From Undibacterium sp. 5I1 (GTDB lineage: Bacteria > Pseudomonadota > Gammaproteobacteria > Burkholderiales > Burkholderiaceae_D): a stretch of DNA of 64,000 nucleotides. Position 1 is the first letter of the stretch; every line of letters begins with the position of its first letter. The stretch covers positions 1,116,001 through 1,180,000 of the forward strand of contig NZ_JAVIWI010000001.1 in the NCBI RefSeq assembly GCF_034314085.1, written 5' to 3'. Under the pieces are notes generated by a model, which searched no databases, was not told where the DNA came from, and saw nothing but the letters and a program-made list of their open reading frames with translations. A program made the translations under genes and the position numbers. This document shows positions 1-64,000 of the stretch, in pieces.

Positions 1-50
1 GTTAGTGAGATTAGGATATTGTGTGTTTGCATCTGTGTTTGCATGCGTAT

Positions 51-117
51 GTGGAAGGATTGCCTGGCAAGGTGTTGTATTCATTAAAAATTACAACAGA
101 CCCGGCAATCCTTCCAC
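51..117. repeat. Long inverted repeat (hairpin), left edge
   Basis: A 14-base arm (GTGGAAGGATTGCC, 51-64) is perfectly complementary to 104-117, and a 7-base inner arm (TGTTGTA, 73-79) pairs with 92-98. No convincing gene covers it; the short ORFs here have no ribosome site and no recognisable product. It could be a structured RNA, a terminator-like element or a replication or recombination site of element 1. The sequence cannot decide between these. Confidence 0.6.
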
Positions 118-294
118 TTTCTCTCGACGTCAATCAAACGTTGAACAACAATCGGCACATCGCCGTTTTATATTCAGCAGCCTGTGCCACTACACACAAG
201 CCACCGTCTCGCCTACACAGAAAAGCTCATAGCGGACACAGTTATTGTAGTCCAGACCCACTAGACCCAAGGAACCCAAGCTTTAATTTGCCAC

Positions 295-324
295 TTGCAA
301 GATAAGTCACGGCTGAGCTATAAT
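295..324 (+). promoter_or_regulatory. Operator-promoter, copy 1 (variant)
   Basis: The palindrome variant AAGTCA-CGGC-TGAGCT (304-319) runs into TATAAT at 319-324. A weak -35 (TTGCAA, 295-300) lies 18 bases upstream. No gene starts within 590 bp downstream, but two terminators follow, so it may drive a short non-coding RNA. Confidence 0.55.
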
Positions 325-330
325 CCTGAC

Positions 331-623
331 CATATTGTTTGCCGTTATGTCCCTTGAGCCTGAAACTAGGCTTTAAACAGAGTCGGGAGTGAGTTGGTCT
401 TTTGGGGGATTTGTTCTTAAATGTGGGGTTGCCATACGCAGAGAAGCTTCTGATGTGGCCCTAGCAAGAACGAATCTCTCCTTACTTTTCTATAGCGTTG
501 TTGGCTAAGGGGGGTAAGGGGGGATTTGTTCTTTCCTAGGGTTCCTCATCAGAGGGCAGTTGTAATTCTTCTTGAATGCTGAAATTGTATCCAGAGTCCT
601 TGTAACCCAAGGACTTTTGTTTT
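331..623 (+). ncRNA. Candidate non-coding RNA, about 290 nt
   Basis: The interval lies between the promoter at 295-324 and an intrinsic terminator at 595-623. It has no ORF longer than about ten codons with a ribosome site. A short direct repeat (GGGGGATTTGTTCTT) occurs twice, near 403 and 520. A regulatory RNA or a long leader is inferred only from promoter, terminator and lack of coding. Confidence 0.35.
595..623 (+). terminator. Intrinsic terminator
   Basis: An 8-bp stem, AGTCCTTG/CAAGGACT (595-602 with 608-615), has a 5-base loop and is followed by TTTTGTTTT. Confidence 0.7.
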
Positions 624-700
624 AAAAGGCTTTGCCGAGCCGACGGGTTATTCCAAAGTTTTCTACGTACACAAGCCAAGGATTCGACGCCTTGGCTTTT
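620..700. repeat. Diverged repeat, copy A (partner at 2225-2310)
   Basis: This copy shares with 2225-2310 the order AAAGGCTT-like, GAGCxGACGG-like, then TATTCCAAAGTTTT, then GCCTTGGCT near the end. Copy A ends in a terminator hairpin; copy B has lost the T-run. They look like an old duplication of a non-coding element. Confidence 0.4.
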
Positions 701-702
701 TG
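674..702 (+). terminator. Intrinsic terminator, second of a tandem pair
   Basis: An 8-bp stem, AGCCAAGG/CCTTGGCT (674-681 with 690-697), is followed by TTTTT. Together with 595-623 it isolates whatever is transcribed upstream. From 703 to 916 I see nothing coding. Confidence 0.7.
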
Positions 703-916
703 CTTACCAGGCTACAAAAATCGTCGCCGCACTCATCCTTGGCATGCCTGATCCGGTGTGTTTGTTTGGTGATCCTAGGCTTTTACCAAATTGAATCGAA
801 CAAAACTCGAAGGCTGAGCCTAACAAAGTTCGGTTTGGCTCGTTTTAACCCGCCACGCACATGCCAATATCTTCGCTTCATACTTCATACATCGAAACAA
901 CACAACGAAAGAAGAT

Positions 917-1237
917 ATGAACCAGCACCCAAAGCAGCACCTTTATCCGATTATCGATTCAGAGTTCGGCACCCGCTTTTTTGATCAAGACTTAATATAT
1001 GCGATCCAAGAGTGTGACGACGACAGCTTTGCTGATCCGATTGTACGTCAACGGTGCGAAGACGCCGGTTTGAAGCCGATGGTCTGGTCCGAGATGTCGT
1101 TGCATGATCAGGTCATGGCGCAGATTGGTTTCGTTGCTCCACCGCCGCGTCGTGATGTATCGCCGAAAGAAGAACATGTCAGAGAAGAAGCGTGGGCGAC
1201 GAAGGTGATTGCTTCCATCAATGCATTGGGAGAATAA
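917..1237 (+). CDS. Small hypothetical phage protein (106 aa)
   Basis: I do not recognise this protein. It is acidic, with no membrane segment and no clear motif. The ATG at 917 has a GAAAGAAG ribosome site just upstream. It is the first gene of a tight run of three: the next starts 3 bases after its stop and the third 3 bases after that. Position at the left edge of element 1 suggests an accessory, early-type phage gene. Function is unknown. Confidence 0.6.
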   Translation: MNQHPKQHLYPIIDSEFGTRFFDQDLIYAIQECDDDSFADPIVRQRCEDAGLKPMVWSEMSLHDQVMAQIGFVAPPPRRDVSPKEEHVREEAWATKVIASINALGE

Positions 1238-1239
1238 TC

Positions 1240-1383
1240 ATGAGCCTTCCATTCACAAAAGACCGGATCAAGACATACCGCACAATCAGCAAGCGCTTAG
1301 GCGTCCAGGTAGTTGCCAGGCTCTTCGCTGAGTTTAATGTGCCGGTTGAGCTGGCTGTGAAGATTTTGGCAAAGAAGGGCTGA
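1240..1383 (+). CDS. Very small hypothetical protein (47 aa)
   Basis: The ATG at 1240 follows the previous stop by two bases and is preceded by GGGAGAATAATC. The product is basic and mostly helical in outline (RLGVQVVARLFAEF), resembling a single DNA-binding helix pair, but I cannot name a family. An alternative upstream start at 1192 would overlap the preceding gene. Confidence 0.5.
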   Translation: MSLPFTKDRIKTYRTISKRLGVQVVARLFAEFNVPVELAVKILAKKG

Positions 1384-1385
1384 TC

Positions 1386-1493
1386 ATGAAAAGCCTACTT
1401 ACTCTCATCGCAGGCAAATACATCGAAGAGCTGGCGATGTACAGGACACTTCAACGCATAGGCCGTCAGGCTACTCGCAGGCATTACCCTTGA
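1386..1493 (+). CDS. Tiny hypothetical protein (35 aa)
   Basis: A short reading frame with ATG at 1386 and stop at 1491-1493 lies directly behind the two preceding small genes. It encodes a basic peptide with a hydrophobic start (MKSLLTLIAGKYIEEL). Only its tight spacing supports it. Its 3' end runs into the CAGGC-rich stretch, so the coding status is uncertain. Confidence 0.35.
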   Translation: MKSLLTLIAGKYIEELAMYRTLQRIGRQATRRHYP

Positions 1494-1610
1494 CCCTTGC
1501 AGGCTGTAGGCACTACCGGTTAGGACGGTAGGCTTTCAGGCTCATCACGCTCTCAGGCCGTATGCGCTCAGGCTAATGAATCACTTCTACATAGATCTCA
1601 CGCTACAGGC
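1467..1610. repeat. Cluster of seven CAGGC(T) repeats
   Basis: CAGGC occurs at 1467, 1478, 1500, 1537, 1554, 1569 and 1606, with further TAGGC variants between. Spacing is irregular (about 11-37 bases). The surrounding 1494-1868 holds no gene I can support. The repeats could be protein-binding sites or an origin-like iteron array, but spacing is too irregular for a firm call. Confidence 0.35.
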
Positions 1611-1868
1611 TATGTACTTTGCTAAAGATGCCAAGGATTAGGGCACAGCATTCTCACTTCCAATTATCACTCTTACGCCAATACAGAAACACGGTAAGTC
1701 ACTTAATCGTTTTCTCGTATATGCGAGCCAATTAAACGCCTTGGCCATTCTTGATTTGTAGCCATCGAGCTTGCCTGCCGCCGCTGACTAACGCCTGAGT
1801 GTGATCGTCATACTTCAGTTGTCGAGCAAATAACAACGACCGCAACTAATTAACCTTACGGAGAACCT

Positions 1869-2096
1869 ATGACTAAGCCACTTATCGTCGCATCAAACGC
1901 TATTGCAGCACCTACATGGACACATCAGGACCTCTATTTAGCGTCAAGCCGAGCTGAAGCTGAGCTGGTCGGCACCGATCACTTACAAGAGCAGGAAAAT
2001 GATTACTTAGATGAGATGCAAGAGATGGCGGACGTGTCTCATACGCGTAGTCGTGGACGCTACTTGCGTAGTGCCAAGCTTAATCACATGCATTAA
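1869..2096 (+). CDS. Small hypothetical acidic protein (75 aa)
   Basis: ATG at 1869 has a clear ACGGAG ribosome site at normal spacing. The middle of the protein is rich in Glu and Asp with helical character (EAELVGTDHLQEQENDYLDE). No family is recognised. An intrinsic terminator follows 17 bases after the stop, so this appears to be a single-gene unit or the end of one. Confidence 0.55.
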   Translation: MTKPLIVASNAIAAPTWTHQDLYLASSRAEAELVGTDHLQEQENDYLDEMQEMADVSHTRSRGRYLRSAKLNHMH

Positions 2097-2112
2097 GCCT
2101 GAATGATTGAAC

Positions 2113-2146
2113 TAGGGTAGGGCGCATCGGTCGCCCCTATTGTTTT
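2113..2146 (+). terminator. Intrinsic terminator
   Basis: The GGGCG/CGCCC stem (2120-2124 with 2132-2136), extended by outer TAG/CTA pairs, is followed by TTGTTTT. It lies just after the 75-aa gene. Confidence 0.55.
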
Positions 2147-2224
2147 AGCAAGACTTTTCCAAGGCGACATTATTTGCAATAGAAGGCTTTGCCTTGGCGA
2201 CGATATTTATCAAGATTTTCATGT

Positions 2225-2310
2225 AGGTAAAGCTGAGCGAAGCCGACAGAATATTCCAAAGTTTTATTAAGCGCCTAGGGAGCGGCGTGAAAGATGCCTT
2301 GGCTAATTGC
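2225..2310. repeat. Diverged repeat, copy B (partner at 620-700)
   Basis: It shares TATTCCAAAGTTTT and a following GCCTTGGCT with 620-700. A nearby inverted repeat, CCAAGGC/GCCTTGG (about 2159-2165 and 2190-2196), uses the same words. From 2147 to 2542 I see no gene I would defend; an ORF at 2307-2546 has no ribosome site and cuts across these structures. Confidence 0.4.
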
Positions 2311-2536
2311 CACCCGCCGACGTCGCCTTGGTGTCGTCAAATTGCTTAAATCCTAGGAAGTGCAAGTCGATCGGCAATCGTCACGTTGCCGCAGTCATTC
2401 CAGATATCACACTATATAAATACATGATGCGCGTATGCGTGCGAATAACATTAAATAACGGTAAAAGTAAAGATATATTTTGCATGTACCATATTTACAA
2501 CGATAAAATAAATAAACATTTTCGTGCAAATAGTTG

Positions 2537-2565
2537 TTGCACATAAGTCGGTACTGACTTATAAT
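2537..2565 (+). promoter_or_regulatory. Operator-promoter, copy 2
   Basis: The palindrome AAGTCG-GTAC-TGACTT (2545-2560) overlaps TATAAT at 2560-2565. A weak TTGCAC lies 17 bases upstream at 2537-2542. It would drive the 230-aa gene starting at 2634. Confidence 0.7.
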
Positions 2566-2633
2566 TTAATCACTCGCTAATCACTAGCAAGTAAAAAAAA
2601 CCTAACTTAATTTAATCTAATCGAAAGCACAAA

Positions 2634-3326
2634 ATGTCTACAATCGCAAAAACATCGAAAGTCACAAAAGCAACTACAGCAACAACAAAAGTAGTTAAAA
2701 CACCGAAAGCGAAAAAAGCGGTAGTTGTTGCAGTCGATACAGTGCAAGCGGTAGAGCAAACATTCACTACGCGGTTCGTTGAAGTCTTACAAGCACGTAA
2801 CGCAGAGCAGTACAGCAAAGATACAGACCTTGCAATAAACGCTGTCAAGGGTAGCAAAGCGGTCGACCTTGCTATGTCAAAACCTGAATTTAAAGAAGTG
2901 GCATCCAATTTGCTTAAAAATGCGCGCATTGCAAGCAATAAACAAGATAAGTCTAATTTTATTGCGGTCAAAGTATTAGTCAAGATTGCACATTGCTTGA
3001 ATGCAATCGGTCAAAACATGAAAAGCACACTCGACCCTTATTCGCGCACAATCGCTGAAAACCTGATAGCTTTAAACGGTATCTCAAACAAGTCTTGTCT
3101 AGTATCGTTATCTCGTTCGGTAGAGTATAGCGAACTAGAGCAACAAAGCGCACTTGTAAAGCGCTATAACTGTTCAGCGAATACAGCAGGTACGCAAGCA
3201 AGCTCCACTCGCATGATGCTGCATTACTTAGATATTGCGAACGTGCAAAAATCGAAAAATGGTGACGTTATAACACTCAAAGAGAACGACCGCGCAACTA
3301 CTTTCGCAGCGCTTTTTATTAGCTAA
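2634..3326 (+). CDS. Lysine/alanine-rich-tailed hypothetical phage protein (230 aa)
   Basis: Residues 1-40 are rich in Lys, Ala, Thr and Val, with repeated KTPKAKK-like words typical of nucleic-acid-binding tails of histone H1-like proteins. Residues 45-230 look like a folded helical domain I do not recognise. The gene has its own operator-promoter (copy 2) and is followed by another operator-like palindrome and a strong terminator, so it is a stand-alone unit. A role in DNA or RNA binding is inferred from composition only. Confidence 0.65.
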   Translation: MSTIAKTSKVTKATTATTKVVKTPKAKKAVVVAVDTVQAVEQTFTTRFVEVLQARNAEQYSKDTDLAINAVKGSKAVDLAMSKPEFKEVASNLLKNARIASNKQDKSNFIAVKVLVKIAHCLNAIGQNMKSTLDPYSRTIAENLIALNGISNKSCLVSLSRSVEYSELEQQSALVKRYNCSANTAGTQASSTRMMLHYLDIANVQKSKNGDVITLKENDRATTFAALFIS

Positions 3327-3331
3327 AAAGT

Positions 3332-3347
3332 ACGTCACTGCTGAGCT
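3332..3347. promoter_or_regulatory. Operator palindrome, copy 3 (variant)
   Basis: ACGTCA-CTGC-TGAGCT lies 5 bases after the stop of the 230-aa gene and just before its terminator. The following TATTTA is a poor -10. It may be a regulator site rather than a working promoter. Confidence 0.45.
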
Positions 3348-3353
3348 ATTTAT

Positions 3354-3386
3354 TACCGCTTGCGATACATGCAAGCGGTATTTAAG
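3354..3386 (+). terminator. Intrinsic terminator-like hairpin
   Basis: A perfect 10-bp stem, TACCGCTTGC/GCAAGCGGTA (3354-3363 with 3371-3380), is followed by TTTAAG. From 3387 to 3602 there is no gene; visible there are a TACGTG/CACGTA inverted repeat near 3396-3420 and a direct repeat ATCCTTATAGAA near 3522 and 3554. Confidence 0.6.
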
Positions 3387-3602
3387 TAGTTTGATACGTG
3401 CAAATATATTTTACACGTATGACGCAGAGTATGATATAATTGTGACTGAGAAGTGAAAGTCCTAGAAGAATTGCAGACCCTTGGTGGCCCTGCCTTCCTC
3501 AACTTCCGGCCTCCAAACCACATCCTTATAGAAATCCCAGGATCGCCACATGCCTATCCTTATAGAAGACAAAATATAAGACTTTGACCTCCATAAGTCG
3601 CT

Positions 3603-4466
3603 TTAATCTGAGGTAACTTTTATGCCAACAGAGTGCCATGTGACAAGAGTATATTCAAAGAACTTCTGATTCATTTCAGAGCTGCAAAGTTTAGCCAATT
3701 CTCTGCCAACGTCCGTAAACATGACCGCCCCCATTCTTAGATCATTTTCTATATCTCTGGGAAACTCCAATGCGACCGTTCTCTCGAAATACCTTAACTT
3801 GAAATGTGCGCCTTTTATCTTTAAATTATATCCATTATTAACGCCAAGTGTGACTAGGCCGATTACGTCGAGATGTTGCAGGCTTTTATAATCAAGACCG
3901 CTTTTGGTATAAATATCATTCGTTATATCAAAAACTACTGGCGATATTTCATCATCGAAAGTCCAAGCATACTGACATAGGCTATTGAATAAGGCCGCTT
4001 CAGTTTTATTCAACATTGAGACTAAATTAATTGTTCTCTTTGAAAATGTTCCAGGCGACGTAGCTTCACCCGCTAGTAACTTAGCCCAAAGAGATTGCAT
4101 TTCCTCGTCTGAGACGATATCGCAATGTTTGAAAAAATGGCTAATCCAATCGTTATCCATTTCTTCAGGCTTGGCGTCAGGTGGAAGCATTTCGATAGCA
4201 GAGGCTAAAATAGCCTCGATATTTTTCTGGCTCTTTTCTCGCTGTTTAATAAATGTAGAAATAGCCCTTTCTTGTATTTCGGTAAGCTCAATTTGAGATT
4301 TCAGCTCAATCTTATTTGCTTCGGCCTGCGCTTTAGCGATACGTATAATTTGATAAGGTTCAGCGACCATACCAATGGCGCTACTGACTTTTTCTATCAA
4401 AACTGGCCCCATTTTTGAGAGCGGCACTGCTAATGAGCCAAGAATGGCGCCTGTTACCGGGTCCAT
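3603..4466 (-). CDS. DUF2806-type protein, possible phage-encoded defence or exclusion gene
   Basis: The 287-aa product has a hydrophobic N-terminus (GAILGSLAVPLSKMGP), a charged helical stretch (residues about 45-80) and a core with DDWISHFF, SDEEMQSLWAKLLAGEA and SPGTFSKRTINLV. These words match the DUF2806 family as I know it. The ATG at 4466 has a GGAG ribosome site. It stands alone on the minus strand between plus-strand units and looks more AT-rich than its neighbours, like an acquired accessory gene. The biochemical function is unknown; a defence or exclusion role is inferred only from this setting. Confidence 0.7.
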   Translation of the reverse strand: MDPVTGAILGSLAVPLSKMGPVLIEKVSSAIGMVAEPYQIIRIAKAQAEANKIELKSQIELTEIQERAISTFIKQREKSQKNIEAILASAIEMLPPDAKPEEMDNDWISHFFKHCDIVSDEEMQSLWAKLLAGEATSPGTFSKRTINLVSMLNKTEAALFNSLCQYAWTFDDEISPVVFDITNDIYTKSGLDYKSLQHLDVIGLVTLGVNNGYNLKIKGAHFKLRYFERTVALEFPRDIENDLRMGAVMFTDVGRELAKLCSSEMNQKFFEYTLVTWHSVGIKVTSD

Positions 4467-4647
4467 ATTTTCTCCAATTAAATAAATTGAAATTCATTTT
4501 AGCATTTGGTAAAAGTCAACGCTTTAATCTCAGATTGCCATTAATGAAAGTCGCTAACTAGCAGGCTTTCAAAATTTGATCACACCTCCGACGACTACAA
4601 TCCACCTGAAATGCGGGTGTCCGTGTTCACGATAATGGGGAATCACG

Positions 4648-5280
4648 ATGATCTTTGGAGTCTTAAATCAAAAAGGTGGGGTTGGCAAAACAACCTTATC
4701 AATCAATCTGGCGGCGGAGCTGGCGCGTTATGGGGAACGTGTACTGGTGATCGATGCAGATCCACAACAGAGCGCAACCGCCTGGCAAGCGCAACGTTTT
4801 GCAGAGCCACTATTCGTCGTCGTGGGGAAACCTACCGCGACCATTCATAAAGAAATCGACATGATGAGTAAAGGCTATGATCAGGTCATCATTGATGGAC
4901 CTGCCAGAGTAACCGACATGACGCGCTCCGCGATTATGGCTTGTGATGTTGTGATCGTGCCGGTGCAGCCGTCACCCTATGATGTCTGGGCCAGCGAGGA
5001 GGTAATCAAGCTCATTCAGGAAGCGGTCGTGTACAAGGAAAAGCTGAAATGCTGCATTGTGATTAATCGCAAAATCGCAAACACAGCCATCGGGCGCGAT
5101 GTACGAGAAGCGCTGGCGACCTACGGCGTTAAGGTGTTGAACGCTTCCGTGACGCAACGCGTTGCATTTGCAGAAGCGGCAGCAGAGGGCAAGACCGTGT
5201 ATGAGGTGGACGAAGGTAGCCAGGCGTCAATAGAAATGGCAGATTTACTACATGAGCTGATGGAGTTTGCAAATGAGTAA
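4648..5280 (+). CDS. parA: ParA-type partition ATPase
   Basis: This 210-aa protein is a deviant Walker-type ATPase: KGGVGKTT near residues 9-16 (P-loop with the signature lysine), VIDADPQQ near residue 38, and IIDGPA near residue 78. Such proteins use ATP-dependent DNA binding to segregate low-copy plasmids. The length fits the small ParA class that works with ribbon-helix-helix partners, and exactly such a gene overlaps its end by eight bases. The ATG at 4648 has a GGGG ribosome site. It looks more GC-rich than its neighbours. Partition genes on a phage suggest a plasmid-like lifestyle now or in the past. Confidence 0.88.
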
Positions 5281-5497
5281 GAAGATTAGTTTTGGAACTC
5301 GCGCAACCTTACCGACGCCAGATCAGTGGGTAGAGAGCAAGCAGGTTGTCGTAGTGGAAGCAGAACCGACCAAGCGACTGACATTGGATCTACCTAAGTC
5401 GCTACATGGTCGATTTAAGGCGGCTTGTGCGCTTAGTGGAGAGTCAATGTTGGAGGTTATTTTGAAGCACCTTGAGGAGAAATACCCTCCAGGCTAG
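5273..5497 (+). CDS. Ribbon-helix-helix partner of ParA (ParG/CopG-like)
   Basis: The 74-aa product has an unstructured N-terminal arm and a C-terminal [20 protein letters not shown] segment typical of a ribbon-helix-helix: a beta strand of alternating residues and then two helices. Proteins of this type bind the centromere, repress the partition operon and stimulate ParA. Its ATG overlaps the stop of parA, so the two are translationally coupled. It converges with and overlaps the 117-aa gene on the other strand by about 40 bases. The centromere site is not identified. Confidence 0.75.
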
Positions 5498-5810
5498 GCT
5501 TCTCAAAGAGTAGTTGCGCTCGCCATGTCTGGGCAGAAGCTTTGCCAAATACGTCAAGCTCTAGTCCAGACAGAATGATGAACTCGGCGCCCATGTGAAT
5601 GACCGCTGCGTCTACCAGTGGAGGAATTAAGTCTTGATTGGCAGAGCCATGTGAGACATCGTATAGGTTCGCCTGGTGAAGTCGGCGACGTAGAAGAGGG
5701 TTCTTACACTCACCGAATGCAAGCTCGCCCAGAACCGGATAGACCATCGAGTGACGCCATTTAGGAATTAGCTTACCGTCTTCCCACAGTCTAGTCACCC
5801 AAGCTTTCAT
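5457..5810 (-). CDS. SOS-controlled small phage protein (117 aa), possible antirepressor
   Basis: I do not recognise this protein family. The start at 5810 is chosen because GAGGCG sits at ribosome-site distance; an upstream frame continues but would run through the promoter. Directly upstream is a near-consensus LexA box overlapping the -10, so expression should rise after DNA damage. In temperate phages such genes include antirepressors (for example Tum of phage 186), but no homology is claimed. The last 41 bases overlap the end of the ParG-like gene. Confidence 0.65.
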   Translation of the reverse strand: MKAWVTRLWEDGKLIPKWRHSMVYPVLGELAFGECKNPLLRRRLHQANLYDVSHGSANQDLIPPLVDAAVIHMGAEFIILSGLELDVFGKASAQTWRAQLLFEKPSLEGISPQGASK

Positions 5811-5837
5811 ATTCGCCTCATTTAAATCACTTGGCGA

Positions 5838-5861
5838 ATTATACTGTGAATATATACAGTA
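5838..5861 (-). promoter_or_regulatory. LexA (SOS) box over a minus-strand promoter
   Basis: TACTGT-N8-ACAGTA at 5842-5861 is a full palindrome. It differs from the E. coli LexA consensus at only two bases of the N8 centre. On the minus strand the -10 TATAAT (5843-5838) overlaps it and leads to the 117-aa gene starting at 5810. Confidence 0.8.
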
Positions 5862-5862
5862 G

Positions 5863-6129
5863 TTACCAGATCTCCGCAAATTGAGTCGTCGGGACATCTT
5901 GAGAGATTGGCTTCATGTCTTGGTCAAGCTCAACCCACATGCCAGAAGCCACGCGAGCAACGACGCCAGCAATTTGCTGATCGAGAGTGTGGTTATTCTT
6001 GCTTTTTCTAAGCTCCACAGTGCCGTCGTCATAGTGATGAAAGAATTGAAGGTCTTTCGTCACTTCGAGCCACTTGATCGTGTTCGGAAAATGCAGACCT
6101 TCTTTATACGTAAAGAAGCGGGAAGGCAT
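5863..6129 (-). CDS. Hypothetical protein (88 aa)
   Basis: The start at 6129 overlaps the stop of the upstream 63-aa gene (TAATG), which supports translational coupling and this start. The soluble product has mixed strands and helices and several Trp and His residues. No family is recognised. It ends just before the LexA-box promoter of the next gene. Confidence 0.6.
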   Translation of the reverse strand: MPSRFFTYKEGLHFPNTIKWLEVTKDLQFFHHYDDGTVELRKSKNNHTLDQQIAGVVARVASGMWVELDQDMKPISQDVPTTQFAEIW

Positions 6130-6320
6130 TATTTTTTTACAAACATTGAACCGATTATTATGAGCGCAATAAAAAAAATCATTACGTAGCCAAACCAACG
6201 CACGAATTTAAGTGGAGCCTTGTCCAGTTCGGTCTTGTCGGGTCGAGCGTTGTATTCTCTCGATTTTTTAATTGCCCCAATAATTGCGAAAATGACAATG
6301 ATGATAAATAGAAAGTGCAT
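6129..6320 (-). CDS. Small two-helix membrane protein (63 aa)
   Basis: Residues 1-16 (MHFLFIIIVIFAIIGA) and 43-60 (FGYVMIFFIALIIIGSMF) are strongly hydrophobic and predicted to span the inner membrane, with a charged loop between. It is coupled to the downstream 88-aa gene and lies 10 bases after the regulator-like gene upstream. Function is unknown; small phage membrane proteins often act in exclusion or lysis timing, but nothing here proves either. Confidence 0.6.
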   Translation of the reverse strand: MHFLFIIIVIFAIIGAIKKSREYNARPDKTELDKAPLKFVRWFGYVMIFFIALIIIGSMFVKK

Positions 6321-6330
6321 ATTATTTTCC

Positions 6331-6618
6331 TTATTGTTTAGCAGACATTTGTTCGATTAGAGCGATTTGCTCCGGTGACAGCTTTCTCAGTTTGGCAAAG
6401 CTCATCTTGCGTTGCTCACGTTGGCTTACCTTATTCTCACGAACGGCAAAGAATTTTGGCGCCAGATCAGCCATTACATTGTCATTACCGATATGGTCGA
6501 TCAAAACTTCCAGCACTTCTTGCTGACTGATTTTGAACTCCTTGGCAATGCCAGCTAAGCGCTCCTGCTTATCTTTGGTCATGATGATGGTGTAGCGTGT
6601 TGTTTCTTTTTCTGTCAT
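6331..6618 (-). CDS. Small DNA-binding-like regulator candidate (95 aa)
   Basis: The product begins MTEKETTRYTIIMTKDKQERL, a strand followed by helices in the style of ribbon-helix-helix or other small regulators, then a basic C-terminal half. The start at 6618 has a GGAGAATG ribosome site; an upstream in-frame ATG at 6651 lacks one. It heads the minus-strand small-gene cluster, with a TATAAT on the minus strand about 35 bases upstream. It is a candidate, among others, for the regulator of the repeated operator. Confidence 0.55.
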   Translation of the reverse strand: MTEKETTRYTIIMTKDKQERLAGIAKEFKISQQEVLEVLIDHIGNDNVMADLAPKFFAVRENKVSQREQRKMSFAKLRKLSPEQIALIEQMSAKQ

Positions 6619-6682
6619 GGCATTCTCCGTGTAGTTTATGGACAAGTGCATTATAGCTGACGTGCATTAGTTAAATTAACGT

Positions 6683-6708
6683 AAAAAAAAGCCCCCAAGT
6701 TGGGGGCT
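6683..6708 (-). terminator. Intrinsic terminator (minus strand)
   Basis: The AGCCCCC/GGGGGCT stem (6690-6696 with 6702-6708), read on the minus strand, ends in eight T residues. It should end transcription of the helicase gene before the small-gene cluster. Confidence 0.75.
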
Positions 6709-6724
6709 GGAGAACAAAAATTCG

Positions 6725-6740
6725 TTGTCAGTGCTGACTT
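6725..6740. promoter_or_regulatory. Operator palindrome, copy 4
   Basis: TTGTCA-GTGC-TGACTT lies between the end of the helicase gene and its terminator. Read on the plus strand it is followed by TTATTATG, a possible -10 that would give an antisense transcript into the helicase gene. Unlike the other copies it has no plus-strand gene downstream. Confidence 0.45.
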
Positions 6741-6778
6741 ACTTATTATGCGCCAACGTAATTCACAAAGCAAGCGGT

Positions 6779-8515
6779 TTATGCAGCAATTGACAACTTT
6801 TTACAGCCGAGCGCTTCATAATCAAAACCAGCGCCACGCTCATGAATATAGCGGTCAAATCCTGGCGTCGCTTTGATAATTGCCAAACGCTGCATCGCAT
6901 GACCTTTCAAGTGTTCATTAAACCCATCAGCGAAATCGATAATAAGCGCGATGTTTGGGCCGGACTTCTTCTCACGTAAGCCGCGTCCGATACGCTGACG
7001 CAACGCAACCTCTGCTTTACCACCGCCGGCAATTATCACGACACCAACCGCAGGAACGTCAACACCGACGTCCAAGATGGTAGAACCAATCAGAACATCA
7101 ATTTCACCTTTGGCAAGTTGAGAGAGAGCTTGCTTGCGCCCCGCTTGATCATCTTCACCCTGAATAAATGCAACGCGTAACCCTGCATCGGTCATTTTCT
7201 GCAACAGTGTTTCGCCATGCTTTGTTTGCTGGATCAATACCATCGTAGACATGTGGTAGGACGCAGCAGCATTGCACTCGTCAACGATAATCTTGTTCCG
7301 GTATTCGTTGTCTGTAATGCCGATACGGTATGCTGATTGCCAGCCAGTATTACGCATCAGCTTTGCTGGCTTATGACGAAGCTCAACGATCTTGAAGTGC
7401 GGCTGAGCAAGAATGCCTCGATCAATCAGCGTTTCTTCTGACACAGAAATACCAATCGGGCCAGAGCAAGCCATTAAACGCATGTTTGACTCTTCTGAAT
7501 CCTTCATAAATGGCGTTGCCGTAAGTGCTAACCGATAGTAGGCATTTTTGCAGTGACGCAGAATCTCGTAATAAGAGTTTCCAGACGCCTCATGTGCCTC
7601 TTCGAGAATAACTAGACCAAAAGTTCCAAGCAAATTAATCGTTTTTTGGCGATCTTGCATGTGCGCTGTCACTTTAGCGGCAGCGGTAGCGCGCATAAGT
7701 TTTTCACTTACTCGACCTGCTTCTTGTTTTTTCTCGAATGAAGCCACGAACTTCTTAATTTCGATGAAAGTATGACCAGCCGCTTCCAGTTTTTTAGCGT
7801 AGGCATTACTTTCTTTAATCTCTTTCTTGAGCATTGAGTCAGTCATGCGCTCCATTTCGCTCTCGACCGTCTTTTCTTCTAATCGCGCAATCAAGGTTTG
7901 CACCATGCCGACCGACATCTTTTTGACAGCCTGACGCTCAATGCCATTCTCAATCACGGTATGACCGAACTGACCATCGCCCAAGACAGAGACTTTGATA
8001 CCCAAGTCTTTTTCGAAAGTGTCACGCATCTGGTACATCAGCAAGCCGCGAGTGGTCAAGAACAGTGTCGGCATATTGAAGCGCGCAAACGCAAGACGGG
8101 CAATGCGTGATTTACCGCCACCGGTCGCGATTCGGGCAATGATCTGACCATGTTTTGCCAAACAGCGAACGACTTCCATTTGATAGTCGTAACGAGGGTC
8201 ATCCAGAAAAGCATCCACTACTGGATTCTCTGGGCCAAGCGGCGCAGGAAGAGGGCGGCGTACATGATTGACCTTGTATCCAAGCTTACGCAAGTGCGCA
8301 GAGACGAACTGTACAAAGCCGGCCGGAAAAGTTCCGGCGCGAAAGTCCATAAAACTGCTACGACCGTCCCAACTGCCGCGCTTGAACGCAATGGCATGCT
8401 CAGCGCCTTCCACCGCATACGACAAGATCGTCTGAACTTGTAGCTTTACTTCGCGAGAGGCGTCATGCAGCTTTGCAGTCGTAGCATTTGAAGCGATGGT
8501 GATATTTTGAGTCAT
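6779..8515 (-). CDS. Superfamily 2 DNA/RNA helicase (UvsW/XPB-like)
   Basis: The 578-aa protein carries the SF2 motif order: Q-like region YQMEVV near residue 111, Walker A ATGGGKS near 129, a DExH-type box EEAHEA near 312, LTATP near 333, and motif VI RQRIGRGLR near 505. A charged helical insertion (about residues 215-290) separates motifs I and II. Phage enzymes of this type unwind recombination or replication intermediates. The gene stands alone on the minus strand, with its promoter back-to-back with that of the ParB-like operon across a shared operator. Confidence 0.88.
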   Translation of the reverse strand: MTQNITIASNATTAKLHDASREVKLQVQTILSYAVEGAEHAIAFKRGSWDGRSSFMDFRAGTFPAGFVQFVSAHLRKLGYKVNHVRRPLPAPLGPENPVVDAFLDDPRYDYQMEVVRCLAKHGQIIARIATGGGKSRIARLAFARFNMPTLFLTTRGLLMYQMRDTFEKDLGIKVSVLGDGQFGHTVIENGIERQAVKKMSVGMVQTLIARLEEKTVESEMERMTDSMLKKEIKESNAYAKKLEAAGHTFIEIKKFVASFEKKQEAGRVSEKLMRATAAAKVTAHMQDRQKTINLLGTFGLVILEEAHEASGNSYYEILRHCKNAYYRLALTATPFMKDSEESNMRLMACSGPIGISVSEETLIDRGILAQPHFKIVELRHKPAKLMRNTGWQSAYRIGITDNEYRNKIIVDECNAAASYHMSTMVLIQQTKHGETLLQKMTDAGLRVAFIQGEDDQAGRKQALSQLAKGEIDVLIGSTILDVGVDVPAVGVVIIAGGGKAEVALRQRIGRGLREKKSGPNIALIIDFADGFNEHLKGHAMQRLAIIKATPGFDRYIHERGAGFDYEALGCKKLSIAA

Positions 8516-8543
8516 AGGCTTGCCAAGTAAAAAGTTGTACTGT

Positions 8544-8569
8544 AGTATAAGTCACCACTGACTTATAAT
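8544..8569. promoter_or_regulatory. Operator-promoter, copy 5, divergent
   Basis: The palindrome AAGTCA-CCAC-TGACTT (8549-8564) serves both directions. On the plus strand TATAAT (8564-8569) lies 6 bases before the ATG at 8576. On the minus strand TATACT (8549-8544) has TTGATT 17 bases upstream and faces the helicase gene. One bound regulator would block or steer both promoters. Confidence 0.75.
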
Positions 8570-8575
8570 CAATTC

Positions 8576-9232
8576 ATGTTACCAACACCTCAACAGTCGT
8601 TCGCCGATCCAAAGACGTTAATTCCTAACCCTTGGAATACCAACGTAGTATCGCCCGACAACGAAGCCAAGATTGACGAAAGCTTGCGTCGCTTCGGCAT
8701 GTTCAAACCTATTGTAGTGCGGACGTTACCGAACGGAACCTTGCAAATTCTTGGGGGCGCGCATCGGCGCGACTCCGCTATTCGTCTTGGTATGAAATCC
8801 GTACCGATCATCAACGTAGGCGAGGTTGACGACAAGCACGCCAAAGAGATAGGGCTGGTTGATAACGGGCGATACGGCGATGACGACACCTTACAGCTTG
8901 CCGCACTGTTGGAAGACCTTGGCACACCTGAAGACCTGTCTAAGTTCATGCCGTACACCGATAGCGACTTCGCCTCAATCTTCGCCAGCGTCAACATCGC
9001 CTTAGATGACCTAGATTTGCCTGAAGACGACGAATCGACATCACCCAAGCTACCGGCAGAGCGTCAAGTCCAGACTCACCAAATCATGCGTTTCAAAGTG
9101 CCAGCAGGCGATGTGGCAACAATTACAGACGCCATTGAAAAGACGATGAAGTCGCAGAAATTCACAGACGAAGACTCGCTCTCTAATGCTGGCAATGCGC
9201 TGGTACACATTTTTAGAGGCATTGAGGTCTGA
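8576..9232 (+). CDS. ParB/Srx-fold protein 1
   Basis: Residues about 8-100 form a ParB N-terminal-like domain: LIPNPWNTN, then LRRFGMFKPIVVR, the GGAHRRDSA loop (the CTP/ATP- or DNA-contacting region in this fold) and LGMKSVPI. The C-terminal half is acidic and unrecognised. There is no ParB-type helix-turn-helix, so this is not a simple plasmid ParB. It opens an operon with a second ParB-like protein, a zinc ribbon, an ABC ATPase and a GNAT. The expected transcript start coincides with its ATG, and no ribosome site is visible. Confidence 0.8.
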   Translation: MLPTPQQSFADPKTLIPNPWNTNVVSPDNEAKIDESLRRFGMFKPIVVRTLPNGTLQILGGAHRRDSAIRLGMKSVPIINVGEVDDKHAKEIGLVDNGRYGDDDTLQLAALLEDLGTPEDLSKFMPYTDSDFASIFASVNIALDDLDLPEDDESTSPKLPAERQVQTHQIMRFKVPAGDVATITDAIEKTMKSQKFTDEDSLSNAGNALVHIFRGIEV

Positions 9233-9233
9233 C

Positions 9234-9440
9234 ATGAGCGACAGCGTCAAAGGCAAAGGGTTCGATCAATGCGCGGACTGCGTGAACGCGGAATATGACC
9301 CTTTCCAATGCAAAAAGTGCAAAGAGGGCAGCAGATTTGAGCCGTTTAACTCCACCGATTGCGAAGATGAGCCGGACGACGACGCCGACACGTCTGGTTA
9401 CAAGACCGTAAAGACATTTTTCTCCAAGAAAGACCTGTAA
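9234..9440 (+). CDS. Small zinc-ribbon-like protein (68 aa)
   Basis: Two cysteine pairs (CADC near residue 13 and CKKC near residue 26) are spaced as in a zinc ribbon, with a further Cys near 43; an acidic stretch follows. It starts one base after the ParB-like gene and ends on the first base of the second ParB-like gene, so it is embedded in the operon. It may bridge the ParB-like proteins to DNA or another partner; that is inference. Confidence 0.65.
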   Translation: MSDSVKGKGFDQCADCVNAEYDPFQCKKCKEGSRFEPFNSTDCEDEPDDDADTSGYKTVKTFFSKKDL

Positions 9441-10108
9441 TGGAAAACCAAGTAACAGTAAAGCCGCGAATTGAAATCTGGGACATCAGTCGCGTTATTC
9501 CTTACGAGTTAAACGCAAAAATTCATGATCTTGTGCAGATAAAGCGCATCGCTAAGTCCATTAAAGATTTTGGTTTTGATCAACCGATCGTTGTCGATAA
9601 AAACGGCGTCATTATTAAAGGACATGGTCGTCGTGGAGGCGCTGAATACCTAGGCATGAAACAAGTGCCGGTATGGATTCGTGACGATCTTACTGACGAT
9701 CAGGTGCGCGCATCCCGCCTAGCTGATAACCGTGTTGCCATATCCAATTTGGATACAGACATTCTGCAAAAAGAGCTGGCCAGCCTTAATTTTGACTTAG
9801 TTGGAATCTTTGACGCTAAAGAGCTGGACTTCGTCATTGCTGACTTAGGCGAGATCGATACAAGCGCCTTTGTAAATGACTTAGACGGCGCTATCCAAGA
9901 TCAGGCAGATGAGACCGCTAAGACATTAGAAGAGTCCACTCAGCGCGCTGTACGCATTGACAAGGCCCTGGGCTTTAAAACGATCAATGGCAAAGATGAG
10001 CGTGCTGTGGCGATGTTTATGGCGCAATTGGAAACAGAGTCAGGATTGCCCGCAGACAAAGCGTTTGTGGAATTTGTTCGTTCGTTTGATCAAAAAACTA
10101 CGTCATAG
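9440..10108 (+). CDS. ParB/Srx-fold protein 2
   Basis: Residues about 10-105 repeat the ParB N-terminal pattern: VIPYELNAK, IAKSIKDFGFDQPIVVD, the GHGRRGGAEYLGM loop and VPVWIRDDL. It is a distant paralogue of the first protein of the operon, not a recent copy. Proteins with this domain next to phage packaging genes are often linked to DNA modification or nuclease functions. No helix-turn-helix is obvious. Its ATG overlaps the preceding stop, indicating coupling. Confidence 0.8.
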   Translation: MENQVTVKPRIEIWDISRVIPYELNAKIHDLVQIKRIAKSIKDFGFDQPIVVDKNGVIIKGHGRRGGAEYLGMKQVPVWIRDDLTDDQVRASRLADNRVAISNLDTDILQKELASLNFDLVGIFDAKELDFVIADLGEIDTSAFVNDLDGAIQDQADETAKTLEESTQRAVRIDKALGFKTINGKDERAVAMFMAQLETESGLPADKAFVEFVRSFDQKTTS

Positions 10109-10118
10109 GTGATCGAGT

Positions 10119-10559
10119 ATGAGTAAAAATCTTTGGATTAACTCCGCGCTGTTTGTTTCTCCAATTTCGATGTGCTTGTGTTTGGATGAAAAAGCATTTG
10201 AGGACAGACTTGACGAGCTTAGCATCAAAAAGAATCGCCCTGAGTTTGACGATATGAAGTCGTCAGACGCAGTTGTTCACTTTTTTGATAATGACGATGG
10301 AAATGTTTGCGCCGTTGTAGCGCTGCCAAACAGTGATCAAATTGACGATGACATCATTGTGTCGCTCCTCATTCATGAAGGCGTTCACATTTGGCAAGAG
10401 GTTCGTAAATACGTCGGCGAAGAAGCGCCTTCTGCTGAATTTGAGGCTTACTCGATTCAGAGCATCTGCACTGACTTGATTGCATCCTATCGCGAACAGG
10501 TAAATCAAAAGCAAGAAGCCGAAGCCGCACAAGAGACAAAAGAAAAGGTATCGGAATGA
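10119..10559 (+). CDS. HExxH-motif (zincin-like) hypothetical protein (146 aa)
   Basis: The notable feature is LLIHEGVHIWQEV near residues 88-100, an HExxH zinc-peptidase signature. A possible third ligand lies in EFEAYSIQ about 17 residues later. The N-terminus is a small mixed domain. The C-terminus is a charged, Glu/Lys-rich tail. It overlaps the ABC-type ATPase gene by four bases. Whether it is an active metallopeptidase is not shown; such motifs also occur by chance in small proteins. Confidence 0.55.
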   Translation: MSKNLWINSALFVSPISMCLCLDEKAFEDRLDELSIKKNRPEFDDMKSSDAVVHFFDNDDGNVCAVVALPNSDQIDDDIIVSLLIHEGVHIWQEVRKYVGEEAPSAEFEAYSIQSICTDLIASYREQVNQKQEAEAAQETKEKVSE

Positions 10560-11206
10560 TTTACGTTGTAGACAAGCGCTTTCATACGGAAGTCGAACGC
10601 ACTGAACGCGTCCTAGAGGTTGCAGAAGCATTTGGCTTGGGTCTCGATGATAAAGAGTTTGTCGTATTTAATCATCAAGACATTGACATTAAAATTGGCG
10701 ACGTTGTGTACGTTACTGGTCAGTCCGGTGCGGGTAAATCAACCGTGTTGCGCGAACTGTCAAAGCAAATAGAAGCATCCGGTCTAAAGGTTGCCGATAT
10801 TGATTCAGTGCCGCTAGAAGATAAACCACTGATTGATCAAATAGGCGCCACCACAGTCGAGGCACTTAACCTGCTATCAATTGCAGGACTTAATGACGCG
10901 TACTTGTTTATTCGCAAGCCGCAAGAGCTGTCTGACGGTCAACGCTACCGCTTCAAGCTGGCCAAACTAATTGAATCAGGCGCCTCAGTTTGGGTTGCAG
11001 ATGAATTTTTGGCAGTGCTTGATCGCACTACAGCGAAAGTTTTGGCGTTTAACTTGCAGAAAGTTGCACGTCAACACGGCGCTACGCTAATCGTTGCCAC
11101 CACACACACGGACATGGTTGCTGACTTAGCGCCGACTTTGTATATCGAGAAACGATATCGCGAGAAGATCAAGATCGTCTACGCGCCAGAAGGATACAAG
11201 CAATGA
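10556..11206 (+). CDS. Stand-alone ABC-type ATPase (216 aa)
   Basis: The protein has Walker A GQSGAGKS near residue 56, an ABC signature-like LSDGQRYR near 125, Walker B VWVADEF near 145 and a switch histidine in TTHTD near 180. There are no membrane segments and no transport partner genes. This points to the soluble ABC ATPases that elsewhere occur fused to a GNAT domain, here split from the GNAT encoded 500 bases downstream. It is coupled by overlaps to the genes on both sides. A role in sensing or modifying DNA is inferred. Confidence 0.8.
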   Translation: MIYVVDKRFHTEVERTERVLEVAEAFGLGLDDKEFVVFNHQDIDIKIGDVVYVTGQSGAGKSTVLRELSKQIEASGLKVADIDSVPLEDKPLIDQIGATTVEALNLLSIAGLNDAYLFIRKPQELSDGQRYRFKLAKLIESGASVWVADEFLAVLDRTTAKVLAFNLQKVARQHGATLIVATTHTDMVADLAPTLYIEKRYREKIKIVYAPEGYKQ

Positions 11207-11550
11207 AGAACACTACCGAACAGCAATTCTCGGCAGATGTTCTTGCGCTTTCATACAAAGAGCCAGTTGTCGTTATGGTGCATACGTCTTGGTGCGGCCC
11301 TTGTAAGTCGTTAAAGCCGCTGATTGAGCGATTGTCGCAAGAGTTGCAATTTTCACTGATCGGCATAGATGGCGGAAAAGAGAAAAGTTTGGCTGCTTCT
11401 CAGAGTGTTCGCGCCGTGCCGACCTTACTGGTATTCAAAGACGGCAAACAATTTCCCACCACGATCGCTGGCGCAAAAACAGAAACACAGATTAAAGATT
11501 ATCTGTTTAAAGCTGGCGTTACGCAAAACAGTCTCAATTTTGACCTTTAA
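11203..11550 (+). CDS. Thioredoxin
   Basis: The 115-aa product has the full thioredoxin layout: VVMVHTSWCGPCKSL with the WCGPC redox site near residues 30-34, and the cis-proline VPTLLVF near 70. It is of normal thioredoxin length. Phage thioredoxins can serve as reductants or as polymerase processivity factors (T7 borrows the host one). Here it lies inside the ATPase-GNAT operon, overlapping the ATPase stop by four bases, so a redox role in that system is possible. Confidence 0.9.
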   Translation: MKNTTEQQFSADVLALSYKEPVVVMVHTSWCGPCKSLKPLIERLSQELQFSLIGIDGGKEKSLAASQSVRAVPTLLVFKDGKQFPTTIAGAKTETQIKDYLFKAGVTQNSLNFDL

Positions 11551-11559
11551 GGATTAAAA

Positions 11560-11715
11560 ATGGTAATTACGTCCAAAATTAAAAAGCTCAATCCGGCGAC
11601 GAAGATTGTTGAAACTATCGCCAACAAAAACGGAAACCGCGAGATGGCAAAACTAGCTGTTAACTTGCGTGATTCAGGCGCCGGTATGTCACCGAACAAG
11701 AAAGTAGTAAAGTAA
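11560..11715 (+). CDS. Small basic hypothetical protein (51 aa)
   Basis: ATG at 11560 is preceded by an AAGGAT ribosome site, and the stop is followed one base later by the GTG of the GNAT gene. The product is rich in Lys and Asn with a helical middle (ANKNGNREMAKLAVNL). No family is recognised. The tight fit between thioredoxin and GNAT is the main support. Confidence 0.6.
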   Translation: MVITSKIKKLNPATKIVETIANKNGNREMAKLAVNLRDSGAGMSPNKKVVK

Positions 11716-11716
11716 A

Positions 11717-12679
11717 GTGGATATTCTGATTGAGCGCCGGGCGGCTCCGGTTGGCCACAAGATGTCGCTACTGTCCCAAATTTATATTGAGCGCGGCACT
11801 AAAGAAGATTGGGAGTTGCTGCACGAGCTGCATTACAAGGCAGACAGTATCGGCATTGGTCCACGCTATTACAGAGCGGTATTAGATGGTCAGACGATCG
11901 GCGTTGGCGCGATGACGGTGCCAAAAATGCTATCGTCCGGGCGCAATGAAGTATTCCGTCACTTGCGCCCCAACACAAACGGCAGAGACACGAAGCTGAT
12001 CAACCGTCACCGCGCCATTTGGATTAACGCTAACCAATGCACGAACAGTCGTCTTGTCCTAGATACGATGTATCGCGGCGTCGGCGTAGCTTACCGTATG
12101 CAGAACTTGATGATGCGAATGACAGGTTGCCGCTATGTTGAGTTTCAGTCGTCTATGTCTAAGTTCAATCCGTTCGCTGCGAGGGCAGGGATTCGCTTTA
12201 CCAAGCCAAAACGATCCGCTAACTACAAACGCGGGCTGGACTTCTTCATGCGCTGGTTTGAGAGCAACCCAAGCGACTATATCGGCGTGATGGCAGAGTT
12301 AAAAGCGATGTCACCTCTAATCCGTGAAAAAGTAATCACAGAAATGCGGAAATTCTATTACGCCTGCTCCTCAATGGAAAAGTCGGGCAACAACCGCGCT
12401 AATGGAACTTCTCGCGTCGATAACATGGAAGTGGGTTATTTGCTCAAGTCGCTCCAGCAATTAGTCCTGGCAAGCCCTTTATACGGCGTATTTACTAACC
12501 CTGACTACGAACAACATGCACTGCCGGTAAGACTGCCGTTACTTGCGTTTGATAACCAGCCAGTAGATGCGCCGCTAGACCTCGATACAGCCGCCACACA
12601 GCTTTCAAAAGTGAATATCACTACCGAAGCACTTGATTTAGATTGGGCAGAAGATGCACCTGACAGCGAAACAATTTGA
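11717..12679 (+). CDS. GNAT-fold acyltransferase of the ABC-GNAT type (320 aa)
   Basis: Residues about 20-165 carry a GNAT fold: LDGQTIGVGAMTV (beta strands), the acyl-CoA-binding turn MYRGVGVAYRMQ near 118, YVEFQSSM, and the FNPFAARAGI ending. The last is the hallmark of the GNAT domain found fused to soluble ABC ATPases. The C-terminal 150 residues are a separate helical/acidic region. GTG at 11717 is taken as start; ATG at 11762 is an alternative. With the upstream ABC ATPase, the natural reading is a split ABC-GNAT pair. Substrate unknown; Mu Mom shows that a GNAT fold can modify adenine in DNA. Confidence 0.75.
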   Translation: MDILIERRAAPVGHKMSLLSQIYIERGTKEDWELLHELHYKADSIGIGPRYYRAVLDGQTIGVGAMTVPKMLSSGRNEVFRHLRPNTNGRDTKLINRHRAIWINANQCTNSRLVLDTMYRGVGVAYRMQNLMMRMTGCRYVEFQSSMSKFNPFAARAGIRFTKPKRSANYKRGLDFFMRWFESNPSDYIGVMAELKAMSPLIREKVITEMRKFYYACSSMEKSGNNRANGTSRVDNMEVGYLLKSLQQLVLASPLYGVFTNPDYEQHALPVRLPLLAFDNQPVDAPLDLDTAATQLSKVNITTEALDLDWAEDAPDSETI

Positions 12680-12982
12680 ACTTATGCGCGTAATCATTGC
12701 CGGCAATGGTGAGAGTGCGTCGGTAGACCTGGATGAGATCCTAGACCGAGTTCGTTACGAGACTACAAAAGCAAGCCTACAATTTTCGATCCGCGCTTTG
12801 ATTGCTCACAAGCTGATTGAAAAAAAGGCATAGAGAAGCGTCGCGGTCGCCAGCGTCAAGTAATCGAGGCAACAGAGTTGGGTGCCGCCACCTATAACGC
12901 ACCCAAGCCCGCTCCCGCAGCTAGTTATGTTTCCTCTGTTGAGGACGACGAATGGGATACCGTGATTGAGAATTTGACGTAA
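12654..12982 (+). CDS. Winged-helix protein needing a -1 frameshift
   Basis: The first frame (12654-12833) encodes 59 residues of a winged-helix domain and stops right after AHKLIEKKA. The -1 frame continues without a stop to 12982 and completes the wing (EKRRGRQRQ, then TELGA). At the junction the zero frame reads GAA-AAA-AAG, giving the heptamer A-AAA-AAG used for programmed -1 shifting in E. coli dnaX. Full-length product: about 110 aa with an acidic tail. The start lies inside the end of the GNAT gene. The alternatives are a sequencing error in the A7 run or a real mutation. Confidence 0.65.
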
Positions 12983-12996
12983 AAACTCATACCGCC

Positions 12997-13051
12997 CTTG
13001 GGACTCCCAAGTCGTTTCATAAGAGACAGACTTTTACTTGGGACTCCCAAG
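12997..13051. repeat. Two identical palindromes CTTGGG-ACT-CCCAAG
   Basis: The same 15-base palindrome occurs at 12997-13011 and 13037-13051. Each could form a 6-bp hairpin, but neither is followed by a good T-run. They lie between the frameshifted winged-helix gene and an AT-rich leader with TATAAATA words (13061 and 13073). They may be weak terminators or protein-binding sites. Confidence 0.5.
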
Positions 13052-13077
13052 CTTCTTCTATATAAATACATATATAA

Positions 13078-13099
13078 ATAAGTAAGTAAGTAAGTAATG
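13078..13099 (+). repeat. AAGT tetranucleotide tandem repeat at a start codon
   Basis: About five copies of AAGT run directly into the ATG at 13097 in place of a ribosome site. Such a repeat is prone to slippage and would alter the leader length. Confidence 0.5.
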
Positions 13100-13414
13100 A
13101 ATAATAAATTTATTTTAGAAACGGTTTTGGTTGGGAGCGGTAAGACACCCAAGTCTTGGACTAACAAAGAGATACAGAAATATCTCGGCAGCGAAACACC
13201 GGCACACGATTACGTTAATGACGCGGCAGCTTGCATTGAAGCGTTGGAAGAACTTGGTCAATTTTCTTACTTGCGCCCGACCACCGACGGCAAGAAGGTC
13301 TGCATTTTCGACTTTAATGGCGAAATACACGTTACCGTGCCATTTTCTAAAGAATCGCACGCACTAGCAACGACTCTTTTTTTTGTCCTAGAAAATAAGT
13401 CACGACTGACTTGA
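13097..13414 (+). CDS. Hypothetical protein before the terminase genes (105 aa)
   Basis: I do not recognise the family. The GSGKTP near residue 13 resembles a P-loop by chance but lacks the rest of an ATPase. The middle is helical (NDAAACIEALEELGQF) and the end has alternating strands. The gene has no Shine-Dalgarno sequence; the ATG follows a tetranucleotide repeat. Its last 17 bases contain operator copy 6, the one clear case of that motif reaching into a reading frame, which weakens the case for the annotated 3' end. Confidence 0.5.
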   Translation: MNNKFILETVLVGSGKTPKSWTNKEIQKYLGSETPAHDYVNDAAACIEALEELGQFSYLRPTTDGKKVCIFDFNGEIHVTVPFSKESHALATTLFFVLENKSRLT

Positions 13415-13421
13415 TTTATAT
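13397..13421 (+). promoter_or_regulatory. Operator-promoter, copy 6 (terminase operon)
   Basis: AAGTCA-CGAC-TGACTT lies at 13397-13412, with a TTTATA-like -10 just behind. It precedes the small terminase gene by about 90 bases. Confidence 0.6.
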
Positions 13422-13504
13422 GAAAACTTCAGGTATATTCGGCTTCAATAGTTGTTTCTCCTGGGCGCCTCCCTTGCGCTCATTTTTTTTATGCAGAGGT
13501 TTAT

Positions 13505-14164
13505 GTGGCAAGCGCTAGCACATCAAGCACTAAAAAATCTCGCTTGACGGCAAAGCAGTGGGCCGAAGCCGAAACGCTTTGGGCTGCTGGCAATATCACC
13601 TACGAAGGTCTGACTAAGAGGTATGGTCTGCACCGGAGTTCGTTCGAGCGCCACTTTCGTTCAAAGAAGGTCATCAAAGGTTCCACGTCTGCCGCACAGA
13701 GCAGAGCTGTCGCCGCGAAGGTCGCAGAAGCCAGCATCGGCGAAGCAACAGTCATTGCCGCCCGCATTAAAGAAACCAAAGAAGAGCATTACAAAATGGC
13801 TGCGGGTCTGGCCAAGCTGACATGGGCTGAGATCCTTAAAGCTAACCAAAGCGGTTCGCCCGTTGCTGTCGCCTTAAACAATCTCAAAGCGCTTGACTCC
13901 GCAATGAACGTGCTGAAAAAAGCGCGTGAAGAGCGATGGGCGGTTCTTGGCTTAGACCGTCCTGATGCAGTTGATCCAGATGAATTGCCAGAGTTGATTG
14001 TGTCTGAGTTGACCTCAGAGCAGATCAAAGAGTTGCGTGACCGCGACCTAACTGAATTAGATAGCGCTGAACCCTCTCAAGCGGGCGATAGCGACGCCCA
14101 AAGCAATGAAGACGATACAGACGCAGAAAACGATAATGGCGTCGTAGAAGAGGGCGAGGACTAG
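13505..14164 (+). CDS. terS: Terminase small subunit
   Basis: The 219-aa protein begins with a Lys-rich arm and a helix-turn-helix (LTAKQWAEAETLWAAG and YEGLTKRYGLHRSSFERHF, residues about 15-55), as in small terminases that recognise phage DNA ends. The rest is helical with a very acidic tail. Start is the GTG at 13505 with AGAGG upstream; the overlapping ATG at 13503 is in another frame and closes quickly. It is immediately followed by the large subunit. Confidence 0.8.
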   Translation: MASASTSSTKKSRLTAKQWAEAETLWAAGNITYEGLTKRYGLHRSSFERHFRSKKVIKGSTSAAQSRAVAAKVAEASIGEATVIAARIKETKEEHYKMAAGLAKLTWAEILKANQSGSPVAVALNNLKALDSAMNVLKKAREERWAVLGLDRPDAVDPDELPELIVSELTSEQIKELRDRDLTELDSAEPSQAGDSDAQSNEDDTDAENDNGVVEEGED

Positions 14165-15409
14165 ATGGCGCTTCAGTCTAGGCTGTCGCTACACCCCAAA
14201 CAAATGTTGGTGTTTCAGTCTAAGGCACGTTTTCGCGTCGTCGTAGCTGGACGCCGATGGGGTAAAACTGCGCTTTCTCGTTCGCTGATGATTGCTCGCG
14301 CCAAAATTAAGAAGAGCAAAATTTGGTATGTGGCGCCGACGTATAAGATGGCAAAGCAAATTATGTGGCTTGATTTGCTGGAGGCAATCCCTAAACGATG
14401 GATTCGTAAAGTTAATGAGACATCGCTGTCCATTGCGCTCGTCAACGGCACAAGAATTGAATTAAAAGGCGCGGACAAAGCAGATTCTTTGCGCGGCGTC
14501 GGCGTAGATTTTTTAGTTCTGGATGAGTTCCAGGACATGACTGAAGAAACGTGGGTAAAAGTTTTACGGCCGACATTGTCCGATAGACGCGGTCATGCAA
14601 TTTTCATTGGGACACCCAAGGCGTACAACTATCTCTACGATCTTTATAAAAGAGGGCAAGACCCTCAAGCGGTCAAAGCAGGGCGTTGGGAGTCATGGCA
14701 GTTTCCAACCATCACATCGCCTTTCATTCCTATTTCAGAGATTGAAAGCGCCAGACAAGATATGGATGAGAAGTCTTTCAAACAAGAGTTTGAGGCTTCT
14801 TTTGAGACGATGTCCGGTCGCGTGTATTACCCATTCTCACGTAATGAGCATATTGGCACTTATACGTTTAACCCAAAGCTGCCGATCTGGGTAGGCATGG
14901 ACTTTAATATCGATCCAATGTCCACCGTGATCTTTCAACCGCAGAAAGATGGCTCAGTGTGGGCGGTCGATGAAATCGTTTTGTTTGGCTCCAACACTGA
15001 AGAGATTTGTAACGAGTTGGAGAAACGCTACTGGCGTAATCAGGTGCAGATCATCGTGTATCCCGATCCAGCCGGCGGACAACGCCAACATGCTCGCGGT
15101 GAGACCGATTTGGACATCTTGCGAGAGAAGGGCTTTAAGCGTCTTAAATTTCGCAGGAAGCACCCGTTTGTAGCTGATCGTGTCAATGCGATGAATCGAA
15201 TGCTCAAAGCTGCGGATGGCACCGTCAGATTGCGTATAGATGAGCGCTGCAAGCATTTCATTAACGCGCTTGAGCAAACGATCTACAAGAAGGGTTCGCG
15301 TGATGTGGATAAAGCGGCAGGCTTAGAACACTCTGCTGATGCTGGCGGTTATTGCATCGAGTTAGAGTTTCCTGTTCGTAAGATTGAAATTGGCGGCATG
15401 TCTCGTTGA
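14165..15409 (+). CDS. terL: Terminase large subunit
   Basis: The 414-aa packaging motor has Walker A GRRWGKT near residues 29-35, Walker B FLVLDEFQ near 118, and the coupling motif IFIGTP near 145. The C-terminal nuclease shows GMDFNIDP near 243 and YPDPAGG near 300, with a final Asp in HSADAGGY. It translocates phage DNA into the capsid and cuts it. Its ATG directly follows the stop of the small subunit. Operator copy 7 follows the stop. Confidence 0.93.
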   Translation: MALQSRLSLHPKQMLVFQSKARFRVVVAGRRWGKTALSRSLMIARAKIKKSKIWYVAPTYKMAKQIMWLDLLEAIPKRWIRKVNETSLSIALVNGTRIELKGADKADSLRGVGVDFLVLDEFQDMTEETWVKVLRPTLSDRRGHAIFIGTPKAYNYLYDLYKRGQDPQAVKAGRWESWQFPTITSPFIPISEIESARQDMDEKSFKQEFEASFETMSGRVYYPFSRNEHIGTYTFNPKLPIWVGMDFNIDPMSTVIFQPQKDGSVWAVDEIVLFGSNTEEICNELEKRYWRNQVQIIVYPDPAGGQRQHARGETDLDILREKGFKRLKFRRKHPFVADRVNAMNRMLKAADGTVRLRIDERCKHFINALEQTIYKKGSRDVDKAAGLEHSADAGGYCIELEFPVRKIEIGGMSR

Positions 15410-15413
15410 CCTA

Positions 15414-15441
15414 TTGACATACGTCAGTAGTGACTTATAAT
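15414..15441 (+). promoter_or_regulatory. Operator-promoter, copy 7 (portal operon)
   Basis: This is the clearest promoter of the set: TTGACA (15414-15419), a 16-base spacer made of the palindrome ACGTCA-GTAG-TGACTT (15421-15436), and TATAAT (15436-15441). The portal ATG begins 6 bases after the -10, so the transcript should be leaderless. Confidence 0.8.
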
Positions 15442-15447
15442 GCCAAC

Positions 15448-17070
15448 ATGAAAAAGATTATGACACCTGGCTCTACAGCCGTAATTGATCCAAATGATGC
15501 TGCTGTCTCTAGTGGCATCGCTCCCGCCACCGATGATCAGAAAAAGCTTAAAAGGCTTATTGCGCGTCGTCATCCAGACTATGAAGACCTGATCAAGCAT
15601 TGGGAATTTCTGGAAGACACCTACGAAGGCGGTAGAGAGTGGTTTAAAGGCAACATCTTTCGATACGTCAAAGAAGGCGAAGGCGAATATAACGATCGAA
15701 TCGATCGCTGCTACCGTTTTAATCATAGCCGCGAAGTAGTGGATTTGCTAAACAAATATTTGTTCAAACAGCACATCGTTCGTAATGAAGTAGACGCGCC
15801 GGAAGCGGTAAAAGCGTTTTGGGCTAGAGCGACAAAAAATGGGCTTAGCATTCGTGATTTCTCTCGCCAAGTATCAAAGAAAACATCCATCTATGGGCGC
15901 ATTGCCGTCGTAGTGGACAACAGTAAGAAAGATGGCGGCGGTTCAGTGATATCTGTAGCGGATGAAAAGAAGCTCGACGTCCGCACGTTTGCCTACACCG
16001 TTGGGCCAGAGCAGTTGCTCGACTATGCGTATGACCGTGATGGAGAACTTGAATGGGTTCTTATTCAGGAGTGTGTGCGCGACGATCAAGATCCATTGGA
16101 ATCTACCGGGGACGAAACTGTTCGATATCGTCTTTGGACAAAAATTGAATGGCGCTTATACGAAGAGCGTAAAGGTTCAGGTGGCAAAAAGCAGATCGTG
16201 CTGGCAGATTTCGGATTTCATGATCTTGGCGTCGTGCCGGTCATTCTTGTGGACAACATGATCACAGATGAGGACTACTCCGCACCTTCATTGATTGATG
16301 ACATCGCTTACCTCGACCGCGCAGTGGCGAACTATTTGTCCAACTTGGATGCCATTATTCAAGATCAGACATTCTCACAACTGGCTATGCCGGCGCAGAA
16401 TGTTTTACCTGGCGACGACAACTACAACACGCTATTGAAGATGGGGACAAACCGCATCTTTATCTACGATGGTGAAAGCGGCGCGCAACCATTCTTTTTG
16501 TCTCCTGATCCAAAACAGGCGCAAATGATATTGGCCGTTATCAACAAAATTATCAATGAGATTTACCACACCGTCGGACTAGCTGGCGAACGCACCAAGC
16601 AAGATAACGCCTTGGGTATCGACAACAGTTCCGGCGTGGCTAAAGCCTACGACTTTGAACGCGTCAACGCCTTGCTTCAAGCGAAAGCTGACAGCTTAGA
16701 GCTTTTTGAAAACAAACTGACTCGAATGGTCGCGCTCTGGAACGGCACCAAGATAACCGAGAGTTTTGTGTCTTATCCAGACAACTTCGATACGCGTGGG
16801 CTTTATGACGAGTTCGACATTGCTGCGCGACTGATGTTGATTTCAGCACCAGATAGCGTTCGCCAGCATCAGATGGAAATGGTGATCGACAAACTATTCC
16901 CTCAATTGGCCAAAGACCTGAAAGACAAGATGCTTTCGGACTTGAAGTCATGGCCTCTTGATCCTGTTCAGCTTGCGGCAGATATGGCAGCGGCGACCGC
17001 TCCAGATCAGGCTGCTTTACAAAAATCGCAAAATCGTGACACCGCAAAGGCGACTTTGTCACAGAACTAA
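15448..17070 (+). CDS. Portal protein
   Basis: The 540-aa protein sits between large terminase and scaffold, the standard place for the portal. The N-terminal third (RHPDYEDLIKHWEFLEDTY, then GNIFRYVKEGEGEY) and a long central region with SAPSLIDDIAYLDRAVANYL resemble large siphovirus portals of the DUF4055 type. It forms the dodecameric DNA gate of the head. I choose the ATG at 15448; no ribosome site precedes it and the promoter's -10 ends 6 bases upstream, consistent with leaderless translation. Confidence 0.85.
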   Translation: MKKIMTPGSTAVIDPNDAAVSSGIAPATDDQKKLKRLIARRHPDYEDLIKHWEFLEDTYEGGREWFKGNIFRYVKEGEGEYNDRIDRCYRFNHSREVVDLLNKYLFKQHIVRNEVDAPEAVKAFWARATKNGLSIRDFSRQVSKKTSIYGRIAVVVDNSKKDGGGSVISVADEKKLDVRTFAYTVGPEQLLDYAYDRDGELEWVLIQECVRDDQDPLESTGDETVRYRLWTKIEWRLYEERKGSGGKKQIVLADFGFHDLGVVPVILVDNMITDEDYSAPSLIDDIAYLDRAVANYLSNLDAIIQDQTFSQLAMPAQNVLPGDDNYNTLLKMGTNRIFIYDGESGAQPFFLSPDPKQAQMILAVINKIINEIYHTVGLAGERTKQDNALGIDNSSGVAKAYDFERVNALLQAKADSLELFENKLTRMVALWNGTKITESFVSYPDNFDTRGLYDEFDIAARLMLISAPDSVRQHQMEMVIDKLFPQLAKDLKDKMLSDLKSWPLDPVQLAADMAAATAPDQAALQKSQNRDTAKATLSQN

Positions 17071-17145
17071 TTTTTACAACCGCCAGCGAAGAGAATCGTT
17101 GGCACTTTTAACCATTGACCTAGAGACTGGTCAGAAAGGCATCAA

Positions 17146-18030
17146 ATGAAATTCAGTAAGTTACTCGCGACACTCTTATTTGGCTTTGGCTTCATGAGTA
17201 TGGGCATCGTAGAAGATGGCGGTGGCGGTTCTGATACAGGCGCAGCAGATGCGGCTGCGGCAGACGCAGCAAAAGCAGCAGCGGCAGCAAAAGAAGGTGA
17301 AAGCGCATTAAAGGGAGAGAAAAAACCATCTGACGAAGAAGCCAAACTTCTGAAAGAAGTGATGCAGAAAAAAGAAGCCTTGCAAAAGACGCAAAGCGAC
17401 TTGCAATCGGCTCAAGAGCGATTAAAACAGTTTGACGGCATTGATCCAGAAGCAGTTCGCAAGCTTTTAGAAGAAAAGAAAAATGCCGAGACCGCACAGC
17501 TAGAAGCAAAAGGTGAGTGGGACCGTCTGAAAACTCGTATGGCGGAAGAGCATACAAGTCAGACTAAATCTCTCCAAGATCAGATTGCTGAGCTGCAAGG
17601 CCAGTTATCTCAAAAGACTGGCGCAATTAATGAATTATCTATTGGCTCGCAATTTGGTCAAAGTGCATTCATTGCAGAGGAAATGGTCATGCCCGCAGCC
17701 AAAGTGCGCGTCGTATATGGCGATCACTTTGATTTGGTGGAAGGTAAGGTAGTCGGTTATGACAAGCCTCGCGGCGCAGCTAGTCGCACAGCATTGATTG
17801 ATCAAAGTGGCGAGCCTGTAGGTTTTGACGCTGCTTTACGCAAGATTATTGATGCCGATCCTGATAAAGACCATCTGTTGAAAAGCAAAATTCGCTCAGG
17901 CGCAGATTCAGCAAGCCGTAAGGCGGATGCATCAAAGACCGTTAAGGCATCACAGGAAACTGATTCAGTTGCAAAAATCTCCGCTGGTTTAAAAGGCTTC
18001 AATATGAGCGGTTCTGGGGGCATTGCTTAG
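17146..18030 (+). CDS. Capsid scaffolding protein
   Basis: After an Ala-rich, acidic N-terminus the protein has a long coiled coil (about residues 60-170, with KKEALQKTQSDLQSAQERL). It ends in a compact DUF6651-like tail with FGQSAFIAEEMVMPAAKVRVVYGDHF. This is the layout of phage scaffolds that guide capsid assembly. The first 20 residues are hydrophobic enough to mimic a signal peptide, but the context argues against export. It lies between portal and major capsid genes. Confidence 0.85.
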   Translation: MKFSKLLATLLFGFGFMSMGIVEDGGGGSDTGAADAAAADAAKAAAAAKEGESALKGEKKPSDEEAKLLKEVMQKKEALQKTQSDLQSAQERLKQFDGIDPEAVRKLLEEKKNAETAQLEAKGEWDRLKTRMAEEHTSQTKSLQDQIAELQGQLSQKTGAINELSIGSQFGQSAFIAEEMVMPAAKVRVVYGDHFDLVEGKVVGYDKPRGAASRTALIDQSGEPVGFDAALRKIIDADPDKDHLLKSKIRSGADSASRKADASKTVKASQETDSVAKISAGLKGFNMSGSGGIA

Positions 18031-18033
18031 TCA

Positions 18034-18061
18034 TTGAAATAAGTCACCACTGACTTTACAT
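18034..18061 (+). promoter_or_regulatory. Operator-promoter, copy 8a (capsid)
   Basis: TTGAAA (18034-18039), a 16-base spacer containing AAGTCA-CCAC-TGACTT (18041-18056), and TTACAT (18056-18061). Confidence 0.65.
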
Positions 18062-18085
18062 TGGCATGATTTTATGTTAATGTAT

Positions 18086-18101
18086 CAGTCATCGGTGACT
18101 T
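18086..18101 (+). promoter_or_regulatory. Operator palindrome, copy 8b (capsid)
   Basis: A second copy, CAGTCA-TCGG-TGACTT, lies 45 bases after copy 8a and 52 before the capsid ATG. It has no clear -10 of its own. Two sites this close may allow cooperative binding at the capsid promoter. Confidence 0.6.
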
Positions 18102-18153
18102 AGAGCGACTTAGGCACGATATATGTTTTTTTATCTTTTCTAAAGGACCATAC

Positions 18154-19065
18154 ATGCCTCTGTTACGACAAGAAGCCGAACATCTGAGCAATAATCAGCT
18201 CATTTCCGGCGTAATCGATCAAATTATCGAACGCGATGATTTGTTCAGCATTCTGCCATTCGCGAAAACCGAAGGCAAAGCATACGTGTACAACCGCGAA
18301 AACACTTTGGGTTCTGCCGATTGGCTTGATCCAAATGATCCTGTGAATGAGTCCGCTGCGACCTTCACAGAAGTTGTTGCTAAGTTGCGTATTCTCGCCG
18401 GTGACGTGGATATCGACAAATTCTTGAACCAAACTCTGTCTGACACAAACAGCCAGATGGCAGTTCAAATCGCCAAAAAAGCCAAAACCGTTGGTCGTGA
18501 ATTTCACCGCGCTTTGGCTACCGGTGATTCTACAGCTAACACTAAAATCTTCGACGGCTTGCCAACTTTGGCTGCTGCCGCTGGTGGTTCTCAGATTGTT
18601 ACTGCTGGCGCAAACGGTAATGCATTGACTCTGACTATGTTGGACGAGTTGTGCGACGCTGTCCCAAACGGCGCTGACGTATTGGTAATGCGCCGTGGCA
18701 CAATTCGCGCATTCCGTGCTTTGCTGCGAGCTACTTACGGCACTGACGCTGTCATGCAACAGTTGGAAAACTTCGGTCGCCCAATGCTGACACACAACGG
18801 CATTCCTATCATCATGAATGAGTTCTTGAGCGCTGCTGAAACTCAAGGTACAAACGCAACCACTGCTTCCGTTTATGCGTTGCGCTTAAACGAATTGGAC
18901 GGTTTGCATGGTCTGTGGGGTGGTGATAATGCTGGTATCGTCGTTGAGAACGTCGGCACTGTTCAAAACAAAGATGCGACTCGCATCCGCTTGAAATGGT
19001 ACTGCGGCCTGGCGTTAAAATCGACTCGCTCGATTGCTCGTCTCAAAGGCGTGTCAAACATTTAA
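18154..19065 (+). CDS. Major capsid protein
   Basis: The 303-aa protein has the length and layout of HK97-fold capsids: N-terminal LISGVIDQIIERDDLFSILPF, a FLNQTLSD loop, and a C-terminal domain with DVLVMRRGTIRAFRALLRAT and RPMLTHNGIPIIMNEFL. It forms the shell of the head. It directly follows the scaffold and has two operator copies and an AAAGGA ribosome site. A terminator overlapping the next promoter closes this unit, so it may be transcribed alone, as suits an abundant protein. Confidence 0.9.
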   Translation: MPLLRQEAEHLSNNQLISGVIDQIIERDDLFSILPFAKTEGKAYVYNRENTLGSADWLDPNDPVNESAATFTEVVAKLRILAGDVDIDKFLNQTLSDTNSQMAVQIAKKAKTVGREFHRALATGDSTANTKIFDGLPTLAAAAGGSQIVTAGANGNALTLTMLDELCDAVPNGADVLVMRRGTIRAFRALLRATYGTDAVMQQLENFGRPMLTHNGIPIIMNEFLSAAETQGTNATTASVYALRLNELDGLHGLWGGDNAGIVVENVGTVQNKDATRIRLKWYCGLALKSTRSIARLKGVSNI

Positions 19066-19074
19066 GCTTGTAAT

Positions 19075-19095
19075 CAGTCAGTAGTGACTTATAAT
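19075..19095 (+). promoter_or_regulatory. Operator-promoter, copy 9
   Basis: CAGTCA-GTAG-TGACTT (19075-19090) joins TATAAT (19090-19095). It drives the neck gene group starting at 19142 and overlaps the terminator behind the capsid gene. Confidence 0.75.
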
Positions 19096-19097
19096 AG

Positions 19098-19122
19098 AAG
19101 GCGGGAGCAATCCCGCCTTTTT
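19098..19122 (+). terminator. Capsid-gene terminator overlapping the next promoter
   Basis: A 9-bp stem, AAGGCGGGA/TCCCGCCTT (19098-19106 with 19111-19119), runs into TTTTT. The expected start from promoter copy 9 (about 19102) lies inside the left arm, so its own transcript lacks much of the hairpin while read-through from the capsid gene would form it fully. Confidence 0.75.
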
Positions 19123-19141
19123 CATATTCAGAAAGGAATAC

Positions 19142-19405
19142 ATGAAGATCAAACTTATTCAAGCTGGCTACGAAGCTTTTTCTGGTCCGTTGGGCGATGT
19201 TGTTTTCGACAACGGCACATCGGTGACTGACGTTAGCGAGCAGAGCGCGGGCGGCATTGCAAGCATTTATCAGGTTGAGCGCATCGGCGAGCCTGGAGGC
19301 GTAGATGTTGGCGTTGACGATGTAACCGACGCCACTGTTAATGTTGAAAGCGACTCCGGTGACTTTAATGCAGCAACGAATGAAGCGCCGCAGGAGTCTC
19401 AATAA
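19142..19405 (+). CDS. Small head/neck-region protein (87 aa)
   Basis: The N-terminus (MKIKLIQAGYEAFSGPLG, then VVFDNGTSVTDV) is closely similar to that of the next gene, so the two are tandem paralogues. The C-terminal half is acidic and looks unstructured. Its stop overlaps the ATG of its paralogue. Location between capsid and connector genes suggests a capsid accessory or head-completion role, but no family is recognised. Confidence 0.7.
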   Translation: MKIKLIQAGYEAFSGPLGDVVFDNGTSVTDVSEQSAGGIASIYQVERIGEPGGVDVGVDDVTDATVNVESDSGDFNAATNEAPQESQ

Positions 19406-19827
19406 TGAAACTGCGCATTACACAATTAGGCTTTGAGAGCTACAGCGGTCAGATGGGGGTCATCAACTTTGAAGATGGGCTATCTACTGCGGACGTTCTT
19501 ATGATCGACGCAGTTCGCATGTCTGCCGTGATGCTCTGCGAATGGGAAGACGGCGCGTCAGTTTCGATTACGCAGTCCATTATCGACAACGCGCACTCGC
19601 CGGCCCCAATGTTCGTATCTGGCGCAGAAGGACAGCATGACACTGAGAAAGTCGAAACTGCCAAAAACGACCAAACTTCAAAACCTGTGTTCACAGAAGA
19701 ACAGCTTTCTGTATTGGCAGATAGCGAAGGCATCAAGGGATTGCGCGCTTTGGGTGACCCGATTGGCGTAAAAGGCAATTCGATCAAAGACCTGATCGCG
19801 GCATTGATTGACTACAGCAAGGTGTAA
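19405..19827 (+). CDS. Head/neck-region protein, paralogue of the preceding gene (140 aa)
   Basis: It begins MKLRITQLGFESYSGQMG with VINFEDGLSTADV, matching the N-terminus of the 87-aa protein. It adds a C-terminal segment with EEQLSVLADSEGIKGLRAL and KDLIAALI that looks like a small helix-extended-loop-helix domain. Such domains occur in phage head-completion and FI-like proteins. Function unknown beyond this context. Confidence 0.7.
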   Translation: MKLRITQLGFESYSGQMGVINFEDGLSTADVLMIDAVRMSAVMLCEWEDGASVSITQSIIDNAHSPAPMFVSGAEGQHDTEKVETAKNDQTSKPVFTEEQLSVLADSEGIKGLRALGDPIGVKGNSIKDLIAALIDYSKV

Positions 19828-19830
19828 TTG

Positions 19831-20670
19831 ATGGATATTTTTCTCGCAGGAACCGCAGTCAATCTTATAACTGTACTGAGCGACAAGTCCGGCAATCCGC
19901 TTAAAGTGACATCGATTGAATATCGAATCAGTGACGAAAGCGGCACAGAGCTAGTGCCATTGCAGGCGCTTTCTGGCTTCGTCGCTGAGTCACCGCAGGC
20001 CGTGATTGAGGTTTCTGCCGAGAACAATATCATCGCAGATACAGCCGCATCAGGGCTTCGTGCTGTAGAGCTGCATTGTGTCGTTGCCGGCAACACCATA
20101 GTAATTAATACGGGCTACATCGTCGAGCTGGCAGATCCATTAGTGGTGGGAACGAACTCATTTCAAACATACGCACAGGCTGAGTTTAACGCTGTCTCTT
20201 TGCCAAACCTGGCAGGATGGGACAAGTCGTCTGAGAGTGAACGAATGGCTGCGCTTAGCGATGCGCGAGATCACATCGTTCAACTAAGCTTCACTCAATT
20301 GAACTCGAACGTCAATTGGGGACAAGACAGCCTAAACTTTGTACCAGAGGGGACTTATTCCACCAACTACGTCTCAAATGGTGACATGTTTCTATTTAAC
20401 GGCAACCTGGCCTTACTGACGCCGCTGCAATTTTCAAAGCTACCAGACAAGTTCAAGCTCGCCTTGAGCAAGGCTCAAATTGTTGAGGCTGATTCAATTC
20501 TGGGCGGTAACGTGGTGGACTCTCGCCGTCGTGAGGGCTTGCTTCTGGAGTCAATCGGCGAGGTAAAGCAAATGTACCGGTCTGGCAAGCCGCTCGATCT
20601 ACCTGTATCGCGTCGTGCCTTGAGTTACTTATCTTACTTTGTAACTTTTTCTAAAAAAGTGGGGCGATGA
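19831..20670 (+). CDS. Head-tail connector protein (280 aa)
   Basis: The N-terminal half has an immunoglobulin-like strand pattern (ATG at 19831). The C-terminal half begins FQTYAQAEFNAVSLPNLAGW and is helical (SESERMAALSDARDHIVQL), resembling connector proteins that attach under the portal and are sometimes labelled DnaT-like in phage genomes. Fusion of the two parts is plausible for a neck protein. It overlaps the next gene by four bases. Confidence 0.7.
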   Translation: MDIFLAGTAVNLITVLSDKSGNPLKVTSIEYRISDESGTELVPLQALSGFVAESPQAVIEVSAENNIIADTAASGLRAVELHCVVAGNTIVINTGYIVELADPLVVGTNSFQTYAQAEFNAVSLPNLAGWDKSSESERMAALSDARDHIVQLSFTQLNSNVNWGQDSLNFVPEGTYSTNYVSNGDMFLFNGNLALLTPLQFSKLPDKFKLALSKAQIVEADSILGGNVVDSRRREGLLLESIGEVKQMYRSGKPLDLPVSRRALSYLSYFVTFSKKVGR

Positions 20671-21347
20671 TGACGCCAGATGAATTTGCCAAAAGCGTAG
20701 TAACTGAGCTTGAGCTTTTTCAAATGACTTTGAAAAACATTCACGTTATGCGCGCAAGCGCTGCAACCGCCGGCAACGCTGCCGCGAATTATCAAGCGAC
20801 CGTCATCATGCATGCGGAGTTAGCCAAAGCGTATTCTAATTTTGAGACGCGCATCAAGCAAATGTCGGACGCTTACTTAGTTCAGTTACATGCTAAAGGA
20901 CTAGAAGCGCTAGATTTTGAAATGTATAGCTGGATACTTCGAGTACGTCGCGTCATTCGCGATAATGGCTCAGCCGTTGTTCGCAAAAGTAATGCCGGTC
21001 GTTTGGCCAACGTCTTTACTCGTGGCTTGGGCGCAATTGGATTACTTCTGCAAAAGAACGTCAACGACATTAAGTTTGTGTCGCATGACAACGCCGGTAG
21101 AGTCTGGGATTCAACGGCTTTACTGTGCGGCTACGCAAGAGATTTCGCCTACCAATCACTGATTGAGGCGCAAGCGTTTCTTATTAACGGACTCGCAGAG
21201 GTTCGCTATCCAGACTCAAATCACGTCAATAACGGAATGCTTGTCGAGACTAGCGACCGAACTATCAGCGGCGCGACAAAACTAGCCAATATTCGTAATT
21301 CGATTTTTCATCCTAACTCTCAAGCCGAACTGGTGAAACATGTTTAG
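20667..21347 (+). CDS. Head-completion-region protein (226 aa)
   Basis: I do not recognise a family by motif. The product is mostly helical (LELFQMTLKNIHVMRASAAT; YSWILRVRRVIRDN) and fits between connector and tail-terminator genes. ATG-ATG at 20667 overlaps the preceding stop. Overlapping starts and stops link it to both neighbours, so it is very likely a virion neck component or assembly factor. Confidence 0.65.
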   Translation: MMTPDEFAKSVVTELELFQMTLKNIHVMRASAATAGNAAANYQATVIMHAELAKAYSNFETRIKQMSDAYLVQLHAKGLEALDFEMYSWILRVRRVIRDNGSAVVRKSNAGRLANVFTRGLGAIGLLLQKNVNDIKFVSHDNAGRVWDSTALLCGYARDFAYQSLIEAQAFLINGLAEVRYPDSNHVNNGMLVETSDRTISGATKLANIRNSIFHPNSQAELVKHV

Positions 21348-21690
21348 TCCAAACTCTACCTGCGTCATTCAGTCAAGCGACGGCAAATCTGACGACTATG
21401 GCATGCCCTTGCCGGTCTTGAAGACTACTGAGCGATGTACAGTAGTAAAGCTCACGCTGACCATTGAGAAGTCGTCTGTGCGCGCCGACAGCTCTGCATC
21501 GCGAGGTAATGCGATCGAAGAAGAAGCGCTCTCTAAGATTCTTTTGACAAAGAATACGAAAGCACAAATGAACGACATCATCATTTTGCCTGAATGCAAG
21601 TTGCGTATCGTTGGCCGCATACCGCGTTTTGATTTACAGGGGCGACCAGATCACGTCGAGGTGGCGGCGCAGTTTTGGAGTAAAGCATGA
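21340..21690 (+). CDS. Head-tail closure-type protein (116 aa)
   Basis: Size, position and strand-rich composition (CTVVKLTLTIEKSSVR; IILPECKLRIVGRIPRFD) fit the small stopper or closure proteins that seal the neck. No diagnostic motif is seen. It overlaps genes on both sides. Confidence 0.6.
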   Translation: MFSPNSTCVIQSSDGKSDDYGMPLPVLKTTERCTVVKLTLTIEKSSVRADSSASRGNAIEEEALSKILLTKNTKAQMNDIIILPECKLRIVGRIPRFDLQGRPDHVEVAAQFWSKA

Positions 21691-22067
21691 ATTTGAGACC
21701 GCTTGCAAATATACTGGCCGCGAACAACCTTGGCGTTTTGGGTACATCAATGTTTTTCAATATGCTGCCAGCAGAAGCCGAAGAAGCAATTTTGTTGCGC
21801 AATCCGTTGTCTGGCACAAAAATCGACTACGAGCTAAAGGGCTATTTTAAGACTGAGTTTCAGCTAATTGTTAGAAGCCACAGCTATGCTAATGGCGAAG
21901 TATTGATCAAGAAGGTCATCGATGCGCTAACGCTGGAAAATACTCAGGTTGAGGACCACAACTTTAACTATTCTCGACCAAGAACGGAGGCGGTAGCCTT
22001 TCCTTTATCAAGAGGAAACTTATTAGAGTTTAATGTGATGTTTGACGTGTGCTTTGTAAGGAGCTGA
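21687..22067 (+). CDS. Tail terminator-like protein (126 aa)
   Basis: The protein begins with a helix (LRPLANILAANNLG) and continues with long strands (KGYFKTEFQLIVRS; ENTQVEDHNFNYSRP). This is the size and pattern of siphovirus tail terminators such as lambda U, which cap the tail at the head end. It lies just before a gp10-like gene and the tail tube gene. Confidence 0.65.
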   Translation: MNLRPLANILAANNLGVLGTSMFFNMLPAEAEEAILLRNPLSGTKIDYELKGYFKTEFQLIVRSHSYANGEVLIKKVIDALTLENTQVEDHNFNYSRPRTEAVAFPLSRGNLLEFNVMFDVCFVRS

Positions 22068-22068
22068 C

Positions 22069-22548
22069 GTGGGCGTAAAAGTCGAAGGCTTTATGAGCGC
22101 TAATGAATTGCTAATGCGTATCGATACGACCGCCAAACGCAGAGTCGTGAAGTCGTTAATACAGAAAGGCGTTGAACTGCGAGACATGGCAAAAAAAATG
22201 GCGCCGCGTGACCATGCGAATCTTGAAGACGCCATTAAGATGCGCCCAGAAGGAGCTGAACGGCTGCGTGACGATCTTGGGCGATTCGCTAAAGTGGAGA
22301 TCGAAGTTTATATCGATATGGATACGCCGGTTCCTGAAAGACCTGGCAAAACTGTTGGTGATTACGCTTATGAGATTCACGAGCATCAAACGCCAATGGG
22401 CTCAATTCAGCTTGGTGAAAAATCTCTTGAGAAGCAAGATAGTAACGGCGGCGTTCAAGTGGGTGGTGGCTTTATGTATCGAGCAGTAGAAGCGGTCGAT
22501 AAAGAGATCGACTTCGCATTACAAGAAGCGCTAAACGAGGTTTTCTAA
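22069..22548 (+). CDS. HK97 gp10-like neck/tail-completion protein (159 aa)
   Basis: The start is GTG at 22069, with AAGGAG at good distance. The N-terminal helical part (SANELLMRIDTTAKRRVVKS) followed by LRDMAKKMAPRDHANLEDAI recalls the HK97 gp10-like family, where these residues precede the conserved APV/APR turn. The later part has YAYEIHEHQTPMG. It is the last gene before the tail-tube promoter. Confidence 0.7.
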   Translation: MGVKVEGFMSANELLMRIDTTAKRRVVKSLIQKGVELRDMAKKMAPRDHANLEDAIKMRPEGAERLRDDLGRFAKVEIEVYIDMDTPVPERPGKTVGDYAYEIHEHQTPMGSIQLGEKSLEKQDSNGGVQVGGGFMYRAVEAVDKEIDFALQEALNEVF

Positions 22549-22576
22549 CCATAACGCTTTATAGCTATGGCTTTTT
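22549..22576 (+). terminator. Probable intrinsic terminator
   Basis: CCATA/TATGG arms (22549-22553 with 22566-22570) plus inner GC pairs are followed by CTTTTTG. Confidence 0.5.
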
Positions 22577-22590
22577 GTGCTATATTAAGT

Positions 22591-22614
22591 AAGTCAGTAG
22601 TGACGTATTTATAG
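22591..22614 (+). promoter_or_regulatory. Operator-promoter, copy 10 (tail tube)
   Basis: AAGTCA-GTAG-TGACGT at 22591-22606 is followed by TATTTATAGT, which offers a -10 near 22609. It precedes the tail tube gene by about 35 bases. Confidence 0.6.
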
Positions 22615-22642
22615 TATTTAACCTCTTTGCAAGGAGTTTTGT

Positions 22643-23158
22643 ATGGCAAGTGATACCAAAAACGTCAAGATTGGCGTTTGTAAGGTGATTTATGGCGGCG
22701 TTGATTTGGGCTATACCCAAGGCGGCGTCGAAGTAACAGTGAAAACAGACACTCATAAGGTGAACGTGGATCAGTTCGGCAAGACCACGATCAACGAATA
22801 CATCATGGGTCGTGAAGTGATGGTTAAAGTGCCATTGGCGGAAACGACATTAACGAACTTGGTAGCAATTATGCCAGGCGCAACTCTAGTTACAAATGGC
22901 GCAGACATTCACGTTGATGTAACTAACGCTATTGGTACTGATTTGTTATCTACAGCAAAACAGTTGCGTTTGCATCCTAAAGCTTTGCCTGACTCTAATG
23001 TAAGCGAAGACTTCGTGATTCCTTTGGCTGCAACTGCGGGTGGTTTGACGTTCGCATACAAGCTGGAAAATGAGCGCATTTTTAACTGCGACTTTACTGG
23101 CTACCCAGACCCAGTCACAGCAAAGCTTTTTGCTATCGGCTCTCCTGTTACGCCTTAA
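22643..23158 (+). CDS. Major tail tube protein
   Basis: The 171-aa protein is strand-rich with VIYGGVDLGYTQGGVEVTVKT near the start and NEYIMGREVMVKVPLAE in the middle, typical of siphovirus tube subunits that stack as hexamers around the tape measure. It has its own operator-promoter, an AAGGAG ribosome site and a terminator behind it, as suits an abundant structural protein. Confidence 0.85.
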   Translation: MASDTKNVKIGVCKVIYGGVDLGYTQGGVEVTVKTDTHKVNVDQFGKTTINEYIMGREVMVKVPLAETTLTNLVAIMPGATLVTNGADIHVDVTNAIGTDLLSTAKQLRLHPKALPDSNVSEDFVIPLAATAGGLTFAYKLENERIFNCDFTGYPDPVTAKLFAIGSPVTP

Positions 23159-23188
23159 CTGATTGGTCATTGACGACTGATTGAAGAA

Positions 23189-23218
23189 ACCGCCTCGCTG
23201 TCACAAGCGGGGCATCTT
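23189..23218 (+). terminator. Probable intrinsic terminator
   Basis: An 8-bp stem with one G-T pair (GCCTCGCT with AGCGGGGC) is followed within two bases by TCTTTTTG. Confidence 0.6.
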
Positions 23219-23240
23219 TTTGCTTAAAGAGGAAATTGAA

Positions 23241-23893
23241 ATGACGAAGATTTTAAACCTGGACAAATTAGACACAACATCGAACCGCGTTCTGAGTATC
23301 GGTGGCGTAGACCACAAAATTCATGAAATGACGGTGGAAAATTTTATCGTTACCACGCGCACTGTCGAGGCGTTATCAAAAGGCACCGTAAGCGTGGCTG
23401 ATCAAGTCGAAGCCACTCTGGATATGATTTTACGCAGCGTACCGACATTGGATCGAGCTTCTTTGTTCGGTCGCGGCTTGGCGCAGCTAAACGTGATTGC
23501 TGAGTTCGTTCGTGGCGAAAACGTGGATGAAGCGGAAGAGCGAACAGACGAAGCGGGAAAGTAGACGACTCGAAGGTTGAAGAAGTCGATTTCGGCTTCT
23601 TCTTCAGTCGAGTCATTCACTTTTATCACATAGGTTACATGGAAGCAAAACAGCTTCCAATAAAGACTTTCTGGCTACTGAGCGGGAACATCGACCGCAT
23701 TATGGCTCAGCAAGATATCCGGAATATGCAAGTGGCATGCGCTGGTCAATCAACAGATGAGCAATTGCAAGAATACAGGCAGCGTCTCGTGGTAGAGACC
23801 GGCACCATTGTCAAGATGGAGGCCATTACTCCACTCGATGCGAAAAGAGACGAATCAGGCTTCGCGCAATTAAAAGCGCTTTCTAACGCATAG
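23241..23893 (+). CDS. Tail assembly chaperones, short form and -1 frameshifted long form
   Basis: The short product (23241-23564, 107 aa) is the lambda G-type chaperone. Just before its TAG lies GCG-GGA-AAG, containing the heptamer G-GGA-AAG (23555-23561) that lambda uses for G/GT frameshifting. In the -1 frame the sequence stays open through the short stop to 23893, adding about 110 residues and giving the GT-type fusion. A hairpin with GAAGAAG/CTTCTTC arms follows 17 bases downstream as a likely stimulator. Position directly before the tape measure gene confirms the role. An internal ATG at 23639 is not needed. Confidence 0.88.
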
Positions 23894-23906
23894 TTTTGGA
23901 GTAGAT

Positions 23907-26900
23907 ATGGCATTAGGTAAGGAAATTAAGGTAGTTCTGACGCTGGATGATTCTGGCTTCACCTACAAGACTAAGTCGGCGCAGGATAGCGTCAAGTCGC
24001 TTGAGATTGGTCTAGGTGACTTTTCAAAATCTGCCGACCGCGTCGAGTCTTCAATTTCCAGCTTAGGCAAAAATGTTGACAGTTTCACTGCCGGCTTTCA
24101 ATCTCTGCAAAAAGGGCTGCAAGCCGCCGTTGACCAGTTGCAGAAAACTGTCGGCGGTATTCGTGAAGTAGATTCCGCACAAAGAGAAAGCGCAAAGGTT
24201 GCAAAAGATAGTGCGACTGCCATTATTGACGCAAAAAAGCGAACGCTTGAAAATGAATTGGCGAGCAATAGCAAGCTCTTAGCAGACAAGGCAAAGACTT
24301 TTTCAGAGTTGCGCAAGTTAGAGAATGACGAGCGCGCACAGTCAACTGCTGCGATGTTAAAAGCTGAAGAAGCTGAACGCAGGCTTGGTTCCTTTGGTGG
24401 CAAAAACGTCGTCAATGCCTCGTTAAATGATGCAGACCGTCATGAGCGTAGCGCAAATGCCATCCGTGCGGAGGTTCAACAGCTAGACCGCTGGATCATA
24501 GCCACTCGTCAAGAGCAAGCTGCTAGAGTTTCCGCAATTGCCGCTTTAGAAGCTGAAAAAGTCGCCGCAACATCAGCGGCGGCAGCTAAAGAAAACCTGT
24601 CTCGAATTGCCTTAGCAGTCGGTCGCAATAACGCGGCTGAAATGCAACGTCTTGCGAAGATGGTTGCCGCCACTCAAAAAGAAGCTAACGATACAGCGGC
24701 TAAATCAGCAAGCGACTTAACACGCTTAAAGAAGCAATATGCGGAGCAAGAAGTTCGCGACCGTGCAGACGCCGAGCGAGCTATTCGACAAGAAGCGGCT
24801 GAGACGGCTGCGCAACAAAAGCGTCAAGCAAGAGAGACTGCGGACGAACAACGCAGACAAGCCGAACAAGTCGCTCAAATGTGGAAGGGAATGGCGCAAG
24901 CATACGCGGGCGCTAAAATTGAAAAAGGTCTTGCGAACTCTGTTGATTCTGCCGACAAGTATCAACGCGAAGAGACGTTGCTAAAATCGCTCAACCTGCC
25001 AAAAGATCAAGAGGATTATGTTAAGCAAAAAGCTTGGGATGATTCAAAAGCTCTGAAATTTGCATCGTCCCTTGATATGGTGCGCGCACGTTTGGCTGCG
25101 ATTGGTGGTCTAGGTGAAAACAATGTAAAAGTTATTGACGAGCTTTTGCAGCATGCCGCAATGACGGCGCATAACATTCAGTCAATTACTGGCGATAAAT
25201 CTGCCGCAGGTTTTGAGAACATGATTCGGAATTTGTTTGGCGTTATTGAATCACGCCAGCAAACTAATGACCCGGCGGCGGCAAAAAGAACGCTCGACTT
25301 AGTTCAAAAGATTTATGTTGGGACAGGTCGTAAGATTGATATTGCCGACTTGGAGACTTTCTTACGTCGTGACGCACCTGGCGCCGATAAAATTTCAGAC
25401 GAAGGTCTTGCCAAAATTGTAGCCTTTCTTGATCAGGCAAAGGTGTCTGGTGGGCATGGTGCTGGCGGTGCTGGCGTATCAACCGTCGGCACGATGGTCA
25501 AAATGTTTCAAAAGATGGCCAACGGCGGAACTATGACCGAGCAAGGGGCCAAAGAGTTTGCCGACGCCGGCCTTATGGATCTTTCCGTCATTGATGGCAA
25601 GTCGAATAAACAAGCGATGAAAGCGCTTCGACAAGGCGGTTTAACTGTTGCGAGTTTGGCTAACGAAGATCCTGTAGGCGCATTAGAAAAGATTTCAAAA
25701 GCGGCATTGTCTTACATGACAAGGCCAGAAAATTTGAAAAAGTATTTTCCAGAAGGCGACACAAAGGACGGAATGGCGATTAAAAACGCCATGATGAAGT
25801 TCGCTATTGGCACAGGCTGGTCAACTAACGCCGTCGGTATGCTGACAACAGCAGGCAATAGCTCTGCAATGGAGCGAGCAAACGCAAGCGCGCATACGAT
25901 CATGAATTCCAAAGGAACGGAAGAAATGAACGACGACGTGATGAAAACGTATGCCGGCAATATTGACACCTTCAAAGCGTCTATGGAGAATTTAAAAATC
26001 TCAGTAGGCACTACGCTTCTGCCAATTTTGTCTGACGTAGCGAAAGCTTTGGCGGGCATCATTAATGCGGCAGGAGACTTTGCTAAAAATAACCCTATCA
26101 TGACTCAAGTGACGGCGATCGCAACTGGATTTTTCGGTGCCGCGCTTGCTGTAAAGGGCTTTGCGTCGATGTTCGGCTTACTTGGGCCAGCATCAACAGT
26201 TTTAAGCACTTTGGGATTGAGCTTCGGAAGAGTAGGCGCAGCCGCGTCTGGATTTAGCGCACTCGGCAGCACTGTAGCATCGACGGCGGCGATAGTAGGT
26301 CGCGGCTTTATGAGAATGATTCCTTATGTGGGGCTATTGATTGCTGCCTGGGACTTGACTAATCTTATCGCCAACTTTGAAGTTGGTGGGGTAAAAGTAA
26401 TAGATTGGGCTATCGGTTGGAGTGAACGTTTATTAACGTCATTTAAAAACGGTTGGCTAAACGTTCAAGCGATGTTTTCGGACGAAGCAAAGAAAACTAA
26501 GCTAATGGCCGAAAAAGCTCAGAATGATCTTGACCTTCAACGAGGTTTAAATGCTAACGGCATGGGAAAAAAAGCGCCAAATTCAGCACAAGCTCACGCT
26601 GATATGGTTGCGCAAGATCGCGAGCAGGCGGAAGCAGATGCGGCGAAAAATGCGCCAAGAAGCCCATTAAAAGTCAAACCGCCTTTAAAGGTTCAAGACA
26701 CTTCCAAGCTGAAAGATTTACTGAGCGGCAAAGATTCGACACGCGCCGAACGCGTTGATCCTCTTACTCGCGCACTCGAAACTGCCATTGGCGACAGCAA
26801 GTCCGAAACATTAAAGCTGGAGTCTCTTTATCGTGATACTCAAGGCGTTGCCGCGCTTCAAGAAGAGGTTTTTGCTGAGCTAAACGGCAAGCGCCTCGCT

Positions 26901-28271
26901 GGTGACTACAATGAAAACCGCGATAAAAATAAGCCAGTCTCGGAAGATAATACGAAGTTTCGTGCGCTTGTTGATGAAACTACTCAGAAGCGTTTGTTGG
27001 CAGAGCAAATTAAAGCCGTTACTTTTGCTAACGAGCGAGGAGCCGCAGCCAGCATAGAGGCGGATTCAGCGCTTGATCGTTTAACTTCTGGCAATATTGA
27101 AAAACAAACGGACGCTTTTCGGGCGTTGGGTCGTGAACTTGCGCGTAACGAGGCCCGACTAAAAGAAGGCACTAAAGAGTTTCAATATTACGAATACGCT
27201 AAAGCGTCGGCCTTGTATCAGCAATCGCGCTCAGATGCCATCAATTACGGTGCTGATTTGTCTGATAAGACGAACAAAATTAATGCCGAGAATATTCAAG
27301 ATCCTCGAACTAAGTTAGAGGAAGAGCTGCGTCTCACGAGAGAAACAGAGCAGGCGAAGTTTGATATTCGTATGACTACTCGTCAAAAATCATTTGACGC
27401 CGAACAGCAACGCATCAATAGCGAAATTGCGGCAGCGGCAGGAAGCGACGCCAGAACAGAAGCGGCGCTTGAGAAAAAGAAGTCTGCGGAACAGCAATTC
27501 AATACTGAGAGTGAGCAAATGACTGAAGCTCATACCGCCTTTTTAATCGCGCAAGCCGAGCAGCAACGCCTCGCTCTTCGTTCGCCTTTAGAGAAGCTGG
27601 TTGATGAATGGCGCATTACATACGACACCATTGGGCAGATCGAAGTGAACGCGGCAAATGGCTTTGTGTCGATGCTAACAAGCTCGCTTGGAACAGGGCG
27701 CATGGAAGTAAAGGGCTTTTTAAAGGCCATCTTAATGGATATTGCAAACGCAAAAATTAAAGAAGCGTTGGCAGAACCATTTAGAAATATCGCTGGCTCA
27801 GCCGGCGGATTATTAGCGCGGTTGTTCGGTTTGGGTGGTCCTAGTACGGCTGCTAACGCACCGTCCTCGCCTTTGATGGGTGGCGGTGAAATATCTGCTC
27901 CGGTCAATGTCGGTTCATGGGCTTTCGCTAACGGCGGAATCATGACTGATTTTGGCCCACTGCAATTGCGTAAGTACGCTGGTGGCGGTATTGCTAATAG
28001 CCCGCAGTTGGCGATGTACGGCGAGGCAGGCCCAGAGGCGTATGTTCCTTTACCAGACGGTCGAAGCATTCCTGTCACGATGAAGGGCGGTCAATCAGGC
28101 GGCGCAGCTCCGGCAGTGACGGTGAATGTGATTAACCAGACAGGGCAGCAAGCAAACGCGCAACAAGGTCAAATGCGATTTGATGGCAAGCAATATATTT
28201 TGGACGTAGTTATGACGGCAGCTAACCAACCAGGCGGCTTTCGTAGCGGTATGAAGGACGCATTGAAATGA
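23907..28271 (+). CDS. Tape measure protein
   Basis: At 1454 aa this is the longest tail-internal protein; it sets tail length and is ejected during infection. Residues 1-330 are coiled-coil rich (many Ala, Glu, Gln, Arg). Residues about 720-825 hold several hydrophobic, membrane-active stretches (TAIATGFFGAALAVKGFASM; IPYVGLLIAAWDL). Residues about 1130-1230 are again coiled coil, and the C-terminus has Gly-rich segments. It follows the tail chaperones and overlaps the next gene by four bases. Confidence 0.92.
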   Translation: MALGKEIKVVLTLDDSGFTYKTKSAQDSVKSLEIGLGDFSKSADRVESSISSLGKNVDSFTAGFQSLQKGLQAAVDQLQKTVGGIREVDSAQRESAKVAKDSATAIIDAKKRTLENELASNSKLLADKAKTFSELRKLENDERAQSTAAMLKAEEAERRLGSFGGKNVVNASLNDADRHERSANAIRAEVQQLDRWIIATRQEQAARVSAIAALEAEKVAATSAAAAKENLSRIALAVGRNNAAEMQRLAKMVAATQKEANDTAAKSASDLTRLKKQYAEQEVRDRADAERAIRQEAAETAAQQKRQARETADEQRRQAEQVAQMWKGMAQAYAGAKIEKGLANSVDSADKYQREETLLKSLNLPKDQEDYVKQKAWDDSKALKFASSLDMVRARLAAIGGLGENNVKVIDELLQHAAMTAHNIQSITGDKSAAGFENMIRNLFGVIESRQQTNDPAAAKRTLDLVQKIYVGTGRKIDIADLETFLRRDAPGADKISDEGLAKIVAFLDQAKVSGGHGAGGAGVSTVGTMVKMFQKMANGGTMTEQGAKEFADAGLMDLSVIDGKSNKQAMKALRQGGLTVASLANEDPVGALEKISKAALSYMTRPENLKKYFPEGDTKDGMAIKNAMMKFAIGTGWSTNAVGMLTTAGNSSAMERANASAHTIMNSKGTEEMNDDVMKTYAGNIDTFKASMENLKISVGTTLLPILSDVAKALAGIINAAGDFAKNNPIMTQVTAIATGFFGAALAVKGFASMFGLLGPASTVLSTLGLSFGRVGAAASGFSALGSTVASTAAIVGRGFMRMIPYVGLLIAAWDLTNLIANFEVGGVKVIDWAIGWSERLLTSFKNGWLNVQAMFSDEAKKTKLMAEKAQNDLDLQRGLNANGMGKKAPNSAQAHADMVAQDREQAEADAAKNAPRSPLKVKPPLKVQDTSKLKDLLSGKDSTRAERVDPLTRALETAIGDSKSETLKLESLYRDTQGVAALQEEVFAELNGKRLAGDYNENRDKNKPVSEDNTKFRALVDETTQKRLLAEQIKAVTFANERGAAASIEADSALDRLTSGNIEKQTDAFRALGRELARNEARLKEGTKEFQYYEYAKASALYQQSRSDAINYGADLSDKTNKINAENIQDPRTKLEEELRLTRETEQAKFDIRMTTRQKSFDAEQQRINSEIAAAAGSDARTEAALEKKKSAEQQFNTESEQMTEAHTAFLIAQAEQQRLALRSPLEKLVDEWRITYDTIGQIEVNAANGFVSMLTSSLGTGRMEVKGFLKAILMDIANAKIKEALAEPFRNIAGSAGGLLARLFGLGGPSTAANAPSSPLMGGGEISAPVNVGSWAFANGGIMTDFGPLQLRKYAGGGIANSPQLAMYGEAGPEAYVPLPDGRSIPVTMKGGQSGGAAPAVTVNVINQTGQQANAQQGQMRFDGKQYILDVVMTAANQPGGFRSGMKDALK

Positions 28272-28630
28272 GTAATCCGGTATTTCCAACGATGGACAAA
28301 AGTCAGGACTCCAAGTTCTATGAGAAGAGCTTGGAAGACCCATCTATGCAGTCTGAAATGGACGGCGGTTACGTAGTGTCTCGCGCTAAGCACACGCGAA
28401 AACCACGCCGGTCGTATAAAACAGGCTTCTCTAGCATTCTTAATGCTGATCGAATCAAGCTGGAGAATTTCTATGATTCAGTGAGAGGCGGCTCAGTTAT
28501 TTTTGATTGGGTTGATCCTGTTTCTGGCGATACGATACAGGTTCTTTTTGCCGACAAACTATCATTTAAGTATGTAGGTGTTGGCGCTGCTCAGCTATGG
28601 GACGTAACAATCTCGCTCAAACAGCCATAA
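28268..28630 (+). CDS. Minor tail protein, lambda M-like position (120 aa)
   Basis: The small protein follows the tape measure and precedes the L-type gene, the position of lambda M. It has a strand pattern with SGDTIQVLFADKLSFKYVG and ends LWDVTISLKQP, common in minor tail proteins of the tail tip. It begins on the tape measure stop (ATGA). Confidence 0.75.
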   Translation: MSNPVFPTMDKSQDSKFYEKSLEDPSMQSEMDGGYVVSRAKHTRKPRRSYKTGFSSILNADRIKLENFYDSVRGGSVIFDWVDPVSGDTIQVLFADKLSFKYVGVGAAQLWDVTISLKQP

Positions 28631-28634
28631 TTGA

Positions 28635-28663
28635 TTGATAAGTCAGTAGTGACTTAGTATAAT
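28635..28663 (+). promoter_or_regulatory. Operator-promoter, copy 11 (tail tip)
   Basis: TTGATA (28635-28640), a 17-base spacer containing AAGTCA-GTAG-TGACTT (28640-28655), then TATAAT (28658-28663). The ATG at 28672 lies 8 bases after the -10, so a leaderless or nearly leaderless transcript is expected. Confidence 0.75.
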
Positions 28664-28671
28664 AAGTCACT

Positions 28672-29304
28672 ATGGCTAAATCACTCTCTGTTGCAAGTGT
28701 TATTGAAAAGAACCGGCTGTCTTCGGATACGCCGTTTCTTATCTGTGTGGATATTGACGTAATCGACCCTGCGACGGGTTCAGTGGTGGAGACTCTACAC
28801 ATCGTCCGAAACACAGAGCTAATTCAATTCAACGGTTTTCAATATCAGCCCGCCTCTTTTGACATCGAGTTAAAAGAAGAGTCAGGCATACAGCAGACCG
28901 TCAAACTTTCAATCAGAGACTACTCTAAAGCGGTTCAGGCTCGCATGCAGAGCTACGGCGGTGGAGTCGGATTCTCTGTTTCAGTCATGGTCGTCAACGC
29001 AGGGGCATTAAACCAGCCGCCGGAAATCATCGAATATTTTGATGTGGTTGGCGCAGAGTCCTCTAACTACGTTTGCTCTTTCACGCTAGGCGCAGAGAAC
29101 AGCATCTCTAAAGCATTTCCTCGCAGACGCCAAGCTCGTGACTATTGCCAATGGCGTTACAAGGGCGATGAGTGCGGCTACAACGGCACATTAACTTCGT
29201 GCGACTTAACGCTTAAGGGTCCAAACGGCTGTGGCGCGCATGAAAACGTTATTCGGTTTGGCGCTTATCCGGGCATCAACACCAGAGACGTTAATTATGG
29301 CTAA
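28672..29304 (+). CDS. Minor tail protein L-like (DUF1833 plus Cys-rich C-terminus)
   Basis: Residues about 10-140 match the DUF1833-type minor tail fold (NTELIQFNGFQYQPASFDIE, then ARMQSYGGGV). The C-terminus has the four-cysteine pattern CQWRYKGDECGYNG, CDLT, CGAHEN, which in lambda L binds an iron-sulfur cluster. The protein belongs to the tail tip at the top of the J fibre. No ribosome site is visible; the promoter -10 is 8 bases upstream of the ATG. Confidence 0.85.
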   Translation: MAKSLSVASVIEKNRLSSDTPFLICVDIDVIDPATGSVVETLHIVRNTELIQFNGFQYQPASFDIELKEESGIQQTVKLSIRDYSKAVQARMQSYGGGVGFSVSVMVVNAGALNQPPEIIEYFDVVGAESSNYVCSFTLGAENSISKAFPRRRQARDYCQWRYKGDECGYNGTLTSCDLTLKGPNGCGAHENVIRFGAYPGINTRDVNYG

Positions 29305-29671
29305 TTTTAGCGATCTGATAGGCACTCCATTTAAAACGGGAGGGCGGGGTCCTGACTATTTCGACTGCTACGGCCTTGTAATGGAAATGGCTAAACGTGA
29401 CGGCATTGAGTTACCGGATTTTGGCACGCACAGTAATCAAGGTGTTATTTCGGCTCTGGTCGGCGCCAGTCTTCCGCAATGGGAAGAGGTAAGTCAAAAA
29501 GCTGGCGCGGTGGTGCTAATTCGCATCGGGCGTTACGTCTCTCATGTCGGCTACATGATTAACGACGACGAAATGATTCACTCTTGGGATCAAGCAAATG
29601 GCGTATCGACATTGAAAGTTGATACTTGGAAAAATCGTATTGTGGGATTCTATAAGCATGTCGGAAACTAA
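29297..29671 (+). CDS. NlpC/P60 cell-wall peptidase of the tail tip (lambda K-like)
   Basis: The 124-aa protein has the NlpC/P60 catalytic words: FDCYGLVME with the nucleophile Cys near residue 23, and RYVSHVGYMI with the His near 81. A later MIHSW is typical of the fold. Such tail peptidases cut peptidoglycan crosslinks during DNA entry. There is no JAMM domain as in full-length lambda K. Start is ATG at 29297, overlapping the L-like gene end. Confidence 0.87.
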   Translation: MANFSDLIGTPFKTGGRGPDYFDCYGLVMEMAKRDGIELPDFGTHSNQGVISALVGASLPQWEEVSQKAGAVVLIRIGRYVSHVGYMINDDEMIHSWDQANGVSTLKVDTWKNRIVGFYKHVGN

Positions 29672-32600
29672 GAAGTCACGTAAGCGCGTCAGCAAAGCGG
29701 TCAAGCAAGAGGTGCGAGTCATTCGTATCTTGAATCCATTTAACCCGCGTGAGTTCGCTAATGAAGTAGTAATATGGAGCGCTAAAAAGACGCTTAATGA
29801 CTACTTCCCGCTTGAAACTTCTGAGGTCGTAATATCGGTCAACGGCAAAGTAATTCCTAAAGAAAGCTTTGGTTCAACTTATCTTGATAATTCGGACAAT
29901 GTTGTCATTTGTCCTGTCCCAACGGGCGGCGGAGATAATAAACAGATTTTCGCAATAGTCGCAATGATTGCTATTGCGGTAGTGGCGCCTTACGCGGCGG
30001 GTGCATTAAGCTCAAGTTTAGGCTTAGGATTAACCGCCGGCAGCATTGGAATGGGCGCGTTGACAGCCGGCATTTCGCTCGCCGGCTCGCTGCTGGTGCA
30101 TGCTTTGTTTGCTCCAAGTGCGGCAACTCAAAACACAAACGCTTCCAGTTCAACCTATGGGATTGACGGAGCAAAAAATACGTCCATTGAGGGAATACCA
30201 GTTCCGGTCTGTTACGGCGAGTTTCGTACTGGCGGCAATATCATCAGTCTTCATACCGAGAATGACGGAGATACGCAAACGCTTTACATGTTGTTGTCTG
30301 CTGGAGAAGGCCCTGTTGCGAGCATTTCCGATGTAGAGATTAACGACAATCCAATTACGGACTATGTCAACATTGAAACTGTCGTTCGCCTAGGTGCGCA
30401 AGATCAGACTTCAATGAGCTGGTTCAATAATACAGTCACGCCACAAAACAAGAACGCCAAACTTACCGTTGACTACACTTATCACACGACGGTGGCAAAA
30501 ATTGATCAGTTCAGAATGGATCTGGTTGCGCCATCAGGTTTATGTCGAGTGAGCTTAACAGACGGCTCAAGCAGCGTAGTGACCGTACCAATCGATGCAG
30601 AGTATCGCCAAGTTGGTTCTACCGCTTGGCAATCACTAATCTCCGGTGACGAAATTAAAGAATGGGTTCCAGCAACCGCCGACAATAGTTCTAACCCTGA
30701 CGACGCCTCCGCTGCGGTCGCTAACGGCAATCGCGTTCCTGTTTATGAAAACAATATCAGTTTTAGCGGCAGTCAGCGTTCGGCAATGCGAAAGTCATTT
30801 ACTTCGCCAGTTTTAGCGCCTGCCAAGTATGAGATTCGCGTTAGACGAACTGCGCCAAAATCAACTGAAACAAACGTCATTGATGAGGTTTATTTATCCG
30901 ACGTTAATGAGATACAAAACGAGCTACTGACTTATCCTAATACAGCGATGTTGGGTGTGAAAGTGCTGCTTGGCGATCAGATATCTGGTCTACCAAAAGT
31001 CACCTTCATCAATGGCGGGCGCATTATCCAGGCATACGGCAAGCAGTCTGATAATGCTATCGAAGGATGGTATAGCGTTGCGTCGAAAAATCCAGCATGG
31101 ATTGTCTGGGATATGCTGACCAATCGACGTTTTGGCGGAGGTATGAATACGAACCGCCTGGATTTTATCGCTTTCAAAAATTGGGCAGCTTATTGCGACG
31201 ATCAGGCGCTAGAGTGGAATGGCATCATTGATTCCGAAATGAATGTATGGGATGCATGCCAATACGTGCTGCGAGTAGGGCATGCGCAGCTAGTCAATGT
31301 CGGCACTCGCTTTACCGTTGTGGTTGAGAAAGCTGCCGATCCGGTAATGATGTTCTCGGTCGCCAACATCGCAGCGGGAACGTACAAAGAGTCCTGGCTT
31401 GGGACCGCAGATCGTGCAAACGAAATTGATGTGACCTTCTTTGACAAGACGGACAGCTACAAACAAAGAACTGTCAAAGTCTATGATCCTGCTTCGCTAG
31501 TCGCTGGTAATAAGACGCGCAATTCCGCGATCACTCTATATGGCGTAGACAACTATGAAACCGCATTCAGAGAGGGCTTATTTCAGCTCAACTTGAATCG
31601 CTACATTCTAAAAACCGTATCATTTTCTGCGCCAATGGAAGCGGTGGCCTGTACAGTCGGCGACTTGATTTTAGTACAGAACGATATGACGGATTGGGCG
31701 GTAGCGGGGCGCTTTGACGTTGGTAGCACTACGTCCGTAGTGAAGCTTGACCGCGACGTAACAATGGAATCCGGAAAGCAATACAAGCTTTTGGCGATAC
31801 ATGATTCTGTTCAGCGCAGCTCTGGAATTATTCAAAACATTGCAGGCACCTCTATCTTTCTCACGTTGTTTGATGGCGTTCAGTCCGTCAAGCGCATTCA
31901 AAGTAATGGTCGTGATCTTCGCATCGCCGGAACCTTTGGCCAAGGCAATGGCGCCTATGGCGTTATTGTGGATGATGCAACTGGCTTAAAAGTTGGAGAT
32001 TCTTACGCGCTGTTCGACACTGACGTTATTGAAGAGTTTAACGTGGTTAATCGGGCCAACACCGGCTCCACGCTTACGCTACAGTCGCCTATGTCTGCGG
32101 CCCCTCAACAATACGTCAATTGGATGTTTGGCGAGACAAGTAAGGTTAAGTCTCCATTTAGAATTAAATCCGTTGCTGGCGGTCATGACTATCACCGAGA
32201 TATCGTTGCTTTGCAATACGATCCGCAAGTCTATGACTTCTCGCGTTATAGCTCAGTGTTGGCCCCTCCAGTACCAGTCGAAGGTTCTGCTATTGGCGCA
32301 TGTCGCAATCTTGAGGCATACGAAGAAACTTATGTGGCGGGTTCAAATATCGTAACGAAAGTTACGGCCAGTTGGCGCATCCCAGAGGTAGGTTTTTACG
32401 GTGGTGCCGATATTTACGTAAAGAAGAATGACGGCAAGCTTGAGAAGGTGGACAGTGCCAAAAACGGCACTTCGTACACTATTGGCGATGTTGCAAAAGA
32501 CGATGTTTTGACAATTCGTATAGTGGCATTTGATGTGTTTGGCAAGCGATCACTGTATGAGTCCGCGCCTCAAATAAACTATGTGGTTGTGGGTGAAATA

Positions 32601-35600
32601 CCTAAAATCAAAGTAGGCCAAGTAACAGGCGTCAACCTTTACTGGGCAGGGCGGGACTGCAAATTAATGTGGCGTTACAACGCGACAACCGCCTCTTATG
32701 AGTTTGGTTCTGAACCTACTGGCGCGGATGCCGGCTCACTTGATCCTCATTTCAAGGATTACGAAATCTCTGTCTATGATGCGAGTCATTCGACATTGCG
32801 ACGCAAAGAGTATGTTACCGCCAGCAACTACATCTACACGCATGACAAAAACTATGCAGATGGACTGGCCAGACGCTTGATCTTTGAAATTCGTATGCGG
32901 GACACGTTTAATAACGTAGGTCATCCGGCGACAACAGAGGCATACAATCCTCCACCGACTGTCACTTCCTACAATATTGTGCCAAGTTTTGATAGCGCCG
33001 TAGTGAATTACACTCACTCAGATGATATCGATTTTTCAGGCGCACGAGTGTTTCTATCTGAGGTCGCTGCCAATTTAGGTGGAGATCCTGCAAGTGATGT
33101 GCAAAAGCCGTTTTTGGTCTATGAGGGGCCGGATTCAAGCATTGTGTTGCCTGGCCTAAAGTTCAAAAATAATTACTATTTAACGATAGCGCCTTTTGAT
33201 ATTTTTGGACTTACAGAATTACAGCCAACGTCTGTTATTCCTTTTCAGACCACTAACTTAAATGTTGCCGCCATCGCAGACGGTACACTTAAAGCGTCGC
33301 AACTGATTCCAGAATTGCAGACGACAATTAAGCAGGTAAGTGGCGACTCGACCGTGCCAAACAGCGTTGCGTCTCAAATCACAAAGGCTATTTCAGATGA
33401 AGCGGCTCAAAGAGCGGCCGACGTATTAACAGAGCAGCAAGTCCGAGCGGCGGCAATCGCTCAAGAGCAGCAGGACCGAGTTACTGCGATTACGCAAGAA
33501 GCTCAAACGCGCAGTCTTGCAATAACGCAGGAGGCGCAGACGCGCCTTGCGGCTGTGTCACAAGAGACTCAAAGTCGAATTGCCGCCATTACGCAGGAGC
33601 AGCAAGACCGCGCTCAAGCTGTTCTAGCTGAAGCTCAAGCTCGCGGTGCCGCAATAACGCAAGAAGCAACAATTCGTCAGTCCGCAACCGACTCTCTGGC
33701 TTCGCAAATTGCGACCGTTACAGCTTCGACAGGCCAAAATGCGGCTGCGATATCGACAGAGTCAACCGCTCGCACCAGCGCCGATTCTGCGCTATCGAAC
33801 CGTATAGATACAGTCACGACAAGCGCGAATAACGCATTGGCGGCGATTAGCACTGAGTCAACGACTAGAGCATCGGCAAACACGGCGCTCTCTAATCAAA
33901 TAACATCGTTAAGCGCTACAGTTGGCCAAAACACGACCGCGATTACTTCGGAAGCGACAACCAGAACGACAGCCGATAGCGCTTTATCGGACAGAATCAC
34001 CTCGCTTACCTCTACAGTCGGCGTCAATTCTGCCGCTATCACCGCAGAACAAACAGCCAGAGCAAACGGTGATAGCGCTTTATCAAATTCTATTACGGCG
34101 TTGACCGCAACTGTAAGCGGAAATTCTGCGGCAATTACTGCAGAACAAACAGCCAGAGCAAACGGTGATAGCGCTTTATCAAATTCTATTACGGCGCTTA
34201 CGGCGACGGTAGGGCAAAATACCGCCGCAATTACGCAAGAGTCAACTACTCGAAGCGCAGGAGAGTCCGCGCTCTCTAGTCAGATAAACGCTCTAACGAC
34301 CAACGTTAATGGCAACGCGGCGAACATTATTGCGGAGCAATCTGCGAGAGCGACAGCGGACACGGCCCTGTCTGAAAGAATTTTGACACTTACTTCCACT
34401 GTAGGGGTAAATTCTGCCGCTATTACAGCGGAACAAAATGCAAGAGCAGATGGTCTCGGAGCTTTATCTAACTCTATTACCGGTCTCACCGCGACCGTTA
34501 ATAGGAATACTGCCGCCATCGCCTCAGAGTCAACTACGCGAAGCAGTGCCGATTCCGCGTTGTCCTCTCAGCTCAGCTCTTTATCAACTACTGTTGACCA
34601 TAACACGGCAGCAATTACCGCAGAGTCTACCGCCAGAAGTACAGCAGATTCAGCCTTAGCAAACTCGATCTCTGCCTTAACAACAACGGTAAATGGCAAC
34701 ACAGCGGCGATTACTTCTGAAGCAACTACAAGAAGCACGGCAAACACGGCCTTAACAAGCCGAATAGACACGTTGACGACAACTGTTGGGCAAAACACAG
34801 CGGCAATTGTTTCAGAGGCAACCACTAGAAGCGACGCTAATACAGCTTTTGCCGATAGTCTGAACGTGTTAAAGACCACTGTTGGCCAAAACACCGCCGC
34901 AATTACATCGGAGTCTAGTGCTAGAAGTTCGGCAGATTCCGCGCTGTCCTCAAGAGTTGATACGTTAAGCGCTACAGTTGGCCAAAACACCGCGTCGATC
35001 ATATCCGAGACCACCGCCAGGGTCGCTCTGGATTCTTCTACCGCCAGCCAACTAAGCGCTTTAACAACCGCGTATCAATACAATGATTGGGTAACTCTGA
35101 CATCTGCAAAGACTTACGTGCAGAATTACACCTACACGCGAAGCGATAGCGACGCGGCCTTGGCAACGGCTTTCAACGCTTTGAATACTGCTTTTCAGTC
35201 TGGGGATGCGGCCTCTGTCAATACGGCACAATCTTATGTGCAAAATTATGCCTACAGTAAAGCGGCGTCCGATTCCGCTATCGCGAGTCAAACGACTTCG
35301 CTGCAAACGCAATATAGAGATGGCGACACGGCTACTCTAAGCAGCGCCCAATCTTACGTGCAGAGCTATTCGTACAGTAAAAGCGCGGCAGACTCCGCCA
35401 TCGCCACACAGATTAACACGGTCACTTCGACGCTTAATGGAGCAACGACAGCGATACAGCAATTGTCTTCTAGCGTGAATGGCTTATCTGGTCAGTACAC
35501 CGTCAAGATCGACAATAACGGCTATGTCTGCGGATATGGTCTGGCGAGCTATACGGTCAATGGCCAAGTCGTTTCAGAGTTCATTATTCGTGCCGATACC

Positions 35601-36110
35601 TTTGGCGTGGTATTGCCAGGTTACGCTACCGTAAAGCCGTTTGTTGTAGGCGCAGTAAATGGCATCCCTCGCGTGATCATAAGTAACGCCTTAATCGGCG
35701 ACGCATCAATCAACACAGCGCAGATCGGCACACTGGCTGTTAAGTCAGCAAACATTGATGACCTGACAGTGGGAACGAACAAAATCACGGGCGATGCGGT
35801 GACTGAGGTGGATAACTTTACCTCCGGCGTGTCGAACGGGACAGGCTTCTATGTGAATTTCCCATCAAAGGTCTTGATTGTGGCTAATTACGCCGGCGCA
35901 TATACGGGCGATAGCAGTAGTGGTGACTTTACATTTGGCGTTTGGAATCAGTTTAGCTCTACCGTTTCTCTATCTAGTGTCGGAAGCTACAACGGCTCAA
36001 TTACCTGCTCTGGCTTTTTATATCCAGGGTATTACTCGATTGTTCTGACGCCCAATAGCCAAGTTTCCGTAAGTATTACCAAGTGCTTTATTTTGAAGGT
36101 GAAAAAATGA
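29658..36110 (+). CDS. Central tail fibre / host specificity protein J
   Basis: The 2150-aa protein begins with a lambda I-like segment fused to J: a hydrophobic Gly-rich stretch near residues 95-155 (FAIVAMIAIAVVAPYAAGAL; SLAGSLLVHALF), followed by the J core (PVCYGEFRTGG, GEGPVASISDVEIND, PAWIVWDMLTNRRFGGG). Residues about 1234-1810 are a repetitive coiled-coil rod of about 28-32-residue units with AITxExxTRxxADSALSxxI. The last 250 residues are a strand-rich receptor-binding tip. ATG 29658 overlaps the K-like gene. A 57-base exact repeat (34044-34100, 34140-34196) shows recent unit duplication. Confidence 0.92.
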   Translation: MSETKKSRKRVSKAVKQEVRVIRILNPFNPREFANEVVIWSAKKTLNDYFPLETSEVVISVNGKVIPKESFGSTYLDNSDNVVICPVPTGGGDNKQIFAIVAMIAIAVVAPYAAGALSSSLGLGLTAGSIGMGALTAGISLAGSLLVHALFAPSAATQNTNASSSTYGIDGAKNTSIEGIPVPVCYGEFRTGGNIISLHTENDGDTQTLYMLLSAGEGPVASISDVEINDNPITDYVNIETVVRLGAQDQTSMSWFNNTVTPQNKNAKLTVDYTYHTTVAKIDQFRMDLVAPSGLCRVSLTDGSSSVVTVPIDAEYRQVGSTAWQSLISGDEIKEWVPATADNSSNPDDASAAVANGNRVPVYENNISFSGSQRSAMRKSFTSPVLAPAKYEIRVRRTAPKSTETNVIDEVYLSDVNEIQNELLTYPNTAMLGVKVLLGDQISGLPKVTFINGGRIIQAYGKQSDNAIEGWYSVASKNPAWIVWDMLTNRRFGGGMNTNRLDFIAFKNWAAYCDDQALEWNGIIDSEMNVWDACQYVLRVGHAQLVNVGTRFTVVVEKAADPVMMFSVANIAAGTYKESWLGTADRANEIDVTFFDKTDSYKQRTVKVYDPASLVAGNKTRNSAITLYGVDNYETAFREGLFQLNLNRYILKTVSFSAPMEAVACTVGDLILVQNDMTDWAVAGRFDVGSTTSVVKLDRDVTMESGKQYKLLAIHDSVQRSSGIIQNIAGTSIFLTLFDGVQSVKRIQSNGRDLRIAGTFGQGNGAYGVIVDDATGLKVGDSYALFDTDVIEEFNVVNRANTGSTLTLQSPMSAAPQQYVNWMFGETSKVKSPFRIKSVAGGHDYHRDIVALQYDPQVYDFSRYSSVLAPPVPVEGSAIGACRNLEAYEETYVAGSNIVTKVTASWRIPEVGFYGGADIYVKKNDGKLEKVDSAKNGTSYTIGDVAKDDVLTIRIVAFDVFGKRSLYESAPQINYVVVGEIPKIKVGQVTGVNLYWAGRDCKLMWRYNATTASYEFGSEPTGADAGSLDPHFKDYEISVYDASHSTLRRKEYVTASNYIYTHDKNYADGLARRLIFEIRMRDTFNNVGHPATTEAYNPPPTVTSYNIVPSFDSAVVNYTHSDDIDFSGARVFLSEVAANLGGDPASDVQKPFLVYEGPDSSIVLPGLKFKNNYYLTIAPFDIFGLTELQPTSVIPFQTTNLNVAAIADGTLKASQLIPELQTTIKQVSGDSTVPNSVASQITKAISDEAAQRAADVLTEQQVRAAAIAQEQQDRVTAITQEAQTRSLAITQEAQTRLAAVSQETQSRIAAITQEQQDRAQAVLAEAQARGAAITQEATIRQSATDSLASQIATVTASTGQNAAAISTESTARTSADSALSNRIDTVTTSANNALAAISTESTTRASANTALSNQITSLSATVGQNTTAITSEATTRTTADSALSDRITSLTSTVGVNSAAITAEQTARANGDSALSNSITALTATVSGNSAAITAEQTARANGDSALSNSITALTATVGQNTAAITQESTTRSAGESALSSQINALTTNVNGNAANIIAEQSARATADTALSERILTLTSTVGVNSAAITAEQNARADGLGALSNSITGLTATVNRNTAAIASESTTRSSADSALSSQLSSLSTTVDHNTAAITAESTARSTADSALANSISALTTTVNGNTAAITSEATTRSTANTALTSRIDTLTTTVGQNTAAIVSEATTRSDANTAFADSLNVLKTTVGQNTAAITSESSARSSADSALSSRVDTLSATVGQNTASIISETTARVALDSSTASQLSALTTAYQYNDWVTLTSAKTYVQNYTYTRSDSDAALATAFNALNTAFQSGDAASVNTAQSYVQNYAYSKAASDSAIASQTTSLQTQYRDGDTATLSSAQSYVQSYSYSKSAADSAIATQINTVTSTLNGATTAIQQLSSSVNGLSGQYTVKIDNNGYVCGYGLASYTVNGQVVSEFIIRADTFGVVLPGYATVKPFVVGAVNGIPRVIISNALIGDASINTAQIGTLAVKSANIDDLTVGTNKITGDAVTEVDNFTSGVSNGTGFYVNFPSKVLIVANYAGAYTGDSSSGDFTFGVWNQFSSTVSLSSVGSYNGSITCSGFLYPGYYSIVLTPNSQVSVSITKCFILKVKK

Positions 36111-36736
36111 TGGTCTTTCCAGAAAACGAGTCTGGTGCTGAAGTCACTTTATTTGACGAGACAGGCGCAGTCAGCGGGCATGCTACGTTGTCCAGATCGA
36201 CGTTTGAACACTACGCCGCTAACAACGTATCAATGTCTTTTGGCACTCTGTCCGCTGACGAATGCTACTTTAAAGATGGCGAAGTGGTTCAGTTCACACC
36301 GGCCCAGAAAGCAATCCGTTTGCTTAAACCATTTGGATTCACTTGGGATGCGTCTCAATTTAAGTGGGTTGACCATAGAGACATCGAGACCACTAAGAGA
36401 AACAAATTAAGCATTATTAATGCCGACTGTTCGCTTGCCCTTGAGCGCATTAAGTCAAGCTATCCTCGTGGCGAGGTTGATTCTTGGTCTAAGCAAGAGC
36501 TGGAGGCTCGTAATTTTATTGCGTCATCTGACGCAAAAACGCCACTACTGTCAGCACTGGCAGAAGCGCGTGAAATAGACATGCCGACACTCTGTTCTAA
36601 AATTATTGCCAAAGCTGACGCGTTCGCTTCTGCGTCAGGCGCGCTGATTGGCGAGCGTCAACGATGTGAGTCGTTAATTAACGCCGCCACTACAAACGAA
36701 GAGGTTGATGCCATACAAATGACTACACAGGCATAA
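36107..36736 (+). CDS. Tail fibre-associated protein, possible fibre chaperone (209 aa)
   Basis: The C-terminal part with KRNKLSIINADCSLALERI and then WSKQELEARNF is similar in style to DUF4376/tail-fibre-assembly proteins, in which an aromatic-rich N-terminus precedes a helical end. It begins on the stop of J and lies just before the long side fibre gene, where such chaperones are common. No enzyme motif is present. Confidence 0.65.
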   Translation: MMVFPENESGAEVTLFDETGAVSGHATLSRSTFEHYAANNVSMSFGTLSADECYFKDGEVVQFTPAQKAIRLLKPFGFTWDASQFKWVDHRDIETTKRNKLSIINADCSLALERIKSSYPRGEVDSWSKQELEARNFIASSDAKTPLLSALAEAREIDMPTLCSKIIAKADAFASASGALIGERQRCESLINAATTNEEVDAIQMTTQA

Positions 36737-36753
36737 CATTTTATGTGCGTGAT

Positions 36754-36781
36754 AAGTCATTACTGACTTATTTATGATAAT
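36754..36781 (+). promoter_or_regulatory. Operator-promoter, copy 12 (tail fibres)
   Basis: AAGTCA-TTAC-TGACTT at 36754-36769, with GATAAT at 36776-36781 as the likely -10. The fibre gene starts 30 bases further on, with a GGTGGA ribosome site. Confidence 0.6.
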
Positions 36782-36810
36782 ATGCCATTCACTTCATTAT
36801 GGTGGAATGA

Positions 36811-39800
36811 ATGGCACAGATCAAATCAACATGCGCGGTAACTCAAGGCAGTCAAACAGTTACAGTTGCTGGCGTCAATTTAGCGTCAAGAATATTGCAG
36901 AATTTCACTTTCATAGTGGAAGGAAAGCTTGTGCCGTACACGGTAGCCAACGACGCTACGTTCGACGGCACAAATACGGTATTCACATTAACTGGAGCTT
37001 ACGCTCAAAGCTCAGATCCGCTTGCTGGCGGGGTAGTCGTTTCCGATTACACATATCCCGATCTTATTCCAGTCATTTCGCAAGGCGACGTTGGCACGGC
37101 AGCGATCTTTACGAGCGCCATGTACAAGGTTCAACAAATGATCCTCTCGGTAAGTCCGAGCGGCCTTTCGGACTTTTCCAGCAAGTATTCAGCGGCACTA
37201 GCGAACCTTAATAATGCCAATACCGCTTCTGCCAATGCAGTGACTCAGGCTGGTCTAGCTGCGAGGGCTGCGACCGCGTCTCAAGTCAGCGCTTCATCTG
37301 CCGCTGGCAGTGCCACTAATGCAGCAGCCGGCGCGACCAATGCAGCAACTAGCGCCACTTCGTCTACAGCAAGTGCTTCTGCCGCCGCCACTAGCGCGAC
37401 AAGCGCAACAGCAAGTCAAACTAGCGCGACCAGCTCCGCTACAGCGGCAGCTTTATCTGCATCGACGGCAGCAACGCAAGCTACAAATGCAAGCAATAGC
37501 GCAACATCAGCCGCCGCCAGTCAAAATGCCGCAGCAACAAATGCGACCACTGCAACCACTCAGGCAACAAACGCTGGCGTGAGTGCTACCAATGCAGCCA
37601 ACCAAGCTACCACCGCAACCAACCAGGCGGTTATAGCAACCAATCAAGCGACTGCTTCTGCGGCACAAGCGACGACTTCTGCAAACTCGGCTACGACGGC
37701 GACCAATCAAGCGACAATCGCTACCAATGCGGCAACGGCAGCGTCCAATTCAGCGAACTCGGCATCAGTCGCAGCGACGGCAGCAATTGCAAATGAATTA
37801 GCATCCGAAACGCAAGCAAGTAATGCTGCCGCCAGCGCGACTACGGCAACAAACAAGGCTACAGCGGCAAGTACAAGCGCAAGTGCGGCAGCGGCAAGTC
37901 AAACTAGCGCCAGCAACTCCGCCGCAACCGCAACCACTCAAGCAAATACAGCGACGGCACAGGCCGTTATTGCGACGAATCAAGCGACGGCAGCAGCAAC
38001 ATCGGCAAGTAGTGCGGCTACCTCTGCAACTACTGCCACTAATCAGGCTACAGCGGCAACAAGTGCGGCAACGGCATCAGCAAATTCCGCGACGACTGCC
38101 GGGACTGCCGCAACGACAGCGACCACGCAAGCAACCAACTCAAGCGCCAGCGCCACTGCTTCATCAACCAGTGCAGCGGCAGCTTTAGTGAGTCAGACGA
38201 ATGCCGCAACAAGTGCCACCACCGCGACAACGCAAGCGACGAACGCTGCAACAAGCGCCACTACCGCGACAACGCAAGCCGCGACAGCGACCACGCAAGC
38301 GAACACAGCAACGAGTCAAGCGGTTATCGCAACAACGCAAGCGAACAGCGCTGCAAGCTCAGCTACGACCGCCACCAATCAAGCTGCTATCGCGACGACG
38401 CAAGCTACATTGGCAACCACTAGCGCTGCGAACGCGAAAATAAGCGAAAACAATTCCGCATCAAGTGCCGCGCAGACGGTCGCAGCTTTAGCCGCCTTTA
38501 GAGCGCGATTTATCGGCACTTTTTCAGCCGATCCAACAGTGGACGGTAACGGCAATGCGCTCTCGTCGGGAGCTGAGTATTTTAACAACAGCGGGCCTAC
38601 AGGCAAGCTACGTGTTTTTGGAACTGACGGAAAGTGGGCTGACTACGACATCGACGTACAAACTCAAATCGTCAATGCGACGCTTGCAGCAAGTCAAGCG
38701 TCTGGAAGTGCAGCGGCAGCTTTAGCCAGCGCTAACACTGCGTCAACTCAGGCGACTCATTCGACTGATTCTGCAACCGCTGCCGCATCTTCTGCAACAA
38801 CAGCAACATCGCAAGCGACAACGGCAACGACTGCGGCGACTACGGCAACAGCGCAAGCAATAATCTCCACAACGCAAGCAGCCACATCTACTGCCAAAGC
38901 GACCGCCGCCGCGACCAGTGCGACTAATGCAGCAACTAGCGAGACCAACGCTGGAAACTCAGCTACAAGCGCCAGCGGGTCCGCAACAACAGCAACCGCT
39001 CAAGCTACTACGGCGACAACGCAAGCGAGTAACGCGGCTGCGGCGGCTACAACTGCGACCAGCCAAGCAACGGCTGCGGCAGCAAGCGCGACAAGCGCTG
39101 CTAACCAAGCGGCGACAGCGACAAGCGCCGCCAACACCGCAACCTCTAAAGCGAGTGATGCTGCCGCTTCTGCCACTTCTGCGGCAAATTCCGCATCGGT
39201 GGCATCAGGTAATGTTTTGGCTGCTGCGCTCTCAGGCTTAGATACAAGTAGCACGGCAGCGGTAGTTGCCTCAGACACGGTTCTTACCGCGTTTGGCAAA
39301 TTACAAGCAAAAACTTCCACATTCGCGCCTAAAGATTCTCCGCAATTTACCGGAACTGTTAGCGGCATTACCGCTTCAATGGTTGGGCTAGGTAACGTAG
39401 AGAATAAATCTTCTGCAACGATCCTAAATTCGCTTACCGGAACTCAAGTTCTTGCTTCTCTTGGCTATGTTCCATTAAGCAATACATACGTGCCAGATTG
39501 GTCTTCTTTGACAGGTAAGCCCGCCTTTAAAGCGGTTGCTACATCTGGTAAGTATTCCGACCTGACCAGTATTCCAATATTCTCTACCGTCGCCTCAACC
39601 GGCAGCTATGCTGATTTACTGAACATTCCCGCGTTCTTGCCGATAGCGACATCGGGCAAATACTCTGACCTGACCGGCACACCTGTTTTATCGACCGTGG
39701 CAACAACAGGAAGCTACGCCGATTTATCTAATCGTCCTGCGTTAGTCACTGTTGCAACAACTGGCAAATATTCAGACTTGACGGGTACGCCAGCATTGCT

Positions 39801-40830
39801 ACCTATTGCCACAACAGGCAAATACTCTGACCTCGTTGGTGTGCCGGCTTTAGCGGCTGTTGCCACTACAGGGCTTTACTCCAGTCTTACAGGGAAACCA
39901 ACCTTATCAACTGTAGCAAATACTGGCAATTATTCTGACTTGATCGGATCTCCTGCTTTAGCTCCGGTAGCTACCACTGGCACTTACGCTAGTTTGACTG
40001 GCGCGCCAATTCTGGTAGCTGTCGCCACATCGGGAAAATACTCCGACCTGACAGGAACTCCAACGCTGTCAACAGTTGCAGGCACAGGAGTTTATTCAGA
40101 TTTGACGGGTAAGCCTGTTTTGGCGACTGTGGCAACTTCTGGGAGCTATGTCGATCTTGCCAATAAGCCTGTTTTAGTGACGGTGGCAACAACTGGCAAA
40201 TATTCAGACTTAACAGGTACGCCTACATTAGCCACGGTTTCTAGCACCGGAAGCTACTTAGACCTACTCAATCGTCCTACTTTAGCGACAGTGGCAGCAT
40301 CGGGCAGCTATTCTGACTTGTTGAACAAGCCAACATTATCTACGGTCGCTGGCACAGGAAGTTATACCGACTTATTAGGCAAACCAGCACTTGCAGCGGT
40401 GGCCACTAGTGGCCTTTATTCCAGTCTGACCGGAACGCCAACATTAGCTACGGTCGCAACGAGCGGCAGCTACGCTGATTTAAACAACAAGCCCGCAACC
40501 TATTCTCTGCCTACGGCATCAACGACCGTTATAGGTGGCGTTAAAAGCGACGGCGTATCGACAACCATCAATGCGTCAGGCGTTATCACTGCCATTACTG
40601 CGGTTAAGCCGAACTCTGGCGGATCGTTAAGCACATCCGTGACTTACTCAAACAGTCAAGTGTCACAAGTCACCGAAACGATTCTTGGAGTGACCTACAC
40701 CACGACGATGACCTACAACACTGACGGCACGATCGCCACTGTTGTGATATCGGACGGCACAAAAATACGAACTGAAACACTGTCTTACTCAAACGGACAA
40801 TTTACTGGCTTAACAGCTACGGAGCAATAA
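36811..40830 (+). CDS. Long repetitive side tail fibre (1339 aa)
   Basis: Residues 1-120 look like the folded anchor domain. Residues about 127-810 are almost only Ala, Thr, Ser, Asn and Gln in 7-residue patterns (for example ATTATTQATNA), a long alpha-helical or trimeric coiled shaft. Around 570 a small globular break occurs (FRARFIGTFSADPTVDGNG). Residues about 897-1230 form some 20 units of about 17 residues, each like TTGKYSDLTGTPALLPV. The C-terminus is strand-rich. It is a trimeric fibre binding the host surface. Confidence 0.85.
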   Translation: MAQIKSTCAVTQGSQTVTVAGVNLASRILQNFTFIVEGKLVPYTVANDATFDGTNTVFTLTGAYAQSSDPLAGGVVVSDYTYPDLIPVISQGDVGTAAIFTSAMYKVQQMILSVSPSGLSDFSSKYSAALANLNNANTASANAVTQAGLAARAATASQVSASSAAGSATNAAAGATNAATSATSSTASASAAATSATSATASQTSATSSATAAALSASTAATQATNASNSATSAAASQNAAATNATTATTQATNAGVSATNAANQATTATNQAVIATNQATASAAQATTSANSATTATNQATIATNAATAASNSANSASVAATAAIANELASETQASNAAASATTATNKATAASTSASAAAASQTSASNSAATATTQANTATAQAVIATNQATAAATSASSAATSATTATNQATAATSAATASANSATTAGTAATTATTQATNSSASATASSTSAAAALVSQTNAATSATTATTQATNAATSATTATTQAATATTQANTATSQAVIATTQANSAASSATTATNQAAIATTQATLATTSAANAKISENNSASSAAQTVAALAAFRARFIGTFSADPTVDGNGNALSSGAEYFNNSGPTGKLRVFGTDGKWADYDIDVQTQIVNATLAASQASGSAAAALASANTASTQATHSTDSATAAASSATTATSQATTATTAATTATAQAIISTTQAATSTAKATAAATSATNAATSETNAGNSATSASGSATTATAQATTATTQASNAAAAATTATSQATAAAASATSAANQAATATSAANTATSKASDAAASATSAANSASVASGNVLAAALSGLDTSSTAAVVASDTVLTAFGKLQAKTSTFAPKDSPQFTGTVSGITASMVGLGNVENKSSATILNSLTGTQVLASLGYVPLSNTYVPDWSSLTGKPAFKAVATSGKYSDLTSIPIFSTVASTGSYADLLNIPAFLPIATSGKYSDLTGTPVLSTVATTGSYADLSNRPALVTVATTGKYSDLTGTPALLPIATTGKYSDLVGVPALAAVATTGLYSSLTGKPTLSTVANTGNYSDLIGSPALAPVATTGTYASLTGAPILVAVATSGKYSDLTGTPTLSTVAGTGVYSDLTGKPVLATVATSGSYVDLANKPVLVTVATTGKYSDLTGTPTLATVSSTGSYLDLLNRPTLATVAASGSYSDLLNKPTLSTVAGTGSYTDLLGKPALAAVATSGLYSSLTGTPTLATVATSGSYADLNNKPATYSLPTASTTVIGGVKSDGVSTTINASGVITAITAVKPNSGGSLSTSVTYSNSQVSQVTETILGVTYTTTMTYNTDGTIATVVISDGTKIRTETLSYSNGQFTGLTATEQ

Positions 40831-43350
40831 ATGAGTGGTGCATTAGATTACGTAAATAACCTGGCGATTAAAAACTCAGGCTTGCCGATTGGCGCGCAAG
40901 TGACGATGGCTGGCACAAACTCGTCCGTTTTTACGGCGCCAAGTGGAGAGGTTTTTGTAAAGAATAGTATTGCGGCGGTTATTCCTGCCTCGCAGTGTAA
41001 CTCGCTGCTTCCCGCCTTAATGAATGCCGTCAACGACATCACATTTCCGACTACGATTAAAGTAGATTTAACGACATTTGGCAGCTCAGTATCGGGCATA
41101 CCTAGTTTGTTTAGTGCCAGTAGAGCTGTGGGCGGTACGACAACTTTAGTCCCGTCTATTGGCGTGTACGCTAACTCAACTTACTATTTGTTTAGTCCTA
41201 ATGTAGCTAATCTTGGCTCAAATATTGGCTATACATCCACAACCGATCAAGCCTTCTTCACGGCGAAAAAATCAATACCGCAGCTTGCTGGACTAACTAT
41301 TGTTGACGTGAAATTCGTCAATGGCGTTTGGTATTTCATTGACTCCTCTGGCTATATTGCCAGCATGACTGATTTATCAGGTTCAAACTTCACGATCATA
41401 CAAACGGTCATGATGCCGAATGCCGCCTCTTATGGTTATACGGGAGCGGCCTACATTAATGGTGTTTGGTACTTGTACGGTAGTTCTCGCACAGGATATT
41501 CAGCAGGTAGCATCATAGTTCGATCGACCGATATGGTGACATGGACAATCATATCTGAAGTCACTAGCGGCTCTGCGCCAATTACTAGCCTTTGCCAAGG
41601 ATCTGGGACGACAACTACTACTGAAATTATTGCTGGTTGCTTGGGCGGCGATTACATCTTTAAGTCTGTCAATAACGGCACCACCTTTACGCAAGTTTCT
41701 GCATTTTCAGGCAAGTCGTATATTCGGTCAGTTTTCTACTCGACGCGCACGAGCAAATATTATGCGGTTGCGGCTGACACCAATCTAAATCTGTATCTTT
41801 TAACCAGCAGCACAGGCACGTTGGCTACCGCAACATTTACGTCTTTGTTAATAGGCGCAATATCCGATTACGGTTCGCCTGGTTACGGTATAGCAACCAT
41901 CGTTGATACAGGCACAAATGTCGGAATAGTCTACTCGAACGGCTCTGCCGTGTTTGGATATAACAATGCCGGCAGCGCCGCTAACGTAACCATTACGAAC
42001 GACTTAAACACAGGCGTCGTATCGGGAAGTTATCTTTCTTGTCTGGCACTAACGATGAACGGCAATATTTGGGTGCTTGTTTGTCAATCAGGCTCAATCA
42101 CGGCATCACAGATGAGCGGCAAACAACTGATTTTAGTTTCCGGCCCTACATTAGCAACAGCTTCAAAGATGCTTTGGTTTCCAACTACTCAAGCTAACTT
42201 CACGCCGCCTGCTGCAATTAGTGGTGTTCAGTATTCGGTAGTGACGGGTCTATCTTATGATTCCGCCAATAACTTTTCAAATTTGTATAAATTCGGCACA
42301 AATTTTGCGAGCATAGCGCTTGCAAGCAATACGGTATTAAGTCAAAACTACTCAGGCTATGTTTTTACCGGAATTGGAAGTATGTTCGCGGCACCTTCTT
42401 TACTTCAGCCAGGCGTGTTGACATGGACTGGCATTAATAATGTTAGCAATAATGTGGTTACAACATTGAAGTATGACGGCACGACGTTTAGCGCCAGTCA
42501 ATTAAATGGTGCCGCTCCTTATCCCGCCGGAAACGCTCAGCTTGCCGACTCAAGCGATGTTGGGTGTACTGCATTCGCCGCAAAATGGAGTTCTCTATTT
42601 TCGGCCTATTTGTATAGCGGCTCTATTTCGACAACCGGATCAAGTGCGGCGATGACTGTGCTAAAAGCGGCAACGCTTGGAGGCGCGTCATCGAATGTAT
42701 ATACACTAGGAGAAACTAATTCTAGTTACCACGGATGGATGTATTTTTTGGATGTTTTGTCGGGTGGGCAGGGGATTATGGGATACACCCAAAATACTGG
42801 GAATGGTCCTTACGCCGGATTGACAATTTTGACTCCAACGGCGAATTATCTTATTCCGCTGTCAGGCATTCCAAGTATAAATACCTGCTATTTATCCGCT
42901 TATGATATTACGGGAACAGATGGCAATCGTTATTTAGCGGTCGTTTATGCTTTAACGGGAGGAGGAACTCCGACAAATGGTCAGTTCTTGTCCGTGTTTC
43001 GGATTTTTACTAATTCTGCCCCCGTTTGCGTGCTGAATACCAGCATCGCTGGCTATTTAGGATTCAACACTTCTTCCAAAATGCGTCGTGTTGTTGCGAC
43101 CGGCAATAACTTCTATTTGTGCGACTTCACCTCTGGCACATCGACTAAAAACGCTTTATTGCTTACGCAATCAGGAGGCGCATTTTCGTTTGCAGGGGCC
43201 GCTTATTGCAATTTGCCAACAGACAATGTGCCATCAGGCGTCGCAGGCATTACAGGCTCTTTTAACTCTGCGACGGTTGCTGCAACCAGCGCCACCGCAG
43301 CAGTGTACTTACCTCCCGCCACAAGTGGAAACTACGTGAAAGTGAAATGA
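40831..43350 (+). CDS. Receptor-binding tail protein with beta-propeller-like repeats (839 aa)
   Basis: After about 90 residues the sequence shows repeats of the form FVNGVWYFIDSSG and NGVWYLYGSSRTG followed by RSTDMVTWTII, typical of sialidase-like or Kelch-like propeller blades. No catalytic set for a sialidase is seen, so binding rather than cleavage is likely. It starts directly at the stop of the long fibre gene and probably attaches to or follows it. Confidence 0.7.
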   Translation: MSGALDYVNNLAIKNSGLPIGAQVTMAGTNSSVFTAPSGEVFVKNSIAAVIPASQCNSLLPALMNAVNDITFPTTIKVDLTTFGSSVSGIPSLFSASRAVGGTTTLVPSIGVYANSTYYLFSPNVANLGSNIGYTSTTDQAFFTAKKSIPQLAGLTIVDVKFVNGVWYFIDSSGYIASMTDLSGSNFTIIQTVMMPNAASYGYTGAAYINGVWYLYGSSRTGYSAGSIIVRSTDMVTWTIISEVTSGSAPITSLCQGSGTTTTTEIIAGCLGGDYIFKSVNNGTTFTQVSAFSGKSYIRSVFYSTRTSKYYAVAADTNLNLYLLTSSTGTLATATFTSLLIGAISDYGSPGYGIATIVDTGTNVGIVYSNGSAVFGYNNAGSAANVTITNDLNTGVVSGSYLSCLALTMNGNIWVLVCQSGSITASQMSGKQLILVSGPTLATASKMLWFPTTQANFTPPAAISGVQYSVVTGLSYDSANNFSNLYKFGTNFASIALASNTVLSQNYSGYVFTGIGSMFAAPSLLQPGVLTWTGINNVSNNVVTTLKYDGTTFSASQLNGAAPYPAGNAQLADSSDVGCTAFAAKWSSLFSAYLYSGSISTTGSSAAMTVLKAATLGGASSNVYTLGETNSSYHGWMYFLDVLSGGQGIMGYTQNTGNGPYAGLTILTPTANYLIPLSGIPSINTCYLSAYDITGTDGNRYLAVVYALTGGGTPTNGQFLSVFRIFTNSAPVCVLNTSIAGYLGFNTSSKMRRVVATGNNFYLCDFTSGTSTKNALLLTQSGGAFSFAGAAYCNLPTDNVPSGVAGITGSFNSATVAATSATAAVYLPPATSGNYVKVK

Positions 43351-43685
43351 TGGATATCGACACAACTGCCGTCGAGCAATTCGACATCGAGTTTATTCCG
43401 AAACCACCAACGCCAGCTCCGTTTTTTACGAAGATGACGATAGGCGCATGGATGAAAAGAATCGCCCCTGAACTACCTGGCATTTACAAGTTGGCGGCTA
43501 CCGACATCTATGCTCAGATATTCCGAGACATGACTCTACAGTCTTTATATATCGATATTAACGATCCTGATCTTGCTAAAGGGCTGGACTACTTTAAAGC
43601 CGCCGGTATTTTTACAGACGCTCGCGCACATGCGGCGCTAACGATGGTCATTACTTTTAGTGAGGCATACAAAGGTGAAGTCTAA
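43347..43685 (+). CDS. Hypothetical protein after the tail fibres (112 aa)
   Basis: The product has a Pro-rich linker (PKPPTPAPFFTK) and a helical C-terminal half (LAKGLDYFKAAGIFTDARA). ATG at 43347 overlaps the preceding stop and its own end overlaps the next gene. I do not recognise the family. It may be a small tail or pre-lysis protein. Confidence 0.6.
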   Translation: MMDIDTTAVEQFDIEFIPKPPTPAPFFTKMTIGAWMKRIAPELPGIYKLAATDIYAQIFRDMTLQSLYIDINDPDLAKGLDYFKAAGIFTDARAHAALTMVITFSEAYKGEV

Positions 43686-43962
43686 AATATTGCTTCTAGG
43701 AATATGGTTTCTGTGCGTCATAGCAGGCTTTGCTTCTATCGTTCAAATGCTCTGGTCAATCGTTGTCGGTTCGCCAAAAGCATGGCGACTCGCCAAGTCA
43801 TTCGATAGAGTAGGGAACGCTGCAACTGGTGGCGATGATAAAGAGACAGTATCAAGCCGCGCTAATCGCGCCAGACAAGAAGGGCGAAGGTGGGGTTGCG
43901 TTCTTTGTCAAATGTTGGATTGGTTCGAGCAAGATCACTGCGAAAAATCGTCTGGCATTTAA
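43675..43962 (+). CDS. Single-span membrane protein of the lysis region (95 aa)
   Basis: A hydrophobic segment at residues about 3-25 (SKILLLGIWFLCVIAGFASI) is followed by a charged cytoplasmic or periplasmic domain with AATGGDDKETVSSRANRARQ and two late cysteines (CVLCQ). Start is set at GTG 43675, with AAAGG upstream; GTG 43660 is an alternative. Location just before holin and lysozyme genes suggests a role in lysis or its control. Confidence 0.6.
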   Translation: MKSKILLLGIWFLCVIAGFASIVQMLWSIVVGSPKAWRLAKSFDRVGNAATGGDDKETVSSRANRARQEGRRWGCVLCQMLDWFEQDHCEKSSGI

Positions 43963-43971
43963 TAATTAAAT

Positions 43972-43995
43972 AAGTCACTACTGACTTGATTTAAT
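43972..43995 (+). promoter_or_regulatory. Operator-promoter, copy 13 (lysis genes)
   Basis: AAGTCA-CTAC-TGACTT at 43972-43987 is followed by GATTTAATG, a moderate -10. It precedes the holin-like gene by about 65 bases. Confidence 0.6.
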
Positions 43996-44055
43996 GAGAA
44001 TGTTTTGGTAGACTCCATTTAATTTGCCTTTGCGAGCGAGCGATAAAGGATTCAC

Positions 44056-44409
44056 ATGAACACAGAATTTGAAATACAAGGATATGAAATGCCCCCAAAT
44101 TCGACAGCGCTAGAGCAGCAAATGGCAGAAGTGCGTATCAGTGTGGGAAAGATGGCAGACGCTTTGACTAAGTTAGCCATTCTTGAAGAGCGCCATCAAG
44201 CAACGATTGCGCGTGTCGCCAAGATGGAAGACCGCATCATTGATGTCGCCAAAAAAAGTAACGACATGGAGCTTGCGCAAGTGCGGCATTTCGCGACCCT
44301 GGACGGCATCACAAGCACCATTCGCGTCTTGTGGGTAGTGGTCGGCACCACCTCCATCACTTTTATTGGCAAATTTGTAATGAGCTTTTTACATGTGGGA
44401 GCCATATAA
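44056..44409 (+). CDS. Coiled-coil protein with C-terminal membrane span, holin-associated type
   Basis: Residues 15-85 are a coiled coil (ALEQQMAEVRISVGKMADAL), and residues about 88-112 are one membrane span (IRVLWVVVGTTSITFIGKFV). This is the layout of XhlA-type lysis accessory proteins. It is the first gene after operator copy 13 and is followed three bases later by the lysozyme. Holin or holin partner is inferred from layout and place. Confidence 0.65.
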   Translation: MNTEFEIQGYEMPPNSTALEQQMAEVRISVGKMADALTKLAILEERHQATIARVAKMEDRIIDVAKKSNDMELAQVRHFATLDGITSTIRVLWVVVGTTSITFIGKFVMSFLHVGAI

Positions 44410-44411
44410 AG

Positions 44412-44891
44412 ATGAATTTTGATATTTGCGTATATCGGCTTCTGGGTAACGAAGGCCGTTACGTCAACGATTCGCGAGACCCAGGCGGTGAAACAAATTG
44501 GGGTATTTCCAAGCGAAGCTACCCATCATTAGATATTAAAAATCTGACGAAGGCACAAGCTGCTGCAATCTACAAGCGAGATTTTTGGGACCCTATTCAG
44601 CTAGATAAAGCACCACTAGGCGTCGCAAACCAGTTACTTGACTTCGCTGTCAATAGCGGGCTACAGACGGCTATTCGCGCCTTGCAACGAGCTGTAGGCG
44701 TTGCCGATGACGGCATTCTTGGTAACTACAGCAAGCAAGCAATCGCCAAGATGCAACTGCACGACATCATCATGCGGCTAATTGCAGAGCGAATCTTGTT
44801 CATGACTAACTGCAAAAATTGGGATTCTGCCGGTAAAGGCTGGATGCGCCGCATTGCACACCAACTTCAATATGGAGCTGACGATGTTTGA
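44412..44891 (+). CDS. Endolysin, GH108 N-acetylmuramidase
   Basis: The 159-aa protein has the GH108 signature: NEGRYVNDSRDPGGETNWGI near residues 13-32, with the catalytic Glu in EGRY, then YPSLDIKNLTKAQAAAIYK and DFWDPIQLDK. The C-terminal half holds a peptidoglycan-binding-like segment (AVGVADDGILGNYSKQAI). It hydrolyses the glycan backbone of peptidoglycan at lysis. It lacks a signal peptide, so a holin is required; its end overlaps the next gene. Confidence 0.9.
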   Translation: MNFDICVYRLLGNEGRYVNDSRDPGGETNWGISKRSYPSLDIKNLTKAQAAAIYKRDFWDPIQLDKAPLGVANQLLDFAVNSGLQTAIRALQRAVGVADDGILGNYSKQAIAKMQLHDIIMRLIAERILFMTNCKNWDSAGKGWMRRIAHQLQYGADDV

Positions 44892-45279
44892 AAAATTAGG
44901 ACTGTTTTACAACGTGTTCCGTCAAGGCCAAGCGGTCGCTGACGCAGCAAAGCTGAAAAACAAACAATTGCTTGCAAGCGCCTTAGCTATTTTTCTGGCT
45001 ACGGTTGTCGGTATAGGAAAACAATATGGCTATGACTTTCACTTGTCGTCCAGCGATCTTAATAGCATTGCTGGCTTTGGCGCTGTCTTGTTCGGCTTGT
45101 TCAATGTTGGAGCAACGGTTGCATCTTCCGACAAAATCGGATTGCCCGCCAAAGAACCAGTTTCAACAAGCGACCCATCAATGCCAACAATACAAGAGGC
45201 TGTACGAGCCGCGCAACCGATGCAGTCCGAGCCTGATCTTGGAAACATCTGGCTTAATCCACCTCAACCAGGCGGCTGA
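44884..45279 (+). CDS. Holin-like membrane protein (131 aa)
   Basis: Two hydrophobic spans are visible at about residues 30-46 (LASALAIFLATVVGIG) and 61-82 (SIAGFGAVLFGLFNVGATVA), followed by a Pro-rich soluble tail. It overlaps the lysozyme stop by eight bases. A second reading frame inside it (45026-45331) encodes a lipoprotein-like product, an overlap also found in Rz/Rz1 pairs. It may be a holin or an unusual inner-membrane spanin partner. Confidence 0.7.
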   Translation: MFEKLGLFYNVFRQGQAVADAAKLKNKQLLASALAIFLATVVGIGKQYGYDFHLSSSDLNSIAGFGAVLFGLFNVGATVASSDKIGLPAKEPVSTSDPSMPTIQEAVRAAQPMQSEPDLGNIWLNPPQPGG

Positions 45280-45331
45280 ATACGTTCGGTCAATCGACGG
45301 GTTGACCATCAAGACACATTGCAATTTTTAG
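45026..45331 (+). CDS. Embedded Rz1-like outer-membrane lipoprotein candidate
   Basis: In the +1 frame of the holin-like gene an ATG with TAGGAAAACAAT upstream starts a 101-aa product. It has a signal-peptide core, RPAILIALLALALSCSAC, with cysteines at the expected lipid-attachment position. A short Cys/Gln-rich periplasmic part follows. Embedded +1-frame lipoproteins are the hallmark of phage Rz1 spanins. The partner Rz with a long periplasmic coiled coil is not obvious, so the pairing is uncertain. Confidence 0.55.
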   Translation: MAMTFTCRPAILIALLALALSCSACSMLEQRLHLPTKSDCPPKNQFQQATHQCQQYKRLYEPRNRCSPSLILETSGLIHLNQAAEYVRSIDGLTIKTHCNF

Positions 45332-45360
45332 ACACACCACCAACAACGAAGGGCAACAAA

Positions 45361-45675
45361 ATGGATATTCTGGGACTCATTAGCGCAGTACGCCAAGCTG
45401 AACAAGTAGCGGTAGCAATGGCGCCAACTTTAAACAATCTGGTTGCGGAAGCGGCAAAAACTTTTGGCTTAGATTCTTCGACCAACACACAAAAGCTGCA
45501 ACACGTTCAAGATCGCCTTCGCGCTTATTGGCAATTTGCGGGAGAAGTTGGCGTTGATTTCGACAAAGCCTGGCCTGTCTTGTCTGTAGTAATTACCGGC
45601 ATCGTAAAAGCGTATAACTTTAGCGGTGGCTGGACTACCGCGATCGCCGCTTTGAATGTAATCGCAGCAGCGTAA
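45361..45675 (+). CDS. Hypothetical protein at the end of the lysis cassette (104 aa)
   Basis: The ATG at 45361 follows a GAAGGG ribosome site. The product is helical with a moderately hydrophobic C-terminus (VLSVVITGIVKAY; TTAIAALNVIAAA). The DKAWPVLSVV region resembles small phage proteins near lysis genes, but I cannot name it. A hairpin and a terminator follow. Confidence 0.6.
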   Translation: MDILGLISAVRQAEQVAVAMAPTLNNLVAEAAKTFGLDSSTNTQKLQHVQDRLRAYWQFAGEVGVDFDKAWPVLSVVITGIVKAYNFSGGWTTAIAALNVIAAA

Positions 45676-45682
45676 CCTCTAC

Positions 45683-45712
45683 TTGCGACATGCACAGACT
45701 TACTAAGTCGCA
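45683..45712. repeat. Hairpin with inverted half-operator words
   Basis: TTGCGAC (45683-45689) pairs with GTCGCAA (45706-45712). Inside lies GACTTA-C-TAAGTC, the operator half-sites in outward order. It follows the lysis cassette and may be a regulatory or terminator-like structure. Confidence 0.4.
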
Positions 45713-45728
45713 AATGTAGATTTTAAAC

Positions 45729-45753
45729 AGCAGGCTCTTTAGCCTGCTTTTTA
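45729..45753 (+). terminator. Intrinsic terminator after the lysis cassette
   Basis: An 8-bp stem, AGCAGGCT/AGCCTGCT, with a 4-base loop is followed by TTTTTA. Confidence 0.85.
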
Positions 45754-45773
45754 TTGACCAAACGAAACCATAC

Positions 45774-47099
45774 ATGACAAATCCAGTAACTCCAAAGCGC
45801 TTTCTTGATGCGTTTAACGACCCAGATACGTTTCCAACGCTGGTCGATGTCGCTGACGAGCTTGGCTTATCGGTACAGACCGTTAAGAACCGCGCAGTGC
45901 TGTTGCGGCAAGACCCAAGCTACAAAAATGCCGTAATTCATCGCGGTAGAGGTTCAGTCCCAATGTCGGAGAACCTCGAAAAAATCACAGATGACTGGAC
46001 AAAAGAAGAGTGCATTGAAGAGCTGCAACGCATCGCAAAAATAGACCCAGATAGAGTGATGACGCGCAATTATTTTCGCGTTAATGGGCGCATTGCTGAG
46101 TCTGTATGGAATCAATATTTTGGAACCTTTGAAGAGTTCCGCCGTCAAGCCGGATTAGTGCTGTCTCGTCAGCAGCATCAATTTGAGCGCCAAATTGCCA
46201 AGCACGTCTCGGTTGATCATTATCGCAAGGCAAATGATGAGCGTCGCAATTACGATGTAAAATATTTGCGTGATAAGTCAGGACGTTTTAAGACAGTCAT
46301 GATCTGTTCCGACTTGCATGATATTGAGATTGATCCATTCTATTTGCGCGTATGGCTTGATACTGTCGCTCGCGTACAGCCAGACATTATTGTGTTTAAT
46401 GGCGATATTTTCGACTTACCAGAGTTCGGCAAATACGGCGTTGATCCTCGCGAGTGGGATGTAGTAGGGCGCATTAAGTTTGCGCATGACAAAATCCTTG
46501 GACCAACAAGGGCGGTCGCGCCAGAAGCCCAAATCGATTTTATCGAAGGTAATCACGAAGCGCGCATGTTGCGCCATCTTTCAGATGAGACTCCGGCAAT
46601 GCGAGCGGTTCTAGCGGAGCTTCATGGTTGGACTATTTCTAAGCTACTCGGCTTAGATCAGTTTGAGATCAACTATATTGCAAAGGCTGATTTGGCAGCC
46701 TTCACTAAGCGCGACTTCGAGAAAGAGTTGGCTCAAAACTACAAGGTGTATTTCGACACATTTCTGTGCCATCACTTCCCGCATGCTAGAAACCTCAAAC
46801 TGCCTGGCGTTAATGGACATCACCATAAGCATATCGTCTGGTCAGACTTTACGCCGGTTTATGGTGCATTTGAGTGGCATCAGTTGGGTTCGGGTCATAA
46901 ACGCGCCGCTTCTTATTGCGAAGGCGAAAAATGGCACATGGGCTTTGATATCGCACACATCGACACTCACACGAGAGCCACAATGCATGACTATGTGACT
47001 GTAACAGATATGTCAGTTTCGGGAGGCAAGTTTTATCACCGTCTGCCAACTGAGATCGATCATGCGGTTCCTAAAATGTTACTCATGAACGGTCATTAA
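45774..47099 (+). CDS. Calcineurin-like metallophosphoesterase with N-terminal HTH (441 aa)
   Basis: Residues 1-160 contain a helix-turn-helix-like start (FPTLVDVADELGLSVQTVKN) and a helical linker. The catalytic domain then shows the metal-binding series SDLHD near 180, NGDIFDLPE near 205, GNHEARM near 262, CHHFPH near 327 and NGHHHKH near 340. Phage enzymes of this type act on nucleic acid ends or nucleotides. It starts the replication-side gene block, 20 bases after the lysis terminator, and has no own operator copy. Confidence 0.87.
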   Translation: MTNPVTPKRFLDAFNDPDTFPTLVDVADELGLSVQTVKNRAVLLRQDPSYKNAVIHRGRGSVPMSENLEKITDDWTKEECIEELQRIAKIDPDRVMTRNYFRVNGRIAESVWNQYFGTFEEFRRQAGLVLSRQQHQFERQIAKHVSVDHYRKANDERRNYDVKYLRDKSGRFKTVMICSDLHDIEIDPFYLRVWLDTVARVQPDIIVFNGDIFDLPEFGKYGVDPREWDVVGRIKFAHDKILGPTRAVAPEAQIDFIEGNHEARMLRHLSDETPAMRAVLAELHGWTISKLLGLDQFEINYIAKADLAAFTKRDFEKELAQNYKVYFDTFLCHHFPHARNLKLPGVNGHHHKHIVWSDFTPVYGAFEWHQLGSGHKRAASYCEGEKWHMGFDIAHIDTHTRATMHDYVTVTDMSVSGGKFYHRLPTEIDHAVPKMLLMNGH

Positions 47100-47137
47100 T
47101 TTAGCCAAAATAAAGTCTCTTTTCATATTGTTAGATA

Positions 47138-47158
47138 AGTCACCGCTGAGTTATAGTA
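47138..47158 (+). promoter_or_regulatory. Operator-promoter, copy 14 (PhoH)
   Basis: AAGTCA-CCGC-TGAGTT (47138-47153) joins TATAGT (47153-47158), with TTGTTA 18 bases upstream. The PhoH gene starts 32 bases downstream. Confidence 0.65.
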
Positions 47159-47189
47159 GTGACTTGTTTAACCTCTTGTGGAATAGTTT

Positions 47190-47927
47190 ATGTCACGTAA
47201 CTTTGCAAAGAAACAATCTAAACGCTCATCCAACAAGCAAGAATTTCAAGATCAATCCATTGATCAGCGCTTTCACAAGATTCCAGACAAAATTGATCGT
47301 TCACCGATCACAGCATTAAAACCCAAGCAGCAGCAGTACATTAACGCCATTAAAAACTTTGACGTTACGTTCGCAACTGGACCTGCCGGCACTGGTAAAA
47401 CCTACCTATGCGCAGCTCTAGCAGCACAGGAGCTTGACGCAAAGCGCATTGACAAGATCATCATTACTCGACCGGCAGTCGAAGCCGGAGAATCGTTAGG
47501 TTTTTTACCAGGCGAATTAGAAGAAAAGTTTGATCCATATCTCACACCATTCCGCGAGATATTAGATTTACGCCTAGGTAAAACATTTGTTGACTACTTG
47601 ATTAAGAACAAGCGTATCGAGGCGGCTCCATTAGCGTTCATGCGTGGTCGTACCTTCACAAACGCTTGGGTGATTTTAGACGAAGCGCAAAACACCACAC
47701 CGATGCAGATGAAGATGTTCCTGACTCGTATCGGCAAAGGCTGCAAGATGATTATTAATGGCGACGTTGACCAAAAAGACATCCCAGGCAAAAGCGGATT
47801 GGCGGACGCAATTGGGCGATTCAATCACATACCAGCAATTAAGCATGTGAAGTTCGATCGTGAAGATTCAGTCCGTCATGATTTAGTTCAAGATATTCTC
47901 TTGGGTTACGAAACAGAACCAGTGTAG
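47190..47927 (+). CDS. PhoH-like ATPase
   Basis: The 245-aa protein carries the PhoH layout: GPAGTGKT near residue 66 (Walker A), TRPAVEAGESLGFLPGEL near 105, VILDEAQNTTP near 168 (Walker B), and INGDVDQKDIPGKSGL near 193. PhoH proteins are P-loop NTPases with RNA-helicase-like folds common in tailed phages; the phage role is not settled. It forms its own unit, with an operator-promoter before it and a terminator after it. Confidence 0.9.
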   Translation: MSRNFAKKQSKRSSNKQEFQDQSIDQRFHKIPDKIDRSPITALKPKQQQYINAIKNFDVTFATGPAGTGKTYLCAALAAQELDAKRIDKIIITRPAVEAGESLGFLPGELEEKFDPYLTPFREILDLRLGKTFVDYLIKNKRIEAAPLAFMRGRTFTNAWVILDEAQNTTPMQMKMFLTRIGKGCKMIINGDVDQKDIPGKSGLADAIGRFNHIPAIKHVKFDREDSVRHDLVQDILLGYETEPV

Positions 47928-47950
47928 CGCTTGAGTGTACTTGGATGAAA

Positions 47951-47975
47951 AGGGCGGTCTCGTGCCGCCTTTTTA
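47951..47975 (+). terminator. Intrinsic terminator after PhoH gene
   Basis: GGCGG/CCGCC arms (47953-47957 with 47965-47969) plus an outer pair are followed by TTTTT. The next 110 bases are an AT-rich leader with CTTGGGTG words and a TATAAATA (48012-48019). Confidence 0.7.
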
Positions 47976-48091
47976 CTTGGGTGAGCTTGCTTGGGTGCCG
48001 CCGCTGTCTTCTATAAATACTTAACTATTATATAAACATGTAATACAGAAATAATTAAATACAGAATTAATGAAAAACGAGGCGAAACCTA

Positions 48092-48802
48092 ATGACACAC
48101 CCAATTAATATCGAGTTTTATGGCTCACAAGTCGGTTTCGACGAATGCGAAGTATTGGCCATTCAGAATATACATCACAAGCTTCTGATAAAAGAGGCGG
48201 CACTGTTCTCTAAAAAATGGTTTGACTACCGCTCAATGCATCCAACATTAGCGACTTACCTAGCGGTACATCACTACAACCGCGCTTATGGCTATTTTAT
48301 GGGCGTAGCGATGGACAAAGGTAAGAAATACATGGCCGGCTTTCGCGGCAAAGACTTCATGCTTTCACGCGAAAAGCAATCCTTCTGGAAATTAAGGCAG
48401 CAAGCGGACGACACCGGAATACGATACGACTTCTTTATGTTGGAGGCGATGAAGTGGTGTATCGAGAACGGCTGGAGACAACCGCCGCGTCCAGCTCATA
48501 TTTCAACGAATAATGACTTACTTATACAGGTAATGAATAAGTGGGAAATGGAAAGCAGGGCGAAGATTCAGTGGGCGACAGACTGTCGTTATCGCGCAGA
48601 GCTATTTGTTGGATCGCCAGACCAGCTCGCCTATGAGAATCATATTGCCACTCGCATCATGCAAAAGCCACATCCAAAATTCGCAATCTATGCAGCGCTG
48701 TACCAATATGACGCGCTTCGCATTGAGGAAGCGTTAAGACGTTTCCCTACCGAGACAATTAATGACGCTATGCATGTTTCCGTGATTTTCAGTCAAAAGT
48801 AA
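48092..48802 (+). CDS. Hypothetical phage protein (236 aa)
   Basis: I do not recognise this family. The protein is soluble, rich in aromatic and basic residues (YLAVHHYNRAYGYFMGVAM; YMAGFRGKDFM), with a long helical second half. The start has a GAGGCG ribosome site. It lies between PhoH and the Hfq-like gene. The leader upstream resembles the one before 13097 (CTTGGG words, then CTATAAATAC), hinting at a second promoter type. Confidence 0.6.
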   Translation: MTHPINIEFYGSQVGFDECEVLAIQNIHHKLLIKEAALFSKKWFDYRSMHPTLATYLAVHHYNRAYGYFMGVAMDKGKKYMAGFRGKDFMLSREKQSFWKLRQQADDTGIRYDFFMLEAMKWCIENGWRQPPRPAHISTNNDLLIQVMNKWEMESRAKIQWATDCRYRAELFVGSPDQLAYENHIATRIMQKPHPKFAIYAALYQYDALRIEEALRRFPTETINDAMHVSVIFSQK

Positions 48803-48821
48803 GTCACAACTGAACTATAAT
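48801..48821 (+). promoter_or_regulatory. Operator-promoter, copy 15 (Hfq-like/helicase operon)
   Basis: AAGTCA-CAAC-TGAACT (48801-48816) joins TATAAT (48816-48821). It sits immediately after the preceding stop and drives the Hfq-like, helicase and primase genes. Confidence 0.7.
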
Positions 48822-48861
48822 GTGACTGTTCTAATTCACAAACTAAATCGAGGTAAATTAA

Positions 48862-49362
48862 ATGACCCCAGTTTCATCATCCGAAGTCCAAGCTAAACGT
48901 CTGCGGGAAGAGCAAATCGAAGAAGGGCGACGAATGGCAGTATCCAACTCAACAGATGAGTCGGCACCTGAATCAAGTAATCGCACAACGATTAGTCTTC
49001 CGTTCGGCAGCGTTCGCCCTAACTCAGCGACGTTAGAGCATTCAGTTTGGAAAGGCGATTCCAAAGAATCAGTGAAGCGCTACACGCCGGCAAAAGTGCC
49101 AAACAAAGTTCCGCTCAAGGGTCATGAAGCGTTTTTGAAAGCGCTTGAAATCAACAACGCCACAGTGCGTATTGAAAAGGCATCGACGGGAGAAATTATT
49201 GTTGGACGAGTAAAGCACTCTGATAAGTTTAGCGTCACGATTAATGCGCCAATCGCTTCAGCAGATTTTTTGTCTAATGTTACTCCAATTGACCGCGTCA
49301 TATTCAAGCATGACATCAGCGAATTTGCGGCACTGACACCTAAGTCGGAATCAGCGCAATGA
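48862..49362 (+). CDS. Hfq-like (Sm-fold) phage protein (166 aa)
   Basis: Residues 1-80 are a charged, probably flexible N-terminus (KRLREEQIEEGRRM). Residues about 89-160 follow the Hfq plan: GHEAFLKALEINNATVRIEK (helix and first strand), GEIIVGRVKHSDKFSVTI (Sm1), and RVIFKHDISEF, matching the YKHAIS word of bacterial Hfq (Sm2). The Sm1-Sm2 loop is longer than in host Hfq. It may bind RNA or redirect host Hfq. The gene overlaps the helicase gene by four bases, so it is tied to replication-gene expression. Confidence 0.68.
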   Translation: MTPVSSSEVQAKRLREEQIEEGRRMAVSNSTDESAPESSNRTTISLPFGSVRPNSATLEHSVWKGDSKESVKRYTPAKVPNKVPLKGHEAFLKALEINNATVRIEKASTGEIIVGRVKHSDKFSVTINAPIASADFLSNVTPIDRVIFKHDISEFAALTPKSESAQ

Positions 49363-50813
49363 CAACAGATGTCCTAGAAGTTGCAGAACAAGCTGTCTCG
49401 GACATGATTGCAGGCTCTTTTACGGGAGTTTCGCCAACTGCCAGTGCGCCGAGCGTCACACTTGAAGCAGATAAATACGAGTTCGATGCTGACTTTCAGC
49501 TCAAAGTCGCCACACATACTTTACGTGATCTGAACTTTATGCGTAAAGCTGGCCACTTGATCAAGCCAGAATACTTTGAAGATGTTGGCGTGCAAGCGAT
49601 GGTCAACATGGCTTTGCGCTTCTATCAAAAGTGGGGAACAGTTCCGCAGACAGCGATTGCAGGCAAGCAGTTGCTTAGTGAAGACTTGACCGCAAAAGTG
49701 ATTCGCGCCGACGTAAAGCCTTTAGCTTTAAGTGCTTTTAAGTCGGTGTTTGGCGCCAGCGCAGATTTAAGTAACGGTGATTGGGTTGCGGCTCAAGTTG
49801 CTGAATTTGCCCGTCATCAGGCCGTCTCGCAAGCCATCTACCAGTCCGTGAACCTTCTTGAAAAGAAGAGCTTCACCAAGATTGAGCAATTAATCAAGAT
49901 GGCTACGGAAGTAGGCGTCAACGTAGATAGTAACGAGTATGACTACTTTGAAAAAATCGAAGAGCGTACACGCAAGCGGATAGACAAGGCAGCAGGAATA
50001 TTACCGCCGTCCGGTATTACAACCGGACAGAACATGATTGATAACTTGTTGTATCACCGAGGTTGGGGTCGCAAAGAACTCTCAATCATCTTAGGGGGTG
50101 CCAAGTCAGGTAAGACCACCGCGTTAATCAACTTTGCAAAGGCGGCGGCATTGTCAGGTTTTAACGTCTTGTATGCGACCTTAGAGGTTGCGTCCGAGAT
50201 TTTATCGGAGCGTCTTGATGCAACGATAACCGATATTGCCATTAAAGACCTTGGCTTAAAGATGCATGAAGTGCGCTCGAAAGTAGAAGCGGCGGTCGCT
50301 CGTTCAGGCAAATTTAAGGTACATGAGTATCCATCAGGAACTTTTACGCCAAACCAACTGCGTCAGCTAATCGAGCGTTACAAGTCACCGGCGCTGATGC
50401 CCGACGGCTCAACTCGCGATCCAATTAAGTTCGACTTGGTCGTAGTGGATTACGCAGACATTATGGCGCCAAACTTTCGTAGTACGGACACGATTGAAAA
50501 TTCCAAAAACGTATATCTGGATTTACGGGCAATCGCTTTTGATGAAAACGTAGCGATGCTGTCCGCAACGCAGGGTAATCGTGAAGGCGCCAAAGCAACT
50601 GTACTGAATGCCACGCACGTCGCGGATGACTACAACAAAGTCCGCACCGTTGACATCATGATTTCTATCAACATGACGGAAGAAGAGCGCGCTAACGGCG
50701 AAGCCAGGCTGCACTTTGCTGCGTCAAGGAACCAAGAGGGCGGTATTACGATTTTCATTAAGCAAGAACTTGCCAAGATGAAATTTATAGCTTCTATTTT
50801 AAGGATCGAATAA
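49359..50813 (+). CDS. Replicative DNA helicase, DnaB-like
   Basis: The 484-aa protein has an N-terminal helical domain (DADFQLKVATHTLRDLNFM), a linker, and a RecA-like motor: GGAKSGKTTALINFA near residue 245 (Walker A), LYATLEVASEI near 270, LVVVDYADIMAP near 365 (Walker B) and MLSATQGNREGA near 402. It is a hexameric 5'-3' helicase that unwinds phage DNA at forks. It starts on the end of the Hfq-like gene and ends on the small membrane gene before the primase. Confidence 0.9.
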   Translation: MTTDVLEVAEQAVSDMIAGSFTGVSPTASAPSVTLEADKYEFDADFQLKVATHTLRDLNFMRKAGHLIKPEYFEDVGVQAMVNMALRFYQKWGTVPQTAIAGKQLLSEDLTAKVIRADVKPLALSAFKSVFGASADLSNGDWVAAQVAEFARHQAVSQAIYQSVNLLEKKSFTKIEQLIKMATEVGVNVDSNEYDYFEKIEERTRKRIDKAAGILPPSGITTGQNMIDNLLYHRGWGRKELSIILGGAKSGKTTALINFAKAAALSGFNVLYATLEVASEILSERLDATITDIAIKDLGLKMHEVRSKVEAAVARSGKFKVHEYPSGTFTPNQLRQLIERYKSPALMPDGSTRDPIKFDLVVVDYADIMAPNFRSTDTIENSKNVYLDLRAIAFDENVAMLSATQGNREGAKATVLNATHVADDYNKVRTVDIMISINMTEEERANGEARLHFAASRNQEGGITIFIKQELAKMKFIASILRIE

Positions 50814-50971
50814 TGAACATTAGCTGCGTTTTATTGGTGGCTTACTTGAGCCTAATGGTGGGTCGTGCATTCGCTGACGGAGTTGGCACCGCTCTCGTAT
50901 TTTTGCTGTGCTTGGGCATTCCAGCCTTGCTCGGCGTGTTGGCGGGTCTTAGCTTTAAAAAGCGTCACTAG
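50813..50971 (+). CDS. Small membrane protein between helicase and primase (52 aa)
   Basis: Two hydrophobic segments make up most of the product (residues about 3-18 VLLVAYLSLMVGRAFA and 26-46 ALVFLLCLGIPALLGVLAGL), with a basic end. Its ATG overlaps the helicase stop (TAATG), and the primase ATG follows one base after its stop. A membrane link for the replication machinery is possible but unproven. Confidence 0.6.
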   Translation: MNISCVLLVAYLSLMVGRAFADGVGTALVFLLCLGIPALLGVLAGLSFKKRH

Positions 50972-50972
50972 C

Positions 50973-52046
50973 ATGCGTTCTGACAGAGGCGATCTCAATG
51001 AGGCGATTGCTTCTCTCGACATGGAATACTGGCTTGACCGTGAGGGCGTGAACTACAAACACACTCGCGGATCAAGCGGTCGCCAGGCTAACGTAAAAGA
51101 GTGCCCTTGCTGCGGTAACTCCAAGTGGAAGGTCTACATTGGTCTTGAGTCGGGCTTAGGCAATTGCTTCGTCTGTGAGCAGAAATTTAGTCGTTGGGGG
51201 TTCATTCAGAACTACCTTGGCTTGTCGAATGTAGATACGGTCAACCATATCTTCGCGGCAGCAAAAGATCAAGGTTGGAGACCGCCACGCGTAACGTCGG
51301 TCGCAACATCGAACACAAATAAGCTTGCTTTGCCAGCATCGATCGCGTTGCCACATAACGGTCGCAATATGAAGTATTTGGAGAATCGCGGCATTACTAG
51401 CTCGATTGCGTCCTATTTTGGATTGCGTTACTCGCATGAGGGAAAGTTTAAATACAGGAATGATGATGGCAAAAGCATGGTTCAAGACTATGCCAAGCGA
51501 ATCATTATTCCTATCTTTGATTTAGAAGGCGATCTGGTCAGTTTTCAAGGGCGAGATATCGCCGGCGACGCAGAGAAGAAGTATTTATTTCCACCTGGAT
51601 TTTCGTCAACTGGAACGCAGCTTTATAACGGACAAAACGCCATCGGTGCGGAGCATGTAGTAATCGGCGAAGGTGTGTTTGACGTGGCAGCGACCAAGAT
51701 TGCGCTTGATGGCGATATGAAGTTGCGTGACGTAGTGCCGGTCGGAAGCTTCGGTAAGCATTTGTCGCATGGAGATAACGAGAGTCAGCTAGGCAAGCTC
51801 ATGACGTTAAAAGAGCAAGGCTTAAAGTTCGTTACATTCATGTGGGACGGCGAGGACAAAGCGATTGATGCGGCGGTAGAAGCGGCGCTGATTGTGCATA
51901 AGTTTGGTCTGACGGCGCGAGTAGCAATTCTGCCAAAAGATAAAGATCCTAACGAAGTGGCGCCTTCGGTTGTTCGTGCTGCTTTTTGGCAAGCCGAGAC
52001 AATTAATGCAGGCGTGGCGACGCGGTTACGGTTAAAGAAAAGGTAG
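50973..52046 (+). CDS. DNA primase (zinc-binding plus TOPRIM)
   Basis: The 357-aa protein has an N-terminal zinc ribbon (CPCCGN near 38 and CFVC near 61) and a T7-type primase/TOPRIM core: KRIIIPIFDLEGDLVSFQGR, the TOPRIM Glu in VVIGEGVFDVAA near 232, and the acidic FMWDGEDKA near 289. It makes RNA primers at the fork. Start is ATG 50973. Fork helicase and primase are separate genes here, unlike T7 gp4. Confidence 0.88.
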   Translation: MRSDRGDLNEAIASLDMEYWLDREGVNYKHTRGSSGRQANVKECPCCGNSKWKVYIGLESGLGNCFVCEQKFSRWGFIQNYLGLSNVDTVNHIFAAAKDQGWRPPRVTSVATSNTNKLALPASIALPHNGRNMKYLENRGITSSIASYFGLRYSHEGKFKYRNDDGKSMVQDYAKRIIIPIFDLEGDLVSFQGRDIAGDAEKKYLFPPGFSSTGTQLYNGQNAIGAEHVVIGEGVFDVAATKIALDGDMKLRDVVPVGSFGKHLSHGDNESQLGKLMTLKEQGLKFVTFMWDGEDKAIDAAVEAALIVHKFGLTARVAILPKDKDPNEVAPSVVRAAFWQAETINAGVATRLRLKKR

Positions 52047-52065
52047 TTTCGGCTATCTTTAAAAT

Positions 52066-52081
52066 AAGTCATAACTGACTG
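52066..52081 (+). promoter_or_regulatory. Operator palindrome, copy 16, with an extra half-site
   Basis: AAGTCA-TAAC-TGACTG is followed by GTTAAAG, a weak -10. A separate half-site (TGACTTATAG, 52110-52119) lies closer to the next gene. Confidence 0.55.
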
Positions 52082-52140
52082 TTAAAGCCTGAATCTGGTC
52101 AATATACTGTGACTTATAGAGAAAACTAAGCGAGGGCTAA

Positions 52141-52611
52141 ATGTTCATGATTACAGAATCGGTGTACATGTTGCACACGCATGGCACCAAATTTTATGAA
52201 ATGGTTTTGTTTGAAAAAGAGGGCGAAAACTCTGCGGTATTAATTAAGCGTTATGGGCCAGTCGGCGATAAAGGTCTTGGCACACATGGACAAATAAAGA
52301 TTGAGTCCGGCACAAACAATGAAATGCGTAATGCGTTTCAAGTGACATTAATAAAAAAGAACAGCATTCGAGATGGCGGTAGATACAACGCTAATCGAAT
52401 TGGTATCCCTGCGATTCATAATGAACTGGGTAAAAAGTTTGGACACGACTCGACGCCATATTTGAAACATTACGGGCCGGGTAAAGCATTCAAATACTTA
52501 CTAAATTGGACACTTAATTGGAATAGCACAAAAGATGAGAACCCAATTATTGAAGAAGGTTTGAACCAAGAAATTAAACCACCACGCGACGCCAATTGGG
52601 GCAGTTGGTAA
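52141..52611 (+). CDS. WGR-domain-like protein (156 aa)
   Basis: The first 75 residues follow the WGR pattern: KFYEMVLFEKEGENSAVLIK, then RYGPVGDKGLGTHGQ and a helix (NEMRNAFQVTLIKKN). WGR domains bind DNA ends or nicks, for example in PARP proteins. The central Trp is Tyr here. The second half is basic and ends in GSW. Start is ATG 52141, with 52147 as alternative. It is encoded two genes before the DNA ligase, which fits a nick-binding helper; this is inference. Confidence 0.6.
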   Translation: MFMITESVYMLHTHGTKFYEMVLFEKEGENSAVLIKRYGPVGDKGLGTHGQIKIESGTNNEMRNAFQVTLIKKNSIRDGGRYNANRIGIPAIHNELGKKFGHDSTPYLKHYGPGKAFKYLLNWTLNWNSTKDENPIIEEGLNQEIKPPRDANWGSW

Positions 52612-52623
52612 AGAGGAGCAGCT

Positions 52624-53277
52624 ATGAATGAAACTACAAAAAACTTTCCACCTTCTGCGTCGCATGGAGGCGATAACGCTTACTACCTAAAAGGCTGTGA
52701 TCAGGTCGGGCATCAACCTTCTTATGCGGCATGTTTGTGGAAGATCGCAGAGACGGAAGCTAGCCGCCCGAACTCGCTGTTTGGCTCTTGTCCAGATGAA
52801 ATACGAAGCGGTCGTTGTCAGGCGATCAATATGCGTCAGGAAGAGCAACTTAAAGGCGTTGCGCTGTACTACTTTCCGCGTCAGTTTATTCAGCATCAGG
52901 TCATCACTAACCTGACACCGGCAGAGAATATTCCACGCGTCAGTAAGCCAGTATCGCGTCCGGTGACGACTCTCGCAGCTACGACAAGCAAAGCGCCTCA
53001 AACCGCACAAGATAAAGAGTTCGACGGCGATCAGGGCTACGCGGCAGCAATTAATGCGGCAATGCAAGAGACGCTTGCAAGTGCAGGTCCATCGCCAGGC
53101 GATACACCCATCGACAGAACTATTAAAGCAGCCTCTTTGCCAAATTTTACTCAGCCAGAGTCGCAACCAGCTTTACGTACCAATACTCGACTGCCGATCA
53201 ATCCTGGCGAATCACCTTTGCAGTATGCCCGCCGTATCGCAGCAACAAAAACCACTACCACTTTGGAGAATATATGA
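52624..53277 (+). CDS. Hypothetical protein upstream of the ligase (217 aa)
   Basis: The first 90 residues contain several spaced cysteines (KGCDQV, AACLWKI, GSCPDEI, GRCQAI) and may bind metal. The rest is Pro/Thr/Ala-rich and probably flexible, ending SPLQYARRIAATK. A GAGGAG ribosome site supports the start at 52624. It overlaps the ligase start (ATGA). No family recognised. Confidence 0.6.
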   Translation: MNETTKNFPPSASHGGDNAYYLKGCDQVGHQPSYAACLWKIAETEASRPNSLFGSCPDEIRSGRCQAINMRQEEQLKGVALYYFPRQFIQHQVITNLTPAENIPRVSKPVSRPVTTLAATTSKAPQTAQDKEFDGDQGYAAAINAAMQETLASAGPSPGDTPIDRTIKAASLPNFTQPESQPALRTNTRLPINPGESPLQYARRIAATKTTTTLENI

Positions 53278-54677
53278 AACTGACCATGAACACGAATGAA
53301 GTATTAGCGTTAATTGATAGCATTGCCACAACGTCGGGCAAAAACGACAAAATTGCGATGCTAAAAGCGGCTGAGTCGTCAGACACGTTGAAGAAAGTAT
53401 TGCAGGCGACCTACGACCCGACAATAACTTATGGCATTCGTGCCGTGCCCAACCGCACGGCTCTGCATGATACCGGCGAGCTATTTAATGAGCAGACCTG
53501 GAACATCCTGTCGCAGATGCGCAATCGCACACTGACCGGCAGCGCGATGCTCGCGGCGGTCGCCTATGAACTAGACCGCCTGTCGGTTGCGTCAGCCGAG
53601 CTATTAAAGCGCATCATGCTCAAAGACATGCGCGCTGGATTCTCAGAAGAGACCTGCAATAAAGTTTGGCCCGGATTGGTGCCGGATTTTCCTTATCAGC
53701 GTTGCTCTTTGCCAAAAGACGCTAAGTTTGAAGAATGGGATTGGGAAGGCGGCGTAATCAGTCAAGAGAAGGCTGATGGCATGTTCACGAACGTCAACTA
53801 TGAGCATGGCGGCAATGTGTTTATTTTCAGTCGCGCTGGCAGCATGCTACCGATGGACAAGTTCGAATCTCTGGCTGCGGCAGTTCAGTCTTCGTTCCCT
53901 TCTGGAACGCAATCACATGGCGAGCTAATCGTGTATCGCGGTAGTGAATTACTGCCACGCGAAATCGGTAATGGCATCTTGACCAGCGTCTTAAAAGGCG
54001 GCGATTTTGGTGAGGGCGAATATCCGGTCTTTTTGGTGTGGGATCAAATTAACTTAGAGAGCGTCAAACCAAAGGGCAAATACATTACGCCGTACAAAAT
54101 GCGTTTGGCTAACTTGATCGACCAATTACGCGGGAACACTAATAAGTCCATCAAAGTGATTGATACGCGTATCGTGAAAAGTCTGGAAGACGCGTACAAG
54201 CATTATGGCGAATTGCTGGCAAAAGGCAAGGAAGGCACGATCTTGAAGAAGAAGACTGCTATCTGGAAAGACGGTACAAGTAAGGAGCAGATTAAGCTCA
54301 AGCTGGAGTTCGAGTCTGACTTGGAAATCGTAGCAATTGTGCCAGGCAAGGACAACGGTAAAAACGAAGGACGCGCTGGCAGTCTGACATGCAAAACTGC
54401 ATGCGGTGGCTTAGTGGTTGACGTCTCAATCAAAGGCGAAAAAATGCGTGATCAAGTAGACGCCAACCCGGACGACTGGGTCGGTCGCATTATGCCGGTC
54501 GTTGCAAATATGATTATGCGTCCATCCGAATCGAATCACCTTCACTCGCTTTTTTTGCCGCGCTTCTCTCAGCCCATCTACCGTACCGACAAAACAGTCG
54601 CCGACAATTTGAGCCGCGCTTACGAAAACGAAGCCGCAGCAAAAACGGGCGCCGCAATCTTGAAAAAAGCAGCGTAA
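53274..54677 (+). CDS. ATP-dependent DNA ligase
   Basis: The 467-aa protein has the nucleotidyl-transferase series: motif I SQEKADGMF near residue 163 with the lysine that accepts AMP, motif III VFIFSRAG near 182, motif IV GELIVYRG near 218, and motif V GTILKKKTAIWKDG near 322, followed by an OB-fold. The N-terminal helical domain resembles T4-like ligases. It seals nicks in replicated or recombined phage DNA. It is coupled to the upstream gene by a 4-base overlap. Confidence 0.9.
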   Translation: MKLTMNTNEVLALIDSIATTSGKNDKIAMLKAAESSDTLKKVLQATYDPTITYGIRAVPNRTALHDTGELFNEQTWNILSQMRNRTLTGSAMLAAVAYELDRLSVASAELLKRIMLKDMRAGFSEETCNKVWPGLVPDFPYQRCSLPKDAKFEEWDWEGGVISQEKADGMFTNVNYEHGGNVFIFSRAGSMLPMDKFESLAAAVQSSFPSGTQSHGELIVYRGSELLPREIGNGILTSVLKGGDFGEGEYPVFLVWDQINLESVKPKGKYITPYKMRLANLIDQLRGNTNKSIKVIDTRIVKSLEDAYKHYGELLAKGKEGTILKKKTAIWKDGTSKEQIKLKLEFESDLEIVAIVPGKDNGKNEGRAGSLTCKTACGGLVVDVSIKGEKMRDQVDANPDDWVGRIMPVVANMIMRPSESNHLHSLFLPRFSQPIYRTDKTVADNLSRAYENEAAAKTGAAILKKAA

Positions 54678-54705
54678 TTTTTCTAACAAATACAGGAATA
54701 CGACA

Positions 54706-54900
54706 ATGAGTGAAGACGAATTAAATGCACTGAAGGCTACAATGCCCTGGCAAGAGCGACTTTTTAACACCAATCGCGGCGCCATCGTACAGGTAGTTGA
54801 TGTGAACGGTATGGAAGTGCCGCTGTTCACGATGACAAAGTTTCTTATTATGATCACCAACAAGCTGGCGCAACCAGTAAAGGAGCGTTCAAATGCGTAG
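54706..54900 (+). CDS. Small hypothetical protein (64 aa)
   Basis: ATG at 54706 has an AGGA ribosome site, and the stop overlaps the next start by eight bases. The product has a short helical start (EDELNALKATMPWQERLF) and a hydrophobic C-terminal helix (FTMTKFLIMITNKLA). No family recognised. Confidence 0.6.
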   Translation: MSEDELNALKATMPWQERLFNTNRGAIVQVVDVNGMEVPLFTMTKFLIMITNKLAQPVKERSNA

Positions 54901-55621
54901 CAGTCAGAAACCCACGCTGAAACACGAAACAATGGGAAAGTGTGATCCTCATGAAGTGTACGAGCATCCCGCTTTTGGCATGATCGGCATGGGCATCGTC
55001 AATGGTGGCGACTCTACGTTGTTTGGCTCCGATATTAAGCATGGTCAACGCATCACCATCACAATCAAAAAGGCAGAACATAAGCGCAATCTGTCGAATG
55101 ATTGGTATTTCGGACGTGAAGAGCTAATTGAGGTTGAAATGAGCCATTCTCAGTTTGCTGAGTTCATCACGAACCCAAACCGTGGCGATGGGATTCCCTG
55201 CACGATTAAGCATGTTAATCACACTATTGTGCCAAGCATTGAACAAGTAGAAACCAAGCATGAAATGCTTCGCCGCGAAATCGAGCGCTCTGCAAAAGAG
55301 CGGTTGGCAAAAGCAGTAGAGAAGTGCGAACAGCTTGGCGCACTCATTGAGTCGGGTAAATTGCCAAAAGCCGAACTTCGTCAGATTCATGCAGACCTAA
55401 AGCGTGAATTGGCATATTTGCCAGGATCAGTTGGTTTCGTTGTAGAGCAGGGGCAAGAGGCGCTTGAAAGAGCGACGACCGCAGCAAAAATCGATATCGA
55501 GGCAACGATCAACAACCACGTCAACCGCTTAGGCTTAGAGACAGCAAAGGCATTAGGCATCGTCGGCCCTAATTACACTCAATCAACCGATTTAACCATC
55601 ATAGAGGAGATTCAAGTATGA
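54893..55621 (+). CDS. Hypothetical phage protein (242 aa)
   Basis: The N-terminal 100 residues have a mixed alpha/beta look (HPAFGMIGMGIVNGGDSTLF; QRITITIKKAEHKR). Residues about 115-215 are helical and highly charged (MLRREIERSAKERLAKAVE), probably a coiled coil. It is embedded by overlaps between the small gene and the nucleotide kinase. Function unknown; the operon places it in phage DNA metabolism. Confidence 0.65.
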   Translation: MRSSQKPTLKHETMGKCDPHEVYEHPAFGMIGMGIVNGGDSTLFGSDIKHGQRITITIKKAEHKRNLSNDWYFGREELIEVEMSHSQFAEFITNPNRGDGIPCTIKHVNHTIVPSIEQVETKHEMLRREIERSAKERLAKAVEKCEQLGALIESGKLPKAELRQIHADLKRELAYLPGSVGFVVEQGQEALERATTAAKIDIEATINNHVNRLGLETAKALGIVGPNYTQSTDLTIIEEIQV

Positions 55622-56244
55622 AGCGTATCACGACTCTCACAGGACCATCCTGTGCCGGTAAAAGCACTCTCGAAAACATGTTGGCGGAGCGGGGCTGTTT
55701 GAAGGGTGTATCAACTACAACTCGTTCGCCACGACCAGGCGAAAAGGAAGGTGTCGATTACTACTTTGTCAGCAAGTCTGAGTTTAAGCGTTTGGCGGCT
55801 CAAGGCGCGTTTATTGAGGCTGTGCCTTTTGGCGATCACATGTACGGCATGTCTGTCATGGAGGTAAATCGCTTATTCGCGCAAGGTGATCATATCGTTA
55901 TCGTCTGCGAACCAATTGGTGCGGCTCAGATTCGCTTATGGGTTTCAGGGCAAGAAGGCATTAAGCTGACACAGGCTTTTGTAGACAATCCTAACTCTGT
56001 GATTGCTGAGCGCTTTTTGGACCGCGTTACAAAAGAAATGGCAGAAGTCGCTTCTAAAGGCAGTTCTGCCGACGCTTACGCTAAAGTCAGCAAGACTTAC
56101 GCCGACCGCCTTAACATCATCATGACAGTAGAAAGTCACTGGCGTGAAAAAGCAACGGAGTACGATATGTATCTATCTCGCTTCGACGCTCAAAATTGTA
56201 ATGCCGCCGCAGACCTTCTAGCAATCGGCGCTACGCATGCTTAG
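55618..56244 (+). CDS. gmk: Guanylate kinase-like nucleotide kinase
   Basis: The 208-aa protein begins RITTLTGPSCAGKSTLENML (P-loop) and has the GMP-kinase words TTRSPRPGEKEGVDYYFV and FKRLAAQGAFIEAVPFGDHMYG. These match guanylate kinase motifs for base and phosphate recognition, although the middle part is divergent. It would raise dGDP/GDP supply for phage DNA synthesis. It overlaps the preceding gene by four bases. Confidence 0.88.
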   Translation: MKRITTLTGPSCAGKSTLENMLAERGCLKGVSTTTRSPRPGEKEGVDYYFVSKSEFKRLAAQGAFIEAVPFGDHMYGMSVMEVNRLFAQGDHIVIVCEPIGAAQIRLWVSGQEGIKLTQAFVDNPNSVIAERFLDRVTKEMAEVASKGSSADAYAKVSKTYADRLNIIMTVESHWREKATEYDMYLSRFDAQNCNAAADLLAIGATHA

Positions 56245-56280
56245 CTGATGTCATGTTATCCTTGAGCGCTGGAGGAAATT

Positions 56281-56925
56281 ATGCCAATGCTCAAGGATGT
56301 AGGAAATTTAAGTAGTGTCGTCGGCGTGTCGCCGATATCAAAATCACCGATCTGGCATCAGTCGGTCGAAAAAATCACAGTTGTACAACTCCACGCTTTT
56401 ATTAGGCGTATGAAGGACTTAGGTCTTCGTGACGAGGCTGAGACAGCAGTGGAAATTGTATTACGCGAAACCAAAAAGGCGGTCATTAGCAATCAGATCG
56501 CACCGCCACCATATCTCGACTTTCAACTAAAGCGAACCATCCAGCTAACAATCGGTGAGTTACGCAGAGGTCTTACTCACGCCGGTCAACCATACGCCTC
56601 GGCGATCATGTTCGCGCTAGAGCTTGGCTTAACGTCGAAGCAAGTTGCGTCTTTGACTTGGAAGCAGTTTCAACAGCTAGAAAAAGAGAATACTCTCACT
56701 CCGCTGGCGAGAGAAGCTTTCAAAGCGGCAGTGCGTAACATAGCAACGCCATATTTGTATTGGGTAGAAAATGACTCAAAGCCAGTTGGCTTGTTCTCGC
56801 TTGACGCAGTTGTCTTTGATAGCTTTGGTTTGGTTTGGGGTGAGCTTGAGGCTGGATACGCCAATCTTATTATGATTGATGGTGAGGCCAATTTACAGTC
56901 AATGGATTGTTTTTTACGAAGATGA
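56281..56925 (+). CDS. Unassigned protein with a recombinase-like segment (214 aa)
   Basis: ATG at 56281 has a strong GGAGGAAATT ribosome site. The segment YASAIMFALELGLTSKQVASLTWKQFQQL recalls in outline the first catalytic block of tyrosine recombinases, but the catalytic Arg is Thr or Lys here and no HxxR or Tyr block follows. It could be a catalytically dead relative or a chance likeness. It is the last gene of element 1, about 100 bases before the tRNA-Cys half, where an integration gene would be expected. Confidence 0.5.
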   Translation: MPMLKDVGNLSSVVGVSPISKSPIWHQSVEKITVVQLHAFIRRMKDLGLRDEAETAVEIVLRETKKAVISNQIAPPPYLDFQLKRTIQLTIGELRRGLTHAGQPYASAIMFALELGLTSKQVASLTWKQFQQLEKENTLTPLAREAFKAAVRNIATPYLYWVENDSKPVGLFSLDAVVFDSFGLVWGELEAGYANLIMIDGEANLQSMDCFLRR

Positions 56926-57024
56926 TTGATATACTCCGGTTTCTTTGTTTCGGGCTGTTTAGCCGAGACGGGGTGGATTAAAGAGTGGATAGGCTTATAA
57001 GTCCTTGATTTGTATAGCGGAACG

Positions 57025-57073
57025 ACGGCCTGCAAAGCCGTTTAGAGCGGTTCGATTCCGCTCCCCGCCTCCA
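57025..57073 (+). tRNA. tRNA-Cys(GCA), 3' half; possible prophage attachment site
   Basis: A perfect anticodon arm (ACGGC-CTGCAAA-GCCGT, anticodon GCA at 57032-57034) is followed by a T-arm (AGCGG/CCGCT around TTCGATT) and acceptor CCCCGCC-T-CCA. The expected 5' acceptor GGCGGGG is absent at normal distance; the nearest match, GACGGGG-TGG, lies at 56967, which would make the gene about 33 bases too long. Either an integration cut the tRNA (this being the attR-side fragment of element 1), or it is a degenerate tRNA. Confidence 0.6.
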
Positions 57074-57144
57074 GAATAAATACGTCGTTTGACGTATGTT
57101 CGGCTTTAATGAGTAGCACACTAGTGCTGCTCGTTGAGTAGCGT

Positions 57145-57237
57145 GCCCGAGTGGTGAAATTGGTAGACACATCGGACTTAAAATCCGCCGCTTCGTTAAT
57201 AGCGGGCGTGCCGGTTCAATTCCGGCCTCGGGCACCA
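57145..57237 (+). tRNA. tRNA-Leu (anticodon TAA)
   Basis: Acceptor GCCCGAG pairs with CTCGGGC, then A-CCA is encoded. The anticodon loop CTTAAAA gives TAA (57179-57181). A long variable arm (GCGGGCG region) and a standard T-arm fit a class II tRNA. All arms pair, so it should be functional. The integrase gene 200 bases downstream suggests its 3' end is the attachment site of element 2. Confidence 0.95.
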
Positions 57238-57263
57238 AGTGTATTCGGTACTTAGTACCATAA

Positions 57264-57306
57264 AACCCCGCAAACCTAGATAAATCAACGGTCTGCGGGG
57301 TTTTTT
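57264..57306 (+). terminator. Intrinsic terminator after tRNA-Leu
   Basis: A 9-bp stem, AACCCCGCA/TGCGGGGTT (57264-57272 with 57294-57302), is followed by TTTTTT. The 130 bases from here to the integrase hold no other feature I can name. Confidence 0.8.
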
Positions 57307-57436
57307 AATGTTTGGGTAAAACCGCAAATACCCGCATTAAAACACTATTTTCTGTTATTCATTCCCCGAAATTTCCCCACAAATTCCCCGCGTACCTCTA
57401 TTATTCGTCGATTGATTATATTGTCGGGATAGTACG

Positions 57437-58459
57437 ATGGCGTCATTTACAAAAACTGCTGGTGGTTGGCGAGCGCAAATTGCGATTAAAGGTGTCCGGG
57501 ACTCTCGTACCTGGTCAACTAAATCACAAGCAACCGCGTGGGCATCGGAGCGCGAAACTGAGCTGCGATCACAAGCGACCACCGGCATCGTGGCAGGTAA
57601 GACGTTTGAAGACGCTTGTCGGCGTTATGAGCTGGAGGTATCTAAATCAAAGCGTGGCTATCGCTGGGAGGCTTTGCGACTTGCGGCGATGGTCGATGTC
57701 AGATTTGACTCTGAACGCCTCGGAGACGTCTTGTTGATTGATCTGAGTGCGGATGTAGTAGGGCGTTGGCGCGATACGCGTTTGGCCACGATTAGCAAGT
57801 CTACGGGCAAACCTGTTAGCGGGTCGACCGTGAATCGTGAAATGAATCTCTTATCCCATGTTTTATCCACTGCGCGCAAAGAGTGGGGTTGGATCGCCAG
57901 CAGTCCGACGACGGACGTGCGTCGCCCCAAAGAATCTGCGGCCAGAGATCGTCGTGTGTCAGATGATGAGATTGAGCGTCTTTGTTTGACCTGCGGTTTT
58001 GATGAGCAGCTGGTGCAAACTAAAAATCAAGCAGTAGCTGTGGCATTTTTATTTGCCATTGAGACGGCTATGCGCGCCGGTGAGATCTGCGGTCTGCTGG
58101 CCAACCACATCGATGGCCAAGTAGCGCACTTGCCCATGACAAAGAACGGTACTAAGCGTGATGTGCCGCTTTCAAAACGCGCTGTGCAACTACTCTCATT
58201 TTTGCCGGAGCCAGAAAATCCGCTTGACCCAATTTTTACTTTGGGATCTGACAGCCTCAGTACATTGTTTAGAAAAGCAAGGATGAGATGCTTGATTGAT
58301 GATTTGACGTTCCATGACAGTCGTCATGAAGCAATTACGCGCCTAGCCAAGAAGCTTAATGTTCTCGACTTAGCGCGGATGGTCGGGCATAGGGATTTGA
58401 GGCAATTGCAGGTGTATTACAACGAGTCTGCTGCTGATATGGCAGCAAGACTCGATTAA
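57437..58459 (+). CDS. int: Tyrosine recombinase (prophage integrase) of element 2
   Basis: The 340-aa protein has an N-terminal arm-type DNA-binding domain (SFTKTAGGWRAQIAIKG) and a catalytic domain with the Arg in TAMRAGEICGL near 212, HDSRHEAITRL near 293, MVGHRDLRQLQ near 315 and the nucleophile in VYYNES near 326. It integrates and excises phage DNA at an attachment site. The tRNA-Leu(UAA) gene just upstream is the obvious site. It converges with the AlpA-like gene, three bases between stops. Confidence 0.93.
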   Translation: MASFTKTAGGWRAQIAIKGVRDSRTWSTKSQATAWASERETELRSQATTGIVAGKTFEDACRRYELEVSKSKRGYRWEALRLAAMVDVRFDSERLGDVLLIDLSADVVGRWRDTRLATISKSTGKPVSGSTVNREMNLLSHVLSTARKEWGWIASSPTTDVRRPKESAARDRRVSDDEIERLCLTCGFDEQLVQTKNQAVAVAFLFAIETAMRAGEICGLLANHIDGQVAHLPMTKNGTKRDVPLSKRAVQLLSFLPEPENPLDPIFTLGSDSLSTLFRKARMRCLIDDLTFHDSRHEAITRLAKKLNVLDLARMVGHRDLRQLQVYYNESAADMAARLD

Positions 58460-58461
58460 TG

Positions 58462-58734
58462 TCATGCTCTTCGTTCCTGGTGCTTCTCTGCCCACTTAAT
58501 TACTTCTGTGGCTTTGTAAAGTGGATGGCCACGCTTCCCAGTTTCTGTCGGCAAGCGGATTGCTGCTGGAAAATCAGGTTTGCATGCAATGCGCTCACGC
58601 ACTACTGACTCATTTCGTTTGAAAAATTGAGCAATGGTTGCTATGTCCCATAAATCAATATTTAATGGGATTGATGGTTTGATATGTTGAGCAACCGCTG
58701 CTGCTAATTTCTCGATTAAATCAGATTCGCTCAT
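58462..58734 (-). CDS. AlpA-like DNA-binding protein, excisionase candidate (90 aa)
   Basis: Residues about 27-85 form a winged-helix/MerR-type DNA-binding domain (LWDIATIAQFFKRNESVVRER, then FPAAIRLPTETGKRGHPLYK and a WAEK helix), like AlpA and phage excisionases. Its ATG overlaps the stop of the reverse transcriptase (ATGA), so the last gene of the diversity-generating operon is an excision-type regulator convergent with int. This coupling is unusual and may link excision with diversification. Confidence 0.78.
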   Translation of the reverse strand: MSESDLIEKLAAAVAQHIKPSIPLNIDLWDIATIAQFFKRNESVVRERIACKPDFPAAIRLPTETGKRGHPLYKATEVIKWAEKHQERRA

Positions 58735-59873
58735 GATGTTTTCCTAAATGTTTTTGTCAGGTCCCGATCAACACTAAACCCACGGCAAAGCGCTAATCTG
58801 GCAAGCAATGCACGGTCGTGATGACTACTGGATGATTGGCGTAATAGCCCAAAATAACTGTTCGCTTTGGTGTGAAAATCCTGCTCTTTGGCTTGCTGCA
58901 TTTGTCGAAGTGCTTCGCCCACGGTACGTCTGCGAGTTGTTGTGTGAAATGGCTTGATGACGTGGCCTACGAAGTCAACGCCACGCGCTACAGGTTGCAA
59001 TATGGTCTTGCTGGTGTTAAGTCGTGCGCCTAGTTTTGCTGGTAGCCATGTGCTTATTTTTTCTAATGCATCGTTCAAAAAATCGGTTGAGTCGTGCAAG
59101 ATAATGAAGTCATCGACGTAGCGGATATAGTGCTTCGCTTTGATCTGATGTTTGCAGAATTGGTCTAGCGCATCTAAATAAACGTTGGCAAAAAACTGGC
59201 TGGATAGGTTGCCGATGGGTAGCCCTAAGTGCGCAGGCTGGTTGGTTAATCGTTTGTGCGCCGGTACGCGTGACATCAGTGCGCGTGCGCCGCGCAAATC
59301 GTAGTGTTGGCGTGGATCGTGCCAAAGTATGGTGCTGGCCAACTTGATCCAGAATGGCTCTGTAATGCGTTTGGCAAGTTGGTCTTGCAGCACTTGTTTA
59401 TCGATACTGACAAAAAAATTAGCCAGATCGCACTTTAAATAGTACGTTGGGCGTGACCAATTTTGTGATGCGCTGCGGATTTTGGCGGCAAGTCTATTGG
59501 CTGCATACAGCGTGCCGCGCCCAGGGATACAGGCGCAACTGTCGTGGATGAAAGCGGCGTAAAAACGCGGTGCTACTTTGTTATATAAAAGGTGATGCGC
59601 GATACGGTCTCTAAAATCGGCGGCCCATACTTCACGCGCTTTGGGCTTGGTGACGACGAAGCATATTGATTTGCCTGGCGTATAGCTGCCGTCGATCAGA
59701 TCAGCATAAAGGCTAATTAGATTCCTTTCTAGGTTCTGCTCAAAAGCGAGTGCGGTTGGCGTGTTGCGTTTGTGCTGGCGACAATCGTGGTACGCCTGCA
59801 CTAGGTCTTCAAAAGAAAATTCAGCATGATTTACATCGGTTTGATCTGCGGACTGCCCGGGCACTGTACTCAT
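58731..59873 (-). CDS. Reverse transcriptase of a diversity-generating retroelement
   Basis: The 380-aa enzyme shows the reverse-transcriptase motifs: YYLKCDLANFFVSID near 168, LGLPIGNLSSQFFANVYLDAL near 220 (IGxxxSQ, the variant typical of DGR enzymes, in place of QGxxxSP), and RYVDDFIIL near 251 with the catalytic YVDD. It copies the template repeat RNA with errors at adenines. I start it at 59873, inside the template repeat; upstream the same frame stays open to 60152 but encodes template and spacer sequence with no domain. It is coupled to the AlpA-like gene. Confidence 0.93.
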   Translation of the reverse strand: MSTVPGQSADQTDVNHAEFSFEDLVQAYHDCRQHKRNTPTALAFEQNLERNLISLYADLIDGSYTPGKSICFVVTKPKAREVWAADFRDRIAHHLLYNKVAPRFYAAFIHDSCACIPGRGTLYAANRLAAKIRSASQNWSRPTYYLKCDLANFFVSIDKQVLQDQLAKRITEPFWIKLASTILWHDPRQHYDLRGARALMSRVPAHKRLTNQPAHLGLPIGNLSSQFFANVYLDALDQFCKHQIKAKHYIRYVDDFIILHDSTDFLNDALEKISTWLPAKLGARLNTSKTILQPVARGVDFVGHVIKPFHTTTRRRTVGEALRQMQQAKEQDFHTKANSYFGLLRQSSSSHHDRALLARLALCRGFSVDRDLTKTFRKTS

Positions 59874-59952
59874 TCGACTTGTGATTGTTGTTCTGGTTGC
59901 CGTTGTTGAAATTCTGCATCCATGCGTAATCGGCGTTGTCAGCGTTCTGCGT
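59846..59952 (-). repeat. DGR template repeat (TR), 107 bp
   Basis: On the minus strand this repeat is the unmutated parent of both variable repeats. Its adenines cluster in AAC and AAT codons, the usual design for wide amino-acid variation. Its last 30 bases end GTGCCCGGGCAGTCCGCAG and hold a 10-base perfect palindrome (TGCCCGGGCA). The reverse transcriptase ATG lies inside it. About 170 bases separate it from the avd stop. Confidence 0.93.
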
Positions 59953-60121
59953 CGGTACGTGCTATTTATGTCATCTTGCCGAAGGCTAAACCGATCAGCA
60001 AGAGAACTGCGCCAGACCTGCTGGTACGCCACCAGTGGTGTCTGCGATGCGCTTGGCGGTACGCTCTTGGCGTAGCGGCACGACCAGATAAAATTTCGCA
60101 CTGTCAAGATGGCCTTAGTCA

Positions 60122-60472
60122 TCATGCTGCTGGCGACGATGCTTTGCGCCATCCATTGGCTTGCTTGCCGATGGCGTCGGTGAGCAGGACTGATGATGCA
60201 TACTGGCTGATGGAAATAAATTTCATATCCTTGGCTAGTCTGATCAACAGTTCTGCTTCCATTACGCGCTCTAACATTTCATCTAAATGCGCTAATTTGT
60301 TGCGTGCTGCATTTGCTTTTGCAACTAATAAAACGATGCGAACGCATGCATCTTGAATTGCCTCACCTATCGATCCTTTGACGGAGCGTGGGAAATTCTT
60401 GACCAATAAGCTTGCCGCTTGCAATAACTCGTAAGATGATTTGTAGATCGGTAAATCTGTATGAATGGCCAT
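60122..60472 (-). CDS. avd: Accessory variability determinant (Avd)
   Basis: The 116-aa, all-helical basic protein (IYKSSYELLQAASLLVKNFP; AIQDACVRIVLLVAKANAAR; LERVMEAELLIRLAKDM) fits the four-helix Avd/S23-like bundle. Avd forms a pentameric barrel that binds the template RNA and the reverse transcriptase. Its place between target gene and template repeat is the same as in the Bordetella phage BPP-1 cassette. Confidence 0.88.
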   Translation of the reverse strand: MAIHTDLPIYKSSYELLQAASLLVKNFPRSVKGSIGEAIQDACVRIVLLVAKANAARNKLAHLDEMLERVMEAELLIRLAKDMKFISISQYASSVLLTDAIGKQANGWRKASSPAA

Positions 60473-60490
60473 GCTGAATCTTTAAAAAAT

Positions 60491-60510
60491 TTTAAGCGCT
60501 GCGCGCTAAA
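60491..60510. repeat. Hairpin downstream of VR1
   Basis: GCGC arms with flanking TTTA/TAAA pairs form a small hairpin 12-31 bases beyond the target gene stop. DGR target sites often have a hairpin just after the variable repeat that marks the recipient; VR2 has one at a similar place. Confidence 0.5.
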
Positions 60511-60521
60511 TTATTGAATGA

Positions 60522-61136
60522 TTAAATTACTGATTCTCTGCGGACTGCCCGGGCACTGTACTCAACCGACTTGTGACGGTTGAGCTGGCTGCCGTCGTCG
60601 AAATACTGCACCCATGCGTAAACGGCGTTGCCAGCGCCCTGCGTAGAACTCCAGTGCCAAGTAGTATCAAATGCCTCTGTGCCGCCTTCTTTAAATTCGT
60701 TTGCGACAGTTTGGGTTGGTGATTGTTCTGTGTATGGATAGCCTGGGGGTACACTGCTCGGATTGTCGCCAGCGCGGAACATATTGTCGGTGTAATTGCT
60801 GGGCTTCAGATAGCGGTAACACAGCTCTAATTCATCACGGCTTGGCAGATGCCAATCTTGGAAACCACCGGCATTCATACGTAATATATTTTTCGCTAAA
60901 TTGCTATGAGCAACGGCCATTGCCAACGTATTTGATCTACCGTCGTTGTAGCTAGATGCGTCACTACCATCTTTGCCATCGCTTGGTTTATTACTCCAAA
61001 CATCAACAAAACCACCCTCTTTCTTTGGACTAACGATCAGTGCGTATAAATCTCCCTTCAGCATAAAGCGGCCTACGTAATAGCCGCCTTGTAATGGTGT
61101 TCCCGGTGTTGTTGGTACTTCGTTGAGTTTTAACAT
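60522..61136 (-). CDS. DGR target protein 1, DUF1566/C-type-lectin-like (204 aa)
   Basis: The C-terminal domain has the DUF1566/Lcl (formylglycine-enzyme-like, C-type-lectin-type) pattern: GGFQDWHLPSRDELELCYRY, then WHWSSTQ and the variable segment ending SARAVRR. Residues about 1-50 form a smaller strand-rich domain. Variable repeat 1 codes for the last 40 residues, where the binding face of such folds lies. It is probably a binding protein of element 2, on the virion or the cell surface; no signal peptide is visible. Confidence 0.85.
   Translation of the reverse strand: MLKLNEVPTTPGTPLQGGYYVGRFMLKGDLYALIVSPKKEGGFVDVWSNKPSDGKDGSDASSYNDGRSNTLAMAVAHSNLAKNILRMNAGGFQDWHLPSRDELELCYRYLKPSNYTDNMFRAGDNPSSVPPGYPYTEQSPTQTVANEFKEGGTEAFDTTWHWSSTQGAGNAVYAWVQYFDDGSQLNRHKSVEYSARAVRRESVI
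60538..60644 (-). repeat. DGR variable repeat 1 (VR1), 107 bp
   Basis: Aligned by hand without gaps to the template repeat, it differs at 15 positions, all of them adenines in the template (changed to G, T or C). The first 5 bases and the GC-rich end are identical. It ends five codons before the stop of the target gene. A 16-base flank (60516-60531) is shared with VR2. Confidence 0.93.
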
Positions 61137-61169
61137 TTCATTCGTCTTTTAATTTTTAGGTATAAAAAA

Positions 61170-61649
61170 CTACTTGGTTGGCTCTGCGTAGACCAAACCT
61201 TGGTCTACGCGGTCCCGTACTTCATAAATCACTTTGACCATGCGGCCTTGTGTGACTGATGCGCATTGCTGGTCGTGTATTTGCAGTGCGTTGCGGATGG
61301 TGTCGATGTCTGCACCTGCGTAGCGCCATGCGCCTGTGCGTTCGCCGCGTAGGCGGGCGGCGAATGAGGCGTCTAGGGCGCGCTTGAATACATCGATGGC
61401 TTCTTCGTTGACGCCTTCTTCGCACATCACTACGCCGATATTTAAGCTGCCTGTGACAATGTTCCAGTCGTACTCTGTGCTGTCGTGGAACAGCATATTG
61501 TCGAAGGCGAGCCAGTAGCCAAGGCCAAGATCAGTCAATTGATTTTGGCTCATGGGCTGTTTGTCCGTGAGTGTGCGCAAGCCTCCCATGGGGTCTATCG
61601 TGCGTTGGCGATATGGGCTGCACCGTTTTTGTTTTGCTCGTTTGCTCAT
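61170..61649 (-). CDS. Hypothetical prophage protein (159 aa)
   Basis: The N-terminus is basic (MSKRAKQKRCSPYRQRT). The middle has NQLTDLGLGYWLAFDNMLFH and GSLNIGVVMCEEGVNEEAID, then a helical part with ALDASFAARLRGERTG. No family is named with confidence; similar proteins occur in the early regions of beta- and gammaproteobacterial prophages. It lies 33 bases upstream of the target gene and overlaps the membrane gene before it. Confidence 0.7.
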   Translation of the reverse strand: MSKRAKQKRCSPYRQRTIDPMGGLRTLTDKQPMSQNQLTDLGLGYWLAFDNMLFHDSTEYDWNIVTGSLNIGVVMCEEGVNEEAIDVFKRALDASFAARLRGERTGAWRYAGADIDTIRNALQIHDQQCASVTQGRMVKVIYEVRDRVDQGLVYAEPTK

Positions 61650-61870
61650 GACGTTGCCTTGTGGATTGCACGATTAAACCAACGGCGAATCACGTAAGAC
61701 CGGGTGATCGATATCGCTGTGTAGAACACACCTAAGATCAGGTTTTGTTGAAGCGATATTTGCCAGCCAAAAATAGGGAAAATAAAAAAGTTGGCGAGCA
61801 TGTTGATGGTGTAGCCGATCAGCACATTGATGATGGCTTCTAGTAGTGATCCCTTCTTGGTCTGACTCAT
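61646..61870 (-). CDS. Small two-span membrane protein, DUF7220-like (74 aa)
   Basis: Two hydrophobic stretches (AIINVLIGYTINMLANFFIF and LILGVFYTAISITRSYVI) and the ending RRWFNRAIHK match a small prophage membrane family (DUF7220). The start is set at 61870, overlapping the upstream gene by four bases. The function is unknown; it is part of a compact minus-strand operon. Confidence 0.7.
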   Translation of the reverse strand: MSQTKKGSLLEAIINVLIGYTINMLANFFIFPIFGWQISLQQNLILGVFYTAISITRSYVIRRWFNRAIHKATS

Positions 61871-62064
61871 GCTAATTTCCTCAAGTTGATTAGTGGTTCG
61901 CAGCAATCCATTTCAGCTTCGCCCGACAATGTCACTTGTACGATGGCATGTTGCTGACCGTTGGTCAGGCAGCGCATGAGCTGGTGAATCGTGCCGGTGA
62001 CTTCGCCAAAAATGTGGCACCGGAATGCCACTTTGTCGCCCGTTTTTAAATCAATTGGAATCAT
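61867..62064 (-). CDS. Small hypothetical protein, SH3-like strand pattern (65 aa)
   Basis: The product is strand-rich (LKTGDKVAFRCHIFGEVTGT; QHAIVQVTLSGEAEM) and resembles small barrel proteins. It overlaps genes on both sides by four bases. No family recognised. Confidence 0.65.
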   Translation of the reverse strand: MIPIDLKTGDKVAFRCHIFGEVTGTIHQLMRCLTNGQQHAIVQVTLSGEAEMDCCEPLINLRKLA

Positions 62065-62906
62065 GGCTTGCCGAGAAGTACCGTGTAGCCTGAGTCTGCC
62101 GCTTTGGTGATGTAGTCCTTGAAAGCGTCTTCAATGGCGTTATCTGCGCGGTCTAATTCATACCAAAATTTGACCTTGCCGCCACCTAAGCGGTACTTGA
62201 GTCGCGCGCGTAATTTGTAGCCACTACCGTTTTTGAATAGGCGCACGCCGATAGAGAATTCACGCGGTATGTCGATGTTGCCGTTGCCTGCGCGAGCGTC
62301 AATATTTTCTGTGTATGCTAGTTGCACTTGTCCGTTATCTAAGCGGCGGCTGCTGCTAAAATTGACATCTGTTTTAGCTTGTAGAGTCAGGGCAATACTG
62401 AGCAATGTCTCGCCCGATGGTTCGGCAATATCGGCAATGTTGTCTTCTAAAAAGACAGCGAATGCTTCTTGCTCTTTTGGCTCTTTATTACTGTTAAGCC
62501 AAATTAAAAATTCACGTGATTTTTCAGCTTTGAATACAGCACGATGGTCGCGCCAGCCGGTTGATGCACTTTCTCGATAGTCATTAAAAACAGCGGTCAG
62601 CGTGCAGGCTTCGGGATCTGCATAGATGTAGCCAAGATGGCTCATATTTTGGTCTTTGACGTACTGAATAAAGCTGTCTATATCCGATAGATGCGCGGTC
62701 CCTTTTTTGCGATTTGGCGCTTGTTGTGCGCGCTCAACTACATCAGTAATATCGATATGCTTGTAGCCGTCTGGCACGATCAGATGATCTGTTCCAGCAT
62801 AAGTTTGTATTGCTACGGAGGCATGCGCTAGCTCTGTAATCCGGTCAATCGTATCTGCGCTGATATGTAATTGATCGGCAGTTGTTCTGGTGAGTATTTC
62901 AGTCAT
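62061..62906 (-). CDS. DUF2303 (YfdQ-like) prophage protein (281 aa)
   Basis: The protein has the DUF2303 layout: DHLIVPDGYKHIDITDVVE near 40, IDSFIQYVKDQ near 82, a central TAVFNDYRE, and SREFLIWLNSNKEPKEQEAF near 130. YfdQ proteins are common in the early regions of temperate phages, often near recombination genes; the function is not known. It is coupled to genes on both sides. Confidence 0.88.
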   Translation of the reverse strand: MTEILTRTTADQLHISADTIDRITELAHASVAIQTYAGTDHLIVPDGYKHIDITDVVERAQQAPNRKKGTAHLSDIDSFIQYVKDQNMSHLGYIYADPEACTLTAVFNDYRESASTGWRDHRAVFKAEKSREFLIWLNSNKEPKEQEAFAVFLEDNIADIAEPSGETLLSIALTLQAKTDVNFSSSRRLDNGQVQLAYTENIDARAGNGNIDIPREFSIGVRLFKNGSGYKLRARLKYRLGGGKVKFWYELDRADNAIEDAFKDYITKAADSGYTVLLGKP

Positions 62907-63253
62907 TATTTAGCCTCTTTAAATTGAGCTGGTGCGGTTGGTGTGGCGTCGCGCAATTCGAGATTGCCTTGACGCGGATGATTGCGGGACAGATCGCCGT
63001 CGTCGGTGAGCCAGTAAATATCCTCGCCCCGCTCTGGCTTGGGCTGCGTGATCGTTATCACGTCGGCGATCGTGATTTTGTCAACGTCTGCGCCGCGCGT
63101 AGCAGGTTTGATCTTGAGTTTTAAGCTGATCTCACCGCCTTTGCCGGTTTCTTTTACCTGGGCGACTAGTTCGCCAAAGAGCTTGGTAAATTCGGCATGG
63201 ACTCTTCCATCCCGAAGGTCTTGCAGCACGACTGCAAATGCTTTGTGTGACAT
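62906..63253 (-). CDS. Hypothetical prophage protein upstream of DUF2303 (115 aa)
   Basis: It begins SHKAFAVVLQDLRDGRVHAE, and the middle is Lys/Gly-rich (GKGGEISLKLKIKPA). The type regularly accompanies DUF2303 genes in prophages and shares an overlapping stop/start with it here. No biochemical role known. Confidence 0.75.
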   Translation of the reverse strand: MSHKAFAVVLQDLRDGRVHAEFTKLFGELVAQVKETGKGGEISLKLKIKPATRGADVDKITIADVITITQPKPERGEDIYWLTDDGDLSRNHPRQGNLELRDATPTAPAQFKEAK

Positions 63254-63273
63254 GGTTTTACTCCTGTTGGTTG

Positions 63274-63462
63274 TTAATCGTTGTCGTTGGCTTGCATTTT
63301 TTTAAGATCAAATCGGTCGCGCTGGCGCATGTGGATGCGGGCGCGGTTTTCAATAATTCTTTTTAAAATCGGGTCTTTTAAGGCGGCATCCAACGGCTTG
63401 GCAATCGGCAAATTGTTATAAGCGATTTCCAGTGCGGCGCGGTCGGGTTGGATGCGTGCCAT
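63274..63462 (-). CDS. Small hypothetical protein (62 aa)
   Basis: A basic, helical product (LEIAYNNLPIAKPLDAALK; NRARIHMRQRDRFDLKKM) with a plausible start at 63462. It sits in the same minus-strand run, two bases from the neighbouring gene. No family recognised. Confidence 0.6.
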   Translation of the reverse strand: MARIQPDRAALEIAYNNLPIAKPLDAALKDPILKRIIENRARIHMRQRDRFDLKKMQANDND

Positions 63463-63464
63463 GG

Positions 63465-63584
63465 TTATCGTGCGATGATCGCTTGCAGTGCGGATTGCAC
63501 AGCGTGCAGGCGTGATTTGCCGAACTTGCGTTCGATTCTGTAAATCTCTGTTGCTATGCTCAATTTGGCGCTGTAGCGGTTCAT
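63465..63584 (-). CDS. Tiny basic protein (39 aa)
   Basis: The start at 63584 overlaps the stop of the upstream membrane gene (ATGA). The product (MNRYSAKLSIATEIYRIERK and an Ala/Arg helix) is basic and helical. A longer upstream frame exists but would cover the membrane gene. Confidence 0.5.
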   Translation of the reverse strand: MNRYSAKLSIATEIYRIERKFGKSRLHAVQSALQAIIAR

Positions 63585-63724
63585 TTTTGGGCGACTTTCT
63601 GCGTTTGTGCTGCGTTGTCTTCGGCAGCTATGCGTTTGTCGTCGGCGACGACGTAGCCCGCCATAAATGCGGCAAATAACGCTAATAAGACGATCCAAGG
63701 GAATTCGAATAAATTGTTTTTCAT
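63581..63724 (-). CDS. Single-span membrane peptide (47 aa)
   Basis: Residues about 7-26 form one membrane span (FPWIVLLALFAAFMAGYVVA), followed by a charged tail. ATG at 63724. It is coupled to the next gene and is separated from the second DGR target by a terminator. Confidence 0.6.
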   Translation of the reverse strand: MKNNLFEFPWIVLLALFAAFMAGYVVADDKRIAAEDNAAQTQKVAQK

Positions 63725-63734
63725 GCGAGTACTC

Positions 63735-63765
63735 CAAAAAAAAGTCGAGTCTGGCGGTGCCAGAC
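63735..63765 (-). terminator. Terminator/hairpin downstream of VR2
   Basis: On the minus strand a perfect 7-bp stem, GTCTGGC/GCCAGAC (63765-63749), is followed by TCGAC and eight T residues. It ends the second target gene and may also mark the variable repeat as a retrohoming target. Confidence 0.75.
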
Positions 63766-63776
63766 GAATGATTAAA

Positions 63777-64000
63777 TTACTCAATGATTAAGATTCTGCG
63801 GACTGCCCGGGCACTGTACTCATTCGACTTGCGATAGTGGCTCTGGTAGCCGTTGCCGAAACCCTGCACCCATGCGCAACCGGCGTTGACAGCGAGCTGC
63901 GTTGATGTCCAGTACCAGTCATCTAAGTCAAACAGGCCTGGCAGGTTGATGTACATCAAGCGTGCTTCGTGGCGGGCGGGTAGATAGAAGTCGGATAGAC
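63777..64000 (-). CDS. DGR target protein 2, C-terminal part (runs off the window)
   Basis: Only the last 74 codons are inside the window. They show the same fold signature as target 1: DFYLPARHEARL, DDWYWTSTQ, then a variable segment ending EYSARAVRR. The remainder lies to the right. It is the same strand and element as the DGR cassette but 3.3 kb upstream of it, so one template serves two targets. Confidence 0.85.
   Translation of the reverse strand, partial: LSDFYLPARHEARLMYINLPGLFDLDDWYWTSTQLAVNAGCAWVQGFGNGYQSHYRKSNEYSARAVRRILIIE
63796..63902 (-). repeat. DGR variable repeat 2 (VR2), 107 bp
   Basis: Gap-free hand alignment to the template shows 15 differences, all at template adenines and mostly at sites different from, or differently changed than, those in VR1. 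Both ends are identical to the template. The gene ends six codons later. Confidence 0.92.

Follow-up and report, generated by a model that had tools for sequence, protein, structure and literature searches.

A repeated operator-like dyad at the promoters of an SSU5-type prophage in Undibacterium, with a small CI-like protein as candidate repressor

An integrated prophage of about 105 kb, of the SSU5 phage-plasmid type, carries one symmetric dyad, (T)AAGTCA-N4-TGACTT(A), in or beside the -35/-10 spacer of many promoters that appear to be of the sigma-70 type, replication and structural genes alike. It is most likely, and we hold this with considerable confidence, that a single 158-aa repressor encoded by the element would bind every dyad as a dimer and so keep nearly the whole prophage silent.

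The dyad in the window and across the prophage

The stretch of DNA analysed, here called the window, comprises 64 kb (G000:C1:1116001-1180000) of a 4.88-Mb genome. Scored as AAGTCA-N4-TGACTT (16 bp) with up to two mismatches, the dyad is matched 19 times in the window where 2.9 matches are expected, and none of 100 shuffles reached 19. The first-pass annotation had listed 17 copies, all of which were found on reading the sequence; 16 of its coordinates are exact, and the copy placed at 47138 starts one base earlier, at 47137. Six sites are perfect (8549, 13397, 18041, 28640, 36754 and 43972), the site at 3332 has three mismatches and hence falls outside the two-mismatch list, and three further matches in that list (9831, 45982 and 57696) all lie inside genes and look like chance. 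The last of these is the one exception to the annotation's statement that copies are absent from 57-64 kb. The promoter singled out there, TTGACA-16-TATAAT at 15414, is exact, whereas at several of the element's sites the -10 or the -35 is indistinct. The features discussed below are as follows (window coordinates unless marked C1).

304..319, plus: operator-promoter site, AAGTCACGGCTGAGCT + TATAAT; 15.7 bits, intergenic, with 597 bp to the next called gene
2545..2560, plus: operator-promoter site, TTGCAC-17-TATAAT; 21.8 bits
3332..3347, plus: weaker operator-like site directly after gene 2634-3326, at the left edge of an operator-free stretch; 15.8 bits
6725..6740, unstranded: operator-like site lying 73 bp ahead of a gene on the minus strand (6331-6651), at the right edge of the operator-free stretch; 16.6 bits
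8549..8564, unstranded: perfect operator with divergent genes on either side and a promoter-like -35/-10 pair on both strands; 24.7 bits
13397..13412, plus: perfect operator upstream of gene 13505-14164 (DNA-binding family phrog_867; small terminase by position)
15421..15436, plus: operator in the spacer of TTGACA-16-TATAAT, upstream of portal; border site in 59/77 related loci (best 80 of 97)
18041..18056, plus: perfect operator, the first of two ahead of the major capsid gene; border site in 51/71 related loci, doubled in 19 (best 80 of 97)
18086..18101, plus: second operator of the capsid pair, 45 bp further
19075..19090, plus: operator-promoter, then directly a GC hairpin and T run
22591..22606, plus: operator upstream of gene 22643-23158
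28640..28655, plus: perfect operator upstream of minor tail gene 28672-29304
36754..36769, plus: perfect operator upstream of tail fibre gene 36811-40830
43972..43987, plus: perfect operator upstream of 44056-44409 and an endolysin-type gene (Glyco_hydro_108), 44400-44891
47137..47152, plus: operator upstream of phoH-like gene 47190-47927
48801..48816, plus: operator-promoter upstream of 48862-49362 and a helicase gene
52066..52081, plus: operator upstream of WGR-type gene 52141-52611
5842..5861, minus: LexA (SOS) box, TACTGTATATATTCACAGTA
5457..5813, minus: 118-aa gene that follows the LexA box, proposed as an SOS-induced antirepressor; weak relatives in 2/27 records, no Pfam family
57026..57077 (C1:1173026-1173077), plus: attR, 52-bp copy of the tRNA-Cys 3' end
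G000:C1:1068063-1068114: attL, matching 52-bp repeat

Allowing no more than one mismatch, the genome as a whole has 36 matches, of which 21 are packed into about 2% of the genome (C1:1069829-1168066), together with all eight perfect dyads. The resulting density is about 0.2/kb in the element against 0.003/kb outside, a 64-fold difference, and a reversed control pattern gives 15 matches across the genome, as many as the real pattern has outside the element. The annotation's claim therefore withstands comparison with shuffled and host sequence, in neither of which the motif is equally frequent. A symmetric weight matrix trained on the 17 window sites, used at a threshold of 12.5 bits, finds 38 sites in the whole element, 20 of them left of the window and hence outside the training stretch, and with the fixed matrix the host flanks hold none. 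The window sites are real, but the series that the annotation took to span the element covers only about half of it, since the element extends a further 48 kb to the left.

That nearly all copies lie between genes is borne out by 36 of the 38 matrix sites, in an element that is about 89% coding (binomial p ~5e-33); this count uses our own gene calls with four doubtful ORFs dropped, and becomes 35 of 38 if one of those, a 75-aa ORF at 1110591-1110818, is a gene. Of the 36 counted as intergenic, two fall in the final 18 bases of a gene, and another two share 2-3 bases with one. The annotation's further statement that the copies face downstream genes is correct for 31 of the 36, which lie at most 100 bp upstream of a gene start, mostly on the plus strand, and fails for those at 304, 3332, 1102872, 1110476 and 1110563. 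Tolerated substitutions are symmetric (CAGTCA/TGACTG, ACGTCA/TGACGT), and at arm position 5 the ratio of C to A in this element is 34:0. At 19075-19125 of the window, and at C1:1093092 and C1:1094787, operator-promoters are directly followed by GC-rich hairpins, where either the transcript would begin with a stem-loop or an upstream terminator overlaps the promoter.

The element is inserted at a tRNA-Cys gene between the two 52-bp att repeats, a chromosomal location that sets it apart from SSU5-type phage-plasmids. Its portal is closest, among named phages, to that of Salmonella phage SSU5 (59.6% identity over 83%), and its head-packaging genes are homologous to those of the SSU5 group and stand in the same order, terminase-portal-scaffold-capsid; with SSU5, Cyrano, pJN2-26 and the Rhizobium relatives it has this order, a portal that is 53-60% identical and the dyad family in common. 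The families found in it (terminase, portal, scaffold, capsid, tape measure, DnaB-type helicase, primase, ligase, ParA and two ParB-like proteins) fit a siphophage. Its left end holds the integrase gene (1068291-1069475), an excisionase-like HTH gene and the 158-aa HTH gene; the integrase gene has no dyad upstream and the excisionase-like gene has one.

Conservation in related phages

Related loci were taken from viral contigs, and the counts in this paragraph refer to the best 80 of 97. At 14 bits the matrix derived from the window detects at least one site in 60 of the 80 loci, where 0-0.2 are expected, and among the 20 without a site at least six (L045, L048, L061, L066, L070 and L074) carry an altered dyad. 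Gene borders were scored with a second matrix that allows A or C at arm position 5, and loci whose contig misses a given border leave its denominator. A site was found upstream of the small terminase in 54 of 62 loci and after the capsid in 50 of 69, and the borders upstream of portal and capsid are conserved to the extent listed above, while three control windows placed inside coding genes gave 0/64, 0/80 and 0/77. At the portal sites a -10 matching at least five of six positions is present in 29 of 61 (0.7% in the control) and a -35 of the same quality in 33 of 61 (4.6% in the control), with a spacer whose mode is 17 bp (29 of 52). As the GC content of the loci ranges from 41 to 68%, composition alone does not explain this conservation.

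Forms of the dyad altered symmetrically in both arms occur in distant lineages (AAGTAA-N4-TTACTT, CAATCA-N4-TGATTT, A(A/G)GTAA). The arm reads AAGTCA in the element described here, AAGTAA or AGGTAA in enterobacterial phages, and AAGTAA or CA(A/G)TCA in Rhizobium phages. An unbiased tally of dyads in eight loci of annotated phages has the motif as sole top entry in three (L086, L090 and L092), a shifted form of it on top in L088 and ties in L087 and L091; in L089 and L093 it is not on top, yet the fixed matrix finds nine and eight sites there, respectively, against at most one in shuffles. Three loci with a portal identity of 61-63% (L025, L027 and L028) have 0-1 dyads; they are fragments of 31-59 kb without a repressor match, and therefore neither help nor hurt the reading of the dyads as repressor sites.

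In the phages nickie, hairong, BUCTxx99 and ANB28 no dyad was found in the 17-41 kb scanned around the portal, nor any relative of the candidate repressor. These phages bear on the proposal that the dyads are partition or packaging (parS-like) sites of ParB-like proteins, which the element would seem to invite with its two ParB-like genes (8576-9232 and 9440-10108 of the window), its one ParA gene (4648-5280) and its many scattered dyads. Annotated ParB-like pairs are nevertheless present in nickie, hairong and BUCTxx99, whose scanned stretches are free of dyads, and the dyads are fused to promoters, so that we regard a partition or packaging role as very improbable.

A candidate repressor and its rivals

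The protein proposed to read the dyads (158 aa, G000:C1:1070135-1070611, minus strand) is encoded next to the excisionase and the integrase. It matches CI-like regulators (phrog_8, E 1.6e-9) and, below the curated cut-off, Pfam HTH_3 (E 8e-4), and is thus assigned a DNA-binding domain of the CI/XRE kind. A search of Pfam at E <= 0.1 returned HTH families only and no S24 peptidase domain, the C-terminal domain that marks the autocleaving LexA/CI class, and the protein should therefore not be cleaved as LexA and lambda CI are. No PDB chain was matched at E <= 1 in a sequence search. The predicted structure of a relative (L095) is helical with a mean pLDDT of 60, and its 385 weak Foldseek matches, 434 Cro and P22 c2 among them, include none at E <= 0.001 (the best being 0.026), for which reasons only the fold class is drawn from the model.

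Searching with the 158-aa protein by tblastn yielded 20 phage records, 19 of them from Rhizobium, Klebsiella and Escherichia phages. A profile built from seven relatives (A2) detects the family in 24 of 28 records (all but SSU5 and three fragments), and in 4 of 15 others, where nickie, hairong, BUCTxx99, ANB28 and seven fragments gave no match; the family is also present in B1VFA, pJN2-26, N1_10 and the element itself. Records of at least 90 kb were checked for both the protein and the dyads, and 31 of these 36 carry the repressor family; the set counts Magnetospirillum G025 once with G010 (the same contig) and omits the remaining tblastn matches, several of which are near-copies of phages already counted. 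Among the 31 records with the repressor, 30 contain more sites by the fixed matrix than any of their 20 shuffles. The exception is Ancylobacter, with the repressor and one site (shuffle maximum 1), where six dyads of the form AAGTGA...ATACTT stand at known borders, recognised only after the fact. In six named phages the repressor gene adjoins cobT-cobS and int or repC. A sigma-70-like protein behind cobT/cobS-like genes, as at L082:14510-15274, is found in many relatives. A site lies within 500 bp upstream of the repressor gene in 14 of 27 phages, in keeping with autoregulation in some of them. The relative in Cyrano is named a putative repressor, and its transcription in the lysogen is 10-fold above background (PMC9928086, Table 1).

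A dyad that fills the spacer of a good sigma-70 promoter occupies the textbook position for repression by exclusion, and we infer that a dimer of the XRE-type protein on each dyad would block RNA polymerase, which would leave nearly the whole prophage silent under one repressor. The first-pass annotation had proposed a single dimeric regulator for all sites, and the symmetric substitutions, the position in the sigma-70 spacer and the conserved, co-occurring CI-like HTH protein support it.

Alternatively, the dyads could be sequences at which a phage sigma-70-like factor, or another conserved transcription factor, acts to switch genes on during infection, as promoter or activator elements. A sigma-70-like protein is indeed encoded close by (G000:C1:1074510-1075274; phrog_351, below the Pfam cut-off) and has relatives in 18 of 27 records, and in more with a profile; moreover, the dyad is conserved at late structural genes, and immunity operators usually diversify. 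However, Cyrano, pJN2-26, SSU5 and G011 have dyads without a detectable sigma relative, BUCTxx99 and ANB28 have a weak sigma relative (E 1.5e-9) and no dyads, the dyad promoters already match sigma-70 at both -35 and -10, and symmetric dyads suit a dimer and not a sigma factor. An activating role is accordingly judged improbable.

It is likewise unlikely that the dyads are operators of some other regulator, of host or phage, with the XRE protein acting only as a local switch. The case for it comes from SSU5, which has 15 dyads (at most three in shuffles) without a repressor detectable by the A2 profile; in its stretch from the gene end at 41776 to the gene start at 42761, where Cyrano has an integrase and the repressor, only a tRNA is annotated. 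It also draws on the weakness of an apparent covariation of protein and dyad, in which a recognition-helix residue goes with the base at arm position 5, K or R with at least 81% C (13 of 13 phages) and N with a majority of A (7 of 7). Only two or three independent changes on the tree underlie this pattern, and portal columns fit it as well (3 of 513, against 1 of 130 in the repressor); it is confounded by descent and counted as weak. By analogy with 434, the covarying residue should instead touch the outer bases. Against another regulator, the matches outside the element are no more numerous than in the reversed control and give no sign of a host regulon, and the XRE family accompanies the dyads from enterobacterial to Rhizobium phages.

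Returning to the 158-aa repressor, nickie, hairong, BUCTxx99, ANB28 and SSU5 are presumably virulent, as they lack it and were isolated as phages. The losses would amount to two or three events and not five, since the first four form two lineages by host.

Induction may depend on a LexA-controlled antirepressor made in the SOS response. The LexA box TACTGTATATATTCACAGTA lies 28 bp before the 118-aa gene, whose product may be such an SOS-made antirepressor. A weak relative in G002 (34%, with one TAG read through in the match) has a LexA-like box with one mismatch directly before it, Cyrano has a perfect LexA box before an S24 gene, and a LexA-like box is present somewhere in 5 of 12 records searched. 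Such boxes also stand just before the integrase genes of OV696614 (Cyrano, 41044-41063) and MZ779062 (pJN2-26, 88946-88965).

The 118-aa gene lies in a stretch (3348-6724) in which the matrix finds no operator, together with parA and a DUF2806 (Abi-alpha-like) gene, as would be expected if these genes serve the dormant prophage. The DUF2806 gene (3603-4466, minus strand), with a weak Abi_alpha match, is a possible prophage defence gene. In Cyrano, the block CYRAN_26-30 around parA is free of dyads, and the expression data of PMC9928086 show transcription of four of its five genes in the lysogen; judged by eye, this block is the only part of those data that fits repression. Over the Cyrano lysogen as a whole the test was null, expressed genes being no poorer in dyads than silent ones: dyads precede 2 of 9 expressed and 20 of 68 silent genes (p=1.0; same data, after 46 of 123 genes with too short an upstream gap were set aside).

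Known systems and implications

Networks in which one repressor serves many scattered operators are known from P1 C1 and L5, and the element resembles them in having 38 matrix sites with the host at background. The first-pass comparison with mycobacteriophage L5 is apt in function, as L5 and its cluster A relatives also have one repressor and about 30 sites across the whole genome. In form it is less so: the L5 stoperators are asymmetric 13-mers, many of them inside transcribed stretches, where they stop transcription, whereas the sites described here are symmetric 16-bp dyads at promoters and not one-orientation sites inside operons. Phage P1 is equally close, being a phage-plasmid whose C1 repressor acts on many operators at many promoters, although the P1 operators are asymmetric. 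The CI-type repressors of lambda, P22 and 434 share with the candidate the XRE helix-turn-helix, dyads with a little-conserved centre and the phrog_8 match; unlike lambda-type CI, it is short, lacks a detected peptidase domain and would face about 36 operators and not six. The element and its SSU5-type relatives, SSU5 excepted, have the repressor family in common. What is described here is thus a symmetric, promoter-embedded version of the one-repressor network, with a named candidate reader and conserved in the SSU5-type phages examined. For phage-plasmids, the portion consulted of a review (PMC11652158) names other regulators. The word 'operator' is absent from the consulted text of PMC11652158 and PMC9928086, and since literature coverage was narrow no priority is claimed.

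A broader and more tentative proposal, which we think may well be wrong in part or whole, is that of a frozen operator code. A small non-cleavable repressor tied to about 30 promoter-embedded dyads per genome would hardly have drifted in specificity, because one protein must recognise all of them, despite a divergence to 25-32% identity between the element and the named phages and hosts in different proteobacterial classes. SSU5-type phages would then form a very wide immunity family in which specificity changes only by concerted symmetric shifts of all sites, lysogeny is left by joint loss of repressor and dyads, and induction runs through a LexA-controlled antirepressor. If one repressor does serve all the dyads, with or without such a code, this would give (i) a simple, testable wiring diagram for phages and phage-plasmids of 100-120 kb, with one repressor and about 30-36 operators, (ii) a class of promoter recognisable from its sequence, with a prediction of the genes expressed in dormancy, and (iii) a natural case of how transcription-factor specificity evolves when tied to dozens of sites.

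Beyond the prophage, past a tRNA-Leu at 57145, another integrase gene (57437-58459) is taken to open a second element. With it, within 57437-63253 of the window, are a reverse transcriptase (58731-60152, minus strand) and an Lcl_C-domain protein (60522-61136, minus strand), a set that recalls the composition of a diversity-generating retroelement.
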